From Alteromonas macleodii (GTDB taxonomy: Bacteria; Pseudomonadota; Gammaproteobacteria; Enterobacterales; Alteromonadaceae): DNA of 64,000 bases. The notes below the pieces were generated by a model. The model saw only the letters and a list, made by a program, of their open reading frames with translations, was not told where the DNA came from and did not search any database. Of the stretch, positions 1 through 64,000 are shown one piece after another (position 1 is the stretch's first letter; every line of letters starts with the position of its first letter). The stretch lies in the NCBI RefSeq assembly GCF_903772925.1, contig NZ_LR812090.1, positions 2,190,333 through 2,254,332 of the forward strand, read 5' to 3'. A program made the translations under genes and the position numbers.

Positions 1-1065
1 GGCCTCACGAAGGAAATCCAATAGTTCTTCAAACTCTTCTTCTGTTTCGCCCGGAAAGCCAACAATAAATGTGGAACGAATGACAAGCGACGGGCATTGC
101 TCGCGCCATTTCTTAACACGTTCAAGAACGCGTTCGGCACTGCCTGGACGCTTCATTAATTTGAGGATGCGTTTATTGGCATGTTGGAAGGGAATATCCA
201 AGTATGGAAGAATTTTTCCTTCGTTCATTAGCGGTATTAGGTCATCAACGTGTGGGTAGGGGTATACATAGTGTAAACGGACCCAAATACCCATTTCACC
301 AAGCTTTTCACACAGTTGCTGCATGTGTGCTTTAACAGGCATGCCGTTCCAGAACCCCGTTCTGTGCTTAACATCAACACCATAAGCGCTTGTATCTTGT
401 GAAATAACCAATAATTCTTTCACGCCCGCTTCTTTTAGACGCTTGGCTTCATCAAGCACATTGCCCACTGGGCGGCTGACAAGGTCGCCACGCATAGAAG
501 GGATAATGCAGAACGTGCAACGGTGGTTACATCCTTCTGAAATTTTCAGGTACGCATAGTGACGCGGCGTTAATTTTACACCATGGTCAGGAATGAGGTC
601 TTCAAACGGGTTGTGATGTGGTTTTGGAAGATGATCGTGTACTTGTTCCACTACCGTTTCGTAGGCATGAGGGCCAGTAATCGCTAACACGTTCGGGTGA
701 AGCTCTCTAATTTCGTCCTCTTTAACACCTAGGCAGCCAGTCACGATAACTTTACCGTTTTCCTTAAGTGCTTCACCGATGGTATCTAGCGACTCTTCAA
801 CTGCCGCATCAATGAAGCCACACGTATTAACGATAACGAGATCAGCATCGTTATAGGTAGGGACGACGTCATAACCCTCGGTGCGAAGTTGAGTAAGAAT
901 ACGCTCAGAATCAACTAAGTTCTTAGGGCAACCTAAGCTAACAAAACCAATTCTGCTGCCATTGCTTTGCTGCGAAGGTTTGTTATCACTTAATACCTTC
1001 ACTGGCGTTTCTAGCGTGGTGGTTTTATTTACTACTTTGTTTGGATTAAACGTTTCTACTGTCAT
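1..1065 (-). CDS. rimO: Ribosomal protein S12 methylthiotransferase RimO (3' end off window)
   Basis: This radical-SAM enzyme adds a methylthio group to an aspartate of ribosomal protein S12, in the cytoplasm. I translated it directly from the minus strand: 355 codons are visible from an ATG at 1065, and the C-terminal part with the expected TRAM domain lies outside the window. The N-terminal methylthiotransferase domain shows GCPKNL, NTCGF and VTGCLG (cysteines near 46, 82 and 111). The radical-SAM motif [10 protein letters not shown] (cysteines near 179, 183 and 186) follows, and FIVGFPGET is near the window edge. From [10 protein letters not shown] onward the sequence follows the E. coli RimO pattern closely. 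It carries about 30 extra residues at the N-terminus, so the true start could be a little further downstream. Confidence 0.95.
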
Positions 1066-1371
1066 CTAAAATATCACCTGGAAAATGACTGAGCTTAAAA
1101 TGGCCGCGGATTATACAGGAAAACCCGCGTAGACGCAGTATATATGTTTAGCGTTAACGATATAAGTTGTTAGCGCATACTTAGAGTAGCGCGTCGGAAA
1201 ACGTTTTTGGGGGGTATGAAAATTAAAAGCGACAGATTATACGGTTAAAGCAACAACAAGAAGGTTTAAAAAAGCGTTGTCTACCCCCACTTTAGTCACT
1301 TCTTAGAGATAAATAACATCAGGACTTATGGTGTTCTGAAGATTCAAAGTTACAAACATAGAAGTGAAAAT
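1066..1371. other. Intergenic region between rimO and DUF2919 gene
   Basis: About 300 bases separate the divergent rimO (minus) and DUF2919 (plus) genes, so promoters for both should lie here. I see no open frame of note, no RNA gene and no clear operator or strong hairpin. Confidence 0.5.
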
Positions 1372-1842
1372 ATGCTCAAATTACCGCTAGCTTTTTATGA
1401 TGAGTCAGGGAGAATACTACCGCCACGTTGGCTCTATAGCGTACTTATTCTTCTTTGCATAGATTGGTTAGCGTTTATATTTTCTCTAGCTTCTCGTACT
1501 CAAACCATTGAACTACTCGCATTTTTTTACCCGCAAAAAGAAAGCTTGGGTTTAGGGCTAGCAGCCAGTTTACCCGTGTTAATGGCTTTGGTTTTAGTTA
1601 GTCAGCGTGAACGTTTGTGGAAAAAAGAGTATTTAGCTTGGCGAAAATGGGTTATACCACTGGCTCAGTTGGGTGTACTGGCACTCTTAAGCGTTCAGCT
1701 ATATTACACAATGCACCATCACTGGGGGTTTGAAACTATTACGGGCGTGAAAATCGTTTTTTACAGCATAGCTTTATATGCTATTTCCAAGAGTCGCCAC
1801 TTGAAGTGGATGGTAGAGGATTGGGAGACGCCCAATCCCTGA
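1372..1842 (+). CDS. DUF2919 family inner-membrane protein
   Basis: A 156-residue integral membrane protein of unknown function. The N-terminus has the pattern I associate with the DUF2919 (YfeZ-like) family: a charged DESGRILPPRWLY segment, a first hydrophobic helix (about 22-42), SLASR, LLAFFYP and a Gly/Leu-rich helix (about 57-78). Two more hydrophobic segments (about 93-110 and 123-138) make roughly four membrane spans. A GAAGTGA sequence just upstream can serve as ribosome binding site. It stands alone between rimO and a minus-strand gene. The family assignment is from pattern recognition and no biochemical role can be given. Confidence 0.75.
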   Translation: MLKLPLAFYDESGRILPPRWLYSVLILLCIDWLAFIFSLASRTQTIELLAFFYPQKESLGLGLAASLPVLMALVLVSQRERLWKKEYLAWRKWVIPLAQLGVLALLSVQLYYTMHHHWGFETITGVKIVFYSIALYAISKSRHLKWMVEDWETPNP

Positions 1843-1966
1843 AAGTATGGTTCCCCAGAACTAATACCGAGAAATGCGCTAACCGAAAGAAGCGTCATCC
1901 GAGAGAGCCAGCAGCCGTGCAACTTAATTATACTGGAAGTTGATTAACTACAAGGCCGATAGACAT

Positions 1967-2380
1967 TTAGTGACTACCTAAGTGGTTGCCCAGCGCTTGT
2001 TCATAATAAGAATTAACGCTTATTTGACTGTCATTGACCAGCCGCTCATAGCAAATACCTGCTAATGCGTAGGTATTTTCACCAACCTTCAAAAATACGG
2101 CTGGCGCTTTTGGATTAGACTGATCGTAAACCCACTCGCCATCTAACTGTGCTTTTAAAATTTCGCCGACATAAGCGCCGAAGATATTGCAAATAGTGAA
2201 GACAGCTTCATCTTCTAACGCTAAATCGTGATATTTATCTACGAAACTAAGTAAAATGTCGTCCACCAGTGCTACGCTAGCGGGTGAGTGGTCGAGTACA
2301 ATATCGAACTCATCAGCTGCTGTTACCACAGCGTCCTTCGCGCAATCTGCCATTAATTTATTGAGTTCATCAGGTGACAT
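1967..2380 (-). CDS. Uncharacterised 137-residue protein
   Basis: I do not recognise this protein. It is acidic, has no signal peptide or membrane segment, and is probably cytoplasmic. The N-terminal half looks helical and the second half contains a WVYDQSNPKAPAVFLKVGENTY segment that reads like beta strands. An AAGGAG ribosome binding site sits well placed before the ATG at 2380, which supports this as a real gene. It is followed on the same strand, across a gap of about 110 bases, by nothing co-oriented; tcdA lies upstream with its own start region. Confidence 0.7.
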   Translation of the reverse strand: MSPDELNKLMADCAKDAVVTAADEFDIVLDHSPASVALVDDILLSFVDKYHDLALEDEAVFTICNIFGAYVGEILKAQLDGEWVYDQSNPKAPAVFLKVGENTYALAGICYERLVNDSQISVNSYYEQALGNHLGSH

Positions 2381-2491
2381 GTTGTTCTCCTTCTCACCGA
2401 TACTTTTGTTATAACAAGCTAACGCTTAAAAAGTCGTTAAGACAAGGTGTTATAAGTTTTTGACTATTGTGCGCAAGTTATCGGCCAAAGT

Positions 2492-3268
2492 CTATTTTTG
2501 TCCAGTTAATCTATTTATTACACTTGCAGCGGCAAACATACCAAAGGTGGCGGTTACCGTGACCACAGCACCAAAGCCGCCAGCACAGTCTAGTCGAGTA
2601 CCACCTTCCATTGCAGATTTGTTGTAACAAACCGAGCCGTCAGGTTGTGGGTAGCGCAATTGCTCTGTTGAATAGATACATTCAACGCCAAAGCGGCGTT
2701 TTGGATTTTTACTAAAATTATAGTTACGTCTAAGCTCACTGCGTAGCTTAGCTGCTAGGGGGTCTTGCGTTGTTTTAGCTAAATCGCCTTTAGTGACTTG
2801 AGTTGGGTCTATTTGACCGCCCGCACCGCCAACCGTAACAATGGGAATTTTGTTGCGTTTACAGTGAGCTATCATCGCCGCTTTAGCGCGAATACTGTCG
2901 GTAGCATCAACCACAGCGTGCATTTCTTTATTTAACAATGTGGCTGTATTTTCAGGTGTAACGAAATCCTCGACACAGATCACGTTGCAAGCTGGGTTTA
3001 TCAAGTTTATCCGAGCTGCAATTGCGTCGACCTTTGCTTCTCCGATAGTGTTTGAGAGCGCATGTATCTGTCGGTTCGTGTTCGTAACGCAAACATCATC
3101 CAAATCAATAAGTGTAATAGTGCCTACGCCTGAACGAGCCAGTGCTTCGGCAGTCCAACTTCCTACACCACCAATGCCGACTACGGCTACATGACTATTG
3201 GCTAAATTATTGGTTTGCTGCGCGCCATACAAGCGCACGATACCGCCTAAACGAGGGTCATCAGACAT
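2492..3268 (-). CDS. tcdA: tRNA threonylcarbamoyladenosine dehydratase TcdA
   Basis: TcdA (CsdL) is an E1/ThiF-like enzyme that uses ATP to cyclise t6A at position 37 of tRNAs into ct6A, in partnership with the CsdE/CsdA sulfur system. The 258-residue protein has the nucleotide-binding loop VGIGGVGSW near residue 31, the adenylation-domain ITLIDLDDV and TNTNRQ segments, VDATDS and the C-terminal RLDCAGGFGAV region that I know from TcdA. Length fits the family. It is monocistronic as far as can be seen, divergent from the gene at 3488. Confidence 0.92.
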   Translation of the reverse strand: MSDDPRLGGIVRLYGAQQTNNLANSHVAVVGIGGVGSWTAEALARSGVGTITLIDLDDVCVTNTNRQIHALSNTIGEAKVDAIAARINLINPACNVICVEDFVTPENTATLLNKEMHAVVDATDSIRAKAAMIAHCKRNKIPIVTVGGAGGQIDPTQVTKGDLAKTTQDPLAAKLRSELRRNYNFSKNPKRRFGVECIYSTEQLRYPQPDGSVCYNKSAMEGGTRLDCAGGFGAVVTVTATFGMFAAASVINRLTGQK

Positions 3269-3311
3269 GCTTCACTTCACTTAAAAAATAAACTAACAAA
3301 GGCGTGTGCTA

Positions 3312-3323
3312 ACGTTTAAACGT
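3312..3323. promoter_or_regulatory. Perfect 12-bp palindrome in tcdA/reductase divergent promoter region
   Basis: The sequence ACGTTTAAACGT is fully self-complementary and lies between the divergent tcdA (start at 3268) and the reductase gene (start at 3488). Its position would suit an operator, but there is only one copy and no bound protein can be named. Confidence 0.25.
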
Positions 3324-3487
3324 ACGAACACGCTAGCAGGGCGCGCATCATCTCAAAAGTGCACACTAAAGATCAATACACTCCAGTTTTTTCGAATAAT
3401 AAATCCGATTTTAAGCGACATACGTTCTACCCAATACATGTTTAAATGAATGCATTGTTTAATGAAGTAATAAAAAGGGGCAGGCAT

Positions 3488-4453
3488 ATGGGCTTACTCG
3501 TTGATGGGAAGTGGCAAGATAAATGGTATGACACCAGTAAAAGCGGTGGCAAATTCGAACGTCAAGCATCTAAGTTTCGTGACACAATTAACAAAAGCGG
3601 CGAAGCAACTTTCCCAGCTGAGTCAGACCGCTATCACCTTTATGTTTCGTTAGCCTGCCCATGGGCCCACAGAGCGCTTATATTTAGAAAGCTTAAGGGA
3701 CTGGAGTCGCATATTGATGTTTCAGTAGTACATCCCGAAATGCTTGGTCAAGGATGGGAATTTAAAGACTATCCGGGGTCGACGGGTGATAAGCTTTATA
3801 ACTTTGATTATGCGCATCAAATTTACACCAAGGCTAATCCTGAGATAACTACTCGTGTTACCGTTCCAATTCTTTGGGACAAGCAATCTGAAACCATCGT
3901 GAATAACGAATCTGCGGAGATTATTCGTATTTTTAATAGTGGGTTTAACTCACTTACTAATAATGACGACGATTATTACCCAGAAGCGTTACGCGAAGAA
4001 ATCGATACCATCAATAACATGGTATATCACGACATAAATAATGGCGTGTACAAAGCTGGATTTGCTACAACGCAAGAGGCTTATGAAGAGGCAGTAACTG
4101 CATTGTTCTGCGCCCTAGATAGGGTTGAAGAAAGGTTGAGCAAACAACGTTATTTGGTTGGCAGTAAAATAACAGAAGCAGACTGGCGCTTATTTACTAC
4201 GCTGATACGCTTCGACGCTGTGTATCACGGGCATTTTAAATGCAATAAAAAGCAAATCGCAGACTATCCAAATATCTACGGCTATATGAAAGAACTCTAT
4301 CAAGTTCCGGGCGTTGCTGAAACGGTAAACTTCGACCATATCAAAAGGCACTATTACTACAGCCACACTATGATAAATCCAACCCAGGTAATCCCCGTCG
4401 GGCCTGAGCAAGATCTTATGTCGCCTCACGGTCGCGATAAAATGGGACGTTGA
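3488..4453 (+). CDS. yqjG: Glutathionyl-hydroquinone reductase (YqjG-type, omega/xi-class GST)
   Basis: The protein resembles E. coli YqjG, which uses glutathione to reduce glutathionyl-hydroquinones in the cytoplasm. The N-terminal thioredoxin-like domain carries the catalytic CPWAHRA motif. The segment VTVPILWDKQ...NNESAEIIR matches the glutathione-binding part, and ADWRLFTTLIRFDAVYHGHFKCN is typical of the helical C-terminal domain. An upstream in-frame ATG exists at 3446, but an AGGGGCAGG ribosome binding site directly precedes the ATG at 3488. The resulting start MGLLVDGKW aligns with the known start of YqjG, giving 321 residues. Confidence 0.9.
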   Translation: MGLLVDGKWQDKWYDTSKSGGKFERQASKFRDTINKSGEATFPAESDRYHLYVSLACPWAHRALIFRKLKGLESHIDVSVVHPEMLGQGWEFKDYPGSTGDKLYNFDYAHQIYTKANPEITTRVTVPILWDKQSETIVNNESAEIIRIFNSGFNSLTNNDDDYYPEALREEIDTINNMVYHDINNGVYKAGFATTQEAYEEAVTALFCALDRVEERLSKQRYLVGSKITEADWRLFTTLIRFDAVYHGHFKCNKKQIADYPNIYGYMKELYQVPGVAETVNFDHIKRHYYYSHTMINPTQVIPVGPEQDLMSPHGRDKMGR

Positions 4454-4537
4454 AGCACTCAAGATCGGTAATACAAAAAGCTAAACGTGAAGCTCGTAAA
4501 AGATAGTGAAGGCTAAGATTTAAGGTAGATACACATT

Positions 4538-5401
4538 ATGTCAGTGGAAGTGAGTGAACGAAAATCGATAGAGAAAGTGGTTACAGGTATGCCAACAAGT
4601 GATGGCGCGGGGGTGTCGCTTACTCGTATTATCGGACAACCTGATCTACCTCGCCTCGATCCCTTTTTAATGTTGGATTTTTTTGGTTCAGATAATCCAG
4701 GTGAATACATTGCTGGTTTTCCACCACATCCTCACCGTGGTTTTCAGACAGTTACTTATATGCTTGCAGGAAAAATGCGCCATAAAGACTCTGTAGGCAA
4801 TGAGGGGGTTATTGATGCTGGTGGCATTCAATGGATGAATGCGGGTCGAGGCATAATACATGAAGAAATGCCAGAGCAGGAGGAGGGCTTGTTACAAGGC
4901 TTTCAGCTGTGGGTGAATCTTCCGGCCGAAGAGAAAATGTCAGCGCCGAACTATCAAGACATACAGCCAGAAATTGTTCCGACAGTACACATTCAAGATG
5001 CAGTAATCAAAGTGTTAGCGGGTGAAATTGACGGTGTGAAAGGGCCTGTGAAGACAACGGCGGTTGCTCCTACTTTTTTAGACGTTGCACTACGAAGCGG
5101 GAGTTCGGAAATTACACTGGGGTCGGATGAAGCTGCCTTTATTTACGTGTACGAGGGAATCGTGGTCATTAATAGCGACGAACTTAGCAAAGAAACTATT
5201 GTGTCGCAGGGAGAGCTGGGCGCTTTGTCACAAAGTGGCAAGCAGCTATCTGTATCCACTGATACGGGTTGTAAGTTTATAGTGGTCTCAGGTAAACCTA
5301 TTGAAGAGCCTGTGGTCCAATATGGACCTTTTGTAATGAACACTCAGCAGGAAATTGTTCAGGCATTTAACGATTACCAAAGCGGTTCATTAGCAAAGTA
5401 G
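4538..5401 (+). CDS. Pirin family bicupin protein
   Basis: Pirins are bicupin metal proteins; some bacterial members (YhhW) act as quercetin dioxygenases, while others have unknown roles. The 287-residue protein has the N-terminal cupin metal-binding pattern FPPHPHRGFQTVTYML, followed by IQWMNAGRGIIHEEMP, which supplies the further His/Glu ligands. A conserved LQLWVNLPA-like segment (FQLWVNLPAEEKMS) precedes the C-terminal cupin. It sits 84 bases after the reductase gene on the same strand. Co-transcription is possible, and a shared role in quinone or flavonoid detoxification would be only a guess. Confidence 0.88.
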   Translation: MSVEVSERKSIEKVVTGMPTSDGAGVSLTRIIGQPDLPRLDPFLMLDFFGSDNPGEYIAGFPPHPHRGFQTVTYMLAGKMRHKDSVGNEGVIDAGGIQWMNAGRGIIHEEMPEQEEGLLQGFQLWVNLPAEEKMSAPNYQDIQPEIVPTVHIQDAVIKVLAGEIDGVKGPVKTTAVAPTFLDVALRSGSSEITLGSDEAAFIYVYEGIVVINSDELSKETIVSQGELGALSQSGKQLSVSTDTGCKFIVVSGKPIEEPVVQYGPFVMNTQQEIVQAFNDYQSGSLAK

Positions 5402-5516
5402 ATAAAAGGTTTGCCTGTTTTGATTCGACTATGGGTAATTATCTATGCGGACTTGTATTAGACTGGGCTTTTAATCAATACCTCTTCATTAGGTTCAGCA
5501 AGGAGTAGCACTGCCA

Positions 5517-6020
5517 ATGCATTTTGAAAGCGTCGCCGAAAAACACGTGCTAACACTTTTAGAATTTGAGCGTATTAATAGACGCTATTTTGAAATGTCT
5601 ATAGCACCAAGAGAGGCGGCGTTTTATTCAATAGATGGTGTTGGCAATCACGTTAGTGAGTTTCGCTACTTAAAACAACAGAAAAGAGCATGGGGCTATG
5701 TGCTTGTTGACAGGCAGCGAAACAACCAGGTCGTAGCCCGTGCTAATATCAAAAATAGACAAGGCAACAGGGCGGAAATTGGCTATAGAGTTGCCGAAAA
5801 AGAATGCGGTAAGGGCATAGCTTCTCGCTGCGTTTTATTTTTGATAGATGAGGCCAAAAGCATGGGCATCACAACGCTTTGTGCTGAAGTCATGGATAAC
5901 AATCCTGCTTCTGAAAAAGTACTTATAAAAAGTGGCTTTAATCCTACACTATGTTTTTATCGCAAGTATCAGCATCAAGGTGTTCTGTATAACAGTACCC
6001 ACTTTGAACTTTCGCTTTAG
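5517..6020 (+). CDS. GNAT family N-acetyltransferase (RimJ/RimL-like)
   Basis: A 167-residue acetyl-CoA-dependent acyltransferase of the GNAT fold. The acetyl-CoA binding motif is visible as IGYRVAEKECGKGIAS (near 88-103), followed by NNPASEKVLIKSGF, the classic motif B with the Asn-x-x-S-x-x-x-L-x-K-x-G-F pattern seen in RimJ/RimL-type enzymes. An AAGGAG sequence precedes the start. The substrate (protein N-terminus, small amine or antibiotic) cannot be told from the sequence. Confidence 0.85.
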   Translation: MHFESVAEKHVLTLLEFERINRRYFEMSIAPREAAFYSIDGVGNHVSEFRYLKQQKRAWGYVLVDRQRNNQVVARANIKNRQGNRAEIGYRVAEKECGKGIASRCVLFLIDEAKSMGITTLCAEVMDNNPASEKVLIKSGFNPTLCFYRKYQHQGVLYNSTHFELSL

Positions 6021-6226
6021 GTTCAGTGATTAAAAAGGTGATAGTCAAACGCTGTGTTATTCAAATTGAATTAGTATTTCACTCTTCCTAATGATTTAAT
6101 ACCAGTATCTTTAAATATATGTTTCCTTCTCTTTTGCGATAAATATAAAGGCCGGTATGTTCCTTTAGGTCGTAAGAGGCGGTAATGTAATCATAAATAG
6201 TTAAAACACAGGGAATTTCTATCCAA

Positions 6227-7687
6227 ATGGCGACCCCAATTACCTGCTTTAAAGCGTACGATATCCGTGGCGAATTGAATTCACAGTTAACTGAAGAGGT
6301 AGCTTACCGAATTGGTTATGCTTTTGCGCAAGAGCTTGCAGCAAAGACTGTTGTTGTTGGCAGCGATGTACGTCTTACTTCTACTCCGCTGAAACTTGCG
6401 TTAAGCGCAGGTCTTATCGATGCTGGAGCTACTGTTACCGACATTGGCATGGCAGGAACCGAAGAAATTTACTTTGCTACCAAACATCTTGGCGTTGACG
6501 GTGGTATTGAAGTAACTGCTAGTCACAACCCTATCAACTATAACGGTATGAAACTGGTGAAAGCAGGCTCTGTGCCTATCAGCGGAGACACAGGCCTCAA
6601 CGCGATTAAAGAAAAAGCAGAAGCGTTAGAGGACAGCTTTGTATCAGAGAGGTTAGGGCATTATACCAATGGCGTTAAGATTGACGCTGATGCGTTTTTC
6701 AACGGTACTGCTCATGTAGATGAAGTAAAGCTTTCACAAAGCGATAAATACACTGTGAAATCGTGCATGATGGACTATGTTTCGCACATGCTATCTTATG
6801 TCAATCTGAGTAATTTTACGCCTTTAAAGGTAGTGGTTAATGCCGGTAACGGTGCGGCTGGGCCTGCACTTGACGCAATTGAACAAGAAATGAAAGTGCA
6901 GGGTGTACCGATTGAATTCATTAAAGTACATCACAACGCAGATGGCACTTTTCCAAATGGTATACCAAACCCTCTTTTACCTGAAAATCGTGCAGACACA
7001 GCTGACGCGGTTAAATCATCAGGTGCTGATTTCGGTATTGCATGGGATGGTGACTTCGACCGCTGCTTCTTGTTTGATGCAGACGGTGAATTTATTGAAG
7101 GGTATTACATTGTTGGCTTGCTTGCTGAAGCTTTTATCGAGAAAAATGCCGACAGCAAGATCATTTATGACCCACGCGTGTACTGGAACACAGAAGATAT
7201 CGTAGCGAATGCAGGCGGTACACCGATTAAATCTAAAACAGGCCATGCGTTTATTAAAGAACGTATGCGTAAAGAAGACGCCGTTTACGGCGGAGAAATG
7301 AGCGCGCATCACTACTTTAGAGATTTTGCCTACTGTGACTCGGGCATGATCCCTTGGTTATTAATTGCTGAATTGGTATGTGTGAAAAAACAAACGCTCG
7401 CAAGTATGGTAAAAGAACGTATTCAGGCGTTCCCATCATCAGGCGAAATTAACAGTAAACTTAAAGATGCTGACGCGGCACTTGAACGTGTAACCAGTAA
7501 GTATCAACCTCTCGCGAGCGTTATCGACACAACTGACGGATTAGGATTAGAATTCGATACATGGCGCTTCAACTTGCGTAAATCGAACACTGAACCAGTT
7601 ATCCGATTGAATGTTGAAAGCAAAGGCGACATCGCGCTGATGGAACAAAAAACAGAAGAGTTACTTTCACTTATACGCGCTGAATAA
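6227..7687 (+). CDS. cpsG: Phosphomannomutase / phosphoglucomutase
   Basis: This enzyme interconverts mannose-6-phosphate and mannose-1-phosphate (possibly also the glucose phosphates), feeding GDP-mannose for polysaccharide and LPS synthesis. It is an alpha-D-phosphohexomutase: the phosphoserine loop is EVTASHNP with Ser99, the Mg-binding loop is DGDFDR, the sugar-binding loop is [10 protein letters not shown], and the phosphate-binding loop is [10 protein letters not shown]. At 486 residues it is about 30 longer than E. coli CpsG, with an insert around residues 137-180. No capsule or LPS genes are adjacent, so it appears to be a stand-alone housekeeping copy with its own terminator. Confidence 0.92.
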
Positions 7688-7727
7688 TTACCTTGCGCTT
7701 CTGAAAATACTGTAAGGTAAAAGAACT

Positions 7728-7765
7728 AAGGCGATAATAATGTTTCATTATTATCGCCTTTTTTA
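7728..7765 (+). terminator. Intrinsic terminator after phosphomannomutase gene
   Basis: A perfect 15-bp stem (7728-7742 with 7746-7760) closes a TTT loop and is followed by a run of T. It ends the phosphomannomutase transcript about 40 bases after its stop codon. Confidence 0.9.
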
Positions 7766-7883
7766 TTTGTGAAGAAATTGGTGGAATTAATAATACTATC
7801 AGTGGCTTAAAGGTTTCATTTCCTGGTTATGCGTAACGGTAAATTGGCCGTTTCCGAGCACACATGCTACATCTATACGGTAT

Positions 7884-8306
7884 CTATACCAGCAAATAAA
7901 TCATCCAGGCGTGACAGATAACCACAACGCTAGTTAAGCCCATACGCAAACTGATATAACTTACAATCTGCTCTTTAGGAAGGCTTAGCGTGAACTTGTC
8001 ATAGATTAATACTGCAACGTAGCTAAGTGACAATACGCCAAAAGCTTTTACATCATGTGAGAATACTAAACACAGCCACCCTACGATTGTTGGCAACATT
8101 GCGATAAGCATTTGCTTGCCATAGCGTTGGTTACTTACTGCGTCCCACCAATGAATACCTCCAAAGAAAGATAACAACACAGCTGAGTACTGCACAAAAT
8201 AAACGGCACTTTGCGTTAGTGATAACAAATTAAGCTGATAGGCTAGTGGCATTGCTAGAAAAGGAATAAGACCGGCGATACCTAAAAAAACCGCAGAATA
8301 GGGCAT
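7884..8306 (-). CDS. DUF3429 domain-containing membrane protein
   Basis: A 140-residue integral membrane protein of unknown function. It begins with the LGIAGLIPF motif and continues with QYSAVLLSFFGGIHWWDAV, both of which I associate with DUF3429. Four to five hydrophobic helices are visible (about 5-22, 36-52, 66-83, 86-104 and 118-139). An AAGGA ribosome binding site lies before the ATG. It lies downstream of gltA on the same strand, but a strong hairpin between them argues for separate transcription. Confidence 0.8.
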   Translation of the reverse strand: MPYSAVFLGIAGLIPFLAMPLAYQLNLLSLTQSAVYFVQYSAVLLSFFGGIHWWDAVSNQRYGKQMLIAMLPTIVGWLCLVFSHDVKAFGVLSLSYVAVLIYDKFTLSLPKEQIVSYISLRMGLTSVVVICHAWMIYLLV

Positions 8307-8335
8307 GGATGTTCCTTGACGATAGTTGTATAAAC

Positions 8336-8364
8336 AAAAATAGCGCCATGAAGGCGCTATTTTT
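8336..8364 (-). terminator. Terminator downstream of gltA
   Basis: The 12-bp inverted repeat AAAAATAGCGCC / GGCGCTATTTTT with a five-base loop lies between the end of gltA and the start of the DUF3429 gene. The T-run required for minus-strand termination is supplied by the A-run at its left edge. Confidence 0.85.
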
Positions 8365-8404
8365 ACTATTAAGCGTAATACTTAGTTCAGTGTTACCTGA
8401 ATAA

Positions 8405-9682
8405 TTACTTAATCGGCGTGTACTTACGCTGGCTGTGGCCAGTGTAAAGCTGACGAGGACGACCGATCTTCTGTTTAGGGTCGCTCATCATTTCATGCCA
8501 GTGTGAAATCCAGCCTACTGTACGAGACAGAGCGAAGATACACGTAAACATGTTGGTAGGAATACCAATTGCCTTAAGAACGATACCTGAGTAGAAATCT
8601 ACGTTAGGGAACAATTTCTTCTCTGCGAAGTACGGGTCGCTCAACGCAATTTTTTCAAGTTCCATTGCTACTTCAAGTAGTGGATCTTTAACGTTAAGTT
8701 CGCTTAGTACTTCGTGGCAGCTTTCACGCATTACTGTGGCACGAGGGTCGTGGTTTTTGTAAACGCGGTGACCAAAGCCCATAAGACGGAACGGGTCGCT
8801 CTTGTCTTTTGCACGAGCAATAAACTCTGGAATGCGGTCTACAGTACCGATTTCTTCAAGCATGTTCAGACACGCTTCGTTGGCGCCGCCGTGAGCAGGG
8901 CCCCAAAGTGATGCAACACCTGCAGCAATACATGCATATGGGTTTGCACCAGATGAACCAGCAAGACGAACGGTAGACGTTGAAGCATTTTGCTCGTGGT
9001 CAGCATGAAGAGTAAAGATACGGTCCATCGCGCGCTCAACAGCTGGGCTGATTTGATACTCTTCTGCAGGAACAGAAAACATCATGTTCAGGAAGTTAGC
9101 TGCGTAGCTAAGGTCATTACGTGGGTAAACGAATGGTTGACCGATGTTGTACTTGTAGCACATAGCAACAAGCGTTGGCATCTTAGCGATTAGACGGTGT
9201 GCGCTGCGTTTGCGTTGCTCTTCGTTAGAAACATCTAAATCACTATGGTAGAACGAAGACATAGCACCAACGGTACCGCATAGCATTGCCATAGGGTGCG
9301 CGTCGTTGCGGAAACCGTGGAAGAACATGTTGATTTGTTCGTGTACCATGGTGTGACGTGTAATCGTCTCTTTAAATTCTTCGTATTGTTCTTTTGTTGG
9401 TGCATCACCGTGAAGAAGCATGTGACAAACTTCTAGGTAGTCTGCGTCACGTGCAAGTTCTTCGATAGGGAAACCGCGGTGTAATAAAACACCTTGAGCG
9501 CCATCAATGTAGGTAATTGAAGACTCGCAAGATCCTGTCGCCATAAAACCTGGGTCGTACGTGAAATAACCGTGCTGGCCTAACGTACGGACATCGATTA
9601 CATCTTGTCCTTCGGTGCCAGACAAGATAGGAAGCTCGATTTCCTTACCGCCGGCTTTAAGAATGGCTTTCTGATCTGCCAT
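8405..9682 (-). CDS. gltA: Citrate synthase, type II
   Basis: GltA condenses acetyl-CoA with oxaloacetate to give citrate, the entry step of the TCA cycle. The 425-residue protein fits the large hexameric gram-negative type, close to the 427 residues of E. coli GltA. The catalytic triad is in place: His264 ([10 protein letters not shown]), His305 (GFGHRVYKN) and Asp362 (NVDFYSGI). A strong GAGGAGAG ribosome binding site precedes the ATG. It is divergent from sdhCDAB across a 704-base gap, an arrangement known from enteric bacteria, so the two units probably share regulatory sequence. Confidence 0.98.
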
Positions 9683-10386
9683 AAAATGCTCTCCTCAGAA
9701 TGGTTCTGTTTGCAGCGAAAACGGACGAAAATATCCGCTTCGGTGGGAAAAGTGGGCGTATTTGTACTTTATTATGCACCACCAAGTCAATTTAATTGCA
9801 TATTTGAACAATAAATATTCTGAATTGCTTAAAAAAATACTAGCAATTAACTAACGTTCAATTAACTTAGTGGTAAATCACTTTGCCCGATACAGTGCAA
9901 TTATCAATTGCTTTTCGACAAAGGTAAACCACCGATTAATAAATATATTAACAGGTTAGATTAAAAAGTAACCTCTTCATGAAGAATAATTACGCATTCA
10001 GATTAAAAGTGCTTAATTTCTTATTGATATGCATAGTTATTCTATTTAGCTACTGATAAACTTCGATTTACTGTAATTGCACTCGTTATAACGTGTTGCG
10101 CTCAATTTTGATCTCTTTTTTAGCAAAATAATTATCACAAAAGTGCGTATAGCGACTAAAGTCTTACTACGGCACAAAAAATTGTAATTATATACTACGC
10201 TGGATATACTCAGCGGTGCTTCGGAAACAGAATATTTATTCTGTTACAGGCATTAAAGAATAATTCACAAATTGTTAACAACTCAATGGATGAGGCAATT
10301 AACAGGTTAAAAATCGAATTCACTTACTCAGGACATAATAAAGGTAAGAAATTCATTATCCCCTACGGATTAAACAGGCATACATT
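9683..10386. promoter_or_regulatory. gltA-sdhC divergent control region
   Basis: This AT-rich stretch of about 700 bases without any credible gene separates gltA from sdhC and must hold both promoters. Several TTAAC/GTTAA words occur near 9847-9866 and 10275-10311 and could reflect ArcA-like binding, but I cannot establish a proper direct-repeat pattern by eye. No RNA gene is evident. Confidence 0.5.
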
Positions 10387-10761
10387 GTGAAAAAGCAAAG
10401 ACCAGTAAATTTAGAACTCAATACTATTAAATTTCCGCCCTCTGCTATTTCGTCAATTCTCCACCGTGTAACCGGTGTTGCAATGTTCTTCGCGCTTCTT
10501 TTTGTTATTTGGGCATGGGCAGTTTCTGTTCATTCGCCTGAAGGTTTCGCGAACGTTCAAGCAATCATGGACGGTTTCCTTGGAAAATTTGTCGCAATTG
10601 GCACAGCCTCAGCGCTGACGTATCACATTCTAGGCGGCCTAAGACACGTTGTTATGGATTTAGGTCACTGGGAAGAATTAGAGTCGGGCAACACAAGTGC
10701 TAAAGCAGTAATCGCACTTTGGGTTGTACTGACCGTAGTATTGGGAGTTGCATTATGGTAA
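10387..10761 (+). CDS. sdhC: Succinate dehydrogenase cytochrome b556 subunit
   Basis: SdhC is one of the two membrane anchors of respiratory complex II and helps bind haem b and ubiquinone. The 124-residue protein starts at a GTG with VKKQRPVNLEL, which aligns with VKKQRPVNLDL of E. coli SdhC. SILHRVTG is the quinone-site region and TYHILGGLRHVVMD carries the haem-ligand His. Three hydrophobic helices are visible. The ribosome binding site is weak; a start a few codons upstream at a non-ATG codon cannot be excluded. The stop overlaps the start of sdhD. Confidence 0.93.
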   Translation: MKKQRPVNLELNTIKFPPSAISSILHRVTGVAMFFALLFVIWAWAVSVHSPEGFANVQAIMDGFLGKFVAIGTASALTYHILGGLRHVVMDLGHWEELESGNTSAKAVIALWVVLTVVLGVALW

Positions 10762-11102
10762 CCAACCAAGCAAGCATTAAGCGTGACGGCGTACAAGATT
10801 ACGTTTCACTTCGCGCTACAGCAGCAATTATTTTCGCGTACTCGGTTTTCATGGCGTGGTTCTTTATAACTACCGATAACCTGACATTTGTCGAATGGCG
10901 AGGGTTATTCTCTGGCCTAGCTATGAAAGTTTTCACATTGGCAGCACTAGTAGCAGTGGTGATCCACGTGCGCATCGGCCTATGGCAGGTGCTAACAGAC
11001 TATGTTAAAGCAACAGGTCTGCGCGCAGGACTACAATATATTCTAAATATCATCGCGTTCGGCTATGTAGCTGTTGGCCTATTTGTACTGTGGGGAGTGT
11101 AA
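10755..11102 (+). CDS. sdhD: Succinate dehydrogenase membrane anchor subunit
   Basis: SdhD pairs with SdhC in the membrane domain of complex II. I chose the ATG at 10755, which overlaps the last codons of sdhC, because the resulting [16 protein letters not shown] start and 115-residue length match SdhD; the longer frame from 10719 would add residues inside sdhC. Three membrane helices are present, and [16 protein letters not shown] corresponds to the conserved haem/quinone-proximal helix and following loop. The stop is one base before the sdhA ATG, indicating translational coupling. Confidence 0.93.
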
Positions 11103-11103
11103 A

Positions 11104-12876
11104 ATGAGTTTACCCGTTCACGAGTTTGATGCAGTTGTAATTGGTGCAGGCGGTGCAGGTATGCGCGCAGCACTACAGATTTCAGAATCTGGTAAATCAT
11201 GCGCGCTGTTGTCTAAAGTATTTCCAACCCGTTCTCATACTGTGTCTGCACAGGGTGGTATTACCGTAGCACTAGGTAATTCACACGAAGACAACTGGGA
11301 ATGGCACATGTATGACACCGTAAAGGGCTCAGATTATATTGGTGACCAAGACGCCATCGAGTACATGTGTAAAACTGGTCCAGAAGCTATTATCGAAATG
11401 GAGAATATGGGTCTACCTTTCTCTCGTTTCGAGAATGGTAAAATCTACCAGCGTCCATTCGGCGGTCAGTCAAGAAACTTTGGTGGCGAGCAGGGCGCTC
11501 GTACGGCAGCTGCGGCGGACCGTACAGGTCACGCACTACTTCACCTTCTTTATCAACAAAACGTAAAGAACAAAACCAAAGTATTCTCTGAGTGGTACGC
11601 ACTAGATCTAGTGAAAAACCAAGACGGTGACGTTGTAGGTTGTACAGCAATCGACATTGAAACTGGCGAAGTAGTTTACTTTAAGTCGCGCGCAGTTGTT
11701 CTTGCAACTGGTGGTGCCGGTCGTATCTACGCTTCAACGACAAACGCGCACATCAATACCGGTGACGGTGTTGGTATGGCGCTACGCGCAGGTGTAGCGG
11801 TTCAGGATATGGAGATGTGGCAGTTCCACCCAACGGGTATTGCTGGCGCAGGTACATTGGTAACAGAAGGTTGTCGTGGTGAAGGTGGTTACCTTCTAAA
11901 TAAAGACGGCGAACGCTTCATGGAACGTTATGCACCTAACGCGAAAGACCTAGCGGGTCGTGACGTTGTTGCACGTTCAATGATGACGGAAATTCGTGAA
12001 GGACGCGGTTGTGAAGGCCCGTGGGGTACTCACATTAAGCTTAAGCTTGACCACCTTGGTAAAGACGTTCTTGAATCTCGTCTACCAGGTATTCTTGAAT
12101 TATCGCGTACATTTGCACACGTTGACCCAGTTAAAGAGCCGATCCCAGTAATTCCTACTTGTCACTATATGATGGGTGGTATTCCTACCAACGTTGATGG
12201 CCAATGTCTAACTGTTGATGAAAACGGTAATGATAAGGTAGTTAACGGTCTATTCGCATGTGGTGAAATTGCATGTGTATCGGTACACGGCGCAAACCGC
12301 CTTGGCGGTAACTCACTACTTGACCTTGTTGTATTTGGTCGTGCGACTGGCTTACATCTTGGTAAGACATTATCTGAAATGGCACCAACACGCGACGCGT
12401 CTGAGTCTGATCTTGAAGCCTCAATGACACGTTTCAACCGTTGGGAAAATTCAGAGAAAGGAAAGGGCGAAGACCCTGTTCAAATTAAGAAAGACTTGCA
12501 AGAATGCATGCAGCTTAACTTCTCAGTATTCCGTGAAGGTGAAGCCATGGCGGAAGGTCTTAAAGAGCTTAGCGAAATTCGCGAGCGTCTTAAGCATGCA
12601 CGCCTTGACGACAAGAGTTCAGACTTCAACACTCAACGTATTGAATGTTTAGAGCTTGATAACCTAATGGAAACTGCGTACAGCACAGCAGTAGCAGCGA
12701 ACTTCAGAACGGAAAGCCGTGGTGCTCATAGCCGCTTCGACTTCCCGGAACGTGATGATGACAACTGGTTATGCCACAGCATCTACGATCCGAACACTGA
12801 TAAAATGCTTAAACGTGAAGTGAATATGGCGCCTAAGCTTAGGGAAGCATTCCCGCCTAAAGTGCGTTCATATTAA
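11104..12876 (+). CDS. sdhA: Succinate dehydrogenase flavoprotein subunit
   Basis: SdhA oxidises succinate to fumarate with covalently bound FAD on the cytoplasmic face of complex II. The ATG at 11104 gives 590 residues and the start [19 protein letters not shown] with its dinucleotide-binding fold. SHTVSAQGG holds the FAD-linking His45, the same number as in E. coli. Active-site segments include [41 protein letters not shown] and [13 protein letters not shown]. It is the third gene of the sdhCDAB operon, one base after the sdhD stop. Confidence 0.98.
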
Positions 12877-12890
12877 GAGAGGCAACGATC

Positions 12891-13601
12891 ATGCAATTAA
12901 CTTTTTCGATTTATCGTTACAACCCTGAAGTAGATGCGAAGCCTCGCATGCAAGACTACACTCTAGAAGTAGAGGAAGGTCAAGACATGATGGTGCTAGA
13001 TGCGCTACTTGCACTAAAAGAGCAGGATCCGACGCTTTCTTTCCGTCGTTCGTGCCGTGAGGGTGTATGTGGTTCAGACGGTGTAAACATGAACGGCAAA
13101 AATGGCCTAGCATGTATTACTCCTCTATCTGCACTGGGCAAAGGTAAAATAGTAGTTCGTCCACTTCCAGGTCTACCGGTTGTACGTGACCTTGTTGTTG
13201 ATATGACACAGTTCTATACACAGTACGAAAAGATTAAGCCGTTCTTAATCAACGATAGCAAGCAGCCGCCAGCGCGCGAGCACTTACAGTCGCCTGAAGA
13301 ACGCGCGAAACTTGATGGACTGTACGAGTGTATTCTTTGTGCATGTTGTTCAACGTCATGCCCATCGTTTTGGTGGAACCCAGACAAGTTCATTGGTCCT
13401 GCGGGTCTACTTCATGCATATCGCTTCCTTATTGATAGTCGCGATACTGCAACTGAAGAACGTCTTAACGACCTTGATGACGCATTCAGCGTATTCCGCT
13501 GTCACGGTATCATGAACTGTGTGAGTGTATGCCCTAAAGGCTTGAACCCAACAAAAGCAATAGGCCAAATTAAGTCTATGCTTTTACAACGGGCTGTTTA
13601 G
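12891..13601 (+). CDS. sdhB: Succinate dehydrogenase iron-sulfur subunit
   Basis: SdhB passes electrons from FAD through three iron-sulfur clusters to ubiquinone. The 236-residue protein shows the [2Fe-2S] ligands in SCREGVCGSDGVNMNGKNGLAC-type order near residues 55-76. The CILCACCSTSCP motif near 148-159 and the CHGIMNCVSVCPKGLNP motif near 205-221 supply the other two clusters. It closes the sdh operon and is followed by a clear terminator. Confidence 0.98.
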   Translation: MQLTFSIYRYNPEVDAKPRMQDYTLEVEEGQDMMVLDALLALKEQDPTLSFRRSCREGVCGSDGVNMNGKNGLACITPLSALGKGKIVVRPLPGLPVVRDLVVDMTQFYTQYEKIKPFLINDSKQPPAREHLQSPEERAKLDGLYECILCACCSTSCPSFWWNPDKFIGPAGLLHAYRFLIDSRDTATEERLNDLDDAFSVFRCHGIMNCVSVCPKGLNPTKAIGQIKSMLLQRAV

Positions 13602-13646
13602 TACTATATTCTGATAACTTCTTTTAGTTACAGAAAGTGATGCTCT

Positions 13647-13679
13647 AAATAGCCATCCCAAAAGGATGGCTATTTTTTT
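13647..13679 (+). terminator. Intrinsic terminator after sdhB
   Basis: A 12-bp stem, AAATAGCCATCC with GGATGGCTATTT, is followed by a T-run. It suggests that sdhCDAB and sucAB are largely separate transcripts, with some read-through possible. Confidence 0.88.
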
Positions 13680-13777
13680 ATATATTCGCTGTTATAACAC
13701 TTGGTTATGCTGAGAATAACCTTATAATACATATTGATTGTTAACTAGATTTTATAAAACGTAGCAAGGCAAATTAA

Positions 13778-16597
13778 ATGCAAGAAAGCGTGATGAAAGC
13801 GTGGTGGGATTCCTCGCACATGGCAGGTGCCAACGCTGCCTATGTTGAAGAGTTGTATGAAACCTATTTAGAAGACCCTCAAAGCGTCTCTGAAAATTGG
13901 CGACAAATCTTCGATAACCTCCCCAAAGTCGATGGCGTAGAGTTAGAAACCAATCATACAACTATCAAAAATCAATTTAGGCAACTTGCTGCGTTAGGGC
14001 CCACAGCCCGCATGTCTAGCCCGTCTGTGCCTTCGGCAAATGTTTCAGACGATAGGCAAGTTAAAGTTCTTCAGTTAATCAACGCATTCCGCTTCCGCGG
14101 TCATCAGCACGCAAACCTAGACCCGCTTGGTTTATGGAAACAAGAGCGTGTACGCGATCTAGAACTTTCTCACCACAGTCTTTCCGAGAAAGATTTTGAT
14201 TCAGTATTCAATGTAGGTTCTTACGCCATTGGTAAAGAGTCTATGCCGCTAGGTGAGCTGTTTAAATCCCTTAATCGCACATACTGTGGCTCTATCGGTG
14301 CGGAATACATGCACATCACCGATACCGAGCAAAAGCGTTGGTTACAGCAAAAGATTGAATCAGTTCAGGCCAAACCAGAAATCTCACGCGATGAGAAGTT
14401 AGGCATTCTTAAAGGCCTAACCGCAGCAGATGGTATGGAAAAATACCTAGGCTCTAAATTCCCGGGTGCGAAGCGTTTCTCATTAGAAGGTGGTGACGCT
14501 CTGATTCCTATGCTTAAAGGTCTTATCACCAAGGCGGGCACAGCAGGTACCAAAGAAGTGGTTATCGGCATGGCTCACCGTGGTCGTCTGAACGTGCTGG
14601 TTAATGTGTTGGGTAAAAACCCTTCAGTTCTGTTTGATGAATTCTCTGGTAAGCACGATGATTCTCTTGGTGCGGGTGACGTTAAATATCACGCGGGTTT
14701 CTCTTCTGACTTTGCAACGCCAGGTGGCAATGTTCACTTAGCGCTAGCATTTAACCCGTCTCACTTAGAAATAGTTAATCCCGTAGTAATGGGGTCAGTA
14801 CGCGCTCGTCTTGCGCGTCGCGATAACGACACTAACACAGTGCTTCCTATTACTATTCACGGCGACTCAGCAATTGCCGGTCAGGGTGTGGTACAAGAAA
14901 CCTTTAACATGTCGCAAACGCGCGGCTTTGCAGTAGGCGGTACCGTTCGTATAGTGGTGAACAACCAAGTTGGTTTCACTACGTCAAAAACGGAAGATAC
15001 TCGCTCTACTCAGTATTGTACTGATATCGCTAAAATGGTTCAGGCGCCAATTTTCCACGTGAACTCTGATGACCCAGAAGCGGTTGCCTTTGTTACACAG
15101 CTAGCGCTTGAATATCGTAATAAGTTTAAGAAAGACGTAGTAATTGACCTAGTTTGTTACCGTCGTCATGGTCACAACGAAGCGGACGAGCCAAATGCCA
15201 CGCAGCCGTTGATGTACCAAAAGATTAAAAAGCACCCAGTTCCACGTGCACTTTATGCTGACCAGTTAATTGCTGAAGGTGTGATTGAGCAGCGTGATGC
15301 CGACCGCTATATTGAAGAATACCGCGAAGCGCTAGACCACGGTGCATGCGTTGTTGAAGAGTGGCGTCCAATGACTGAGCACAGTGTAGACTGGTCTCCG
15401 TATCTAGGACACGACTGGGATACACCATACGATGGTGCACTTTCGGTTGAAAAGCTTAAAGAGCTAGGTGAATCAATTACCACTATTCCTGAAGAGCACA
15501 AGCTTCAGTCACGTGTTAACAAACTTTACCAAGACCGTAAAGCCATGGTTGCTGGCGACAAAAAGCTAGATTGGGGTATGGCAGAAAACTTAGCTTATGC
15601 CACTATCGTAGATGCCGGCGAAGACATTCGTATTACAGGTCAGGACTCTGGTCGCGGTACTTTCTTTCATCGCCACGCTGTACTTCACAACCAAGCTGAT
15701 GCTTCTACTTATATGCCTCTACAGCATATTCGAGAAGGACAGGGTGAAATCGAAATTTACGACTCTGTACTTTCTGAAGAAGCGGTAATGGCATTTGAAT
15801 ATGGTTATGCCACTGCAGAGCCTACCTGCTTAACAATCTGGGAAGCGCAGTTCGGTGATTTCGCCAACGGTGCGCAAGTTGTATTCGACCAATTCCTAAG
15901 TTCAGGTGAAGCCAAGTGGGGCCGTCTGTGTGGCTTAACTGTATTACTACCACATGGGTATGAAGGACAAGGCCCTGAGCATAGCTCTGCACGTTTAGAG
16001 CGTTTCTTGCAAATGTGTGCTGATCACAACTGGCAAGTGTGTGTGCCTTCAACACCAGCTCAGGTATACAACATGCTTCGTCGCCAAGTTGTTCGCCCAA
16101 TGCGTAAACCACTTATCGTGATGTCGCCTAAGTCATTATTACGTCACCCAATGGCCGTATCTTCGTTAGAAGAATTAGCAGAAGGTAAATTCCACAACGT
16201 AATTGGTGAAATAGACGATATCGATCCTAAGAACGTTAAGCGCGTTGTTATGTGTTCAGGTAAGGTTTACTACGATTTGTTAGACCAACGCCGTAAAAAT
16301 GAGCAAACAGACGTCGCAATCGTTCGTTTGGAGCAACTTTACCCATTCCCACAAGAAGAATGCGCTAAAGTTGTGGCACAATACAGCCATGTAAAAGATT
16401 GGGTTTGGTGTCAAGAAGAGCCTCAAAACCAAGGCGCTTGGTACTGTAGCCAACACCATTTCTGGCAAGCAATTCCAGATGGTGCAAAATTAACATATGC
16501 AGGTCGTGATGCATCCTCGTCACCTGCAGTAGGTTATGTATCCGTTCACAACCAGCAACAGAAAGCTCTGGTTGAAAACGCACTCACAATTAAATAA
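13778..16597 (+). CDS. sucA: 2-oxoglutarate dehydrogenase E1 component
   Basis: SucA is the thiamine-diphosphate-dependent E1 subunit that decarboxylates 2-oxoglutarate and transfers the succinyl group to SucB. The 939-residue protein has the expected N-terminal segment MKAWWDSSHMAGAN, FRFRGHQHANLDPLG, the GMAHRGRLNVLVN active-site segment, HGDSAIAGQGVVQE with IRIVVNNQVGFTTS (ThDP/Mg binding), and YRRHGHNEADEPNATQP. The C-terminal pyrimidine-binding part includes GQDSGRGTFFHRH and LPHGYEGQGPEHSSAR. Length is close to the 933 residues of E. coli SucA. The gene is followed nine bases later by sucB. Confidence 0.98.
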   Translation: MQESVMKAWWDSSHMAGANAAYVEELYETYLEDPQSVSENWRQIFDNLPKVDGVELETNHTTIKNQFRQLAALGPTARMSSPSVPSANVSDDRQVKVLQLINAFRFRGHQHANLDPLGLWKQERVRDLELSHHSLSEKDFDSVFNVGSYAIGKESMPLGELFKSLNRTYCGSIGAEYMHITDTEQKRWLQQKIESVQAKPEISRDEKLGILKGLTAADGMEKYLGSKFPGAKRFSLEGGDALIPMLKGLITKAGTAGTKEVVIGMAHRGRLNVLVNVLGKNPSVLFDEFSGKHDDSLGAGDVKYHAGFSSDFATPGGNVHLALAFNPSHLEIVNPVVMGSVRARLARRDNDTNTVLPITIHGDSAIAGQGVVQETFNMSQTRGFAVGGTVRIVVNNQVGFTTSKTEDTRSTQYCTDIAKMVQAPIFHVNSDDPEAVAFVTQLALEYRNKFKKDVVIDLVCYRRHGHNEADEPNATQPLMYQKIKKHPVPRALYADQLIAEGVIEQRDADRYIEEYREALDHGACVVEEWRPMTEHSVDWSPYLGHDWDTPYDGALSVEKLKELGESITTIPEEHKLQSRVNKLYQDRKAMVAGDKKLDWGMAENLAYATIVDAGEDIRITGQDSGRGTFFHRHAVLHNQADASTYMPLQHIREGQGEIEIYDSVLSEEAVMAFEYGYATAEPTCLTIWEAQFGDFANGAQVVFDQFLSSGEAKWGRLCGLTVLLPHGYEGQGPEHSSARLERFLQMCADHNWQVCVPSTPAQVYNMLRRQVVRPMRKPLIVMSPKSLLRHPMAVSSLEELAEGKFHNVIGEIDDIDPKNVKRVVMCSGKVYYDLLDQRRKNEQTDVAIVRLEQLYPFPQEECAKVVAQYSHVKDWVWCQEEPQNQGAWYCSQHHFWQAIPDGAKLTYAGRDASSSPAVGYVSVHNQQQKALVENALTIK

Positions 16598-16606
16598 GGA
16601 ACAGTA

Positions 16607-18118
16607 ATGACAATTGAGATAAAAGTTCCGGTTCTACCTGAGTCAGTTGCCGATGCCACCATTGCAACCTGGCACGTAAAGGCCGGTGACGCAGTTAAAC
16701 GAGACCAGAACCTGGTTGATATTGAAACTGATAAAGTAGTTTTAGAAGTTGTGGCGCCAGCGGACGGTACAATTGGTGAGATCCTAAACGAAGAGGGTGC
16801 AACAGTTTTAGGCGAGCAAGTTATTGCTAAACTAGAGAAGGGTGGCGCTGCTGCTTCTGAGCCAAAAGCTGATAGCGAGTCTAAAGAAGAGTCTAAGTCT
16901 GAATCAGCTCCGGCTGCATCTGGTAAAACTTCAGATGTTAAAGTACCTGTTCTTCCTGAATCAGTTGCCGACGCGACTATCGCTACATGGCATGTAGCCG
17001 TGGGTGAGTCTGTTTCTCGTGACCAAAACTTGGTTGATATCGAAACTGACAAAGTAGTACTTGAAGTTGTTGCTCCTGCAGACGGTTCACTGGCTGAAAT
17101 CGTCGCAGAAGAAGGCGCGACTGTTACAGCTGAAGAAGTTATTGCTAAGTTTGTAGAAGGTGCTGCAAGCGGTGCTTCTGCTCCCGCAGCATCTAGCGAA
17201 AGCGATGATAGTGATGATGGCGACAGCAGCGATGCGCTTAGCCCGTCAGTGCGCCGTCTACTTGCTGAAAAAGGCGTAGACGCAGCTAAAGTGAAGGGTA
17301 CTGGTAAAAATGGCCGTATCACTAAAGAAGACGTAGAAAAGTACCTTAAAGGCGGCGATAGCGCTGCTAAGGCTACACCTGCTGCCGAGTCTGCACCAGC
17401 AGAACTGCCAACAGGCAACCGTACTGAGAAGCGTGTTCCTATGACGCGTCTTCGTAAGACAATTGCTAATCGTCTTCTTGAAGCCAAGAACTCTACTGCA
17501 ATGCTAACAACGTTTAACGAAGTGAACATGAAGCCAATTATGGACCTTCGTAAACAGTATCAAGAGAGCTTCGAGAAGCGTCACGGTATTCGTCTTGGCT
17601 TTATGTCTTTCTACGTGAAAGCGGTAACTGAAGCTCTTAAGCGTTTCCCTGAAGTTAACGCGTCTATCGACGGTGATGACATTGTTTATCACAACTACTT
17701 CGATGTATCTATTGCTGTTTCTACACCACGCGGCCTTGTGACTCCAGTACTTAAAGATACTGATACACTAGGCATGGCTGGTGTTGAAAAAGGAATTAAA
17801 GAACTAGCACTTAAAGGCCGTGACGGTAAATTGTCATTGGCTGAGCTACAAGGTGGTAACTTCACAATTACCAACGGTGGTGTGTTTGGTTCACTAATGT
17901 CTACACCAATCATTAACCCGCCACAAAGTGCAATTCTTGGTATGCATAAAATCCAAGACCGCCCAATGGCTGTTAATGGTAAAGTAGAAATTCTACCAAT
18001 GATGTACCTAGCGCTTTCTTATGACCACCGTATTATCGATGGTAAAGAATCAGTAGGGTTCTTGGTAACCGTTAAAGAGATGCTTGAAGATCCAACACGT
18101 CTACTTCTAGACGTATAG
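16607..18118 (+). CDS. sucB: 2-oxoglutarate dehydrogenase E2 (dihydrolipoyl succinyltransferase) with two lipoyl domains
   Basis: SucB is the core of the 2-oxoglutarate dehydrogenase complex and transfers succinyl groups to CoA. The 503-residue protein is about 100 longer than E. coli SucB because it has two nearly identical lipoyl domains. These span residues 3-78 and 110-184, with lipoyl lysines 43 and 149, each in [11 protein letters not shown]. Acidic/Ala-Ser linkers follow both. The subunit-binding domain is at about 211-247 ([14 protein letters not shown]) and the catalytic domain runs from about 275 to the end, with SYDHRIIDG holding His474 and Asp478. An AAGGAA ribosome binding site precedes the ATG. 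No E3 (lpd) gene is present in the cluster. Confidence 0.97.
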
Positions 18119-18141
18119 GACTTTCGTCTCACGGAATTGTG

Positions 18142-18243
18142 GTTAGGTGTTAGGCTTGTGTATGCTAGCTTAGCACCTAACGCAACGCTGATATTTGCCC
18201 TATAATATCAGTCAAACTAATCAAGTCGCATTTGCGACTTTTG
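18142..18243 (+). promoter_or_regulatory. Three consecutive hairpins between sucB and sucC
   Basis: Three inverted repeats occupy most of the 153-base sucB-sucC gap: GTTAGGTG/CACCTAAC (18142-18149 with 18174-18181), CTGATATT/AATATCAG (18188-18195 with 18204-18211), and AAGTCGCA/TGCGACTT (18223-18240) followed by a short T-rich stretch. The last could act as a partial terminator. A role in tuning sucAB against sucCD expression is inference. Confidence 0.5.
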
Positions 18244-18271
18244 TCTCATAAAAAAATCGGATAGAAACACC

Positions 18272-19438
18272 ATGAATTTGCATGAATACCAAGGTAAGCA
18301 GCTATTCAAAGAATACGGCTTGCCTGTTTCTGAAGGATACGCAGCAGACACTGCTCAAGGTGCTGTAGAAGCCGCTGACCGCATCGGCGGTGAAGAGTGG
18401 GTAGTTAAGTGTCAAGTACACGCGGGCGGTCGCGGTAAAGCTGGCGGTGTAAAGCTAGTTAAAAACAAAGACGACATTCGCGCTTTCGCTGAAAACTGGC
18501 TAGGCAAAAATTTGGTGACTTTCCAGACTGACGAAAATGGTCAGCCTGTGAGCAAAATCCTAGTTGAATCTTGCACAGATATCGCTAACGAGCTTTACCT
18601 TGGTGCAGTAGTTGACCGTACAACCCGTCGCGTTGTATTTATGGCATCTACTGAAGGTGGCGTTGAGATTGAAACTGTTGCAGAAGAGACTCCAGAGAAA
18701 ATCCTTAAAGCTGAAATCGACCCAATTGTAGGTCCTCAGCCTTACCAAGCTCGTGAAATGGCGTTTGCTCTTGGTCTTTCTGGCGTTCAAATTAAGCAAT
18801 TTACTCAAATCTTCCTTGGCCTAGCTAAGATGTTTGAAGAGCTTGATGTTGCACTTATCGAAATTAACCCGCTAGTTATCAAAACTGACGGTAACCTACA
18901 CTGCCTTGACGCAAAAGTTGGTATCGATGGCAACGCACTATATCGTCAGCCTAAGCTTAAAGACATGCAAGATCCTTCACAAGAAGACGCGCGTGAAGCT
19001 CACGCGGCTCAGTGGGAACTTAACTATGTTGCACTAGACGGTAACGTAGGTTGTATGGTTAACGGTGCTGGCCTTGCAATGGGTACAATGGACATCGTAA
19101 ACCTACACGGTGGCAAGCCAGCTAACTTCCTAGATGTTGGTGGCGGCGCGACTAAAGAGCGTGTAGCTGAAGCATTTAAAATCATCCTTTCTGATGACAA
19201 TGTTAAAGCGGTATTGGTTAACATCTTCGGTGGTATCGTACGCTGTGACATGATTGCAGAAGGTATTATCGGTGCGGTTAAGGAAGTTGGCGTAGAAGTA
19301 CCAGTAGTTGTACGTCTTGAAGGTACCAATGCAGAGCTTGGCCGTGACGTTCTAGCGAACTCTGGTCTTGATATCATTGCTGCTGAATCGCTAACTGATG
19401 CAGCGCAGAAAGTAGTTGCTGCAGCGGAGGGCAAATAA
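18272..19438 (+). CDS. sucC: Succinyl-CoA synthetase beta subunit (ADP-forming)
   Basis: SucC with SucD converts succinyl-CoA to succinate while making ATP or GTP. The 388-residue protein (the same length as E. coli SucC) opens with [19 protein letters not shown] and has the ATP-grasp segments [19 protein letters not shown] and LIEINPLV, followed by the CoA-ligase domain with [11 protein letters not shown] and [15 protein letters not shown]. The TAA stop shares its last A with the sucD ATG (TAATG), showing tight translational coupling. Confidence 0.98.
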
Positions 19439-20310
19439 TGTCTGTATTAATTAATAAAGATACTAAAGTAATTTGTCAGGGTTTCACTGGCGGTCAGGGT
19501 ACTTTCCACTCTGAGCAAGCAATTGCTTACGGTACGCAAATGGTTGGTGGTGTAACACCAGGCAAAGGCGGCACTGAGCACCTAGGTCTTCCAGTATTTA
19601 ATACTGTACGCGAAGCGGTAGAAGCAACTGGCGCAACTGCAACAGTTATCTACGTACCAGCTCCATTCTGTAAAGATTCAATCGTTGAAGCTGCAGATGC
19701 GGGTATCGAGCTAATCGTATGTATTACTGAAGGTATTCCAACGCTAGATATGCTTTACGTTAAAGAATATGTAGAAGCAAAAGGCGTTCGCATGATCGGT
19801 CCAAACTGCCCAGGTGTTATTACTCCTGGAGAGTGTAAAATTGGTATCATGCCTGGTCATATCCACAAGCCTGGTAAAGTAGGTATTGTTTCTCGCTCTG
19901 GTACACTTACGTACGAAGCGGTTAAGCAAACTACTGACGAAGGTTTCGGCCAGTCTACTTGTGTTGGTATCGGTGGTGACCCAATTCCTGGTTCAAACTT
20001 CATCGACATCCTTCAGATGTTCCAAGACGATCCGCAAACTGAAGCTATCGTAATGATCGGTGAGATCGGTGGTACTGCAGAAGAAGAAGCGGCTGCGTTC
20101 ATTAAAGAGAACGTAACTAAGCCAGTTGTTTCTTACATTGCTGGTGTTACTGCCCCTCCAGGTAAGCGTATGGGTCACGCTGGTGCAATCATCGCAGGCG
20201 GTAAAGGTACTGCTGATGAGAAATTTAAAGCACTAGAAGACGCAGGCGTTAAAACAGTACGCTCACTTGCTGAAATCGGCAAAGCGCTACGCGAAACTAC
20301 AGGTTGGTAA
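19438..20310 (+). CDS. sucD: Succinyl-CoA synthetase alpha subunit
   Basis: SucD binds CoA and carries the phosphorylated histidine of succinyl-CoA synthetase. The 290-residue protein has [17 protein letters not shown] at the N-terminal CoA-binding fold, [20 protein letters not shown], and the active-site [17 protein letters not shown] with the phospho-His. It completes the TCA block and is followed by a strong terminator. Confidence 0.98.
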
Positions 20311-20333
20311 GCTAACGCTTATTAGTCGAATTG

Positions 20334-20359
20334 AAAGCCCGCTTTAAGCGGGCTTTTTT
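20334..20359 (+). terminator. Intrinsic terminator after sucD
   Basis: A nine-base-pair stem AAAGCCCGC / GCGGGCTTT with a five-base loop and a T-run lies just after the sucD stop. Confidence 0.92.
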
Positions 20360-20480
20360 GTTTTTAGTATTTTAACCTAATTTACTTTTTGAGTTTTCGT
20401 AAGCTTGCAATCGTATTCACATTGTTATGATTATGTTTACCAGTAGTCTTAACGGGTCAATAAAATACGCGAAGAACTAT

Positions 20481-21404
20481 ATGAAGAACTGTATTACGAA
20501 AAACACCGCAATAGTCTGTTTAGCTTCACTGATTTCCTGCTCGAGTGTAGCCGATGAGTATTTGACCTTTTTCATGGCTGGCCAATCGAATATGGACGGC
20601 TATGGGTACGTTTCTGATTTACCGCGTAGTCTAACAAAAGAACAAGATGTCATGATTTTTCATGGTAATGGCGTCTTCGATAATCAAGAGAATGGCGGTG
20701 TAGGGAAGTGGGATAAGCTAAAACCCGGTCACGGTACAGGCTTTAAATCAGATGGAAAAGCTAATGCGCTTTCTGAGCGATTCGGAGCAGAGTTAACCTT
20801 TGCAAAAGCCATAGAGCAGCAGTATCCAAATAAAAAAATTGCCATTATAAAGTATGCGGTAGGCGGCACTGGACTGGCGCTTAATACGGGTTACAGCAAC
20901 TGGTACCCCAATTTTAATGAAGGCAAAGGACTTAACCAGTACGATTTCGCTCTAGAAACGATTAACAATGCCTATTCCTTCATTGATATCGACGGGGATG
21001 GTGAACCAGATACGCTTAAACCTATGGGCGTTATTTGGATGCAAGGCGAGGCAGATGCCCATGCGAGCGAAGCATCAGCCAATGCATATCTAGATAATCT
21101 TACTTCCTTAATGCAGTTATTCCGTGCCGCGTTAAGAACCGATGATTTACCTGTTGTTATTGGCAAAATCACCGATTCCGAAATGGGCGAAGAAGATATT
21201 ATGCCTTACATAGAAAGGGTGCATTTAGCGCAGCAGCTTTTTGTTGAGTCAGACAATTGCGCTACTTACATGTCTAACTCTGACACATACTCATATGGCG
21301 ATGACCCTTGGCACTATACCAGTGAAAGTTTTATACAAATGGGGAAAGACTTTGCATCAGCTTATAAGCAAGCCGTAGAGAAGTGTGGATTCGGCGTTGA
21401 TTAA
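20481..21404 (+). CDS. SASA-domain carbohydrate esterase, predicted lipoprotein
   Basis: The protein belongs to the SGNH-like sialate O-acetylesterase/CE6 group (SASA domain), which removes acetyl groups from sugars. The nucleophile motif FMAGQSNMDG has Ser36 in my numbering, WMQGEADAH is the conserved Gln-Gly-Glu block, and DPWHYT near the C-terminus supplies the Asp-x-x-His pair. I prefer the ATG at 20481 over the one at 20427. It gives a lipoprotein-type signal (MKNCITKNTAIVCLASLISC, with lipobox LISC), so the enzyme is probably membrane-anchored outside the cytoplasm. It has its own terminator, and its substrate and any link to the glucan genes that follow are unknown. Confidence 0.8.
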   Translation: MKNCITKNTAIVCLASLISCSSVADEYLTFFMAGQSNMDGYGYVSDLPRSLTKEQDVMIFHGNGVFDNQENGGVGKWDKLKPGHGTGFKSDGKANALSERFGAELTFAKAIEQQYPNKKIAIIKYAVGGTGLALNTGYSNWYPNFNEGKGLNQYDFALETINNAYSFIDIDGDGEPDTLKPMGVIWMQGEADAHASEASANAYLDNLTSLMQLFRAALRTDDLPVVIGKITDSEMGEEDIMPYIERVHLAQQLFVESDNCATYMSNSDTYSYGDDPWHYTSESFIQMGKDFASAYKQAVEKCGFGVD

Positions 21405-21439
21405 ACATTAGTGGGCCGTTATTAACTACTATCTCTACA

Positions 21440-21465
21440 AAGCCTCGTTTTTACGAGGCTTTTTT
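21440..21465 (+). terminator. Intrinsic terminator after the esterase gene
   Basis: The stem AAGCCTCG / CGAGGCTT with a short T-rich loop is followed by TTTTT. Confidence 0.88.
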
Positions 21466-21745
21466 GCTTAAGCTAGCCTGTTATTAACACGAACCTGTTA
21501 AAAAGGTTTTTTAGTGCTTTGAATGTTACTATAAACTACAAATATCGCGTTTAATTTCCTTTCTATCCTTTAACAAACCTAGTATCAACACCGCTTGCGT
21601 GTCTTTTTTTGAGCATAGATACACAATTTTCCTGAAACTTAATTTCATAAAAATTTTACATATCGGCTGTTGCGCCTGATATGTGTTGTAAAATTACATC
21701 ACTAACTATTCGTTACTTGTTAAAACCGTGTTGCATAAATTTTAT

Positions 21746-21759
21746 TGAATACGTATGCA
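21746..21759 (+). promoter_or_regulatory. Candidate LacI-family (MalR-type) operator, copy 1
   Basis: TGAATACGTATGCA is a near-palindrome centred on a CG dinucleotide (ATACGTAT core), as is usual for LacI-family operators. The identical 14-mer occurs upstream of three more glucan genes. It lies 117 bases before the TonB receptor ATG, with TTGCAT 14 bases earlier as a possible -35 element. Confidence 0.8.
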
Positions 21760-21876
21760 GGCAATTGTGCAAAACCTAGGGCATCTATAGCATTGTCCCC
21801 GTGAGATGTATTGTCATTTATTTGTCATAAGAACAACAAAAAGACAACAACTATAACCGTATGGGACACCCGTTTT

Positions 21877-24693
21877 ATGAAACAATTTAAACCCAACCTA
21901 ATTAAAGCTGCGCTTATTTCAGGCGGTATGGCATTTGGAAGTGCACCTGCACTAGCTCAAGAAGCAAACACTGATGCTGTTGATGAAGCTAATCTAGAAG
22001 TTATTCAAGTAAGCGGTATACGCGGCAGCCTACAGCGTGCTCAAGCAATTAAAATGGATAATACGTCCATTGTTGAAGCGCTTTCAGCTGAGGATATCGG
22101 TAAACTTCCTGACACAAGTATTGCAGAATCAATTGCACGTCTACCAGGTGTTACTGGTGAGCGTCGCAACGGTCGAACAAGTGGTATCTCGGTCCGTGGT
22201 TTTAACGAAAATTACGTTGGAACGTCTTTAAATGGCCGTGAGCTTTTGGGGATGGGTGACAACCGAGGGGTTGAGTTTGACCTTTATCCTACGGAAATTA
22301 TTTCAAACATTCTGGTATACAAAACACCGGAAGCGGGCATGACCACGCAAAACATCGGTGGCTCAATTGACCTTCAAACTGTTAAGCCTCTTACAGCAGA
22401 AAGCACCTTTACCGTAAACGGTACATTCGAGAAGAACGCTGAAGATTCTCCGAATCCAGATTTTGATAATGATGGACACCGCGTCTCTGTAAACTTTGTT
22501 GACCAATTCGCAGACGATACAATTGGTTTAGCATTAACCGTTGCAACAATGGAATCGCCTCGTCAAGAGCAACAGTTCCGCGGTTGGGGTTATGCCGGTA
22601 TTAATTTTGACAATGAGCGCCGTGCTCTTGACCCTGTAGAAGTACCAGAAGATACAGTTGTACTTGGTGGACATGACTCTTTCCAACGTTCTGCCATGCT
22701 AGAACGTGACTCTTTTGCAGCTGTTGTTGAGTGGGCACCGACAGATAAGTTAAATATTCAACTTGATGCGCTTTACATCGATTTCGTCGAAGACGACGTT
22801 CGTCGTGGTCTTGAAGAAGGTGGTGCAGAGTGGGGTACAAGTGCTTATACCATCACAGGTGTTGAAGACGGTCTTGTTACCAGTGGATACTCTGACGGTT
22901 TCTACAGTGTTGTGAGAAACGATGCTCGTCGACAGGAAGCTGATCTAACCACTGTAGGTATTAACGCTGAGTACCAAATTAATGATTCTTGGACACTGGA
23001 AGTTGATTACTCTACAGGTAAAGTAGAAAAAGAAATCATTGACGTAGAAAGTTACTCAGGTGTTGGTCGTGCAGGCACAGAAGGTCGCCCTCTCACTGCT
23101 CGCAGTTGGGAAATGACCTCTACCGGTGTTATGTTCTCAGACCACCCAACTATTGCGCCAGTTGACTTAACTGACCCAACACTTATCACATTAGCCGGCC
23201 CACAAGCATGGGGTGCACCACCTCTATTAGAGTCTGATGGTCAAGACGGCTTCGTAAACCAACCTGTTTTCGAAGAAGAGCTTGATACATTGCGCTTCGA
23301 CCTTAAAGGTTATGTAGATTGGGGTGTGGTTACAGGTCTTTCGGCAGGTGTTGTTTATTCTGATCGTTCAAAATCTAAAGATAACAACGGTGCTTATTTA
23401 ACGGCTCCTACATATCCAGGCGATGCAGCAATTCCAGACGTATTAGGTGTAACAAATCTAGATTTCATCGGTATCGAAGGCATTTTAGCGTATGACTCGT
23501 TAGGCTTATATGAAAGCGGATATTACATCGAAAGTGATGCCAGCCGTGTTCAAAATGATCGCCTAGGTGATACCTACACGGTAGACGAAGAACTCATTAC
23601 GCTTTACACCAAATTAGATTTGGAAATGGAGTTCGGTGATATCTGGGTACGCGGTAATGTAGGTGTTCAAGTTGTAAACGCAGACCAGCAGTCTACAGGT
23701 TTCTCAACTACATCAGATACAGACGGTTACACTATTGCTAATCCAATTAGCGGCGGTGCTGACTACACAGATGTGCTTCCAACGTTGAATCTATCGGCTG
23801 AAGTAGCGGAAGGTCAGTTTGTGCGCCTAGGGTTAAGTAAAGTAATTTCTCGTCCGCGTATGGACGATATGCGCCCGAATACACAGGTTACTTTCTCATT
23901 TAACGATAACCAAATTGAAAGTACAGACATTGAGAACGGTCCTTGGAGTGGTAGTGCTGGTAACCCGGAGCTTCGTCCACTTGAAGCGAACCAGTTTGAT
24001 TTAGCTTATGAAAACTATTTCGCTGATACGGGTTACGTTGCAGTGTCTTTCTTCTACAAAGATATTAAGAACTGGCACCGCAGCACATCACTCGTTGCTG
24101 ACTTTACTGACTTCTATATTCCAGATCTTCATCAAGGTTCTGAAGGCCAAGCGCCTATGTTGTTCGAAGGTCAAGTAGGCAGTGTGCTAGACGGTTTTGA
24201 AGGCTTTGTACGTGGCTACGAATTGCAGGGCTCGCTACCATTTGACCTTGTACATGAATCTCTAGAAGGTTTTGGCTTATTTGCAAGTGCTACCTTCATG
24301 GACGGTGAAGTTGATGCAGCGCCAGGTCAAAGTGAAACAAGAATTCCAGGCCTTTCAGAAGAGTCTTACAGCATGACTTTCTTCTACGAAAGCAACGGTT
24401 TCGAGTTCCGTTTAGCTGCAACGAAGCGTGATCAATACTTGACTGAAGAGCGTGGTTTAAGTCTTGCGTTAGTTGATGCAACTAAGCAGGGTGGAACGCT
24501 TGTCGATGCCCAAATTGGTTATGACTTCGGCGAATCTGGTATCGATTACCTAGAAGGTTTACGTGTAACGCTTCAAGCACAGAACTTGACTGACGAGGAC
24601 GATATTCAAGCATCTGCTGCTGACGGACGCCAAATTACACAGTTCCAGACTTACGGAACAAACTACTTGTTAGGTTTTAACTACAAGTTCTAA
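21877..24693 (+). CDS. TonB-dependent receptor (Xanthomonas/Caulobacter-type), glucan locus
   Basis: An outer-membrane beta-barrel transporter driven by TonB. I start it at the ATG at 21877, which yields the signal peptide MKQFKPNLIKAALISGG ending near ALAQ; the frame is open upstream to 21811 but adds a non-signal sequence. The mature N-terminus holds the TonB-box-like LEVIQVSGIRGSL, then the plug domain (DIGKLPDTSIAESIARLPGV, ISVRGFNENY, LNGREL), and a barrel of roughly 650 residues ending in LLGFNYKF with the terminal Phe expected for outer-membrane insertion. Length is 938 residues. The operator upstream and nearby pullulanase and amylases suggest maltodextrin or another alpha-glucan as ligand. 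Confidence 0.92.
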   Translation: MKQFKPNLIKAALISGGMAFGSAPALAQEANTDAVDEANLEVIQVSGIRGSLQRAQAIKMDNTSIVEALSAEDIGKLPDTSIAESIARLPGVTGERRNGRTSGISVRGFNENYVGTSLNGRELLGMGDNRGVEFDLYPTEIISNILVYKTPEAGMTTQNIGGSIDLQTVKPLTAESTFTVNGTFEKNAEDSPNPDFDNDGHRVSVNFVDQFADDTIGLALTVATMESPRQEQQFRGWGYAGINFDNERRALDPVEVPEDTVVLGGHDSFQRSAMLERDSFAAVVEWAPTDKLNIQLDALYIDFVEDDVRRGLEEGGAEWGTSAYTITGVEDGLVTSGYSDGFYSVVRNDARRQEADLTTVGINAEYQINDSWTLEVDYSTGKVEKEIIDVESYSGVGRAGTEGRPLTARSWEMTSTGVMFSDHPTIAPVDLTDPTLITLAGPQAWGAPPLLESDGQDGFVNQPVFEEELDTLRFDLKGYVDWGVVTGLSAGVVYSDRSKSKDNNGAYLTAPTYPGDAAIPDVLGVTNLDFIGIEGILAYDSLGLYESGYYIESDASRVQNDRLGDTYTVDEELITLYTKLDLEMEFGDIWVRGNVGVQVVNADQQSTGFSTTSDTDGYTIANPISGGADYTDVLPTLNLSAEVAEGQFVRLGLSKVISRPRMDDMRPNTQVTFSFNDNQIESTDIENGPWSGSAGNPELRPLEANQFDLAYENYFADTGYVAVSFFYKDIKNWHRSTSLVADFTDFYIPDLHQGSEGQAPMLFEGQVGSVLDGFEGFVRGYELQGSLPFDLVHESLEGFGLFASATFMDGEVDAAPGQSETRIPGLSEESYSMTFFYESNGFEFRLAATKRDQYLTEERGLSLALVDATKQGGTLVDAQIGYDFGESGIDYLEGLRVTLQAQNLTDEDDIQASAADGRQITQFQTYGTNYLLGFNYKF

Positions 24694-24708
24694 TCGCTTC
24701 GTGTGTGT

Positions 24709-24776
24709 AAAGCCACCTGCTGCTTTTTGTTTTAGCTTATGCTAAAAGAAAGCAAACGGTGGCTTTTCTTTTTTGT
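24709..24776 (+). terminator. Long terminator hairpin after first TonB receptor
   Basis: An outer stem AAAGCCACC / GGTGGCTTT encloses an inner interrupted stem built on TTTTAGC TTAT GCTAAAA, and the whole is followed by a T-rich run. It separates the receptor from the halogenase-like gene, though read-through may feed the latter. Confidence 0.8.
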
Positions 24777-24820
24777 ATAAAGAAAAATCGTTAATAGTAG
24801 CTGATAAATTCGAGACGTTT

Positions 24821-26341
24821 ATGCTTACCCCTCTTAAAAAATCTATAAACCGCGTCGTAATAGCAGGAGGCGGTACTGCCGGTTGGTTAGCTGCTTCACT
24901 TTTGAAGAAGCTGCTTGGCCAGGCTATTGAAATTACGCTTGTGGAATCTGAAGCCATAGGTACGGTTGGTGTTGGAGAAGCAACCATTCCTCCAATTCGA
25001 CTCGTAAATCAAGTATTGGGTATAGACGAAGCTCAGTTTATTCACGACACTAAAGCTACGGTTAAACTCGCCATTCGTTTTGAAAACTGGAAGACTAAAG
25101 GAGAATGTTACTACCACACCTTCGGAGCTCCTGGCAGAAGTATGGCATTTTGTCATTTCCATCACTATTGGGTGAAGGCTCGCCAACAAGGTTTAATGAA
25201 CGATTTGTGGGATTATGATCTGAATTATCTCGCTGCTGAAGCGGGAAAATTCGCCCAAATTAATGCAAAAGACCCCGTTTTAGAACTTCCGTTTGCCTAC
25301 CATTTTGACGCCAGTCTGTATGCGCAGTATTTGCGAAAGCTAAGTGAACAAATGGGCGTAGTGCGTGTAGAGGGTAAGATCGCAAGAGTACAACGTTGTA
25401 ATGACAGCGGATATATACAAGCGCTGCACCTGGAAAGTGGAGAAGTCATTGATGGCGATTTATTTATAGATTGCACCGGTTTTAAAGGCTTGTTGATTGA
25501 AGGTGCTTTAGGGGCAGGCTATGACGACTGGTCCCACTTATTACCCTGTGACAGTGCGCTGGCAGTCCCGTCAGAAAGGCACGAAAAAACCGCACCGTAC
25601 ACGCGCTCTATAGCACACGATGCAGGGTGGCAGTGGCGAATTCCGTTACAACATAGGAATGGTAACGGTCATGTTTATAGCTCTCGTTATATAAGCGATG
25701 ACCAAGCCTGTGACACTTTATTATCAAACTTAGATACTAAACCACTGGGCGATCCAAAGCTGATAAAATTTACAACCGGTAGAAGGCGAAAGCAGTGGTA
25801 TAAAAACGTGGTGGCGGTAGGCCTATCAAGCGGATTTCTAGAGCCTCTAGAATCAACTAGCATTCACCTTATTCAATCAGCAATTGTGCGTTTAATTCAG
25901 CTGTTTCCGCACAATGGTGTGACAAAGAGCTTAATTGACGAATACAACAAACAATCAGAACTCGAATTCGAACAAATCAGAGATTTTTTGGTATTACACT
26001 ATGTAGTGAATGAAAGAACGGACAGTGCCTTTTTTAACGATATGCGCAACATCACGCTGCCAGACTCATTAGCCCATAAGATTGAACTTTTCAAAGAAAA
26101 TGGTGTTCTTCAAAGAGAACAAAACGATCTTTTCCTTGAAAGTTCTTGGCTTCAAGTTTTATACGGACAGGGTGTAATGCCAAAGGATTACCATGGCTTA
26201 GTAAATAGCGTATCCGATGCACAATTAAATCAAATGTTAACAAAATTGCTAGAACTTAAAAGAGAGCCTATTGCTAAATTGCCTTCACATGACGATTACA
26301 TAAACGGGATGGTTGCGAAGTACAAGCGTTCAATGAAGTAG
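24821..26341 (+). CDS. Flavin-dependent tryptophan halogenase-family protein
   Basis: The protein has the fold signature of FADH2-dependent halogenases such as PrnA and RebH. The N-terminal GGGTAGW flavin-binding motif is followed by VKLAIRFENW, whose Lys82 aligns with the catalytic lysine. Next come AGWQWRIPLQHR, matching the GWxWxIP motif, and GFLEPLESTSIH, which holds the conserved Glu. Length from the ATG at 24821 is 506 residues. An upstream TTG at 24773 lies inside the terminator and is unlikely to be used. It sits between two TonB receptors; this pairing with Xanthomonas/Caulobacter-type receptors is recurrent in bacteria, but the substrate is unknown. No separate flavin reductase gene is adjacent. 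Confidence 0.85.
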   Translation: MLTPLKKSINRVVIAGGGTAGWLAASLLKKLLGQAIEITLVESEAIGTVGVGEATIPPIRLVNQVLGIDEAQFIHDTKATVKLAIRFENWKTKGECYYHTFGAPGRSMAFCHFHHYWVKARQQGLMNDLWDYDLNYLAAEAGKFAQINAKDPVLELPFAYHFDASLYAQYLRKLSEQMGVVRVEGKIARVQRCNDSGYIQALHLESGEVIDGDLFIDCTGFKGLLIEGALGAGYDDWSHLLPCDSALAVPSERHEKTAPYTRSIAHDAGWQWRIPLQHRNGNGHVYSSRYISDDQACDTLLSNLDTKPLGDPKLIKFTTGRRRKQWYKNVVAVGLSSGFLEPLESTSIHLIQSAIVRLIQLFPHNGVTKSLIDEYNKQSELEFEQIRDFLVLHYVVNERTDSAFFNDMRNITLPDSLAHKIELFKENGVLQREQNDLFLESSWLQVLYGQGVMPKDYHGLVNSVSDAQLNQMLTKLLELKREPIAKLPSHDDYINGMVAKYKRSMK

Positions 26342-26415
26342 GTTACTTAAAGATTTTCTATGTTATTTTGCGTATTCTTAACGCATTAGCGAGGTAAATA
26401 AACGCGCATTCTATT

Positions 26416-26441
26416 AAGCAGCCATATGGCTGCTTTTTTAT
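26416..26441 (+). terminator. Intrinsic terminator after halogenase-like gene
   Basis: AAGCAGCC ATAT GGCTGCTT forms a tight stem followed by a T-run. Confidence 0.88.
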
Positions 26442-26513
26442 TTCTGATAATAAAATGTTAACTAAATTGCTAAAAAACCACGATTCATTAAATATATGTT
26501 TCTCATATGTAAA

Positions 26514-26527
26514 TGAATACGTATGCA
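26514..26527 (+). promoter_or_regulatory. Candidate LacI-family (MalR-type) operator, copy 2
   Basis: TGAATACGTATGCA, identical to copy 1, lies 112 bases before the second receptor ATG. The spacing from operator to start codon is nearly the same as at the first receptor gene. Confidence 0.8.
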
Positions 26528-26639
26528 TAGCATTGCTCCCTTTTTATACAAACCAGTAGTATTTGGTGTTGAACCATAAGAGGCATTTTTGGGTGTGGTA
26601 TTCCTAAAAATGTCGATAATAAACAAGGATGGGACACCA

Positions 26640-29600
26640 ATGAAAACATTCAAACCCAGCACTATCATGGCGGCCTTGATCAGTAGTGGGGTCGCGTTTA
26701 GTGCGCTGCCGCTCTATGCTCAAGAGTCTCCAGACACACCCGTAGATGAAGTTGAACGACCAGATGAAGATACCTTAGAGCGTATCGAAGTACGTGGTTT
26801 CAGTACCAGCTTAATTCAATCACTAAACCAAAAACGTTTCTCTGACACGGTTTCTGAGCAAATATCTGCAGATGACCTTGGCGGGCTTCCCGACGTATCT
26901 ATGGCCGATGCTCTGACCCGCTTGCCGGGTATCTCGGCAGTGCGTACCGGCGGACAAGCGGCGCAAATCAATATTCGCGGTTTATCAGGTGACTTTGTTT
27001 TTTCTACGTTAAACGGTAGGGAGCAGGTATCCACCAGCGGAAGTCGCGCTATTGAATTTGACCAATATCCGTCTGAGCTTATTAGCGAGGCAGCGGTTTA
27101 TAAATCTCCCAAGGCATCGCTAATTGAAGGCGGTATTGCGGGTACGGTAGAACTAAAAACAGCATCACCACTTGCCATTGAAGAGCAACATAAATTTAGC
27201 GCTAACATGCGTGGTATGTATAACGATAGAGCATCCGAAATAAGCGATGCTACAGAATACGGTCATAGACTAAGCTTTTCTTATCAAGGTAAATTTCTAG
27301 ACGATACCCTAGGTGTATCATTGGGTTATGCACGTCTATTCCAGCCAAGCGTTTCTACGCAGTTCATCGGTTTAGCTTATAACGGTCAGGTAGATGTTGA
27401 TGGCCTGGAAGGGGATACCGACGGCTCGGCAGACTGTCCAAACTGTGAGCTCATTTCAGAAGGTTTTGAGATGCAGCACAAGGGCGGTGAAGAAACGCGC
27501 GATGGCTACGTTGCGGCGTTTGAATGGGCGCCTATCGATACATTCACCTTAAAAGCTGATGCCTTCATTTCAAAATTTGATTCTGAAGCATTTGCTCGGG
27601 GATTTCGCGTTAAGTTAGGCGGTATCAACGCGGGTATTACTAACCCGGTTGTAGTAAACAACAGCGTCGTTGGCGGTACTTTTTCTCGCACAGACAATAG
27701 CTTCACCCGAGTTGAACTGGTAAACGACGACAATCAAGACTTCGACAGTGTTACTAACTTAGGTGTTAATGCTAGCTGGGAAATATCACCGGATTTAGCA
27801 GTTCAGTTTGACGTATCTCGTTCAAGTGCTGAAAGTGACTTTAGAAACGGCTTGTTATGGTCGCTTGTAGGCGAAGATGCGACAGCTGCGAACCCAGTAT
27901 TTGATGAAAACGTTCAAATATCTTATTTGCTGAACGGCTTAAACCTGCCTGATATTGGTTTTAACCAAACTGATGCCTTTACCGATTTAGACCGGGTCAT
28001 GGTGAGCAAGTACGGTATCTATCCATTTGAAAACAAAGATGAGCTAGATGCATACCGTGTCGACTTCCAGTATTACGTAGACGCACCAATCATCTCTGGT
28101 TTTGAATTTGGATATCGTTATTCAGACCGGGAATACAACAACGATCGCTCTGTCTTTGAATACGGTAATGACAGTGCCTTTTCAGTCAGTGAACCGCCAC
28201 TTCGTTTAACGTCAGACATGGTTGAACAAGTTGATTGGAGCGGTGATTTTGGATATTTCCCAAGCTATTTATCAGTCGATTTAAACAGTGCGCTCAATGC
28301 TTGGTTCCCAGAAGGTAGACCGCAGCCTGTTCAAACATGGGGGCCTGGAGCTGCTGGCGTTATCAATGGCCCAGGAACAGGCCCAGCTACAGCGTGGACA
28401 CTGCAAGAAAGCGGTGATGTATTTGAAACCGTAAACTCGGCTTACTTAATGGCAAACATCAACACTGAAATTGGTAGTATTCCTGTTACGGGTAATATCG
28501 GTGTTAGATACGTTAAAAGCAAACAGAGCTCAACTACACTGCAGCGCGCTACCCAGCTTATTCAAGACTTAGAAACGGGGACGTCGGTTGAGGTAAGCGA
28601 CCCTACGGCAGGCGCGCAAAACATTACAGATGACGTAGGGCTCATCAATAATTTTTATCGTCCAGCGTTAATCAGCCACGAGTATTCAGATGTACTGCCC
28701 TCTATTAACCTGAACTTTAAACTAACTGACGATACTCAGCTTCGAGTAGCTGCCGCAAAAGTAATGGGGAGAGCGCCAATTAACCGTTTTGCGGCGAATG
28801 CGTCTACTACTATTGAAACAGTTACTGCGTTCCAAGACAGAGACTCAGGTGAAATCACGCTTTCAAACCCAACAGCAAGGGTTAGTGGTAATGCCCGTAA
28901 TAGCCCGTACTTAGAGCCGTTTTACGCTACACAGTACGATGTGTCATGGGAATATTACTTCTCAGATACAGAAGGGGCTCTGGTTGTAGCGGGTTTCTAT
29001 AAAGACATTGAGTCATTTGTAGAAGACATTGAAATAGAGCCTTACGACTTTGAAGCAAACGGCATAGTCATTCCAGACAACGTAAGCGTTCCAGTCTACT
29101 TAACCCCTGAATTTGCAGGGCAAGAAGCTGAACTAGCAAGGGATGAAAACGGCGATCCTATCTTTGTTACTGTGCCTACAGAAAACGGAAGCTATAGCAC
29201 TGCGGTAAATAACGCAGAAGGTGGCTACATTAGAGGACTAGAAGTCGCCTACACGCAAATTTACAGCATGCTACCTGGGTTATGGTCAGGCTTAGGGGTT
29301 AGCGCAAGCTACTCATATACGGAAAGTGAAATTCAGCGCACCCTTGGCGATGGCGTTTATGCCGCTAATTTACCAGGGCTTTCTGAAAACGTGGCAACAC
29401 TAACCGTTTTCTGGGAATACGAGGGCTTTGAAACCCGCCTATCTAGTCGCTATCGCGATGCCTTCGTATCTCAGCAAGTAGCGGTTAACGATCAGGTTGT
29501 TAACTTTGATGACGAACTGGTTATTGATTACCAAGCGTCTTACGAAATTAACGACAATTGGAGCGTTCTGTTTCAAGTAAACAATCTAACGGATGAGCCA

Positions 29601-29690
29601 ACCAAAAGCTATTTCGCGTCAGAAGAGCAAACCGGCACTATTCAGTACTTTGGCACCCAATATTACCTAGGAATGACATATCAACTATGA
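26640..29690 (+). CDS. TonB-dependent receptor, second paralog of the glucan locus
   Basis: A second outer-membrane TonB-dependent transporter, 1016 residues from the ATG at 26640. That ATG is preceded by AGGATGGGACACC and gives the signal peptide MKTFKPSTIMAALISSG ending near LYAQ. It is clearly related to the first receptor: the plug shows DDLGGLPDVSMADALTRLPG, INIRGLSGDF and LNGREQ, and the barrel ends in YYLGMTYQL. A CPNC pair in residues about 265-285 lies in a predicted extracellular loop. The stop codon overlaps an ATG in frame with the pullulanase gene, so the two are almost certainly co-transcribed; alpha-glucan uptake is the inferred role. Confidence 0.92.
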   Translation: MKTFKPSTIMAALISSGVAFSALPLYAQESPDTPVDEVERPDEDTLERIEVRGFSTSLIQSLNQKRFSDTVSEQISADDLGGLPDVSMADALTRLPGISAVRTGGQAAQINIRGLSGDFVFSTLNGREQVSTSGSRAIEFDQYPSELISEAAVYKSPKASLIEGGIAGTVELKTASPLAIEEQHKFSANMRGMYNDRASEISDATEYGHRLSFSYQGKFLDDTLGVSLGYARLFQPSVSTQFIGLAYNGQVDVDGLEGDTDGSADCPNCELISEGFEMQHKGGEETRDGYVAAFEWAPIDTFTLKADAFISKFDSEAFARGFRVKLGGINAGITNPVVVNNSVVGGTFSRTDNSFTRVELVNDDNQDFDSVTNLGVNASWEISPDLAVQFDVSRSSAESDFRNGLLWSLVGEDATAANPVFDENVQISYLLNGLNLPDIGFNQTDAFTDLDRVMVSKYGIYPFENKDELDAYRVDFQYYVDAPIISGFEFGYRYSDREYNNDRSVFEYGNDSAFSVSEPPLRLTSDMVEQVDWSGDFGYFPSYLSVDLNSALNAWFPEGRPQPVQTWGPGAAGVINGPGTGPATAWTLQESGDVFETVNSAYLMANINTEIGSIPVTGNIGVRYVKSKQSSTTLQRATQLIQDLETGTSVEVSDPTAGAQNITDDVGLINNFYRPALISHEYSDVLPSINLNFKLTDDTQLRVAAAKVMGRAPINRFAANASTTIETVTAFQDRDSGEITLSNPTARVSGNARNSPYLEPFYATQYDVSWEYYFSDTEGALVVAGFYKDIESFVEDIEIEPYDFEANGIVIPDNVSVPVYLTPEFAGQEAELARDENGDPIFVTVPTENGSYSTAVNNAEGGYIRGLEVAYTQIYSMLPGLWSGLGVSASYSYTESEIQRTLGDGVYAANLPGLSENVATLTVFWEYEGFETRLSSRYRDAFVSQQVAVNDQVVNFDDELVIDYQASYEINDNWSVLFQVNNLTDEPTKSYFASEEQTGTIQYFGTQYYLGMTYQL

Positions 29691-29773
29691 AAAACAACAT
29701 CTTAGGTAATTTATTTGGCGACGCACAAAAACGTTCAGTTGCCAAAAATAGCGAAAATATTCAGGAGAATTTT

Positions 29774-32700
29774 ATGTTTACTAAAAAGAAAGTAGTGCGG
29801 ACAGCGTTACTTTTAGTAGGCGCTTATACACTTACGGGTTGCGGCGGTTCTGGCGTAGAGTCAGGCACAAACGATTTGCTTACTTGTGAAGTGCCCAATG
29901 TACCTAATGCAGCAGGAACGGCCTGCGAGCCGCCGCCTCCTATTCAATGTGACGCGCCGTTAGTACCTAACGAAGCAAACGACGCGTGTGAAGCTGGGGC
30001 CGATCCAAGTCTACCTGCGCCTGTATTTACCCCGTCATCTAATCAAGCGGTACTATATTACAATCGCGCTGCGGTTGACGCGGATAATTCTAGTAACGAC
30101 GCTGCTTATGAAGGATGGCGACTACATACTTGGAACAATGACGAATGTGATGCCTATGCTGACGCAGACACGGATTGGGCGAACGGTCGAATTCATAGCG
30201 GTATCGATCCGAACTATGGGGCCTATTGGATATTAGATCTTAAAGAAGGTTACGGCAGCTGTCATAACTTCATCATTCACAAAGGTACTGATGATGCAGG
30301 TAAAGAGATGGGTGGCGGTGATTTTCAAGCTTCATTAGTACAAGACGATGAAACTTTTGTGCGAATGAACTTTACTCTTTCGGGCGAACCAACGATTTTT
30401 GAATTCCCGATCATGTCGCTTGGGCCACAGCCGGTTGATATAGAAGGCTTTGGTGCCCATTGGTTAGATGCGAACACCATTTTATGGGATGTTCCCGAAA
30501 CTGTATCAGAAGTGAAACTTCACTATTCAGCCCAGGCTGATTTACAGAGCACCCTAGAAGAGGGTATCAATGGTAATGAAGTAGCGCTAATGAGTACAAC
30601 ACTTACCGAAGAGCAATCTGCTCGCGCATTGCATTTATCTTCGATGCAGGCGTGGGAAGGAGACTGGTCGGTTGAAGATGCGAAAACTGTACTGACGACA
30701 CAAGCGGTCGTTGGAGGATATGATGCAGACGGTGCACTTGTAGCAGCAACCGGTATTCAACTGGCAAACGCAATTGATGCACTTTACACCATGGGTGAAG
30801 ATGATGCCGACGAGGCACAACTTGGCGGGGTTTATACAGACCAAGGTATTACCGCTGCGCTGTGGGCGCCTACCGCTTCGAATGTCGACCTTTTGCTTTA
30901 TAACGATGATAAAACGTTAAGTCAGCGTATAGATATGGTACGTGATGACGCGTCAGGCGTATGGCGCTATGAAGGCGATATGTCGCTAGACCGTCAGCTT
31001 TATCGCTATGAGGTTACGGTATATCACCCTGTTACAGGTAACGTAGAAACCCTGCTTGTAACAGACCCATATTCTGTGTCGCTTAGCACAAACGGTCGTT
31101 TCTCACGCTTTGTAAACCTTGCCGATGAAGATTTAAAACCTGAGGGGTGGGATACTCACACCATTCCTACGGTAGAAAATTATGAAGACGCGGTTATTTA
31201 CGAAGGTCACATACGTGATTTCAGCGTGCGCGATATGTCTACTTCCGAAGAAAATCGTGGGAAATACCTCGCCTTTACCGAAGAGGGAACGGCACCGGTT
31301 GAGCACCTTAAAAAGTTGGTAGAGGCAGGGCTAACCTATTTTCATATCCTTCCAGCGAATGACATCGCAACTATTGATGAAGACCCAACTAACACTGTTG
31401 ATTTGTACGATACAGTGGGCAAACTTTGTCGCTTAAATAGCAGTGCTGCGGTATGTGAAGAAGAAAGCGCGGACACATTATTGATTGATGTTTACAACGC
31501 TTACGACCCGTTATCACAAGCGGGTAAAGCTCAGCAGTTGACCGATGACTTACGCAATCTGGATACGTTCAATTGGGGGTACGACCCTCATCACTTTAAT
31601 GCGCCTGAAGGTAGCTATGCATCAAGTGCTGAAGGTGTTGAACGTATTGTAGAAATGCGCGCTATGATCCAAGCGCTTCATGAAATGGGGCTTCGTGTTG
31701 CACTCGATGTGGTTTATAACCATACCAACGCATCTGGTATTTTCAGTAAGTCTGTTCTAGATAAAGCTGTACCAGGGTATTACCACCGTTATGAGGTAGA
31801 TAGTGGGGCGATTGTCCGCGAAACGTGCTGTGATGACACAGAACCACGTAATGTGATGATGGAAAAATTCATGGAAGACTCGTTGCTTATGTGGGCTGAA
31901 CACTACAAGTACGACTCTTTCCGTTTTGACATCATGAGTCAGGCAACCAAAGACACCATGGTACGCCTTCGTGATGCTGTTAAAGCTATTGATGAAGACA
32001 ACTACTTTTATGGCGAGGGTTGGACCAAAATAGACCGCGGTTACGAGCAAGCCAGCCAGCTCAATATGGCCGGTACTGAAATTGGTACTTATAACGATCG
32101 CATTCGTGAAGCTATTCGTCAGGGCGCTATATTTCGACCCGAAGATGATGGGCTGTTAAGTGCACAAGACCGTGTGAAAATGGGCATGATTGGTACGCTT
32201 AAAGACTATGTATTGGAAACCTCTTCAGGCAGTGCTGGTGCGACGAGTAACTTGGGCGGCTATGCAGAAGACCCCGCAGACATCATTAACTATGTGTCTA
32301 AACACGATAATGAAACCTTGTGGGACCAATTAAATTACACGCTTCCACAAGACATCACGTTAGCGCAGAGAGTGCGCGCACAAAATGTGGCTATGGGCAT
32401 TAACCTAGTGTCTCAGGGGATTCCATTTCTACAGATGGGCGGCGAAATGCTTCGCTCTAAATCAATGGATCGAAATACCTATGACTCGGGTGACTGGTTT
32501 AACTATGTAGATTTCACATACGAGACAAATAACTGGAATGTAGGCTTACCGTTAGCACAAGACAATGAAGCCCGTTGGGAAGAAATGGGTGAATTTATTT
32601 ACAACCCTAACCGTGCAGCTTCTATGGCGGACATTATGTTTGCATCAGACGTATTTGCGGAGTTGCTAAACATTAGAATGACCAGTCCTTTGTTTAGATT

Positions 32701-34105
32701 AACCTCGGCGGAAGATATTATCGATCGTATTGGGTTCCACAATATTGGTTCACGCCAACAGCGTGGTCTTATCGCAATGAGTATTGACGATGGTGTATCA
32801 GATAACAGCGAAGTATCTCGTCAAGACCTAGATATGATGAACGATGCGGTGATGGTTCTGGTTAACACGGGTTACGAAGAGAAATCTATCACTGTAAATA
32901 CAGCAACCGGCTTTTCACTTCACGCAACACAAATGAACTCAGTTGATGCCGCAGTACGTGGTGCAACTTTTGTTGAGGGTGAAGACGTTAACGGAACCTT
33001 TACTGTACCTGCACTGACTATTGCTGTGTTTGTTAAGCCTCAGTCTGGGGCTCAAGGGTACGGTCTATCAGCGTATGCAACTTCTGGCGCGCCTGACGTT
33101 GTGCCCTACGGCGATACCCTTACTTACCTTCGTGGAGACATGAACGGTTGGTCAACGGATGATGCATTTACTTATCAAGGTGACGGTGTATATACGGCTA
33201 CAGCTGCGCTTGAAGGCGGTGTAACTTATGGCTTTAAGTTTGCCTCTGAGGATTGGAGCACGGTGAACTTTGGTGCTGCAGATGGTGAAGATGGGATGGT
33301 AATAGCAAAAGAGGAGAAAGTACTTGCTCGGACTAATACTAACCTGTCGTTTACACCTGATATCAGTGCAACATACCTGTTTACCATCGATGCATCAGAC
33401 AGCGAAGCGCCTATATTAATGATTGAAAACGAAGAACCCTACGTTGGAACGCCTGTGTACCTTCGTGGTGCAATGAACGGGTGGGGTACAGACGATGAGT
33501 TTTCTTACCAAGGTGGTCGTATCTATACCTTTGCTCGAGATATTGAGCCTGGCACGTACGAGTTTAAAGTGGCGTCCGAAGACTGGAGTACAGTGAACTT
33601 TGGTGCGTTGTCTGCCGACGATGCCGACCGTAACTTAGCGCCAGGTCAAACCCTTGGTTTGGCTGCGACTAACGATAACCTTGTTCTAAACATTGAAACT
33701 GCTGATCGCTATGTGTTTGTGTTCAACGTGACTGACTTAGATGCCCCTACCATTGGTGTATTTAAAGAAGCATTTTGGGGAGACACCCAAGTTTATATTC
33801 GCGGTGGTATGAACGGTTGGGGTGTAGCAGATATGTTTGAGTATCAAGGAGAGGGTGTTTACGCAGCCGACATCGAGTTAAGTGCAGGTAGCATCGAGTT
33901 TAAAGTTGCCTCTGAAGATTGGTCAACGGTAAACCTTGGTAATCCTAACGATGCCGCGAGTAATATCGTCACGCCAAGTGAGCCTAAAATTTTGGGAGCG
34001 AGCAATAACAATTTGATGATTGAAATCGCTGAATCTGGCCTTTATGAATTTAAGGTTGCCGGGCCCGATGGTAATGCACCCATGTTGACTGTAACGATGA
34101 AATAA
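29774..34105 (+). CDS. Lipoprotein pullulanase-type alpha-1,6-glucosidase with three C-terminal repeat modules
   Basis: This large enzyme cleaves alpha-1,6 branch points of pullulan, starch or glycogen. AGGAG precedes the ATG at 29774, giving a lipoprotein signal ending LTGC; an in-frame ATG at 29687 overlaps the receptor stop but lacks a signal peptide. Domains in order are a Cys-containing linker, a CBM41-like module (about 65-195), pullulanase N-terminal and CBM48-like domains to about 470, and the GH13 catalytic barrel. The barrel shows VVYNHT, nucleophile Asp719 (FRFDIMS), Glu748 (FYGEGW) and Asp845 (KHDNET), followed by a C-terminal beta domain. Three 111-residue repeats begin near 1118, 1229 and 1341 (RGxMNGW and KxASEDWSTVN) and probably bind starch. 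The total is 1443 residues. Confidence 0.92.
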   Translation: MFTKKKVVRTALLLVGAYTLTGCGGSGVESGTNDLLTCEVPNVPNAAGTACEPPPPIQCDAPLVPNEANDACEAGADPSLPAPVFTPSSNQAVLYYNRAAVDADNSSNDAAYEGWRLHTWNNDECDAYADADTDWANGRIHSGIDPNYGAYWILDLKEGYGSCHNFIIHKGTDDAGKEMGGGDFQASLVQDDETFVRMNFTLSGEPTIFEFPIMSLGPQPVDIEGFGAHWLDANTILWDVPETVSEVKLHYSAQADLQSTLEEGINGNEVALMSTTLTEEQSARALHLSSMQAWEGDWSVEDAKTVLTTQAVVGGYDADGALVAATGIQLANAIDALYTMGEDDADEAQLGGVYTDQGITAALWAPTASNVDLLLYNDDKTLSQRIDMVRDDASGVWRYEGDMSLDRQLYRYEVTVYHPVTGNVETLLVTDPYSVSLSTNGRFSRFVNLADEDLKPEGWDTHTIPTVENYEDAVIYEGHIRDFSVRDMSTSEENRGKYLAFTEEGTAPVEHLKKLVEAGLTYFHILPANDIATIDEDPTNTVDLYDTVGKLCRLNSSAAVCEEESADTLLIDVYNAYDPLSQAGKAQQLTDDLRNLDTFNWGYDPHHFNAPEGSYASSAEGVERIVEMRAMIQALHEMGLRVALDVVYNHTNASGIFSKSVLDKAVPGYYHRYEVDSGAIVRETCCDDTEPRNVMMEKFMEDSLLMWAEHYKYDSFRFDIMSQATKDTMVRLRDAVKAIDEDNYFYGEGWTKIDRGYEQASQLNMAGTEIGTYNDRIREAIRQGAIFRPEDDGLLSAQDRVKMGMIGTLKDYVLETSSGSAGATSNLGGYAEDPADIINYVSKHDNETLWDQLNYTLPQDITLAQRVRAQNVAMGINLVSQGIPFLQMGGEMLRSKSMDRNTYDSGDWFNYVDFTYETNNWNVGLPLAQDNEARWEEMGEFIYNPNRAASMADIMFASDVFAELLNIRMTSPLFRLTSAEDIIDRIGFHNIGSRQQRGLIAMSIDDGVSDNSEVSRQDLDMMNDAVMVLVNTGYEEKSITVNTATGFSLHATQMNSVDAAVRGATFVEGEDVNGTFTVPALTIAVFVKPQSGAQGYGLSAYATSGAPDVVPYGDTLTYLRGDMNGWSTDDAFTYQGDGVYTATAALEGGVTYGFKFASEDWSTVNFGAADGEDGMVIAKEEKVLARTNTNLSFTPDISATYLFTIDASDSEAPILMIENEEPYVGTPVYLRGAMNGWGTDDEFSYQGGRIYTFARDIEPGTYEFKVASEDWSTVNFGALSADDADRNLAPGQTLGLAATNDNLVLNIETADRYVFVFNVTDLDAPTIGVFKEAFWGDTQVYIRGGMNGWGVADMFEYQGEGVYAADIELSAGSIEFKVASEDWSTVNLGNPNDAASNIVTPSEPKILGASNNNLMIEIAESGLYEFKVAGPDGNAPMLTVTMK
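33125..34102 (+). repeat. Three tandem repeats of about 335 bp at the pullulanase 3' end
   Basis: Three in-frame copies start near 33125, 33458 and 33794, a period of 333-336 bases. Each encodes the pattern Y-[LI]-R-G-x-M-N-G-W, then YQGxGxY and KxASEDWSTVN. They have diverged at the base level, which argues for old duplication rather than recent expansion. Confidence 0.85.
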
Positions 34106-34149
34106 AAGCTCATCAGAAAATTTAGTTAACGTCTAAGTGTTATCAATTT

Positions 34150-34179
34150 AAAAGCCGCGACCTTGTTCGCGGTTTTTTT
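34150..34179 (+). terminator. Intrinsic terminator after pullulanase
   Basis: AAAAGCCGCGA / TCGCGGTTTTT (one G-T pair) forms an 11-bp stem followed by further T residues. Confidence 0.88.
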
Positions 34180-34273
34180 CTTCTTGGCATATCTCTTGAT
34201 TCTCTTGTAGGATAATTGTTACCGGAAGTGGTCCTACCAGAAGGTTATGAATGTATCTACAGGGAGAGAACAG

Positions 34274-35134
34274 ATGAAAAGTGCATTAGTTGTAGAAGGT
34301 GGCGCTATGCGCGGAATATTTGCGGCTGGCGTACTAGATAAATTCATGGAGCAAGACTATTACCCCTTTGATTTTACGCTAGGGGTGTCCGCTGGGGCGA
34401 CAAATTTGTCGACTTACGTTTCCAAAATGCAAGGTTTGAGTAAAACTATTATCACCCAATATGCAACGAAGCGAGAGTTCTTTAGTCCGCTACGATTCAT
34501 AAAAGGTGGTCATATGACAGATGTGCATTGGTTATGGCATCATTCAAAGCAATCAATGAACATTCCCTCTCCAGGTGAAAAGAGCAGTATGCCCTTGTAC
34601 GTGGGTATTACGAATGCTGAATCAGGTGAATGTGAATATATTCAGGCCACAGAAACTAATGTAGACGAATTGATGGTAGCATCTTGTGCGCTACCTACCG
34701 CATATCGAGATGAAATAATCATTAACGGTACGCGCTACCTGGATGGCGGAGTTGCAGATGCAATACCTGCAATTAAAGCTTATAACATGGGGGCAAGGGA
34801 CATTACCGTAATACTTTCTCAACCACTTGGGTTTACTAAGCCTGAAGTAAAATCAACCTGGTTGATGCAAAAGATGTATGGAAACCAACCCGCAATTCTA
34901 GAAAAAATGCTTAAGCGCGCGACCATTTATAATGAAACCCTCGATTTTTTTAAACAACCACCGACCGACTGCATCATTCGAGTAATAGCACCGGATGAAG
35001 CTTTCTGCGTTAAACGACTTACTATGGATAAGAAGAAGTTATTGAGAGGTTATGGGCAGGGTAGGCGTATGGCCCGACGTCATCTTAAAAATCTTAATTC
35101 AAATGCTGATGGTTTAAATTACCAAATAGCCTAG
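34274..35134 (+). CDS. Patatin-like phospholipase (YjjU-type)
   Basis: A predicted cytoplasmic lipid acyl hydrolase with the Ser-Asp dyad of patatins. The oxyanion loop is EGGAMRGIFAAGVLD, the nucleophile elbow is GVSAG with Ser39, and the aspartate is in LDGGVAD. The ATG at 34274, preceded by AGGGAGAGAACAG, is preferred over the in-frame ATG at 34247. The protein has 286 residues, a short patatin resembling E. coli YjjU. It shares no obvious function with the surrounding glucan genes, has its own terminator, and lacks an export signal. Confidence 0.87.
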   Translation: MKSALVVEGGAMRGIFAAGVLDKFMEQDYYPFDFTLGVSAGATNLSTYVSKMQGLSKTIITQYATKREFFSPLRFIKGGHMTDVHWLWHHSKQSMNIPSPGEKSSMPLYVGITNAESGECEYIQATETNVDELMVASCALPTAYRDEIIINGTRYLDGGVADAIPAIKAYNMGARDITVILSQPLGFTKPEVKSTWLMQKMYGNQPAILEKMLKRATIYNETLDFFKQPPTDCIIRVIAPDEAFCVKRLTMDKKKLLRGYGQGRRMARRHLKNLNSNADGLNYQIA

Positions 35135-35829
35135 AGAGTCCGCAGCAATTATACGAAAGTCCTGTATGAATTTAGCAACAGTTATCATTAAGAGCTTGGA
35201 TATCATCCAAGCTTTTTTTTGTTCGTAAAGAAAGTCAATATTTACAGAGGGTTATCGTGTTTCAAAATGGCAACACACTATCGGGCCTATCGTCTATAGT
35301 TTATTTATAACCTTCACTTTTTATTAGTTCTTGTCCCTAATCAGACAATTGATCTGGCAAAACAAATACTAGCTCCTACAACAAGCTAAACGCACCAAAC
35401 CCTATTTTTTATCATAACTAGTTGATAAAAAGAGTGTTTATCTTTTACATGTTATTAAAGATGTAAACTTTGCACCGAACTTGCAAAATTTTCACACTAT
35501 TGGTCTGCAATTTGCTGTAACCTGAACAAGATTAGTTATTTTCTTTAATACGTTAATTACAGACACGTGAAACGCTTGCCAATATAAGAAAAGCGTAAAG
35601 TTGTAGACGAGAAAATAGCATTTAGCGCATTAAATGGCCTGATTGATAGGGTTGTGCTAAGGCGTAAACCAATAACTGATTACCTGCAACAACGTATCGG
35701 TCACGATGACGTCGCTGTAGGTTTTATGTATTTATTCTAATACTTATGGTTAATTTTTTGTGGTTACGCGTAGCAGCTTGCTTTAAGTCGTGGCAGTATC
35801 AAACTCAAATAATAAAAAGCTAATAAAAA
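35135..35829. other. Long AT-rich intergenic region
   Basis: Nearly 700 bases lack a credible gene. The left end holds a terminator; the rest is AT-rich. One frame stays open for about 50 codons up to a TAA at 35738-35740, but it has no usable start codon or ribosome binding site, so I treat it as chance or a decayed remnant. No operator, RNA gene or repeat is recognised. Confidence 0.5.
35193..35220 (+). terminator. Intrinsic terminator after patatin gene
   Basis: AGCTTGGA / TCCAAGCT with a five-base loop is followed by a run of eight T residues. Confidence 0.92.
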
Positions 35830-36339
35830 GTGCAAATAGCAAATCAAAAAATTTCGATTGGGCTAGTTAACCCAAAAAATCCAGTCAACGTAGCATCTAT
35901 TTTACGTGCTGCTGGATGCTACGGTGTCGCTAGCGTGTTTTATACGGGGCAGCGTTATCGTTTCGCTAAAGACTTTAATGCAGATACGAAAGCGTTTCAT
36001 AAGGTTATTCCGACGGTTGGCGTTGATAATTTACGGGATGTTGTACCAGAGGGGGCGTCCGTAGTTGCGGTTGAACTTGTTGAAGGCGCTGAGCCTTTAC
36101 CAACGTTTGAACACCCAGAAAATGCCTTTTATATTCTAGGCCCTGAAGATGGAAGTGTAGGCGAAGACACTCTCTCGTGGTGCGACCACGTTGTTTATGT
36201 ACCCACGTATTCGTGTATGAATTTGGCGGCAACAGCGAATGTTTTACTGTATGACCGCCTATCAAAGTCTGATTTTGTAAGTGGGGATGCGCTTATCAGA
36301 CAAAGCCGAGATACCAATAATAAGACAAAGATAAAATAG
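35830..36339 (+). CDS. SpoU/TrmH-family (SPOUT) RNA methyltransferase
   Basis: A 169-residue SPOUT-fold methyltransferase likely to modify tRNA or rRNA. NPVNVASILRAAGCYG matches SpoU motif 1 (usually N-x-G-A-x-x-R-x-A), YILGPEDGSVGED matches motif 2 (usually G-x-E-x-x-G), and VYVPTYSCMNLAATANVLLYD is the knotted SAM-binding motif 3. Several consensus positions differ from TrmL and TrmH, so the specific target cannot be named. The start is GTG with only a weak ribosome binding site. It is followed by the acyltransferase gene after 100 bases. Confidence 0.83.
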   Translation: MQIANQKISIGLVNPKNPVNVASILRAAGCYGVASVFYTGQRYRFAKDFNADTKAFHKVIPTVGVDNLRDVVPEGASVVAVELVEGAEPLPTFEHPENAFYILGPEDGSVGEDTLSWCDHVVYVPTYSCMNLAATANVLLYDRLSKSDFVSGDALIRQSRDTNNKTKIK

Positions 36340-36440
36340 CGTTTTAAATATTAATTTAAAACAATATACCAAAGGCTACTGCTGCGAACAGGAAGTTACC
36401 CACAAGCCTAATAATTAAGATAAATTAGGGGACTTTTGCG

Positions 36441-37352
36441 TTGAAAACAACAACAATGAGCGCTGCTCGTGCGCTAAATAGTGCTGTAACTAACAAGTTA
36501 AACCAGTTACCTCGACAACTGCTTAAAGCATTTCCACGCCGATTGTCACTTGAAGAAACTATCACCAGCTTCTTTTTTAGCCGTTATGAACTCGTTATAG
36601 CTAACGAAGAAAATGAAAAACAAGTGAGCTATAAAACCCGTCATAAAGTTTATTGCGAGGAAATGAAGTTTGAGCAAAAAAACGCGGCAGCCATTGAAAA
36701 AGATAAATACGACGATCGCGCCATCAACTGCTACATAAAACACCGACCAACAGGCGAATGCGCAGGTACCATTCGTTTGGTCTTGCCGACCGAAGCAGGG
36801 TTATCGCTGCCTTTAGAAGAAAAGTGCGCAGATGCTTTTGATGACGGTTCATTGCTTCCCTCTAGTTGCGACCCTACGAGCATTTGTGAGATATCAAGAT
36901 TGGCAATTCCAAGAGAGTTCAGAGTTCGCCAAATGCGTTCGAAAATCCTGCCTGCCGATAAGCTTAAAAAGATAAAACAAAAGAAGAGTACACCATTTAA
37001 CGTAGAGCACTTTCCTTATCTTTCTATTGCGCTGTATTTAATGGCAACCAGTATCTGCCAACACTTAAATATTAAGCATGCATACGTTTTGATGGAGCCC
37101 AAATTAGCAAGAAGAATGAAAGCATTTGGTATTCATTTCAATCCAGTAGGAGATGCCGTAGAGTTTAACGGTAAGCGTGTTCCCTATAGGCTATCTACGA
37201 ACGTATTATTAGAAGACTTAGCTAAGCCGCTAAAAAGTTTTCACAAGAAGATCCACAGTAAGCTTGATAATGCGTTACACGCTGTTGAAACTGTTCCGAC
37301 ACATACCGCTCGTCCCATACAGAAACCATTGCGTGTGGCACAAGCGGCTTAG
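36441..37352 (+). CDS. FeeM/exosortase-associated-type N-acyltransferase
   Basis: The 303-residue protein resembles the GNAT-like acyltransferases annotated as PEP-CTERM/exosortase-system-associated and related to N-acyl amino acid synthases (FeeM) and autoinducer synthases. The diagnostic part is the region YKTRHKVYCEEMKFE, then a block with DDRAINCYIKH and GECAGTIRLVLP, and later SICEISRLAIPREFR. The N-terminal 40 residues are amphipathic and basic; the C-terminus is a low-complexity basic tail. The start is a TTG eight bases after TAGGGGAC; an ATG at 36456 is the alternative. No exosortase, PEP-CTERM substrate or LuxR-type gene lies nearby, so substrate and product are unknown. Confidence 0.72.
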   Translation: MKTTTMSAARALNSAVTNKLNQLPRQLLKAFPRRLSLEETITSFFFSRYELVIANEENEKQVSYKTRHKVYCEEMKFEQKNAAAIEKDKYDDRAINCYIKHRPTGECAGTIRLVLPTEAGLSLPLEEKCADAFDDGSLLPSSCDPTSICEISRLAIPREFRVRQMRSKILPADKLKKIKQKKSTPFNVEHFPYLSIALYLMATSICQHLNIKHAYVLMEPKLARRMKAFGIHFNPVGDAVEFNGKRVPYRLSTNVLLEDLAKPLKSFHKKIHSKLDNALHAVETVPTHTARPIQKPLRVAQAA

Positions 37353-37374
37353 ACATTGTTGTAAAGCCATTTTT

Positions 37375-37402
37375 AAAAGCCGTCCTCTAGGGCGGCTTTT
37401 TC
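37375..37402 (+). terminator. Intrinsic terminator after acyltransferase gene
   Basis: AAAAGCCGTCC pairs with GGGCGGCTTTT (one G-T pair), followed by T residues. It ends six bases before the third operator-like site. Confidence 0.85.
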
Positions 37403-37407
37403 ATTTC

Positions 37408-37421
37408 TGAATACGTATGCA
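37408..37421 (+). promoter_or_regulatory. Candidate LacI-family (MalR-type) operator, copy 3
   Basis: TGAATACGTATGCA, identical to the other three copies, lies 64 bases before the amylase ATG at 37486. Confidence 0.8.
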
Positions 37422-37485
37422 TGTTTTTTAACATACATTTAACGCGTATCCTGTTGGCATCATTTACATTTTTGTCACGAAAACT

Positions 37486-39429
37486 ATGTTTAATAAAAAG
37501 TCGGGTTTTTCCCTTAAGCCTCTATCTGTTGCTATGCTTTCATTGAGTTTGATGGCGTGCACTGGTCCGTCGCCATCAGCAAATAATCAAACACACGAGG
37601 GCAAAGGAAGTAAGTCTTCAGCATCAAATCAACAAAGTGATATGTTAACGCATACGGATAACAGTGAAAGACAAGGTAAACCAGTGGTCTATCAGGTATT
37701 CACTCGACTATTTGGAAATACTAATTCTACTAATCAGCCTTGGGGTACGATCGAGCAAAATGGCGTAGGCAAATTCAGCGACTTTACCCCTAAAGCTCTT
37801 GAAGCCATCAAGGCTTTAGGCACCAGTCACATTTGGTATACCGGTGTGCCACATCATGCAGTAATCAATGACTATACTGACTTCGGTATATCAAATGACG
37901 ACCCCGATGTAGTGAAAGGCCGCGCTGGTTCCTCATACGCTGTAAAAGATTATTACAATGTTAATCCTGACCTAGCTGATAACCCAGCAAAGCGCCTAGA
38001 AGAGTTCGAAGCCCTGATTGAAAGAACTCATGCTGCGGGTATGAAAGTCATTATCGATATTGTTCCTAACCACGTGGCCCGCGATTATCATTCGCTTTCT
38101 GCCCCTGAAGGGGTAAGTGATTTTGGTGCAACAGACGATACGTCTGTAGAGTATGCCCGCGATAACAACTTCTATTATGTCGTTGGCGAAGCATTTAAAG
38201 TGCCTTCTGCTGATAATTACCAAGTGCTAGGTGGCGAGCCCCACCCATTGTCAGACGGTAAGTTCGATGAGTTTCCTGCAAAGTGGACAGGGAACGGTGC
38301 AAGGGCAGCGCAGCCAGATATTAACGACTGGTATGAAACAGTAAAGGTTAATTATGGTGTGAAGCCAGACGGTTCCTATGATTTTCCCTTGCTACCAGAC
38401 GAATACAGTCGAAAATCTATCGCAGAGCACGCCGCGTTTTGGCAAGGGAAAGATCTTCCCGACTCGTGGTACAAATTCAGAGACATTGCCCATTATTGGG
38501 TTGAAAAAGGGGTCGATGGATTTCGTTTTGATATGGCCGAAATGGTACCAGTAGAGTTCTGGTCTTTTCTCAACAGCAGCATTAAGCAAAAAGCACCTGA
38601 TGCATTCTTGCTGGCAGAAGTTTATCAGCCTGACAAATATCGCGATTACCTTCATAAAGGCAAGATGGACTATTTATACGACAAGGTAGGCTTTTACGAT
38701 ACGCTAAAAGCAATTATGCAAGGAAAGAGCAAGGTTAGTGACCTGGTCGCTGTTCACAAAGAAGTTAGCGATATTGCACCACACATGCTGCACTTTTTAG
38801 AGAACCATGATGAGCAGCGTATTGCTAGCCCTGATTTTGCAAGTAGCGCTGAAAAAGGTAAGCCTGCACTTGCCGTGAGTACGCTTATAAGCAGTTCTCC
38901 AACGCTGCTTTATTTTGGCCAAGATGTGGGCGAAGACGGCAGCGAAGAGACAGGCTTTGGCGACCCAACGCGTACGTCTATTTTCGATTACGTTGGCGTT
39001 CCTGCTCATCAGCGGTTTATGAATAATGGAAAATTTGATGGTGGTCAATCTACAAAGGAAGAAAAAGAACTGCATAAGTTTTACAAACGCGTGATGTCTA
39101 TCGCCGCTACTAACCCGGCCACTATTGGTAATTACCAAAGCCTCCACGCGCTCAATCTCGGCGTCGAAAATTCAGCGTATTCAGAGCAGCAATTTACATT
39201 TGCTCGTGTACAAGATGATCATGGTTTCTTGGTTATCGCAAATTTTAGTGATGCACCAGTAGGGGAAATAGAATTTACAGTACCAGCAAGCGTATTAAGT
39301 GCAAATAACAAAACTATTAGCCTTGAGCCACTTCTTTCTCATGACGGCATTATCTTAGAAAAAGGTGATGTTAACTACAGAGCCTCGTTATCACTAGATG
39401 GACTAGAGACGAAAGTATTTGCCTTCTAG
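37486..39429 (+). CDS. GH13 alpha-amylase-family lipoprotein
   Basis: A 647-residue glycoside hydrolase that should cleave alpha-1,4-glucans at the cell surface or periplasmic membrane face. The N-terminal signal ends in the lipobox LMAC, followed by a Ser/Asn-rich linker to about residue 65. The catalytic barrel starts at VVYQVFTRLFG and contains DIVPNH, the nucleophile in DGFRFDMAE, the acid/base Glu in LLAEVYQ and the third carboxylate in LENHDEQR. A C-terminal beta domain follows. It is headed by the third operator copy and appears to be monocistronic or to run on weakly into the next gene. Confidence 0.92.
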   Translation: MFNKKSGFSLKPLSVAMLSLSLMACTGPSPSANNQTHEGKGSKSSASNQQSDMLTHTDNSERQGKPVVYQVFTRLFGNTNSTNQPWGTIEQNGVGKFSDFTPKALEAIKALGTSHIWYTGVPHHAVINDYTDFGISNDDPDVVKGRAGSSYAVKDYYNVNPDLADNPAKRLEEFEALIERTHAAGMKVIIDIVPNHVARDYHSLSAPEGVSDFGATDDTSVEYARDNNFYYVVGEAFKVPSADNYQVLGGEPHPLSDGKFDEFPAKWTGNGARAAQPDINDWYETVKVNYGVKPDGSYDFPLLPDEYSRKSIAEHAAFWQGKDLPDSWYKFRDIAHYWVEKGVDGFRFDMAEMVPVEFWSFLNSSIKQKAPDAFLLAEVYQPDKYRDYLHKGKMDYLYDKVGFYDTLKAIMQGKSKVSDLVAVHKEVSDIAPHMLHFLENHDEQRIASPDFASSAEKGKPALAVSTLISSSPTLLYFGQDVGEDGSEETGFGDPTRTSIFDYVGVPAHQRFMNNGKFDGGQSTKEEKELHKFYKRVMSIAATNPATIGNYQSLHALNLGVENSAYSEQQFTFARVQDDHGFLVIANFSDAPVGEIEFTVPASVLSANNKTISLEPLLSHDGIILEKGDVNYRASLSLDGLETKVFAF

Positions 39430-39511
39430 ATAGTGTGTAAAGCTATAAACGAAATCTAATGCTAGAGATTTTATTTAAACGAGACACCCTGTGTATTGAC
39501 TTGGTGTCTCG

Positions 39512-39525
39512 TGAATACGTATGCA
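39512..39525 (+). promoter_or_regulatory. Candidate LacI-family (MalR-type) operator, copy 4
   Basis: TGAATACGTATGCA occurs 80 bases before the ATG of the cyclomaltodextrinase-type gene. TTGACT at 39497-39502 could be a -35 element, placing the operator over the -10 region; that would fit repression by occlusion. Confidence 0.82.
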
Positions 39526-39605
39526 GAGCATTGGTCAGTCAGGCTATGCAATGTAGTATCTCGGTAATATTTTGCACTTAACGTATTTTTAACATCGGTG
39601 TCTAT

Positions 39606-41504
39606 ATGTTTAATCGAAACCGCGTAACTAATGCTATTTTCTCATCACGTAGTGTCTCGCGCTCACTTGTTGTTAGCCTTGCTACTTTATTTCCAGCATT
39701 TTCTGCTTTTTCTTCACAAGAAAGTAACCTAGACGTTTATCCACCTAACTGGTGGGCAGGCATGCAACATACTGAAGTAGAACTGATGATTTTTGGCAAA
39801 GACGTTGCTGATGATAAGGTTTCCGTGTCCGAAGGGCGTGTGCAAATAAAACAAAGCAGAGCACTTGATAGTGAAAACTATCTTTTTGTAACGCTAGATA
39901 TTGCCGACGCGAGTCCGCAAGAATTGGTGTTATCGTTAAAAGACGAGGACGGTAGTTCACGGGACATTCACTATTCTTTGGAAGAACGTGCCAAAGGTTC
40001 GTCAGAAAGAGAAGGCTTTGGGCCAGAAGATGCCATATACCTAATTGCTCCCGACCGGTTTGCTAATGGCAATTTGGAAAATGACAACATTGATGGTTAT
40101 CAGGATAAGGTCGATAGGACTTTTAAAGGCGGGCGCCACGGTGGTGATATCGAGGGCATTGCTAATAACCTCGATTATATAAAAGAGATGGGCTTCACCC
40201 AAATATGGACGATGCCCATGCTTGAAAACGCAATGGAAAAGTACAGCTACCATGGCTATTCTACCACCGATTACTACAACATTGACCCGCGCTTTGGCTC
40301 TAATGAGACGTTTATTGAACTAAGTAACAAAGCAAACGAAAACGGCATCGGCGTTATTATGGATATGGTGCTTAATCATATTGGTAGTGAGCATGTATGG
40401 ATGGACGATAAACCGTCTTCTGACTGGATAAACAATAACGGACAGTTTGTGGGTACTACCCACAAGCGTGAATCGCTTCACGACCCTCACGCCATAGCAA
40501 GCGATATCAAAGGGTTTAGCGACGGTTGGTTTGTACCAACAATGCCAGATCTCAACCAGCGCAATCCACATTTAGCAAATTACTTAATTCAAAATGCAAT
40601 TTGGTGGGTAGAAACCGCAAATCTGAGCGGCATACGAGTAGACACTTATTCATACCCTGATAAAGGGTTTTTAAGTCAGTGGACCAACCGTATTATGAAG
40701 GAATACCCTAACTTCAATATCGTTGGGGAAGAGTGGTCGGTAAACCCTGCTATCACAGCCTATTGGCAAGCAGGCAGTCAGCGACACGATGATTATGATA
40801 GCGCGTTGCCTTCTGTGATGGATTTCCCTCTTCAAACTGCCGTTGTTGAAGCGCTTAATAGCGATGAAAGCTGGAATTCTGGGTTTATTACAGTTTACGA
40901 AACGTTAGCTACTGATTTCTTGTATGGTGACCCGAATAATCTGGTTATCTTTCCGGATAATCACGATATGAGCAGAATATTCACCCAGTTAAACAACGAC
41001 AAAGCTAAATGGAATATGGCAATGACGCTGTTTTTAACAACGCGCGGTATACCACAAGTATTCTACGGTACTGAGATTTTGATGGGCAATGAAGGGACAG
41101 AAGACCATGGTATTATTCGCTCTGACTTTCCTGGCGGGTGGCCATCGGATAGCGAAAAAAATGCGTTTAGCGGTAAGGGCCTTTCTGGTGACGAGCTGTG
41201 GGCGCAGGAGCGTATAAAAACCTTATTAGCGCTGCGCCAAACTCATCCTCAATTATTTAAAGGTGAGCTTAAACATTATGCGCCTGTAGACGGGGTTTAC
41301 ACATATTTTCGAGTAGCCGAGGATACAGCACAGAAGCTTATGGTTATCCTTAATAAAAAACCGGTAGATTTGCCTTTAGCAAAGTACGCAGAGGTATTGG
41401 GTACGGATGTATCAATAACTCGCGTGAGTGACGGCCAAACATTTAACGCCTCTGAAACCATAAGCCTTCCTGCTATGTCAGCTAATGTTTTCATTGTGCA
41501 ATAA
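39606..41504 (+). CDS. Cyclomaltodextrinase / neopullulanase-type GH13 enzyme (SusA-like), exported
   Basis: The 632-residue protein begins with a signal peptide (hydrophobic SLVVSLATLFPAFSAFS, cleavage near residue 36). It then has an N-terminal beta domain of the cyclomaltodextrinase type (VYPPNWWAGMQHTEVELMIFG). The GH13 barrel shows YLIAPDRFANG, GGDIEGI, DMVLNH, the nucleophile in GIRVDTYSY, the acid/base in IVGEEWS and FPDNHDMSR. A C-terminal cyclomaltodextrinase-like domain ends in FIVQ. The layout resembles SusA of Bacteroides, so hydrolysis of cyclodextrins, pullulan or maltodextrins in the periplasm is likely. It heads an operon with the MFS permease 38 bases downstream and a third GH13 enzyme. 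Confidence 0.9.
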   Translation: MFNRNRVTNAIFSSRSVSRSLVVSLATLFPAFSAFSSQESNLDVYPPNWWAGMQHTEVELMIFGKDVADDKVSVSEGRVQIKQSRALDSENYLFVTLDIADASPQELVLSLKDEDGSSRDIHYSLEERAKGSSEREGFGPEDAIYLIAPDRFANGNLENDNIDGYQDKVDRTFKGGRHGGDIEGIANNLDYIKEMGFTQIWTMPMLENAMEKYSYHGYSTTDYYNIDPRFGSNETFIELSNKANENGIGVIMDMVLNHIGSEHVWMDDKPSSDWINNNGQFVGTTHKRESLHDPHAIASDIKGFSDGWFVPTMPDLNQRNPHLANYLIQNAIWWVETANLSGIRVDTYSYPDKGFLSQWTNRIMKEYPNFNIVGEEWSVNPAITAYWQAGSQRHDDYDSALPSVMDFPLQTAVVEALNSDESWNSGFITVYETLATDFLYGDPNNLVIFPDNHDMSRIFTQLNNDKAKWNMAMTLFLTTRGIPQVFYGTEILMGNEGTEDHGIIRSDFPGGWPSDSEKNAFSGKGLSGDELWAQERIKTLLALRQTHPQLFKGELKHYAPVDGVYTYFRVAEDTAQKLMVILNKKPVDLPLAKYAEVLGTDVSITRVSDGQTFNASETISLPAMSANVFIVQ

Positions 41505-41542
41505 CCGTATTAATTAAAGTAAAACAATAAATAGAGCAAAAT

Positions 41543-43024
41543 ATGCAAGCAACTCAACCACGCCTTTCTTTTTGGCAAATATGGAATGTCAGCTTTGGCT
41601 TTCTGGGTGTTCAATTTGGTTTTGCACTGCAAAACGCAAACGTCAGTCGGATACTATCGGACCTAGGTGCAGACCTTCATTCACTATCGCTATTTTGGCT
41701 TGTAGCGCCCATTATGGGCTTGATAGTACAGCCTATAGTTGGCTCGGCATCGGATAGAACCTGGAATCGATTAGGTCGCCGTCGGCCGTTTATACTTGCC
41801 GGTGCGCTTGCTGCAGTGGTAGGCATGATCTTATTACCCAATGCGCCGATCTTCGTTGCCTTCTTAGCACCTATGCTTATGGGGGCCTTAATGGTTGCAC
41901 TGATGGATGCATCGTTCAATGTGTGTTTCCAGCCGTTCCGCTCACTGGTATCCGATATGGTACCAGCGTCACAACGCAACATAGGTTATTCAATTCAGTC
42001 GCTTCTTATTAATATCGGTGCGGTAATTGGTTCTATATTGCCATTCGTTCTAACCAATGTGGTAGGACTGGAAAATACCGCTCAAATGGGAGAGGTTGCG
42101 CCTTCGGTAATGTGGGCATTCTACATCGGTGCGACTGTACTGCTAGGTACGGTTATTTGGACCGTTATACGCACTAAAGAGTATGCGCCACAAGAATATA
42201 ATCGCTACAAAGGCCTTACCGATGAAGCCGCTTTAAATGAAAGTAATGCTAAAGCACCGCTTAGCCAACGTTTAGGTGAGTTTTTTGCTCTGGTAAAAGA
42301 CATGCCTGCCACTATGAAACAACTGGCAGTTGTTCAATTCTTCTCTTGGTTTGCGCTTTTTATTATGTGGGTTTACACCACGCCAGCTATAACTCAACAT
42401 ATTTGGAACGTTGACAAGCAATGGTTTGACCCCGCTTATATCGCTGCGGCCCCTATGGTGCCAGAGACTATTGTTATGGCAAAAGGTGCTGCTGGTGACT
42501 GGGTAGGCATACTTTTCGCGGCGTATTCTGTGTTCGCTGCAATCTTTTCTATTTTCTTAGCAAAGCTGGCTGATAAATTTGGTCGTAAAACAGTGTACGC
42601 TTCGGCTTTAGCGCTTGGTGGCTTGAGCTATGTAAGCTTCTTGCTATTTCAAGACCTTACTATGGTGAACGTAAACCTGCTCATTACTGAAGTGACAGTG
42701 CCACTTGGTGCGGTAAAACTTCTTATTCCAATGATAGGCGTGGGTATTGCGTGGGCGGCTATTTTAGCTATGCCTTACGCTATGTTAGCCGGCGCATTAC
42801 CAGCGAATAAGACCGGGGTTTACATGGGTATATTCAACTTCACCGTGGCAGCACCGCAAATTGTTTCAGGCCTAACTGCTGGATGGATCTTAAGCAGTGT
42901 ATTCGATAACGATGCCAAGTACATTATTGTGGTTGCAGGTGTATCTATGCTAATTGGTGCTGTGTCGGTCTTCTTTGTTAAAGAGTCAGATAAACAAGAA
43001 CTTGAAGCGGAGCAGGGAGCTTAA
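41543..43024 (+). CDS. MFS sugar permease (GPH/SLC45-like), probable maltose/maltodextrin transporter
   Basis: A 493-residue inner-membrane carrier with about 12 hydrophobic segments. The RTWNRLGRRRPFI-like loop after the second helix (SDRTWNRLGRRRPFILAG) and ADKFGRKTVY in the second half are the typical MFS loop motifs. The SLC45/GPH flavour comes from the N-terminal FGFLGVQFGFALQNANVSRI. Being placed between two GH13 enzymes under operator copy 4, it probably imports maltose or short maltodextrins with protons or sodium. The stop is one base before the next ATG. Confidence 0.88.
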   Translation: MQATQPRLSFWQIWNVSFGFLGVQFGFALQNANVSRILSDLGADLHSLSLFWLVAPIMGLIVQPIVGSASDRTWNRLGRRRPFILAGALAAVVGMILLPNAPIFVAFLAPMLMGALMVALMDASFNVCFQPFRSLVSDMVPASQRNIGYSIQSLLINIGAVIGSILPFVLTNVVGLENTAQMGEVAPSVMWAFYIGATVLLGTVIWTVIRTKEYAPQEYNRYKGLTDEAALNESNAKAPLSQRLGEFFALVKDMPATMKQLAVVQFFSWFALFIMWVYTTPAITQHIWNVDKQWFDPAYIAAAPMVPETIVMAKGAAGDWVGILFAAYSVFAAIFSIFLAKLADKFGRKTVYASALALGGLSYVSFLLFQDLTMVNVNLLITEVTVPLGAVKLLIPMIGVGIAWAAILAMPYAMLAGALPANKTGVYMGIFNFTVAAPQIVSGLTAGWILSSVFDNDAKYIIVVAGVSMLIGAVSVFFVKESDKQELEAEQGA

Positions 43025-43025
43025 T

Positions 43026-44726
43026 ATGCTATTTAAACGTTCAGCAATTGCATTAACGATAGCTGGTTTGCTTTGTTCGGCTTGCACCAGCACGGCTACA
43101 TCGTCTTCAGATAAAAAAGAGATGCATACTTCACAGGCTATTGTGGGTACCAGCACGCCCTTTGCTAGCGAAGCGGTGTACTTTGTAGTAACAGATCGCT
43201 TTGTCGACGGTGACCCTAAGAATAACCACGAAGATCAGGGTGGTGAACATCCTACTTGGCAGTTGCCGCTTGAAGGGCCCGACGGTAAAAAAGCCTATGT
43301 GGGTTATATGGGCGGTGATTTACAAGGCATCTTAAATAACGCGGATTACATCAAAGATATGGGTTTCACCGCGGTATGGATGACACCTGTACATGACAAC
43401 CCTGACTATGCGTTTAACGGCGACGAGCCTATTACGTACGGCGGTGCATTTAAAGACGGCGGGAAAACTGGCTATCATGGTTACTGGGCAACTAACTTTT
43501 ATAAAGCGGATGAGCATTTAATTAGCGACGATTTGAGCGTAAGTGACTATACCGCACGGATGCGTCAGCACGGTCTTAAATCAGTGTTTGATATCGTTGC
43601 AAATCATGGCACCCCAAGCTTTACCATGAAAGAAGATTTGCCAGGTTATGGTGAGCTTTACGATAAAGATGGAAACTTAGTTGCTGACCATCAAAACCTA
43701 GCGCCTGAAGAGTTGGATCCTGAAAACAATCCGCTACATAGCTTTTTCCATAATTATCCAGACTTAGTAAAGCTTTCAAACCTAGATGATGAGAACCCAG
43801 AAGTTCGGGATTATTTAATTAACAGTTACCTTTATTGGATATCGCAAGGCGCTGATGCATTTAGGATAGATACCATAAGGCACGTGCCGCATTCATTTTG
43901 GCGTGAAGCGTCTGACCGTATTCGCAAACAAAACCCAGACTTCTTTATGTTTGGTGAAGCGTTCGACTACGAAGCTAAAAATATTGCGCAGCATACGTTA
44001 CCTAAAAATGGTGGTGTTAGCGTTCTAGACTTTCCTATGCAAAAAGCCATGGTAAACGTCTTTGAAAAGCCGCTAGAAAGTGATTTCGCAGATTTAGAAA
44101 AGGTACTATATCTCACTCACGGCCCTTACAATAACCCCTATGAACTAACCACCTTCTATGACAACCATGATATGGCGCGCATTGATGCAACAGATGAAGG
44201 GTTTATTAATGCACACAACTGGCTCTTTACTGTTCGAGGTATACCGGTTGTTTATATGGGCTCAGAAATCGGTTTCATGCGCGGTACGGCTGAGCATGCT
44301 GGTAATCGTAACTACCTTGGCCAGCAACGTATCGATCAGGCTAAGAGCCATCCTATTCAACAGGCGCTAACAAGAATCGCCAACGTGCGTAAGAACACTG
44401 TTGCCTTGCAACGCGGTGTGCAGGTAAATCTGGAACTTAGCGGCCATCGCGCGGCATTCTACCGCGTTATCGATACCAAAGATGCGCAGCAAACAGCGCT
44501 GGTGTTGCTAAACAAGGGGGAGAATGCCCAAACGTTTGAGGTGAGTAAACTAATGCAGTCGGGCAATTGGGTAGAACAATTGTCTGGGCAAACCCAAAAC
44601 GTAGAGGACGGCGCTGCGTTAAACGCTACCGTTAAGGCTAATGGCGTTCAAGTGTGGGTTCGAGAAGGCAAGCCTAGTAACCCTGCGTTACTCACTCAAA
44701 TTGAACATCAACTTGCTCGTCAGTAA
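43026..44726 (+). CDS. GH13 alpha-amylase-family lipoprotein, second
   Basis: A 566-residue hydrolase starting at the ATG at 43026, with AGGGAG upstream; the frame is open to 42954 but that part overlaps the permease. The signal MLFKRSAIALTIAGLLCSAC ends in a lipobox. The barrel shows YFVVTDRFVDGD, VGYMGGDLQGI, DIVANHG, the nucleophile in DAFRIDTIRH, the acid/base in FMFGEAFD and FYDNHDMAR. This set is typical of alpha-amylases and cyclodextrin-acting enzymes with a long loop before the first catalytic region. It is the last gene of the cyclomaltodextrinase-permease operon and is followed by a strong bidirectional terminator. Confidence 0.91.
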   Translation: MLFKRSAIALTIAGLLCSACTSTATSSSDKKEMHTSQAIVGTSTPFASEAVYFVVTDRFVDGDPKNNHEDQGGEHPTWQLPLEGPDGKKAYVGYMGGDLQGILNNADYIKDMGFTAVWMTPVHDNPDYAFNGDEPITYGGAFKDGGKTGYHGYWATNFYKADEHLISDDLSVSDYTARMRQHGLKSVFDIVANHGTPSFTMKEDLPGYGELYDKDGNLVADHQNLAPEELDPENNPLHSFFHNYPDLVKLSNLDDENPEVRDYLINSYLYWISQGADAFRIDTIRHVPHSFWREASDRIRKQNPDFFMFGEAFDYEAKNIAQHTLPKNGGVSVLDFPMQKAMVNVFEKPLESDFADLEKVLYLTHGPYNNPYELTTFYDNHDMARIDATDEGFINAHNWLFTVRGIPVVYMGSEIGFMRGTAEHAGNRNYLGQQRIDQAKSHPIQQALTRIANVRKNTVALQRGVQVNLELSGHRAAFYRVIDTKDAQQTALVLLNKGENAQTFEVSKLMQSGNWVEQLSGQTQNVEDGAALNATVKANGVQVWVREGKPSNPALLTQIEHQLARQ

Positions 44727-44776
44727 CAACTTGCTTAGCCAGTAAAAAACGACGAACGCAAAAAATTGAAAGTCAA

Positions 44777-44812
44777 AAAAAGCCCCGAGCGTAAACGTTC
44801 GGGGCTTTTTTA
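44777..44812. terminator. Bidirectional terminator between amylase operon and LacI-type gene
   Basis: AGCCCCGAGCG / CGTTCGGGGCT (one G-T pair) is flanked by an A-run on the left and a T-run on the right, so it can end both converging transcripts. Confidence 0.93.
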
Positions 44813-44853
44813 TGGAAGTAATAGCTATTCAAAAAGGCACAAGTTAACGCCGT

Positions 44854-45876
44854 TTATTCGCTGCCACAAGATTGGCGTACAATGATGTCTGCGGGCATTA
44901 AGTAATCCTCCACCTCCTCATTGTTTATTGCTTTCAATAGGGTATTTACCAATAACTCACCTGCAAGCTTTGTGTTTTGCTGCACCGTGGTGAGCGAAGG
45001 CGTGGTGTAAGCAGATACGGCAATATTGTCGTAACCTACCACAGCAACATCGTCAGGAACACTCACTTTTGCTTGACGCAACGCGCGCAAAACACCCATG
45101 GCAATAAGGTCTGAGGCACAGACAATAGCTTCAGGTAGTTCGCTAGATTGCAGCAATGACTTGACCGCTTCAAAGCCTGCATCCTCGGTAGAAATGGCGT
45201 TACGCTGGACACTTGATTGCGCTAAGCCATGAGATTGTAATGTTTTAAAATACCCCTCGAAGCGCGCTTTAAATTCCGGTGCGTGCTCGCCATTGTCGCC
45301 AATAAAGGCAAACGATGTTTTACCCAGTCCGATGAGGTGAGAAGTAATGCTTTGACCACCTTGATAGTTATCACAGCCGATACTGACCCCCGGATGAGCT
45401 TCATCAGGTGCCCCCCAGCGAACAAAATGCGTACCTTGCGATTCAAGCTGAGCAACTTTGTTCTGATAGTCAGTGTAGTCACCGTAGCCTAACAATATAA
45501 TACCGTCAGCCTTGTTTGAATCTTCGTACTCCGCGTGCCAGTCGTCTTCTAAGTTCTGAAATGATACGAGGAGATCGTAGTTTGCTTGCGCACAAGCGCG
45601 AGTAATACTACCGAGCATCGCTAAAAAGAAAGGGTTGATCATCGAGTCGTCAGATGTTGGATCTTCAAACAAGAGTAGGGCAATTGTGCTGCTCTTTTGT
45701 TTTCTTAAATTACTGGCATTCTTATCTACCTTGTAATTAAGTTCCCGGGCGATGCGCTGAACGCGGTCTCGAGTTTCTTGGTTAACCAGCGGGCTGTTGT
45801 TGAGCGCTCGCGAAACGGTTGATTGAGAAACCCCTGCCAAGTGGGCAATATCAAAAGAGGTTGCTTTTTCTTTCAT
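44854..45876 (-). CDS. LacI-family transcriptional regulator of the glucan locus (MalR-type)
   Basis: A 340-residue repressor with the LacI helix-turn-helix and hinge at the N-terminus (FDIAHLAGVSQSTVSRALNN, then RIARELNYKVDKNASNLR) and a periplasmic-binding-protein-like effector domain (VVGYDNIAVSAY and TPSLTTVQQN near the C-terminus). I start it at the ATG at 45876; an in-frame ATG at 45885 is equally possible. It lies at the end of the alpha-glucan locus. It is the best candidate to bind the four TGAATACGTATGCA sites and be released by a maltoside, which is inference from position and operator shape. Confidence 0.92.
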   Translation of the reverse strand: MKEKATSFDIAHLAGVSQSTVSRALNNSPLVNQETRDRVQRIARELNYKVDKNASNLRKQKSSTIALLLFEDPTSDDSMINPFFLAMLGSITRACAQANYDLLVSFQNLEDDWHAEYEDSNKADGIILLGYGDYTDYQNKVAQLESQGTHFVRWGAPDEAHPGVSIGCDNYQGGQSITSHLIGLGKTSFAFIGDNGEHAPEFKARFEGYFKTLQSHGLAQSSVQRNAISTEDAGFEAVKSLLQSSELPEAIVCASDLIAMGVLRALRQAKVSVPDDVAVVGYDNIAVSAYTTPSLTTVQQNTKLAGELLVNTLLKAINNEEVEDYLMPADIIVRQSCGSE

Positions 45877-45897
45877 AAACACCATGTTTTGCTGCTA

Positions 45898-45911
45898 CGA
45901 CAATGTTGTCG
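45898..45911. promoter_or_regulatory. Inverted repeat upstream of the LacI-type gene
   Basis: CGACAA-TG-TTGTCG lies 12 to 22 bases ahead of the possible start codons. Its sequence differs from the four shared sites and its centre is TG rather than CG, so it may be a separate control element or a leader hairpin. Confidence 0.25.
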
Positions 45912-46161
45912 CCAGATTAGATTACCATATTTTTCACATATCGCGCGCTTTTTGCTAATGCTAGTGGAAATTAATGAAGCTTTACTCCTCAGTTATGTTT
46001 CAGCAGGTGCTAGCGTGGTATTTATAGTGCGCTTTATATGTGGATCGCTCTTAAATCAATCACTTGTTAGGCTTCTTTGAATAAAACATGGTTGAAGTAA
46101 TTGCGAGAGTGTTATACTCAGCGAGATTTTGAAATATTACGTGCATAAGGGGAACAAGCGA

Positions 46162-47829
46162 ATGGCCGAGACTGAACACCGTCCGACCAATTTTATCCGT
46201 CAGATTATTGATAAAGACCTGGCTAGTGGTCTACATGACGCTATTAAAACTCGGTTTCCACCAGAGCCGAACGGCTTTTTACATATTGGTCATGCCAAGT
46301 CTATTTGCTTGAATTTTGGTATTGCACAAGATTACACAGGTTCGTGCAATTTGCGCTTTGACGATACTAACCCAGCAAAAGAAGACATTACGTTCGTTAA
46401 TTCTATAAAAGAAGACGTTCAATGGCTGGGATTTACCTGGGATGGCGAAGCGCGTTATTCATCGAATTATTTTGACCAACTTCATGCATATGCCGTTGAG
46501 CTTATCGAAAAAGGTTTAGCTTACGTAGATTTTTCTGCGCAAGAAGTGATGCGCGAGATGCGTGGAACGCTTAAAGAACCTGGTCAAAACAGCCCTTATC
46601 GCGACACCGACGTTGAAACTAACCTTCGCGAGTTTGCCAAGATGACGGCAGGCGACTACAAGGAAGGTGAGTGTAGTTTGCGCGCCAAAATCGACATGGC
46701 GTCTCCATTCATGTGTATGCGCGATCCGGTAATTTACCGAGTCAAACATGCACACCATCACCAAACTGGTGATAAATGGTGTGTGTATCCAATGTACGAT
46801 TTTACTCACTGCATCTCGGATGCTATCGAGGGGATCACGCATTCATTATGTACCTTAGAATTCCAAGACAATCGTCGTCTTTACGATTGGGTTATCGAAA
46901 ATATCTCAATTGACTGTACGCCTCGTCAGTATGAGTTTTCACGTCTTAATCTTGAGTACACGGTATTAAGCAAACGCCGTCTTATTCAATTAGTCGATGA
47001 AAACCATGTCAGCGGGTGGGATGACCCCCGTATGCCTACTATAGCGGGCTTACGCCGTCGTGGTTATACACCGGGCTCTGTGGTTGAGTTCTGTAAGCGA
47101 ATTGGCGTGACCAAGATGGACAATATGGTTGAAATGTCTATGTTGGAAGCCTGTATTCGCGACGACTTAAATGCTAACGCACCGCGTGCGATGGCCGTGT
47201 TAGACCCGATTAAGCTTGTTATTGAAAATTACGATGAAGGGCAAACAGAAACGCTGACTGCACCGAATCATCCTAATGATGAAACCATGGGTACACGTAG
47301 CATCAGCTTTAGCCGCGAAGTGTATATTGAAGCAGAAGACTTCCGTGAATCGGCAAACAAAAAGTTCAAACGTTTAGTACTAGATAAAGAAGTACGATTA
47401 CGTAACGCCTATGTCGTTAAAGCTAATCGCGTTGAAAAAGACGAAGACGGCAATGTAACTACTGTTTACTGTACTTACGACCCAGAAACATTGGGTAAAG
47501 ATCCCGCTGATGGGCGTAAGGTGAAAGGCGTTATTCACTGGGTAGACGCAGCTACGGCACAGGCAGCAGAATTTAGACTGTATGACCGTTTGTTTAATGT
47601 GCCTAATCCGGCGGCAGAGGAAAACTTTACCGATGCTATTAATCCTGACTCTTTGGAAATCAAACAGGGCTGGGTAGAAGCAGGGTTGGTTAACAATGTC
47701 CCTGAAGTTGGCGCCTGGCAGTTTGAACGCACTGGTTACTTCTGTGTAGACAAAGACAGCACAGACGAGAAGCCAGTTTTCAACCGTACAGTAGGTCTAA
47801 GAGACACATGGGCAAAAATGGGCGAGTAA
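46162..47829 (+). CDS. glnS: Glutaminyl-tRNA synthetase
   Basis: GlnS charges tRNA-Gln with glutamine in the cytoplasm. The ATG at 46162 follows AAGGGG at good spacing and gives 555 residues starting [12 protein letters not shown], one longer than the E. coli enzyme; the upstream ATG at 46129 is unlikely. The class I signature [12 protein letters not shown] and the KMSKS-equivalent VLSKRRL are present, and the C-terminal anticodon-binding barrels include the [11 protein letters not shown] end. It is monocistronic, with a terminator shared with yciK. Confidence 0.98.
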
Positions 47830-47863
47830 TTTAACTATTGATTACGCGCTATATGCTTAAATG

Positions 47864-47897
47864 AAAAACCGCTTAAGTGCAAACTTAGGCGGTTTTT
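47864..47897. terminator. Bidirectional terminator between glnS and yciK
   Basis: AAAAACCGCTTAAGT and ACTTAGGCGGTTTTT form a 15-bp stem with one G-T pair and flanking A- and T-runs, suitable for both converging genes. Confidence 0.9.
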
Positions 47898-47924
47898 GTT
47901 TAAAGAAGCATGAAAATTAATTGA

Positions 47925-48668
47925 CTACTTTGGCTGGCAATCAAGAGACTGACCATTTACTTCCTTACTTTCATCACCCATTAGGTAAAGATACATAGGC
48001 ATAATATCTTCTGGTGTTTTTAATGTTTCTGGGTTTTCTGCAGGAAAAGCTTGTGCACGCATATGAGTGCGGGTACCGCCTGGATTAATACAGTTGAAAC
48101 GCAGCGACTTGTTCTGATATTCATCAGCGAGGGTTTGCATTACACCTTCTGTAGCGAACTTCGATACAGCGTATGTTCCCCAAAATGCGCGACCTTTTCT
48201 TCCTACACTCGATGTAGTGAAAATAACTGATGCGTTTTCGGCTTTTTCTAATGCCGGGATAAGCGCCTGCGTCATATAAACCATACCATTTAGGTTTACT
48301 TGCATTACGTCTTGCCACTCTTGTGCATCAATATCTTTAAATGCACTTAGGTGACCTAAAATGCCGGCATTGTGAAGGACACCATCTAATCGACCAAATT
48401 GGTCAATAATGGTCTGCGTCATCTGTTGATAATGAGAGGGTGTTGCACCTTTTATATCTAAAGGAACAATGGCAGGTTCCTGACCGCCGGCTGCGATTAT
48501 ATCGTCGTACACGGCCTCAAGTTTAGATACGGTACGACCTAATAAAATACAAATAGCGCCATGCTCGGCATAAGTCTTTGCAGCTTGTGCACCAATCCCA
48601 TCGCCAGCCCCGGTGATAAGAATAACTTTATCGCGTAATAAATTCGCTGGTGCGTTGTAATCGTTCAT
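47925..48668 (-). CDS. yciK: YciK-family short-chain dehydrogenase/reductase
   Basis: A 247-residue NAD(P)-dependent oxidoreductase of the classical SDR family. The cofactor motif is TGAGDGIG near residue 19, NAG appears in LHNAGILG, the catalytic Ser is in TTSSVGRKGRA and the Tyr-x-x-x-Lys pair is YAVSK. The N-terminal LRDKVILITGAGDGIG and the C-terminal pattern with NPGGTRTHMRAQAFP follow YciK of enterics. Its natural substrate is not known. Confidence 0.9.
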   Translation of the reverse strand: MNDYNAPANLLRDKVILITGAGDGIGAQAAKTYAEHGAICILLGRTVSKLEAVYDDIIAAGGQEPAIVPLDIKGATPSHYQQMTQTIIDQFGRLDGVLHNAGILGHLSAFKDIDAQEWQDVMQVNLNGMVYMTQALIPALEKAENASVIFTTSSVGRKGRAFWGTYAVSKFATEGVMQTLADEYQNKSLRFNCINPGGTRTHMRAQAFPAENPETLKTPEDIMPMYLYLMGDESKEVNGQSLDCQPK

Positions 48669-48988
48669 CGTCTTCCTTTAAAAGATTAATTTGTATCGCG
48701 TTGCGTGGGGCGTTAATACCCAGCTAAGAATATAACTGCAGATGATACCCAGCCTAGCGTACAAGTAAAACAATGAATGAAAAATTCTTCAAACGTAAAA
48801 AAAGTTAACAAAAGTAGTTAACAAAACTTTGCAAAGTTGCAACAAAGTCAATAAGATTGAGGAAGATACAACTGGTCTAACATGTTTAAAACTATCAACT
48901 ACACCTGTAAAGACAGGGTAGACCAAGCTACTTTTAATAAAGTTAGGTTTTAGACACAGAATAACAACAATGCTTGTAGGGAGTAGAG
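48669..48988. other. Intergenic region upstream of VolA-type lipase
   Basis: About 320 bases between the divergent yciK and lipase genes. It is AT-rich, contains two GTTAAC words and a 14-bp palindrome at 48825-48838, and ends with GGGAG before the lipase ATG. No gene is evident. Confidence 0.5.
48825..48838. promoter_or_regulatory. Perfect 14-bp palindrome upstream of the lipase gene
   Basis: AACTTTGCAAAGTT is fully self-complementary and lies about 150 bases ahead of the lipase start codon. It could be an operator for a dimeric regulator; no second copy was noticed in the window. Confidence 0.3.
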
Positions 48989-51586
48989 ATGAGAAAACTC
49001 GTATTAAGTTCCAGTGTGGCCCTTGCGCTGGGTCTAGCAGGCTGTGGTGGCTCCGATGAAACCCTTTCCGACATTCAAGCCGAAACAGAAGTTCAAACAC
49101 CATTTTCACGAATTGTTTTCGACCCAGCTAACGGGAACCTAAACATTCCTAACGACCTTCTAATGCTTCCGGGCGACGATGGTTTCTTTGATTACACACT
49201 GAATATACCGGTCGATGACCCTACAGATTTTGCTGACCCGCAGAATGCTCTTAACGTGTTAGACGGTTGGTCAACTCAACACCCGTTTGTTATTAACGTA
49301 GATACGCCTGTCGGCGCATCGCTTGACGAAAGCTCGCTAGCATCTGGCGTCTTATTATTTGAGGCAACATTAGGGCTTGATCAAAGTGACCCGGAATGTG
49401 CGCAAGTAACTACGCCCTCTGCAGGATGTAAGCTTGGTGATCAACTTACCTTTGGCGTCGATTACGTACTTAGCCTAGCCGATAGTAACACCATAACTTT
49501 TGTTCCTTTAAAGCCACTGAAACCTGCTCAGGGTTATATGCTGGTTATGACCACAGATTTAAAAGATTCGTCTGGCAAATCAGTACAGGGCTCAACTACG
49601 TGGGACTCGGTAAGACAGGACATTAACACTAAGCCGCTATCCAGTGAAGCACAGATTCAAATACAGGGGTTAGTTAATTCATTAGTTAACCCTTTGTTGA
49701 ATGCGGGGTTCGAACGTGAAGACGTCACCTACGTATCGGCGTTTACGACTCAATCTATTGCCAACTCGCTTGATACGATTAAGAAAGTCATGATTAGCCG
49801 TTTTGCACAACTGGCTGCTGGCGGTGACCCATCTGCACCAACAGCCTTACCTGCTATTACAGTACGCGATGTTGCTGCAGCGCCTAATGTTTTAGAAGCT
49901 ATAGCACCGGAAATTGGATTATCTAGCTTAGTCACTACAGTTATAGATCAAAGTAAACAAGGTCGTTCGGATATAGCTGCAATTGATGCAACTGATTTCA
50001 GCGCGTTAGAAACTTGTGCAGGTCTTGCAGGCACAGCCTCTGGTCAGTTAGCTGCCCAGTGGGGTGGGTTAAATGATTTTGCGATAGGTGTTTCTACAGC
50101 AATCTTAAGGCAAGTAGGACCATTCTGTGCAGCTCAACGGTATGAAGGTAATATAGCGTTGCCTTACTTCTTGGGTGTTCCAAGTGCAGAGAATCCGCTT
50201 GCGCCAGTGAATGAATTTTGGAAAGCAGCGTGCGACAGCGGCATTGTGTTAGCTGGCGCACCGCAAGAGTTGCTAGCTGATGCTCAGCCAGGTCCGAATG
50301 CCGAAATGTGTAATTCCCTTGGTCTTGCTGACGTTCGCATTGATGGAGAAATGCTAGACAGCGCGAGAAACATTACTAAATTTAACCCGTATCCACAGCC
50401 AACGGGCGGAAATATGGGCATGGAAACGTTAGACGTGCAGGTAACTATTCCAGATCCTGCAATTGCGGGCGCTCTAGGCTTCCCAATTAGCATGCCTGAA
50501 GCTGGCTGGCCGGTGGTTATTTTAGCCCACGGTATCACCAGTAAAAAAGAAGACATGCTTGCGATTACCGGTACTTTATCTCTAGCAGGTATTGCTTCAG
50601 TGGCTATTGATCAGCCTTTACACGGGAGCCGAGGCTTCGACCTTGATGGTGACGGTACTGATGACTTAAACGCTACAAGCGTAAGCGCTACGCACTATAT
50701 GAACCTTGCTAGCCTACCAACTGCACGTGATAACTTGCGTCAAAGTGTATCTGACTTGCTAGGCCTGCGTTTAGGGCTTAATGCTGTTGTAGATACAACC
50801 GCTGCACAAAATGTCAAATTTGATATGTCACGTGTGTCTGTTATGGGTGTGTCGCTAGGTGCAATGACGGGTGGTAATTTTGCTGCGGTTGCAAACACAT
50901 CAATGGGTGGCGATTTAGCAGCGCTTGATGGTATGTTCGCTGTTAGACAAGCTTCCCTTGAATCTCCAGGAGGTGGCGTAGCGCAATTCTTATTAGAGTC
51001 TCCATCATTCGGACCTCTAATTAAAGGCTTGTTGCTTTCACAGGCGTCAGAAGACTTTGTTGCATTGCTAAACCAACTGTATGAAACAACTGATGTCACT
51101 GAAGAGCAGCTTAGCGCGGCGGTTACTATTTTTGAAGATAATCTAACTGCAGAGCAAGCTGCTGAAGTAAATGCAGTATTTGCAGAATTCGCATTCGCTG
51201 CGCAAACAGTAATGGATGCGGGTGACCCAACTAACTATGCACAAACGCTAGGAAGTAATACACCTGTTCACATGATGACGGTTGTAGGTGATGGTAGCGA
51301 AGAAAACCTACCTGATCAGGTAATTCCAGTTTCAACAGCATTGCCTCTGTCAGGTCAACTTCCACTAGCAGCGACAATCGGTTTAGAGCAAGTCACTACT
51401 ACTCAAGGTCCAGGTACAGACCCAATTAGCGGCGTTGTTCTGTTTAATAGCGGTGCACATGCTTCTAGCTTGAGCCCTGCAGCAAGCGCAGCGGTAACCA
51501 CAGAAATGCAAAAAGAAGTAGCAGGGTATATTGCGTCTGACGCACTAGCGCTTCCAATTTCAGATGAGAGTGTTGTTGCGAACTAG
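48989..51586 (+). CDS. VolA/Pla-1 family surface lipase (lipoprotein)
   Basis: The 865-residue protein resembles the VolA/Pla-1/cef extracellular (lyso)phospholipases of Vibrio and relatives. It has a lipoprotein signal ending GLAGC, then a long beta-rich N-terminal domain (FDPANGNLNIPNDLLMLP is characteristic). An alpha/beta-hydrolase domain contains VVILAHGITSKKEDM as oxyanion region and VMGVSLGAMTGG with nucleophile Ser622. The C-terminal His is probably in FNSGAHASS. The role inferred from the family is release of fatty acids from exogenous phospholipids at the cell surface. It has its own terminator and is followed by another lipoprotein hydrolase. Confidence 0.88.
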   Translation: MRKLVLSSSVALALGLAGCGGSDETLSDIQAETEVQTPFSRIVFDPANGNLNIPNDLLMLPGDDGFFDYTLNIPVDDPTDFADPQNALNVLDGWSTQHPFVINVDTPVGASLDESSLASGVLLFEATLGLDQSDPECAQVTTPSAGCKLGDQLTFGVDYVLSLADSNTITFVPLKPLKPAQGYMLVMTTDLKDSSGKSVQGSTTWDSVRQDINTKPLSSEAQIQIQGLVNSLVNPLLNAGFEREDVTYVSAFTTQSIANSLDTIKKVMISRFAQLAAGGDPSAPTALPAITVRDVAAAPNVLEAIAPEIGLSSLVTTVIDQSKQGRSDIAAIDATDFSALETCAGLAGTASGQLAAQWGGLNDFAIGVSTAILRQVGPFCAAQRYEGNIALPYFLGVPSAENPLAPVNEFWKAACDSGIVLAGAPQELLADAQPGPNAEMCNSLGLADVRIDGEMLDSARNITKFNPYPQPTGGNMGMETLDVQVTIPDPAIAGALGFPISMPEAGWPVVILAHGITSKKEDMLAITGTLSLAGIASVAIDQPLHGSRGFDLDGDGTDDLNATSVSATHYMNLASLPTARDNLRQSVSDLLGLRLGLNAVVDTTAAQNVKFDMSRVSVMGVSLGAMTGGNFAAVANTSMGGDLAALDGMFAVRQASLESPGGGVAQFLLESPSFGPLIKGLLLSQASEDFVALLNQLYETTDVTEEQLSAAVTIFEDNLTAEQAAEVNAVFAEFAFAAQTVMDAGDPTNYAQTLGSNTPVHMMTVVGDGSEENLPDQVIPVSTALPLSGQLPLAATIGLEQVTTTQGPGTDPISGVVLFNSGAHASSLSPAASAAVTTEMQKEVAGYIASDALALPISDESVVAN

Positions 51587-51642
51587 ACACCTATAGTTTG
51601 TTAGACAAAGCAGTGTTACACCAGCTTACATTTTAATGAGTT

Positions 51643-51668
51643 AAAGCCGGCTTCAATGCCGGCTTTTT
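51643..51668 (+). terminator. Intrinsic terminator after lipase gene
   Basis: AAAGCCGGC / GCCGGCTTT with a six-base loop is followed by a T-run. Confidence 0.92.
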
Positions 51669-51826
51669 TGTCTTTACGACTTAAATGTTATTTGTATGTA
51701 GCTGCATGTTAATGTAGTGTAAATAAAAGGTCCGATCAGTCTTATTGACAATAGAAGTCAACGTGTTGAATAAACATAACTTGCGAAAAAACGGACTATT
51801 TCATTCATCATTAGGGAATATTTGCG

Positions 51827-54352
51827 ATGACCAATCAAGGCACATTTAATACTAAACGAACGCTTATTGCGTTTACACTTGCCGGGCTATTAACCGCATG
51901 TGGCGATAACGACAACGATTTTTCAAATATAGAGCAACCAGCGCCACCCACGGCCACTACACCTGAACCAGCGCCTTCACCTATTCCTGCTTTTGCACCG
52001 GACGGTACTTTGTCGGCTGACATAACATGGACGACCTACGGTGTTCCGCATGTAAAAGCTGATAATCTTGAGAGCATGGCCTATGGTGTGGGGTACGCAT
52101 TTGCAAGAGACAACCTTTGCGTACTGGCTGACCAGATTGTTAAATACAACTCAGAGCGTGCCAAGTTTTTCGGCCCAGACCAAGTGCCTGGTAGCGGCGA
52201 CTCTGAGCACCTTATCAACGACTTTGGCTTTTTAACACTTGGTATTAGGGATCTCGCTGAAGAGAATTTACCACGTCTGTCTACAAATTCTCGCGCAATG
52301 TTTAAGGGTTATACGGCAGGGTATAACAGATACTTAAATGAAACACCTTTAGAAGAGCAAGATCAAAGCTGTGCGGGACAGCCTTGGGTAACAGAAATTG
52401 ATAGCGTTGACCTTTTAACATACTCCTTAGGCGTGGCGCTTTTACCCGGCGCTGCTAACTTTTTAGGCCCAATGTTTATTGCTGCGCCACAAGGTGAGAG
52501 CTATTTACCAACTCCAGCCGAGTCATCAAGTGAAGTTGCCTCTTCAATAAGAATATCGCCGACAGTAGGGTTGCCAGATAGAAATCCTCAGGAAATGGGG
52601 TCTAACGGGTGGGGGTTAGGAAGCGATAAAACGACAAATGGGAAGGGAATGGTATTAGGTAACCCCCATTTTCCTCACACCGGAAACTTGCGTTTTTGGA
52701 ACTTCCACGCTCAAGTTCCTGGCCATCTAAACGTAACCGGTAGCTCGCTTACGGGTTTACCAGGTGCAGTAAACATTGGTTTCAATGAAAACGTAGCCTG
52801 GACCCACACATTCTCCACTGCTGAGCATTTCGTTGTGTATCAGCTAACCCTTGATGAAGATGATTCATCAGGCCTTACCCATTTAGTTGATGGAAGCAAA
52901 CGCACTATCTATGAAAAAAACCTTCAAATTGACGTTGCAGTAGGTGGCGGGCAAACCATTAAACTGAATAAGACTGCCTATTACACGAACTACGGTCCAA
53001 TGATTGAAGTTCCAGGTAATTTTGATTGGAATGCTAACAATGCGTTTGCTATTAAAGACGCTAACCTGCCTAACTTTGATATTGTTGATCATTGGCTGGC
53101 TATGAATATGGCCACATCAATGGATGAGTTTAAGCAGGCGTTCAAAGACTATGACGGGGTTATTTTTAATAACACCATGGCTGCGTCGGCTGACGGCCAA
53201 GTATTTTATATCGACGACTCTACGGTACCGAATTTAACTGAAACGGCTATTGAACAATTAACAACGAACCCGCTACTTATTCAAACGAAAGCCGCTGCTG
53301 GTTTTACCGTACTACCGGGAAATATTTCTCAGTTCGACTTCGAAGGCCCAGTTCCTTATGAAGAAGCACCAAAGTACGAGGGCTCTGACTCGGTACAAAA
53401 TTCAAACAATAGCTACTGGTTAACTAACCTAAACTCACCCATTGTTGTGAGTAATCCGCTATTTGGTAATGTGGAGAATCAACAGTCATTGCGCTCACGT
53501 ATGGGGCAGCAGTTTATTGAAAATGAGGCTGGGAGTGATGGTACTTTCACACCCGAGGAAGTTGAAGGGCTATTACTTAATAACCGAAGCTATCTAGCTG
53601 AGAATATATTGCCATCTTTGCTTGAACTATGCGCCGAGCAAGGTGATACGCCAGTAAACGTAGACGGAGTAAGTGTTGATGTAGCACAAGCCTGTGCAGC
53701 CTTAGAGGACTGGGACGGTACAATGAACCTTACGAGTACTGGTGCACATGTTTTCAGAGAATTTGCCTTTCAGTTTAACCAAGCTCCGCAGTGGGAAGTA
53801 CCGTTTTCTCTTGATGCCCCCGTGACTACGCCATCGGGTTTAGTAAAAAATGATACTACTTTAGAGCAATTGGCGCGAGCTACGCAGGTCATCGAACAGG
53901 CTGGGGTAGCATTTGATGCCCCACTCGGTGAAGTGCAATTTGTCGAGCGTAGCTTGCCAGACGGCTCTGCCTCAGGTGTTAAACTACCGTGGGCGGGTGC
54001 TCATAATATTGAAGGTGGCTTTAACGTATTTGATGTAAGAAGCAACAGTAATGGTACACAGTTACCAAGACATAGCTACGAAACAATTAACAGTAATACG
54101 GCGATGAGTGCTGAAGCTGAGGGCTATCACATTAACTATGGCACAAGTTGGGCAATGGTTATCAACTTCACTGATGAAGGGCCAAGGGGTCGAGGTATAT
54201 TAACTTACTCACAGTCTCGTAAGTTTGGCAGTGACCATTTCTTAGACCAGACCCAGCTTTATTCTACACAGCCTACACTTCGGGATATCTATTTCACTGA
54301 TGAAGAGATTGAAGCGAATAAGATTGAGCAGGTTAACCTATCGTCAGAATAA
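51827..54352 (+). CDS. Penicillin acylase family Ntn-hydrolase, lipoprotein
   Basis: An 841-residue N-terminal-nucleophile amidase that would mature by self-cleavage. The signal ends in the lipobox LTAC and is followed by a Pro/Ala/Thr-rich linker. The alpha-subunit part begins at ADITWTTYGVPHVKA. The cleavage site is in MGSNGWGLGS, making Ser259 the new N-terminal nucleophile of the beta subunit. VAWTHTFS and the conserved NNSYWLTN block (oxyanion-hole Asn region) follow. Relatives act on acyl-homoserine lactones (PvdQ, AiiC), cephalosporins or other N-acyl compounds; the substrate here cannot be read from sequence. The lipoprotein signal sets it apart from soluble periplasmic acylases. Confidence 0.88.
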   Translation: MTNQGTFNTKRTLIAFTLAGLLTACGDNDNDFSNIEQPAPPTATTPEPAPSPIPAFAPDGTLSADITWTTYGVPHVKADNLESMAYGVGYAFARDNLCVLADQIVKYNSERAKFFGPDQVPGSGDSEHLINDFGFLTLGIRDLAEENLPRLSTNSRAMFKGYTAGYNRYLNETPLEEQDQSCAGQPWVTEIDSVDLLTYSLGVALLPGAANFLGPMFIAAPQGESYLPTPAESSSEVASSIRISPTVGLPDRNPQEMGSNGWGLGSDKTTNGKGMVLGNPHFPHTGNLRFWNFHAQVPGHLNVTGSSLTGLPGAVNIGFNENVAWTHTFSTAEHFVVYQLTLDEDDSSGLTHLVDGSKRTIYEKNLQIDVAVGGGQTIKLNKTAYYTNYGPMIEVPGNFDWNANNAFAIKDANLPNFDIVDHWLAMNMATSMDEFKQAFKDYDGVIFNNTMAASADGQVFYIDDSTVPNLTETAIEQLTTNPLLIQTKAAAGFTVLPGNISQFDFEGPVPYEEAPKYEGSDSVQNSNNSYWLTNLNSPIVVSNPLFGNVENQQSLRSRMGQQFIENEAGSDGTFTPEEVEGLLLNNRSYLAENILPSLLELCAEQGDTPVNVDGVSVDVAQACAALEDWDGTMNLTSTGAHVFREFAFQFNQAPQWEVPFSLDAPVTTPSGLVKNDTTLEQLARATQVIEQAGVAFDAPLGEVQFVERSLPDGSASGVKLPWAGAHNIEGGFNVFDVRSNSNGTQLPRHSYETINSNTAMSAEAEGYHINYGTSWAMVINFTDEGPRGRGILTYSQSRKFGSDHFLDQTQLYSTQPTLRDIYFTDEEIEANKIEQVNLSSE

Positions 54353-54383
54353 GATGAGACTGGTATTATAACGCAATTACATC

Positions 54384-54415
54384 AGCGGCTTTGCCTTAAA
54401 TTGGGTAAGGCCGCT
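54384..54415 (+). terminator. Possible terminator after acylase gene
   Basis: AGCGGC and GCCTTA on the left pair imperfectly (with a bulge) with TAAGGCCGCT on the right, but the T-run afterwards is short. It may reduce rather than stop transcription into sohB. Confidence 0.5.
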
Positions 54416-54471
54416 CTTTACGTTGTGGGTAAACAACGTTGCTTACCCGTTTATTTTACTAGGAGTAAAGT

Positions 54472-55512
54472 TTGGAGTTTTTGTACGAATACGGTTTGTT
54501 TGTTGCCAAAGCAGTAACGTTAGTTATCGCCTTCGTTGTTGTTGTATCAACCATTGTTGGTGTAGCAAGTAAACAGAAGCAGGGGAAAGGGCAACTCGAA
54601 ATCGTGTCTATTTCTGAGCAATTAAAGGACATTACAAACTACGCTAAAGAAGTCCTTTTAGATAAAAACGCATTAAAAAAGTTAGCTAAAGAACAGAAGA
54701 AAGAGGCCAAAGCGAAGAGCAAGGCTAAAAACAAAGCGACAGATCAGGAGGACGAGTCAAAGAAGTCTCGTTTATATGTTATAGACTTTAAAGGGTCTAT
54801 GGATGCCAATGAGGTCGAGCACCTGCGTGAAGAGATCACCGCTATTTTATGTGTGGCAAATAAAGAAGACGAAGTTTTAGTACGCCTTGAGAGTGGCGGT
54901 GGCGTAGTACATGGTTATGGACTTGCTGCGTCGCAATTACAGCGCATCAAAGAAAAGGGTCTGAAATTGACCATTGCCGTAGATAAAGTTGCGGCAAGCG
55001 GTGGCTATATGATGGCGTGTGTTGCCGATACATTGTTGGCGTCACAGTTTGCGTATATCGGTAGTATTGGTGTTCTAGCTCAGCTACCTAATTTCAATAA
55101 ATTGTTGAAGAAAAACGATATAGAATTTGAGCAGCATACTGCCGGAGAGTTTAAGCGTACGCTAACGATTTTTGGCGAAAATAACGATGAAGGCCGCGCC
55201 AAGTTCAGAGAGGAAATTGAAGAGATTCATGTGCTCTTTAAAGATTTTGTGCAAAGTCAGCGTCCTGAAATGGATATAGATAAAGTAGCTACTGGTGAGT
55301 ATTGGCCAGGAGTTAAAGCAAAAGCACTTGGCTTGGTTGACGACATCACCACTTCCGATGACTACATTCTTTCGCATTACCCAGCACGCGAAATTTTCAG
55401 TGTTAAGTATGCTGTTAAGAAAAATGTTGCGGAAAAGCTGGGTATGTCGGCAGCTAATGTTGTTGAGCGTGTGTTTATGAAAAGCATGAACAAAGCGCGT
55501 CATTGGTTTTAA
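54472..55512 (+). CDS. sohB: Inner-membrane peptidase SohB
   Basis: SohB is a signal-peptide-peptidase-A-like serine protease anchored in the inner membrane. The 346-residue protein starts at a TTG with AGGAG seven bases upstream, reading MEFLYEYGLFVAK like E. coli SohB. One N-terminal membrane helix (about 10-29) and a Lys-rich linker (72-92) precede the protease domain. The catalytic Ser176 is in KVAASGGYMMACVAD and the general-base Lys228 in HTAGEFKRT. DFKGSMDANEVEHLREEITA and GGVVHGYGLAASQLQRI are also family-typical. It is followed about 100 bases later by psrA. Confidence 0.95.
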   Translation: MEFLYEYGLFVAKAVTLVIAFVVVVSTIVGVASKQKQGKGQLEIVSISEQLKDITNYAKEVLLDKNALKKLAKEQKKEAKAKSKAKNKATDQEDESKKSRLYVIDFKGSMDANEVEHLREEITAILCVANKEDEVLVRLESGGGVVHGYGLAASQLQRIKEKGLKLTIAVDKVAASGGYMMACVADTLLASQFAYIGSIGVLAQLPNFNKLLKKNDIEFEQHTAGEFKRTLTIFGENNDEGRAKFREEIEEIHVLFKDFVQSQRPEMDIDKVATGEYWPGVKAKALGLVDDITTSDDYILSHYPAREIFSVKYAVKKNVAEKLGMSAANVVERVFMKSMNKARHWF

Positions 55513-55613
55513 TAGCTATAAACCATCTGTGTTTGTTGCGGCATGAACATAACACCGTTAATAAGCACAGATGGGCGTAAAATTTTTAACCGACAAAAGA
55601 TAATAAAAAGAAT

Positions 55614-56237
55614 ATGGCACGGCATACTAAAAACGATATATTAGATGCGGCGGAATACTTGTTTTCTCAAAGTGGGTTTACCCAAACCTCGATGCGGGAA
55701 ATTACTGCCAGAGCAGAAGTAAATTTAGCGTCGGTTAATTACCATTTTGGTAGTAAGAAAAACTTAATACAAGCGGTGTTTAAGCGATACTTTGATGAGC
55801 TTATGCCACAAGTTAAGACTTGCTTAGACGCTCTCCCGCCTATTGAAGGCGCTAAAGGCGTTGAGCAGCTTTTATATTCGCTTATTCCCCCTATGTTAAA
55901 TCTTAATGCTATATCTGAGCAGGGCACGGCCACCTTTGTAAAATTGCTCGGCCGGGGATACAACGAAACACAAGGGCACTTGCGTAAGTTCCTAATGCAT
56001 GATTATGGTGACTGTATACGCGCTCTCGTAGATGCTATCAGGCGCTGTTTACCTGAACTTCCAGAAGAAGAGCTATTCTGGCGACTGCATTTTGCTATGG
56101 GAAGTTTTGTCTTTTCGATGGCATCGAGTCAGGCATTAACAGAAATCGCTGAATCCGATTTTCATAAGCACGTAGATATAAAAGAAGTCATCCAGCATCT
56201 TGTGCCATTTGTCGCGCAGGGACTTGCCGGTAAATAA
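55614..56237 (+). CDS. psrA: TetR-family fatty-acid regulator PsrA
   Basis: A 207-residue TetR repressor that strongly recalls Pseudomonas PsrA, which senses long-chain fatty acids or acyl-CoA and controls beta-oxidation genes. The helix-turn-helix is ILDAAEYLFSQSGFTQTSMREITARAEVNLASVNYHFGSKK-like in order, and the C-terminal ligand domain has RKFLMHDYGD and ELFWRLHFAMGSFVFSMASSQAL, as in PsrA. No obvious PsrA-type site (CAAAC-GTTTG form) was found in its own promoter region. Confidence 0.85.
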   Translation: MARHTKNDILDAAEYLFSQSGFTQTSMREITARAEVNLASVNYHFGSKKNLIQAVFKRYFDELMPQVKTCLDALPPIEGAKGVEQLLYSLIPPMLNLNAISEQGTATFVKLLGRGYNETQGHLRKFLMHDYGDCIRALVDAIRRCLPELPEEELFWRLHFAMGSFVFSMASSQALTEIAESDFHKHVDIKEVIQHLVPFVAQGLAGK

Positions 56238-56334
56238 ACCACTTCTACAGCTAACGTAAGAACAAAGCGCTAGTCCCCTCAAATGGAGACTAGGCATAGT
56301 GTGAAATAAGCGTTATGAAAAATGCTTGTTGAAG

Positions 56335-56670
56335 CTAGCGAGGAAGGGTCGCGCCAGGAGCTTCAGCGTTTAGCTTCTCAGCCCAAAAATCCTTAACCGA
56401 AAAACCTGATTTGTTGGAAGCCGGTGCTTTTTTCTTAGCAGGTTTGGCTTTTGCTTTGGGTTCGCTTTTCTCTTTCTTTGCTTCTATTGTTTCAGACGAA
56501 TTCGATGCTAGCGATTCTGCCATTTCCTGAAGCTGTGCTAAGCGCATATTTTTTCCGCCATCTACGCTGTACCAACCGCTCTTACTTTCAATAGTCGGCG
56601 CTTTGCCATTAGCTTTTTTATAGGCTTCAGTAAAAGCCGCGATAACTGCATCTTTGTCTAAGTTTGCCAT
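56335..56670 (-). CDS. Small Lys/Ala-rich hypothetical protein
   Basis: A 111-residue protein I do not recognise. The N-terminal half (about 1-50) reads as a compact helical and beta domain (DAVIAAFTEAYKKANGK, SGWYSVDGGKNMRLAQLQ). Residues 60-90 are a low-complexity basic linker with AKPAKKKAPASNKSG similar to histone H1-like tails, and the end is GFSVKDFWAEKLNAEAPG. No signal or membrane segment is visible. It may be a nucleic-acid-associated protein, but that is only suggested by composition. Confidence 0.7.
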   Translation of the reverse strand: MANLDKDAVIAAFTEAYKKANGKAPTIESKSGWYSVDGGKNMRLAQLQEMAESLASNSSETIEAKKEKSEPKAKAKPAKKKAPASNKSGFSVKDFWAEKLNAEAPGATLPR

Positions 56671-56919
56671 GCTTTTTTGCTCTTTATTTTGTTAAGATGA
56701 CGAACGTTTTTGTCCTGTAATACCAATAAGTGACAGCTGATTGATTAAAGCGCAACACGTTACCGATAAAACGAATTAAAAGTAGGCAGTGATTTAAACA
56801 ATCCACTTTTTCCCGTTTTCCTGCGATAAGCGTTTGTCGACTTATAGGTGTTATACGAAACGTTCGCGTATTTTATAGCGTTTTTTTAACAATTTGTCTA
56901 ACTTTCAACCGGAGGACTT

Positions 56920-57681
56920 GTGTCTATTACCCGCCTAGAACTACAAAATTATCTTGATGGAATGTTAAGGGTTAGCGAAATCAGCGATTATTGCCCAAAT
57001 GGCTTACAGGTAGAGGGCACAAGCAAAATAGAGAAAATTGTGACAGGCGTAACTGCATCTCAGGCTTTAGTAGATGCGGCGATAGAAGCTAACGCCGATG
57101 CACTTATTGTGCACCATGGTTACTTTTGGAAAGGTGAGTCGCAGGCTGTGACTGGCATGAAAAAGCGCCGTCTTTCTGCTTTACTAGCCAACGATCTAAA
57201 TTTGTTTGCTTACCACCTTCCTTTAGATGTTCACCCAGAATTTGGTAACAATCGTCAGCTTGCGTCTCTTCTCGATGTTCAAAATGTAAGTGCAGTCAGC
57301 GGTGTAAAACCTGTGGGTGTTGTTATGCAAGGAAATTTTGAGGAAGCAATTGAAGGTGCGGCGTTACAAGATAAATTGCAGCAGCTGTTAGGACGAGATG
57401 TGCTAATAGAAGGGCCTGTTTCAAAACCAATTACGACACTTGCTTGGTGCACTGGCGGAGGTCAGGGATTCATAGAACAAGCGGTTGAGTTAGGTGTAGA
57501 TGCATTTATTACCGGTGAAGTATCTGAGCAAACGGTGCATACAGCAAGAGAAATGGGTATTACCTTTTTCGCGGCTGGCCACCATGCTACCGAACGCTAC
57601 GGCGTGAAGTCTTTAGGTGAACATATTGAGCAGCAATTCGACGTACCTGTTGAGTTTATTGATATCGATAACCCTGCATAG
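56920..57681 (+). CDS. Nif3-like dinuclear metal centre protein (YbgI-type)
   Basis: The 253-residue protein belongs to the Nif3/YbgI family, toroidal hexamers with a two-metal centre and no settled function; GTP cyclohydrolase-related activity has been proposed for some. Metal ligands are visible in LIVHHGYFWKG and YHLPLDVHPEFGNN near the N-terminus and in AGHHATERYG near the C-terminus. The start is GTG with a strong GGAGG only four bases upstream. cmoM follows after 15 bases, probably in one operon. Confidence 0.92.
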   Translation: MSITRLELQNYLDGMLRVSEISDYCPNGLQVEGTSKIEKIVTGVTASQALVDAAIEANADALIVHHGYFWKGESQAVTGMKKRRLSALLANDLNLFAYHLPLDVHPEFGNNRQLASLLDVQNVSAVSGVKPVGVVMQGNFEEAIEGAALQDKLQQLLGRDVLIEGPVSKPITTLAWCTGGGQGFIEQAVELGVDAFITGEVSEQTVHTAREMGITFFAAGHHATERYGVKSLGEHIEQQFDVPVEFIDIDNPA

Positions 57682-57696
57682 CGAAGTTTGTAGTAT

Positions 57697-58449
57697 ATGA
57701 ATAACGATCGTATCTTCGACGGTATTGCTGAAAAGTTCTCAAACAACATTTACGGGACAACCAAGGGCAAATTGCGGCACACATTACTATGTGACGTTCT
57801 TGAACCTTATTTAAAAGCGCCGCTTCGAGCCATCGAAATAGGTGGGGGCACAGGAGTAATGACGGCTCATATAGCCGCGAAAGGACATGCTGTTGTGCTC
57901 ACCGATGCGTCAAAAGATGTGCTTAATCAAGCGGAATCTTTACTTTCTGATGCGCCAAATATACAAATACGGCATCAATATTTACAACAAATAGAAGACC
58001 TAAGTGATTTTGATTTTGTGGTTTGTCATGCGGTTCTAGAATGGCTAGATGCGCCCTTTGATGCTATAGATTTTATGTATAGCAATATGAAACCCGGAGC
58101 GCGCTTAAGCTTGAGTTTCTTTAATCAAGATGCGAATTTATTTGCCAATGCCATTTACGGTAATTTTGATTATATCGCCAAAGGAATGAAGGCGAAAAAG
58201 CAGGTGAGACTTAATCCCAACCAGCCGCTAAGCGCAATGCGAGTAGTTGAGTATTGTGAGTCGTTAGGCTTTAACATACTAGAAAAAGCTGGCATTCGCT
58301 GTTTTCACGATTATATGCGGGATATTACGCATCAAAGTAGCAAATTTAGCGATCTACTTGCTCTTGAACGACAGTATCACCAGCAGGAGCCCTATTTGTG
58401 GCTAGGAAAATACTTTCAACTCATTCTTGAAAAGCCACAAGACGGTTGA
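57697..58449 (+). CDS. cmoM: tRNA 5-carboxymethoxyuridine methyltransferase CmoM
   Basis: CmoM methylates the carboxyl of cmo5U at position 34 of certain tRNAs using SAM. The N-terminus DRIFDGIAEKFSNNIYGTTKGKLRH matches the E. coli protein (DRNFDDIAEKFSRNIYGTTKG), the SAM-binding loop is AIEIGGGTGVMT, and CHAVLEWLDAP and YGNFDYIAKGMKAKK with the C-terminal REITH-like region also agree. Length is 250 residues. It appears to be co-transcribed with the Nif3-like gene. Confidence 0.93.
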   Translation: MNNDRIFDGIAEKFSNNIYGTTKGKLRHTLLCDVLEPYLKAPLRAIEIGGGTGVMTAHIAAKGHAVVLTDASKDVLNQAESLLSDAPNIQIRHQYLQQIEDLSDFDFVVCHAVLEWLDAPFDAIDFMYSNMKPGARLSLSFFNQDANLFANAIYGNFDYIAKGMKAKKQVRLNPNQPLSAMRVVEYCESLGFNILEKAGIRCFHDYMRDITHQSSKFSDLLALERQYHQQEPYLWLGKYFQLILEKPQDG

Positions 58450-58477
58450 GTTTACAGGCAGCTTTGATGCATTGGGT

Positions 58478-59485
58478 TTATCCTAAAAACTGCTTACAGT
58501 GTATTGTCACCGGTAAGGATGTTAGCGTCGTTACCGCAATTTCATTCAATGCCTCATAAGTGAAAAAGCCCTGGTGCCCCGTTATCAATACATTGGGAAA
58601 GGTTGTTAAACGCTGAAAGGTGTCGTCTTGTATGATTTCCTGTGAATGGTCACTGAAAAAGAGTTCAGACTCTCTTTCGTAAACATCTAACCCTAAATAG
58701 CCAATCTGTTTCGACTTAAGCCCTTTTATAATGGCAGTATCATCAACAAGCCCGCCGCGTGATGTATTGATTAGCATTACGCCCGCCGGCATTTTCGCTA
58801 TGCTGTCAGCATTGATAATGTGATAACTCTTTTCATTGAGCGGGCAGTGCAACGTAACAATGACGCTTTGTTCCAACAGTTCGTTTAGCGGAACATATTG
58901 GGCTCCCAAAGCGATCACATCATCATCCTGGCTTGGGTCAAAACAAAGAACTTTACATCCAAACCCTAACAGTATGCGGATGACGGCTTTACCAATCTTT
59001 CCTGTACCTACAACGCCCACCGTTTTGCCGTGTAGGGTGAAGCCCATTAAGCCGTTTAGGCTAAAGTTACTTTCTCTAACACGATTATAGGCTTTATGGG
59101 TTTTTCGGTTTAAGGTCAGAATGAGTGCTAGCGTGTGTTCAGCTACCGTTTCAGGGCTATAAGCAGGCACGCGACTTACTGCTATGTTAGCTTCAGCAGC
59201 AGCGCTAACATCTACATTATTGTAACCTGCGCAGCGAAGCGCGATATGTTTAACACCACAGTCTTTTAGCACTTTGATGGTTGCGGCATTTACATCGTCG
59301 TTCACAAAGACAACCACATCACTATATCCCTTACAGCTTATAGCAGTTGATGGATTAAGTGGGTGCTCGAAAAAAGTGCCCTTAATGCTTTGGTTATTGG
59401 CGCTATTGTGGTTTTCTAATAGCTGTGAAAATACCACTTGCTCATAAGGGCGAGTACTAAAAAAGGCAATATGATTATTTTGCAT
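58478..59485 (-). CDS. ldhA: D-lactate dehydrogenase (2-hydroxyacid dehydrogenase family)
   Basis: The NAD-dependent enzyme reduces pyruvate to D-lactate. It has the Rossmann motif GVVGTGKIGKAV, the catalytic Arg in INTSRGGLVDD, the Glu in the YERESELFF region and the His in TGHQGFFTYEAL. The ATG at 59485 gives 335 residues starting MQNNHIAFFSTRPYE, close to the 329 residues of E. coli LdhA; an upstream in-frame TTG at 59542 is less likely. It lies about 200 bases downstream of the glutathione peroxidase gene on the same strand. Confidence 0.9.
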   Translation of the reverse strand: MQNNHIAFFSTRPYEQVVFSQLLENHNSANNQSIKGTFFEHPLNPSTAISCKGYSDVVVFVNDDVNAATIKVLKDCGVKHIALRCAGYNNVDVSAAAEANIAVSRVPAYSPETVAEHTLALILTLNRKTHKAYNRVRESNFSLNGLMGFTLHGKTVGVVGTGKIGKAVIRILLGFGCKVLCFDPSQDDDVIALGAQYVPLNELLEQSVIVTLHCPLNEKSYHIINADSIAKMPAGVMLINTSRGGLVDDTAIIKGLKSKQIGYLGLDVYERESELFFSDHSQEIIQDDTFQRLTTFPNVLITGHQGFFTYEALNEIAVTTLTSLPVTIHCKQFLG

Positions 59486-59684
59486 AGTATTTCCACACGT
59501 GTACGTATTTTCATTTGGCGTAGTTTTCACTTTACTACCCAACTGCTAATGCACTATATAGTGCCAACAATGCGTAATAAATTAGCACGCTACTATTTGA
59601 ACTGTGTAGACACAGATCAACAAAATAATAGTAGCGTCAGTCGACCCAGAGCACTTCATTTGCACTCAAGTTAGGGCGTAGGAT

Positions 59685-60167
59685 CTATGCCCCTAAAAGT
59701 TTAACAATATCTTTTTCAATAGACTCTGGCTTTACGGTAGGCGCGTAGCGTTTTAGGACTTTACCTTCAGCATTGACCAAGAACTTAGTGAAATTCCACT
59801 TTATACGTTTAGTTCCCAATAGCCCGGGGGCATCTTGTTTTAGCGCTTCAAAAAGTGGGTTTGCATTTGGCCCATTAACATTTGTCTTTTTAAAAAGCGG
59901 AAATGACACGCCAAAATTTAGGCTGCAAAATTGTGCTATATCGCTATCACTTCCGGGTTCTTGGTGGCCAAATTGGTCGCATGGAAACCCTAGTACCTCA
60001 AACCCCCGGTCTTTATATTTTTTATAAAGCGCTTCAAGCCCTTCATACTGAGGTGTAAAGCCACATTTACTGGCGGTATTAACAATAAGCAGTACTTTCC
60101 CTTTGTATTGCTCAAGTGTAGTTTGCTCGCCGTTATTCAATGTAATTGGGTGAGTATAGAGTTCCAA
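59685..60167 (-). CDS. Glutathione peroxidase family protein (BtuE-type, Cys form)
   Basis: A 160-residue thiol peroxidase protecting against organic and hydrogen peroxides, probably using thioredoxin or glutathione. The active Cys35 is in NTASKCGFTPQYEGL, followed by GFPCDQFGHQEPG and WNFTKFLV, the other members of the catalytic tetrad. Cys replaces selenocysteine as usual in bacteria. The start is a TTG with AGGA eight bases upstream. It is divergent from the 3-hydroxyisobutyrate-type dehydrogenase gene. Confidence 0.9.
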   Translation of the reverse strand: MELYTHPITLNNGEQTTLEQYKGKVLLIVNTASKCGFTPQYEGLEALYKKYKDRGFEVLGFPCDQFGHQEPGSDSDIAQFCSLNFGVSFPLFKKTNVNGPNANPLFEALKQDAPGLLGTKRIKWNFTKFLVNAEGKVLKRYAPTVKPESIEKDIVKLLGA

Positions 60168-60255
60168 ATTTATATTCCTATGTTTTTGTTTTTGTTAAGT
60201 CTGTTACTCTTACGTAATGCAAACCTATTTAATTGGCATCTAGAGTATATTCTGT

Positions 60256-61125
60256 ATGAGTAATTTGAAAGTGAGTTTTTTGGGCTTGGGTGTAATGGGA
60301 TTTCCTATGGCAGGGCACCTTAGCAAAGCGGGTTATTCTGTTACTGTGTATAACCGTACGGCGAAAAAGGCACAAGATTGGCTAGCCGCCTATTGCAACG
60401 CTGACGCTAGTGCGTGTAATTCTGTGGCTGAAGCGGTTAAAGACGCAGATATCGTTTTTATGTGCGTAGGTAATGACAATGATGTGAGAGATGTTGGTAC
60501 GCAAGCACTAGAGATAATGAAAGCAGGTAGCGTGCTGGTCGATCACACAACCGCATCAGCTGATGTAGCGAGAGAGCTTTACGCAAGCTGTAACGATAAA
60601 CAAATTGGATTTTTAGATGCGCCAGTTTCTGGAGGGCAGGCTGGGGCTGAAAATGGTCAACTGACTATCATGGTTGGCGGTGATGAAGCGGTTTTCGCTC
60701 AAGTAGAGCCAGTAATGGCACATTATGCTCGCCATAGTCAGTTGCTGGGTAAAAGCGGCAGCGGTCAGCTTGCAAAGATGATGAATCAGATTTGTATTGC
60801 CGGTATTGTGCAGGGCTTAGCCGAGGCGCTTCACTTCGGCCAACGCGCTGGACTAGATTGTAACGCAGTCATCGATGTTATAAGCAAAGGCGCTGCGCAG
60901 TCTTGGCAGATGGAAAACAGAGCCAGCACCATGTTGAACAACAGTTTTGATTTTGGTTTCGCTGTAGATTGGATGCGCAAAGACCTAAACATTGCGCTTG
61001 ATGAAGCGCGTAAAAACGGGTCTACCTTGGCGCTCACCGCCCTTGTTGACCAATATTATTCTGATGTACAAAAGCTTGGTGGTGGCCGTTGGGACACTTC
61101 CAGCTTACTTACTCGTTTAAAATAG
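60256..61125 (+). CDS. 3-hydroxyisobutyrate dehydrogenase-family NAD(P)-dependent oxidoreductase
   Basis: A 289-residue beta-hydroxyacid dehydrogenase. The Rossmann motif FLGLGVMGFPMAGHL opens the protein, DHTTASADVA and DAPVSGGQAGAENGQLTIMVGG form the substrate-binding region, and GQLAKMMNQ carries the catalytic Lys. MRKDLNIALDEA is near the C-terminus. It could act on 3-hydroxyisobutyrate, tartronate semialdehyde or related short acids; it is not placed inside a valine-degradation cluster here. A short palindrome TTACGTAA lies about 40 bases ahead of the ATG. Confidence 0.88.
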   Translation: MSNLKVSFLGLGVMGFPMAGHLSKAGYSVTVYNRTAKKAQDWLAAYCNADASACNSVAEAVKDADIVFMCVGNDNDVRDVGTQALEIMKAGSVLVDHTTASADVARELYASCNDKQIGFLDAPVSGGQAGAENGQLTIMVGGDEAVFAQVEPVMAHYARHSQLLGKSGSGQLAKMMNQICIAGIVQGLAEALHFGQRAGLDCNAVIDVISKGAAQSWQMENRASTMLNNSFDFGFAVDWMRKDLNIALDEARKNGSTLALTALVDQYYSDVQKLGGGRWDTSSLLTRLK

Positions 61126-61159
61126 TCTCTTTTTGAGCGTAGGTTGCTGTAATGTAAAA

Positions 61160-61190
61160 AAGCACTAGCACTTTAAATAAACTAAAGTGC
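61160..61190 (-). terminator. Possible terminator of response-regulator gene
   Basis: GCACTTTA pairs with TAAAGTGC across a short loop and overlaps the gene's last codons. On the minus strand the hairpin is followed a few bases later by a T-run. Confidence 0.5.
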
Positions 61191-62792
61191 TTGCTCTTGT
61201 GCGGACAAAGTAAGCTGTTCTAAACGGGTCCTATTTGTCTCGTTCAGCGGCAATGAAGTGATTTTTTCAAGTAAAACATTGATGTTAAATTTACGGTAAA
61301 CGCCTGTATCTGCTTCAATCATGCATTGAAGCAGGTTTAACCCGAAAGCTGCAGTTTCTGGCGAGAGCTGAAATGCATCGTAAAAATGCTTCATTGCTTT
61401 ATCAAACATTCCTTCTATAAACAGTTGGGTGCCAGATTCATTAATAGAAATAGCCTGTTCGTGGTTTAGTCCCAATCGTTCACCACCAGTGAAAATTAAC
61501 TCGTCGTTCATCACTTGTTCTGATATGGCCTGTAGTTCAGCATTTTTTTGCTTAGCCATTAACAATAACTCACCTGCTTTGCGTTCATCGCCCAGCCCGT
61601 GATGAACCTTGGCAGCAATCACTAAGACAGACGGTTCGGTACGCAGGTAATTATCAATGTGGTCACTTTCAAGCAGAAGGCTGGCTTTCTCTATATCGCC
61701 ATCTAACACTGCTGAAAACGCCAGAAGGTAATCCCTTTTTTGCAGTGTTTGTGGGTCGCCTTGGCTTCTACCCGCAATACCAACTAGTTTTCTCGCTTGA
61801 GACAAGCTTTCTTTTCTGTTGGTTTCAGGTGACTCTTCTGCCAAGAACAAATAAAACTCTGCCAATTCAAAGGTAAAGTCGTTAAACCTGTCTTTAGCAC
61901 TGCGGTGCATCGCACGCTTTTTTTGCAAAAGGTCTATAGCTTCAACGACTTTGTCCTGTTTTTGATACGCTAAAGTTTTTAGTTTAGCGGCGGGCAAACT
62001 CAATTCACTGAACTTTATCTCGTTAAGGTATTTTTCTACCTGTTCATAAGAATTCTGCTCAAAGGAAATAGAAGCTAGCCATTCAAATGCCTTATCCCGT
62101 GCCAGGCTCGAATTTACCATTTGGCTTAGATGGCTTTTGCAGTGTGGCCATTGCCCAGATGCGTACTGGCATTTAACTTTGCCCCATTGCGCCCACAACA
62201 CTTTATCGCTGCGGGTCAGCACATCATCATAAATACTCAAAGCCCTTTGGATATCGCCGTTTTCATAAAGAAGCCTTGCATAAAGTTTTCGTATATCCGC
62301 TACAAGGCGAGGGGGGATGCCTTCTGAGATTTTGGCGCGTACTACACTGATAGCTCTTTCTAATTGTTTATTGTCTAACGAATGCAAAACGTTTTTAACA
62401 AAATCACGGTATTTTAAATAGTGATTAATTTGGCGGGTCAGTGAGGCAATAGTGTAGGGTTTGATGAGTAAAACGTCGGGTTGAAGATCCATGATCCGAC
62501 CGATTATTTGAGGAGAGCGGTCCGAAGTAAGAAAGATGATTCCTGTACTCGGCCTAATAAACCCGGCTTCTCTCAAATTTTGAACCCATTCGACACCAGT
62601 TTTGCCCTGACCAAGGTGGTAGTCCATTAATAACAGTTCAAAGTTCTGTTTTCTAAGCGCCGCTTTCAATTCAACGCCAGATGCAAAGCTACTCACCGAT
62701 AAATTTGCAATAGACATGAGGTGGCCCCGCAGCGCGGTTCGAGCGGTAGCATTGTCTTCTACTATGGCTATTCTAAATTCCACGGCAATCAT
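61182..62792 (-). CDS. Orphan response regulator with TPR-like C-terminal region
   Basis: The N-terminal 125 residues form a receiver domain: acidic pair in IVEDN, phospho-acceptor Asp57 in LLLMDYHLG, Thr/Ser in IIFLTSDRS and Lys in VLLIKPY. The remaining 400 residues are alpha-helical with TPR-like repeats (such as RKLYARLLYENGDIQRALSIYDDVL and the ESGTQLFIEGMFDKAMKHFYDAF block), suggesting a protein-binding output rather than DNA binding. I place the start at the ATG at 62792, close to the first strand; an ATG at 62843 is also open. No histidine kinase gene is adjacent in the visible sequence, and neither start has a good ribosome binding site. Confidence 0.85.
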   Translation of the reverse strand: MIAVEFRIAIVEDNATARTALRGHLMSIANLSVSSFASGVELKAALRKQNFELLLMDYHLGQGKTGVEWVQNLREAGFIRPSTGIIFLTSDRSPQIIGRIMDLQPDVLLIKPYTIASLTRQINHYLKYRDFVKNVLHSLDNKQLERAISVVRAKISEGIPPRLVADIRKLYARLLYENGDIQRALSIYDDVLTRSDKVLWAQWGKVKCQYASGQWPHCKSHLSQMVNSSLARDKAFEWLASISFEQNSYEQVEKYLNEIKFSELSLPAAKLKTLAYQKQDKVVEAIDLLQKKRAMHRSAKDRFNDFTFELAEFYLFLAEESPETNRKESLSQARKLVGIAGRSQGDPQTLQKRDYLLAFSAVLDGDIEKASLLLESDHIDNYLRTEPSVLVIAAKVHHGLGDERKAGELLLMAKQKNAELQAISEQVMNDELIFTGGERLGLNHEQAISINESGTQLFIEGMFDKAMKHFYDAFQLSPETAAFGLNLLQCMIEADTGVYRKFNINVLLEKITSLPLNETNRTRLEQLTLSAQEQAL

Positions 62793-62949
62793 ATGAATAC
62801 TTTTAATTAAAGCTAGCTTATCAGCGGCTGGGAAAAAGTGCATTATTAAAAAGGATAAGTTTTGACTACCAGCATTACTCTCAGAATCAAAATCATTCTC
62901 TCGTCACAAAATATTTACGTTATACACCCATAAATTTAAATAAATATTT

Positions 62950-62971
62950 ACCTTTACGTTTACGTAAGGGG
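62950..62971. promoter_or_regulatory. LiuR-like palindrome upstream of acyl-CoA dehydrogenase
   Basis: The core CTTTACGT-TT-ACGTAAGG is an almost perfect inverted repeat about 50 bases ahead of the acyl-CoA dehydrogenase ATG. Its ACGT half-sites recall the motif I associate with LiuR, the MerR-type regulator of branched-chain amino-acid catabolism in Proteobacteria. The link to LiuR is from memory of that motif and not tested. Confidence 0.55.
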
Positions 62972-63021
62972 TAGGTATTGGTTATTGTGTTTAAAAAGCA
63001 ACTCAGTTGAAGGTATGTCTA

Positions 63022-64000
63022 ATGAACTTTGAATTAACCGATGACCAATTAGCCTTTGAAGAAACAGCTCGCCAATTTGCTCAACAAGAATTAGCGCCAA
63101 ATGCCGCAATGTGGGATAGAGAGCACCATTTCCCCGTAGAGGCGATTAAAAAAGCCGGCGAATTAGGTTTTTGCGGATTGTATGCACCTGAAAGTGCGGG
63201 TGGCCTAGGCCTGTCAAGACTCGACTCTTCAATAATCTTTGAGCAGCTTTCAATGGGGTGTACTACAACTACAGCCATGTTAACTATTCACAACATGGCT
63301 ACGTGGATGATAGCAACATGGGGCACCAGTAAAGTTAAAGATATGTGGTGCGAACAATTAGTCACAGGTGACAAGCTTGCCTCTTATTGCTTAACAGAGC
63401 CTGGCGCTGGATCTGATGCTGCTTCACTTAAAACTAGAGCAGCTAAAGCTGACGGTGGATATGTACTAAATGGCGCTAAAGTATTTATCTCTGGAGCAGG
63501 GAGTACAGATGTTCTCGTTGTCATGGCGCGTACCGGCGAGGATGGTCCTAAAGGCGTATCTGCATTTGCAGTCCCTGCTAATGCAGATGGTATTGAATAC
63601 GGAAAAGCAGAAGAGAAAATGGGGTGGAATGCCCAGCCCACTCGTATGATCACATTTGACAATGTAAAGCTTGATGATAGCTGGTTGTTAGGTGAGGAAG
63701 GTCAAGGCTTTAAAATGGCCATGCAAGGGCTTGATGGCGGCCGAATTAATATTGCTACCTGTTCAGTAGGCACAGCACAGCAAGCGCTAAACGTAGCCCG
63801 TGATTATATGAATGAGCGTGAGCAGTTTGGTAAACCTATTGCAGGGTTCCAAGCTCTTCAATTTAAATTAGCTGATATGGCGACTGAGTTAGTTGCGGCT
63901 AGACAGATGGTACGTATGGCAGCGTGTAAGTTAGACAATAATGACGCAGATAAAACGACGTACTGCGCTATGGCTAAACGCTTTGCAACAGACGTAGGTT
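63022..64000 (+). CDS. Acyl-CoA dehydrogenase, branched-chain (isobutyryl-type) candidate (3' end off window)
   Basis: A flavoprotein that inserts a double bond in acyl-CoA esters, 326 codons visible. The N-terminal helical domain begins MNFELTDDQLAFEETAR. YCLTEPGAGSDAASLKT and VFISGAGSTDVLVVMART are the FAD and substrate-binding segments, and REQFGKPIAGFQALQFKLADMA is the C-terminal domain motif. The catalytic Glu lies beyond the window or near its end. The pattern fits isobutyryl-CoA-type dehydrogenases of valine breakdown, supported by the LiuR-like site upstream, but short-chain or isovaleryl specificity is possible. GAAGG lies before the ATG. Confidence 0.88.
   Translation, partial: MNFELTDDQLAFEETARQFAQQELAPNAAMWDREHHFPVEAIKKAGELGFCGLYAPESAGGLGLSRLDSSIIFEQLSMGCTTTTAMLTIHNMATWMIATWGTSKVKDMWCEQLVTGDKLASYCLTEPGAGSDAASLKTRAAKADGGYVLNGAKVFISGAGSTDVLVVMARTGEDGPKGVSAFAVPANADGIEYGKAEEKMGWNAQPTRMITFDNVKLDDSWLLGEEGQGFKMAMQGLDGGRINIATCSVGTAQQALNVARDYMNEREQFGKPIAGFQALQFKLADMATELVAARQMVRMAACKLDNNDADKTTYCAMAKRFATDVG

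Follow-up and report, generated by a model that had tools for sequence, protein, structure and literature searches.

A conserved 14-bp site predicted to bind MalR marks an alpha-glucan regulon in Alteromonas macleodii and its relatives

In Alteromonas macleodii and related bacteria, a 14-bp sequence, TGAATACGTATGCA, marks an alpha-glucan regulon. We are highly confident that this regulon is real and of a known kind, with the 14-mer as its predicted binding site. Sequence comparisons indicate that the LacI-family protein MalR probably binds the 14-mer, controls the regulon, and activates most of its promoters from a position near -48.

RESULTS

Four identical sites precede alpha-glucan genes

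We analyzed a 64,000-nucleotide stretch of the A. macleodii genome (here called the window). Exact scanning recovered TGAATACGTATGCA on the + strand at positions 21746, 26514, 37408, and 39512 and revealed no fifth exact copy in the 64,000 nt, just as the initial annotation had reported; from base composition, 0.00075 exact copies (about 0.0008) would be expected in a stretch of this length. The genes downstream encode two TonB-dependent receptors (Plug domain, TIGR01782) and two GH13 enzymes. Their start codons lie at 21877, 26640, 37486, and 39606, leaving gaps between site and ATG of 117, 112, 64, and 80 bases, respectively, in agreement with the 64 to 117 bases originally given. The 14-mer is an even, CG-centered palindrome in which the core ATACGTAT is perfect and each half carries one differing base (A versus C). 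CG-centered sites are reported for 1173 of 1303 LacI-family regulators (PMC4052901).

Predicted MalR site 1 (21746 to 21759, + strand) lies before TonB-dependent receptor 1 (21877 to 24693, +) and is kept in the corresponding class of relatives (TBDR1). It is followed by a predicted promoter (21765 to 21793, +) consisting of TTGTGC (21765 to 21770), 17 intervening bases, and TAGCAT (21788 to 21793), at offsets of 5 and 28, matching the footprint of the TBDR1 class (n = 28). A tryptophan-halogenase-family gene (24773 to 26341, +) begins 79 bases past receptor 1. Predicted site 2 (26514 to 26527, +), an exact copy, precedes TonB-dependent receptor 2 (26640 to 29690, +) and is followed by a predicted promoter (26533 to 26562, +), with TTGCTC (26533 to 26538) and TAGTAT (26557 to 26562) separated by 18 bases. 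The ATG of the pullulanase gene (29687 to 34105, +; TIGR02103 above cutoff) overlaps the receptor 2 stop codon. Predicted site 3 (37408 to 37421, +), also exact, stands before the gene for GH13 enzyme A (37486 to 39429, +; 647 amino acids), where a -10-like TATCCT (37447 to 37452, +) lies 25 bases past the site, a deviating spacing, and TTG at +5 is missing. Predicted site 4 (39512 to 39525, +), the remaining exact copy, is followed by a predicted promoter (39531 to 39559, +) with TTGGTC (39531 to 39536), 17 bases, and TAGTAT (39554 to 39559), and then by GH13 enzyme B (39606 to 41504, +; cyclomaltodextrinase-type domains). Downstream are an MFS sugar permease (41543 to 43024, +; sucrose-symporter-like, below that model's cutoff) and GH13 enzyme C (43026 to 44726, +, counted from the first ATG; the listed open reading frame opens at a TTG at 42954). 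A LacI-family regulator, the MalR ortholog, is encoded on the opposite strand (44854 to 45885, -; alternative start, 45876). Gene spacing is consistent with the earlier proposal that the pullulanase and permease join the regulon through operon structure.

The complete genome, a single contig of 4,665,060 bases, contains TGAATACGTATGCA five times without mismatch. The fifth copy, at C1:2581141, lies 77 bases before the gene for a secreted GH13 amylase. The genome scan proposed in the initial annotation did not reveal the many sites away from carbohydrate genes that would have refuted the regulon. Allowing up to one mismatch gave 8 sites versus 3 for a reversed control pattern. Three of the 8 carry the mismatch and, because the reversed control also yields 3, represent no above-chance excess by number. 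One of these lies before the glycogen phosphorylase gene glgP (see below); the other two are located inside a BCCT-like open reading frame and before a nitroreductase-like gene (names assigned by eye). The numbers do not support a weaker extended regulon in this genome, as 57 sites matched with two mismatches or fewer, versus 39 for the reversed pattern. The regulon extends past the four sites to which it was first limited, given the fifth exact copy before the secreted amylase and the conserved glgP variant.

Sites in related genomes lie upstream of alpha-glucan genes

The first set of sites comprised 158 counted in 40 genomes, 156 of which were fetched (one each from genomes G015 and G051 was missing). 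An alpha-glucan-type gene started within 420 bases of 149 of the 156 sites, supporting the proposal that the site marks an alpha-glucan regulon. The target families were TonB receptors, GH13 enzymes, pullulanases, GH97, GH31, and an MFS permease; the TonB receptors and permeases were counted as alpha-glucan genes through homology and context. Because the class names SusB, AmyS, PulA2, AmyX, GH31, AmyN, AmyP, oligo16, and TBDR3 were derived from the genes adjoining the sites, the proportion of 149/156 involves some circularity in how the classes were defined, but not in the enzyme families. For every class but TBDR3, a third TonB-receptor class, one representative was checked against Pfam. Of the seven remaining sites, three precede a PEP-CTERM-like protein (∼208 to 218 amino acids, identified by eye; the one representative searched had no Pfam match), and the other four lack an obvious target.

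The LacI-type gene of the window is MalR

The LacI-type protein of the window matches PF00356 (LacI helix-turn-helix [HTH]) and PF13377 (periplasmic-binding-protein-like domain) above cutoff and is one of 12 LacI-type matches in its genome. A protein scan of named genomes yielded loci in Alteromonas, Salinimonas, Paraglaciecola, Bowmanella, Shewanella, and others. The pattern TGMATACGTATKCA occurred in 65 of 80 named loci, with 81 matches versus 0 for the reversed control in 1.63 Mb. In the 10 Shewanella loci, to which the regulator is 58 to 61% identical, TACATACGTATTCA was found in 9 and TGAATACGTATGCA in 8, and both were among the top four CG-centered 14-mers in an unbiased count. At one of these loci (L262), TACATACGTATTCA and TGAATACGTATGCA precede a GH97 gene (susB) and an MFS-GH15 pair, and the regulator is 60% identical over 340 amino acids with a near-identical HTH. 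MalR sites in Shewanella have been predicted before susB and malT-cga (Rodionov et al. 2010, PMC2996990). Given this site placement, the 60% identity, and the near-identical HTH, we conclude from the sequence comparison that the LacI-type gene is MalR, the Shewanella-type alpha-glucan regulator. The regulon is not new in kind and corresponds to the MalR regulon predicted in Shewanella in 2010.

The site and the regulator co-occur

In a first comparison of 60 genomes, including that of A. macleodii, with orthologs defined at 60 to 100% identity, TGMATACGTATKCA was present in 39/39 genomes with the LacI ortholog versus 1/21 without it; these counts, like those of the order-wide comparison below, are not independent events, since the compared genomes are related. 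In the single exception (G051), the fetched site had only an RpoD-like open reading frame (by eye), 402 bases away. Among members of the same genus or family that have other LacI-type candidates and lack the ortholog (G011, G204, and G215), no TGMATACGTATKCA was present among the matches to TNNATACGTATNNA; in G011, which belongs to the same genus, other LacI-type proteins were present, and neither a MalR ortholog nor the site was found.

Order-wide, we compared 247 genomes, calling the regulator at an E value of ≤1e-80. The regulator was present in 45, the asymmetric site in 50, and both in 43. All 45 regulator-bearing genomes carry the site, 43 in asymmetric and 2 in symmetric form. The two latter genomes (G086 and G093) both contain TGAATACGTATTCA, together with TGCATACGTATGCA in G086 and TGAATACGTATGTA in G093. 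Of the 202 genomes without the regulator, which were scanned for the asymmetric form alone, 7 contained it, close to the chance expectation of ∼0.025 sites per genome, or 5 over 202 (by arithmetic). The initial annotation had linked the LacI-type gene to the site and suggested looking for their co-occurrence in relatives; both the first comparison and the order-wide one (45/45 versus 7/202) indicate that the two belong together.

Half-site asymmetry and orientation

Sites in the first set carried one TGAATAC and one TGCATAC half in 149 of 156 cases. At all five exact sites of the A. macleodii genome, the TGAATAC half is on the side away from the gene. In 33 further genomes, 117/154 sites were asymmetric (G086 and G093 lie outside this sum). 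Half-site asymmetry is a strong preference; strict asymmetry was rejected on the basis of the latter count and of G086 and G093, in which symmetric forms are used. The idea that one orientation applies throughout was also rejected, as the site is reversed in the AmyS, PulA2, AmyX, AmyP, and PEP-CTERM classes.

A variant site upstream of glgP

In A. macleodii, the one-mismatch form TGCATACGAATTCA lies between pgm and glgP in reversed orientation, inside a terminator-like hairpin of -22 kcal/mol (z = -5.0), a stability matched by 1 of 200 shuffled sequences. A site with no more than one mismatch was found ∼150 to 180 bases before glgP in 21 of the 29 loci with enough upstream sequence. Across glgP loci, TGCATACG-(AA or TT)-TTCA is constant, with TGAATACGAATTCA in two, while the surrounding stem bases vary; in two loci (L290 and L295), the site is kept without that hairpin. 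Dismissal of the site as a mere terminator hairpin was overturned by this retention of the 14-mer while the stem changes or is missing. Judging from these alignments, MalR probably has a variant site before glgP, which lies in part within the terminator of the upstream gene.

The site lies at a fixed distance from the -10 element

Alignments anchored on the site revealed, in the TBDR1 (n = 28), TBDR2 (n = 27), and GH13-B (n = 23) classes, a conserved TTG from 5 bases past the site and TAGTAT or TAGCAT a further 17 to 18 bases on. In a sigma-70 scan with a frequency matrix, the best -35 fell exactly at +5 in 8 of 13 forward classes. By group, the best promoter was at +5 for 18/18 Shewanella sites and for 5/25 sites of a mixed group (Paraglaciecola and others), although TTG was present in 17/25 of the latter. 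In these geometry counts, which required a gene start within 420 bases and left out Amt, other window open reading frames, and the glgP locus, TTG occurred at +5 in 132/186 sites overall versus a background of 2.1%. It was found in 0/21 sites of the GH13 gene A class and 0/10 of the unlinked amylase class.

To this we added a fresh sample of 20 regions drawn from the order-wide list and representing wider families (21 sites, 19 with a forward gene). By a criterion fixed in advance, TTG at +5 was present in 3/19, and it was rejected as a general -35 for the wider order. The -10 motif TAnnnT at +27 to +29, counted by a criterion taken from the earlier geometry, was present in 16/19. This pattern, with the TTG mostly missing and the -10 kept, is expected of activator-dependent promoters. 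Over four forward sets, and with halogenase-facing sites also left out, TAnnnT occupied +27 to +29 at 159/198 gene-facing sites (genus-centered, 106/136; Shewanella, 18/18; other named, 19/25; freshly fetched, 16/19), versus an average of 6 to 11% in other three-base windows. With the -10 hexamer placed at -12 to -7, arithmetic puts the center of the site near -47.5 or -48.5. By position, the site in most promoters does not resemble the operator of a classic repressor, although such a placement is possible in the GH13-A, amylase, and reverse-facing classes.

The -10 geometry did not hold for GH31, the amylase class, the reverse-facing sites, or the GH13-A class, whose member in the window has TATCCT at +25. 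TAnnnT at +27 to +29 was absent from the A. macleodii amylase promoter and from all reverse-facing sites (0/15). The best -35-like match overlaps the site itself in the GH13-A and amylase classes (offset, -15) and at reverse-facing sites (offset, -4). Terminators or hairpins were seen by eye directly upstream of several GH13 sites, leaving no room there for an upstream promoter.

DISCUSSION

We propose that the MalR ortholog encoded at 44854 to 45885 binds the 14-mer and that a single MalR regulon would unite the two TonB receptors, the pullulanase, the GH13 enzymes, the unlinked secreted amylase, and the permease, with glycogen phosphorylase probably also included. MalR would occupy a position near -48 that adjoins the upstream side of a poor -35 region and keeps a set distance to the -10; from there, in the presence of maltose or a maltodextrin, it would contact RNA polymerase and activate most target promoters. 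For a repressor, overlap with its promoter is usually enough, and a constant distance to the -10 combined with an expendable -35 is the mark of an activator that contacts polymerase. It is this combination that leads us to the activator reading, and the promoter comparisons suggest that activation is likely the main mode of MalR. Fitness data from mutants of three Shewanella species point the same way: malR is cofit with malT in Shewanella loihica (0.94, rank 1), which the authors took as activation, and the RegPrecise "repressor" label for MalR was called probably wrong (PMC5443562). The geometry here suggests an activator, as was proposed for Shewanella; that report places the malT start >300 bases from the site, whereas here the start is predicted ∼40 bases past the site in most targets. 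Both cannot be the sole malT promoter, and two promoters would be needed.

The alternative that survives best is a dual regulator, which would activate where the TGAATAC half is distal at about -48 and repress from reversed sites or those that overlap the -35 (secreted amylases, pullulanase type 2, and perhaps glgP). We consider this a minority possibility. The two geometries are distinct, with the -10 at +27 to +29 in 106/136 versus 0/15 sites, but the reverse set is small, comprising 15 sites in 7 classes. More speculatively, the orientation of a lopsided operator might set the sign of regulation by a homodimeric LacI-family protein, with activation from a fixed position near -48 at uptake genes (TGAATAC half distal) and a different effect, perhaps repression, from reversed sites (secreted amylases, pullulanases, and glgP); we regard this idea as doubtful.

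Repression is the usual mode of LacI-family sugar regulators, and proteins of this family are able to repress from upstream positions as well. As a classic repressor, MalR would occupy the site without sugar, block RNA polymerase, and leave upon binding maltose or a maltodextrin, in keeping with its RegPrecise annotation (per PMC5443562) and with the -35-like hexamers that overlap the site in the GH13-A, amylase, and reverse-facing groups. We think this unlikely in view of the downstream -10 at fixed spacing across many promoters, the resemblance of Shewanella malR mutants to malT mutants (PMC5443562), and the lack of any site at up to 5 mismatches in 45801 to 46200, upstream of the regulator gene.

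That some other DNA-binding protein reads the site, the LacI gene being a mere neighbor, is very improbable: linkage alone would be insufficient against it in a genome with 12 LacI-type matches, but the order-wide co-occurrence, the lack of TGMATACGTATKCA in the three genomes with other LacI-type candidates and no ortholog, and the CG-centered form shared with so many LacI-family regulators (PMC4052901) all speak for MalR. Chance or a duplicated promoter cassette can be dismissed almost outright, since ∼0.0008 exact copies are expected in the window and, although the flanks of receptors 1 and 2 share 48/120 bases, the other five flank pairs share 29 to 42/120 and the site outlives its flanks across genera.

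The regulon shares with the Shewanella MalR regulon a LacI-type regulator, a sugar permease, a TonB transporter, SusB, and other alpha-glucan genes, whereas the Alteromonas locus is dominated by two TonB receptors, a pullulanase, and GH13 genes (PMC2996990). Before the Shewanella genes with predicted sites, susB and malT-cga, we find the same 14-mer or a one-base variant; the match to the published predictions is by gene targets (PMC2996990). MdxR of Enterococcus faecium, a Gram-positive host, is also a LacI-family activator of maltodextrin genes, a likeness by description (PMC3737153). In Caulobacter (MalA) and at the Xanthomonas XCC2469 locus, TonB-dependent maltodextrin uptake, or its prediction, is found beside alpha-glucosidase genes, and the likeness is limited to those genes (PMC1790865). 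Among the titles found on Alteromonas with MalR or LacI, none describes this site, and a fixed spacing between the MalR site and the -10 was not found in the portions of the MalR and LacI-family literature searched.

The new elements are how far the MalR regulon reaches in Alteromonas and its relatives and the fixed promoter geometry on which the activator reading rests. The predicted Shewanella regulon is carried over to Alteromonas and its relatives, where the site is nearly letter-perfect, and the starch-sugar regulons of common marine bacteria become readable from sequence. The fixed geometry offers a structural basis for the disputed view of this LacI-family protein as an activator and opens that view to testing.

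A predicted MalR operator before glgP

In the organism's own genome, a site with one mismatch to the 14-bp predicted MalR operator lies between pgm and glgP (locus L271, region 1328-1380). Comparison with the corresponding loci L272-L295 revealed that this one-mismatch form is conserved upstream of glgP, where part of it occupies the loop and 3′ arm of a hairpin resembling a terminator. Stem bases vary among these loci (L271-L295), yet the site is retained; in L290 and L295 it is present without that hairpin. From sequence, the arrangement is probably a putative operator nested in a terminator.

Paired and numerous sites

Sites also occur in tandem in several genera, spaced 30 bases (contig 13 of genome G038, 166090/166120; L268, 12372/12402; L269, 13785/13815) or 33 bases apart (G095, contig 96, 16873/16906; G197, contig 111, 7730/7763), a distance of ~3 helical turns. 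Genomes G075, G095, and G197, all of one genus, each carry 7-9 TGMATACGTATKCA sites spread over several contigs and perhaps have a wider MalR regulon.

Genes adjoining the sites

In the window, a candidate two-mismatch site (TGCAATCGTATTCA; 20406-20419, + strand) immediately precedes a SASA carbohydrate esterase gene. A tryptophan-halogenase-family gene (24773-26341) follows TonB receptor 1, and distant relatives (34-35% identity) likewise adjoin the site in G003 and G026. The alpha-glucan locus is broken up by genes for a patatin (34247-35134), a SpoU methylase (35830-36339), and a GNAT/FeeM-like N-acyl amino acid synthase (36441-37352).

Elsewhere, a gene at L148 1727-2350, with homologs in G021 and G025, encodes a protein of ~208-218 amino acids with a PEP-CTERM-like tail recognized by eye; Pfam returned no match for the one representative tested. 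An exact site lies 109-121 bases upstream in all three genomes, and this protein is possibly a new member of the MalR regulon.
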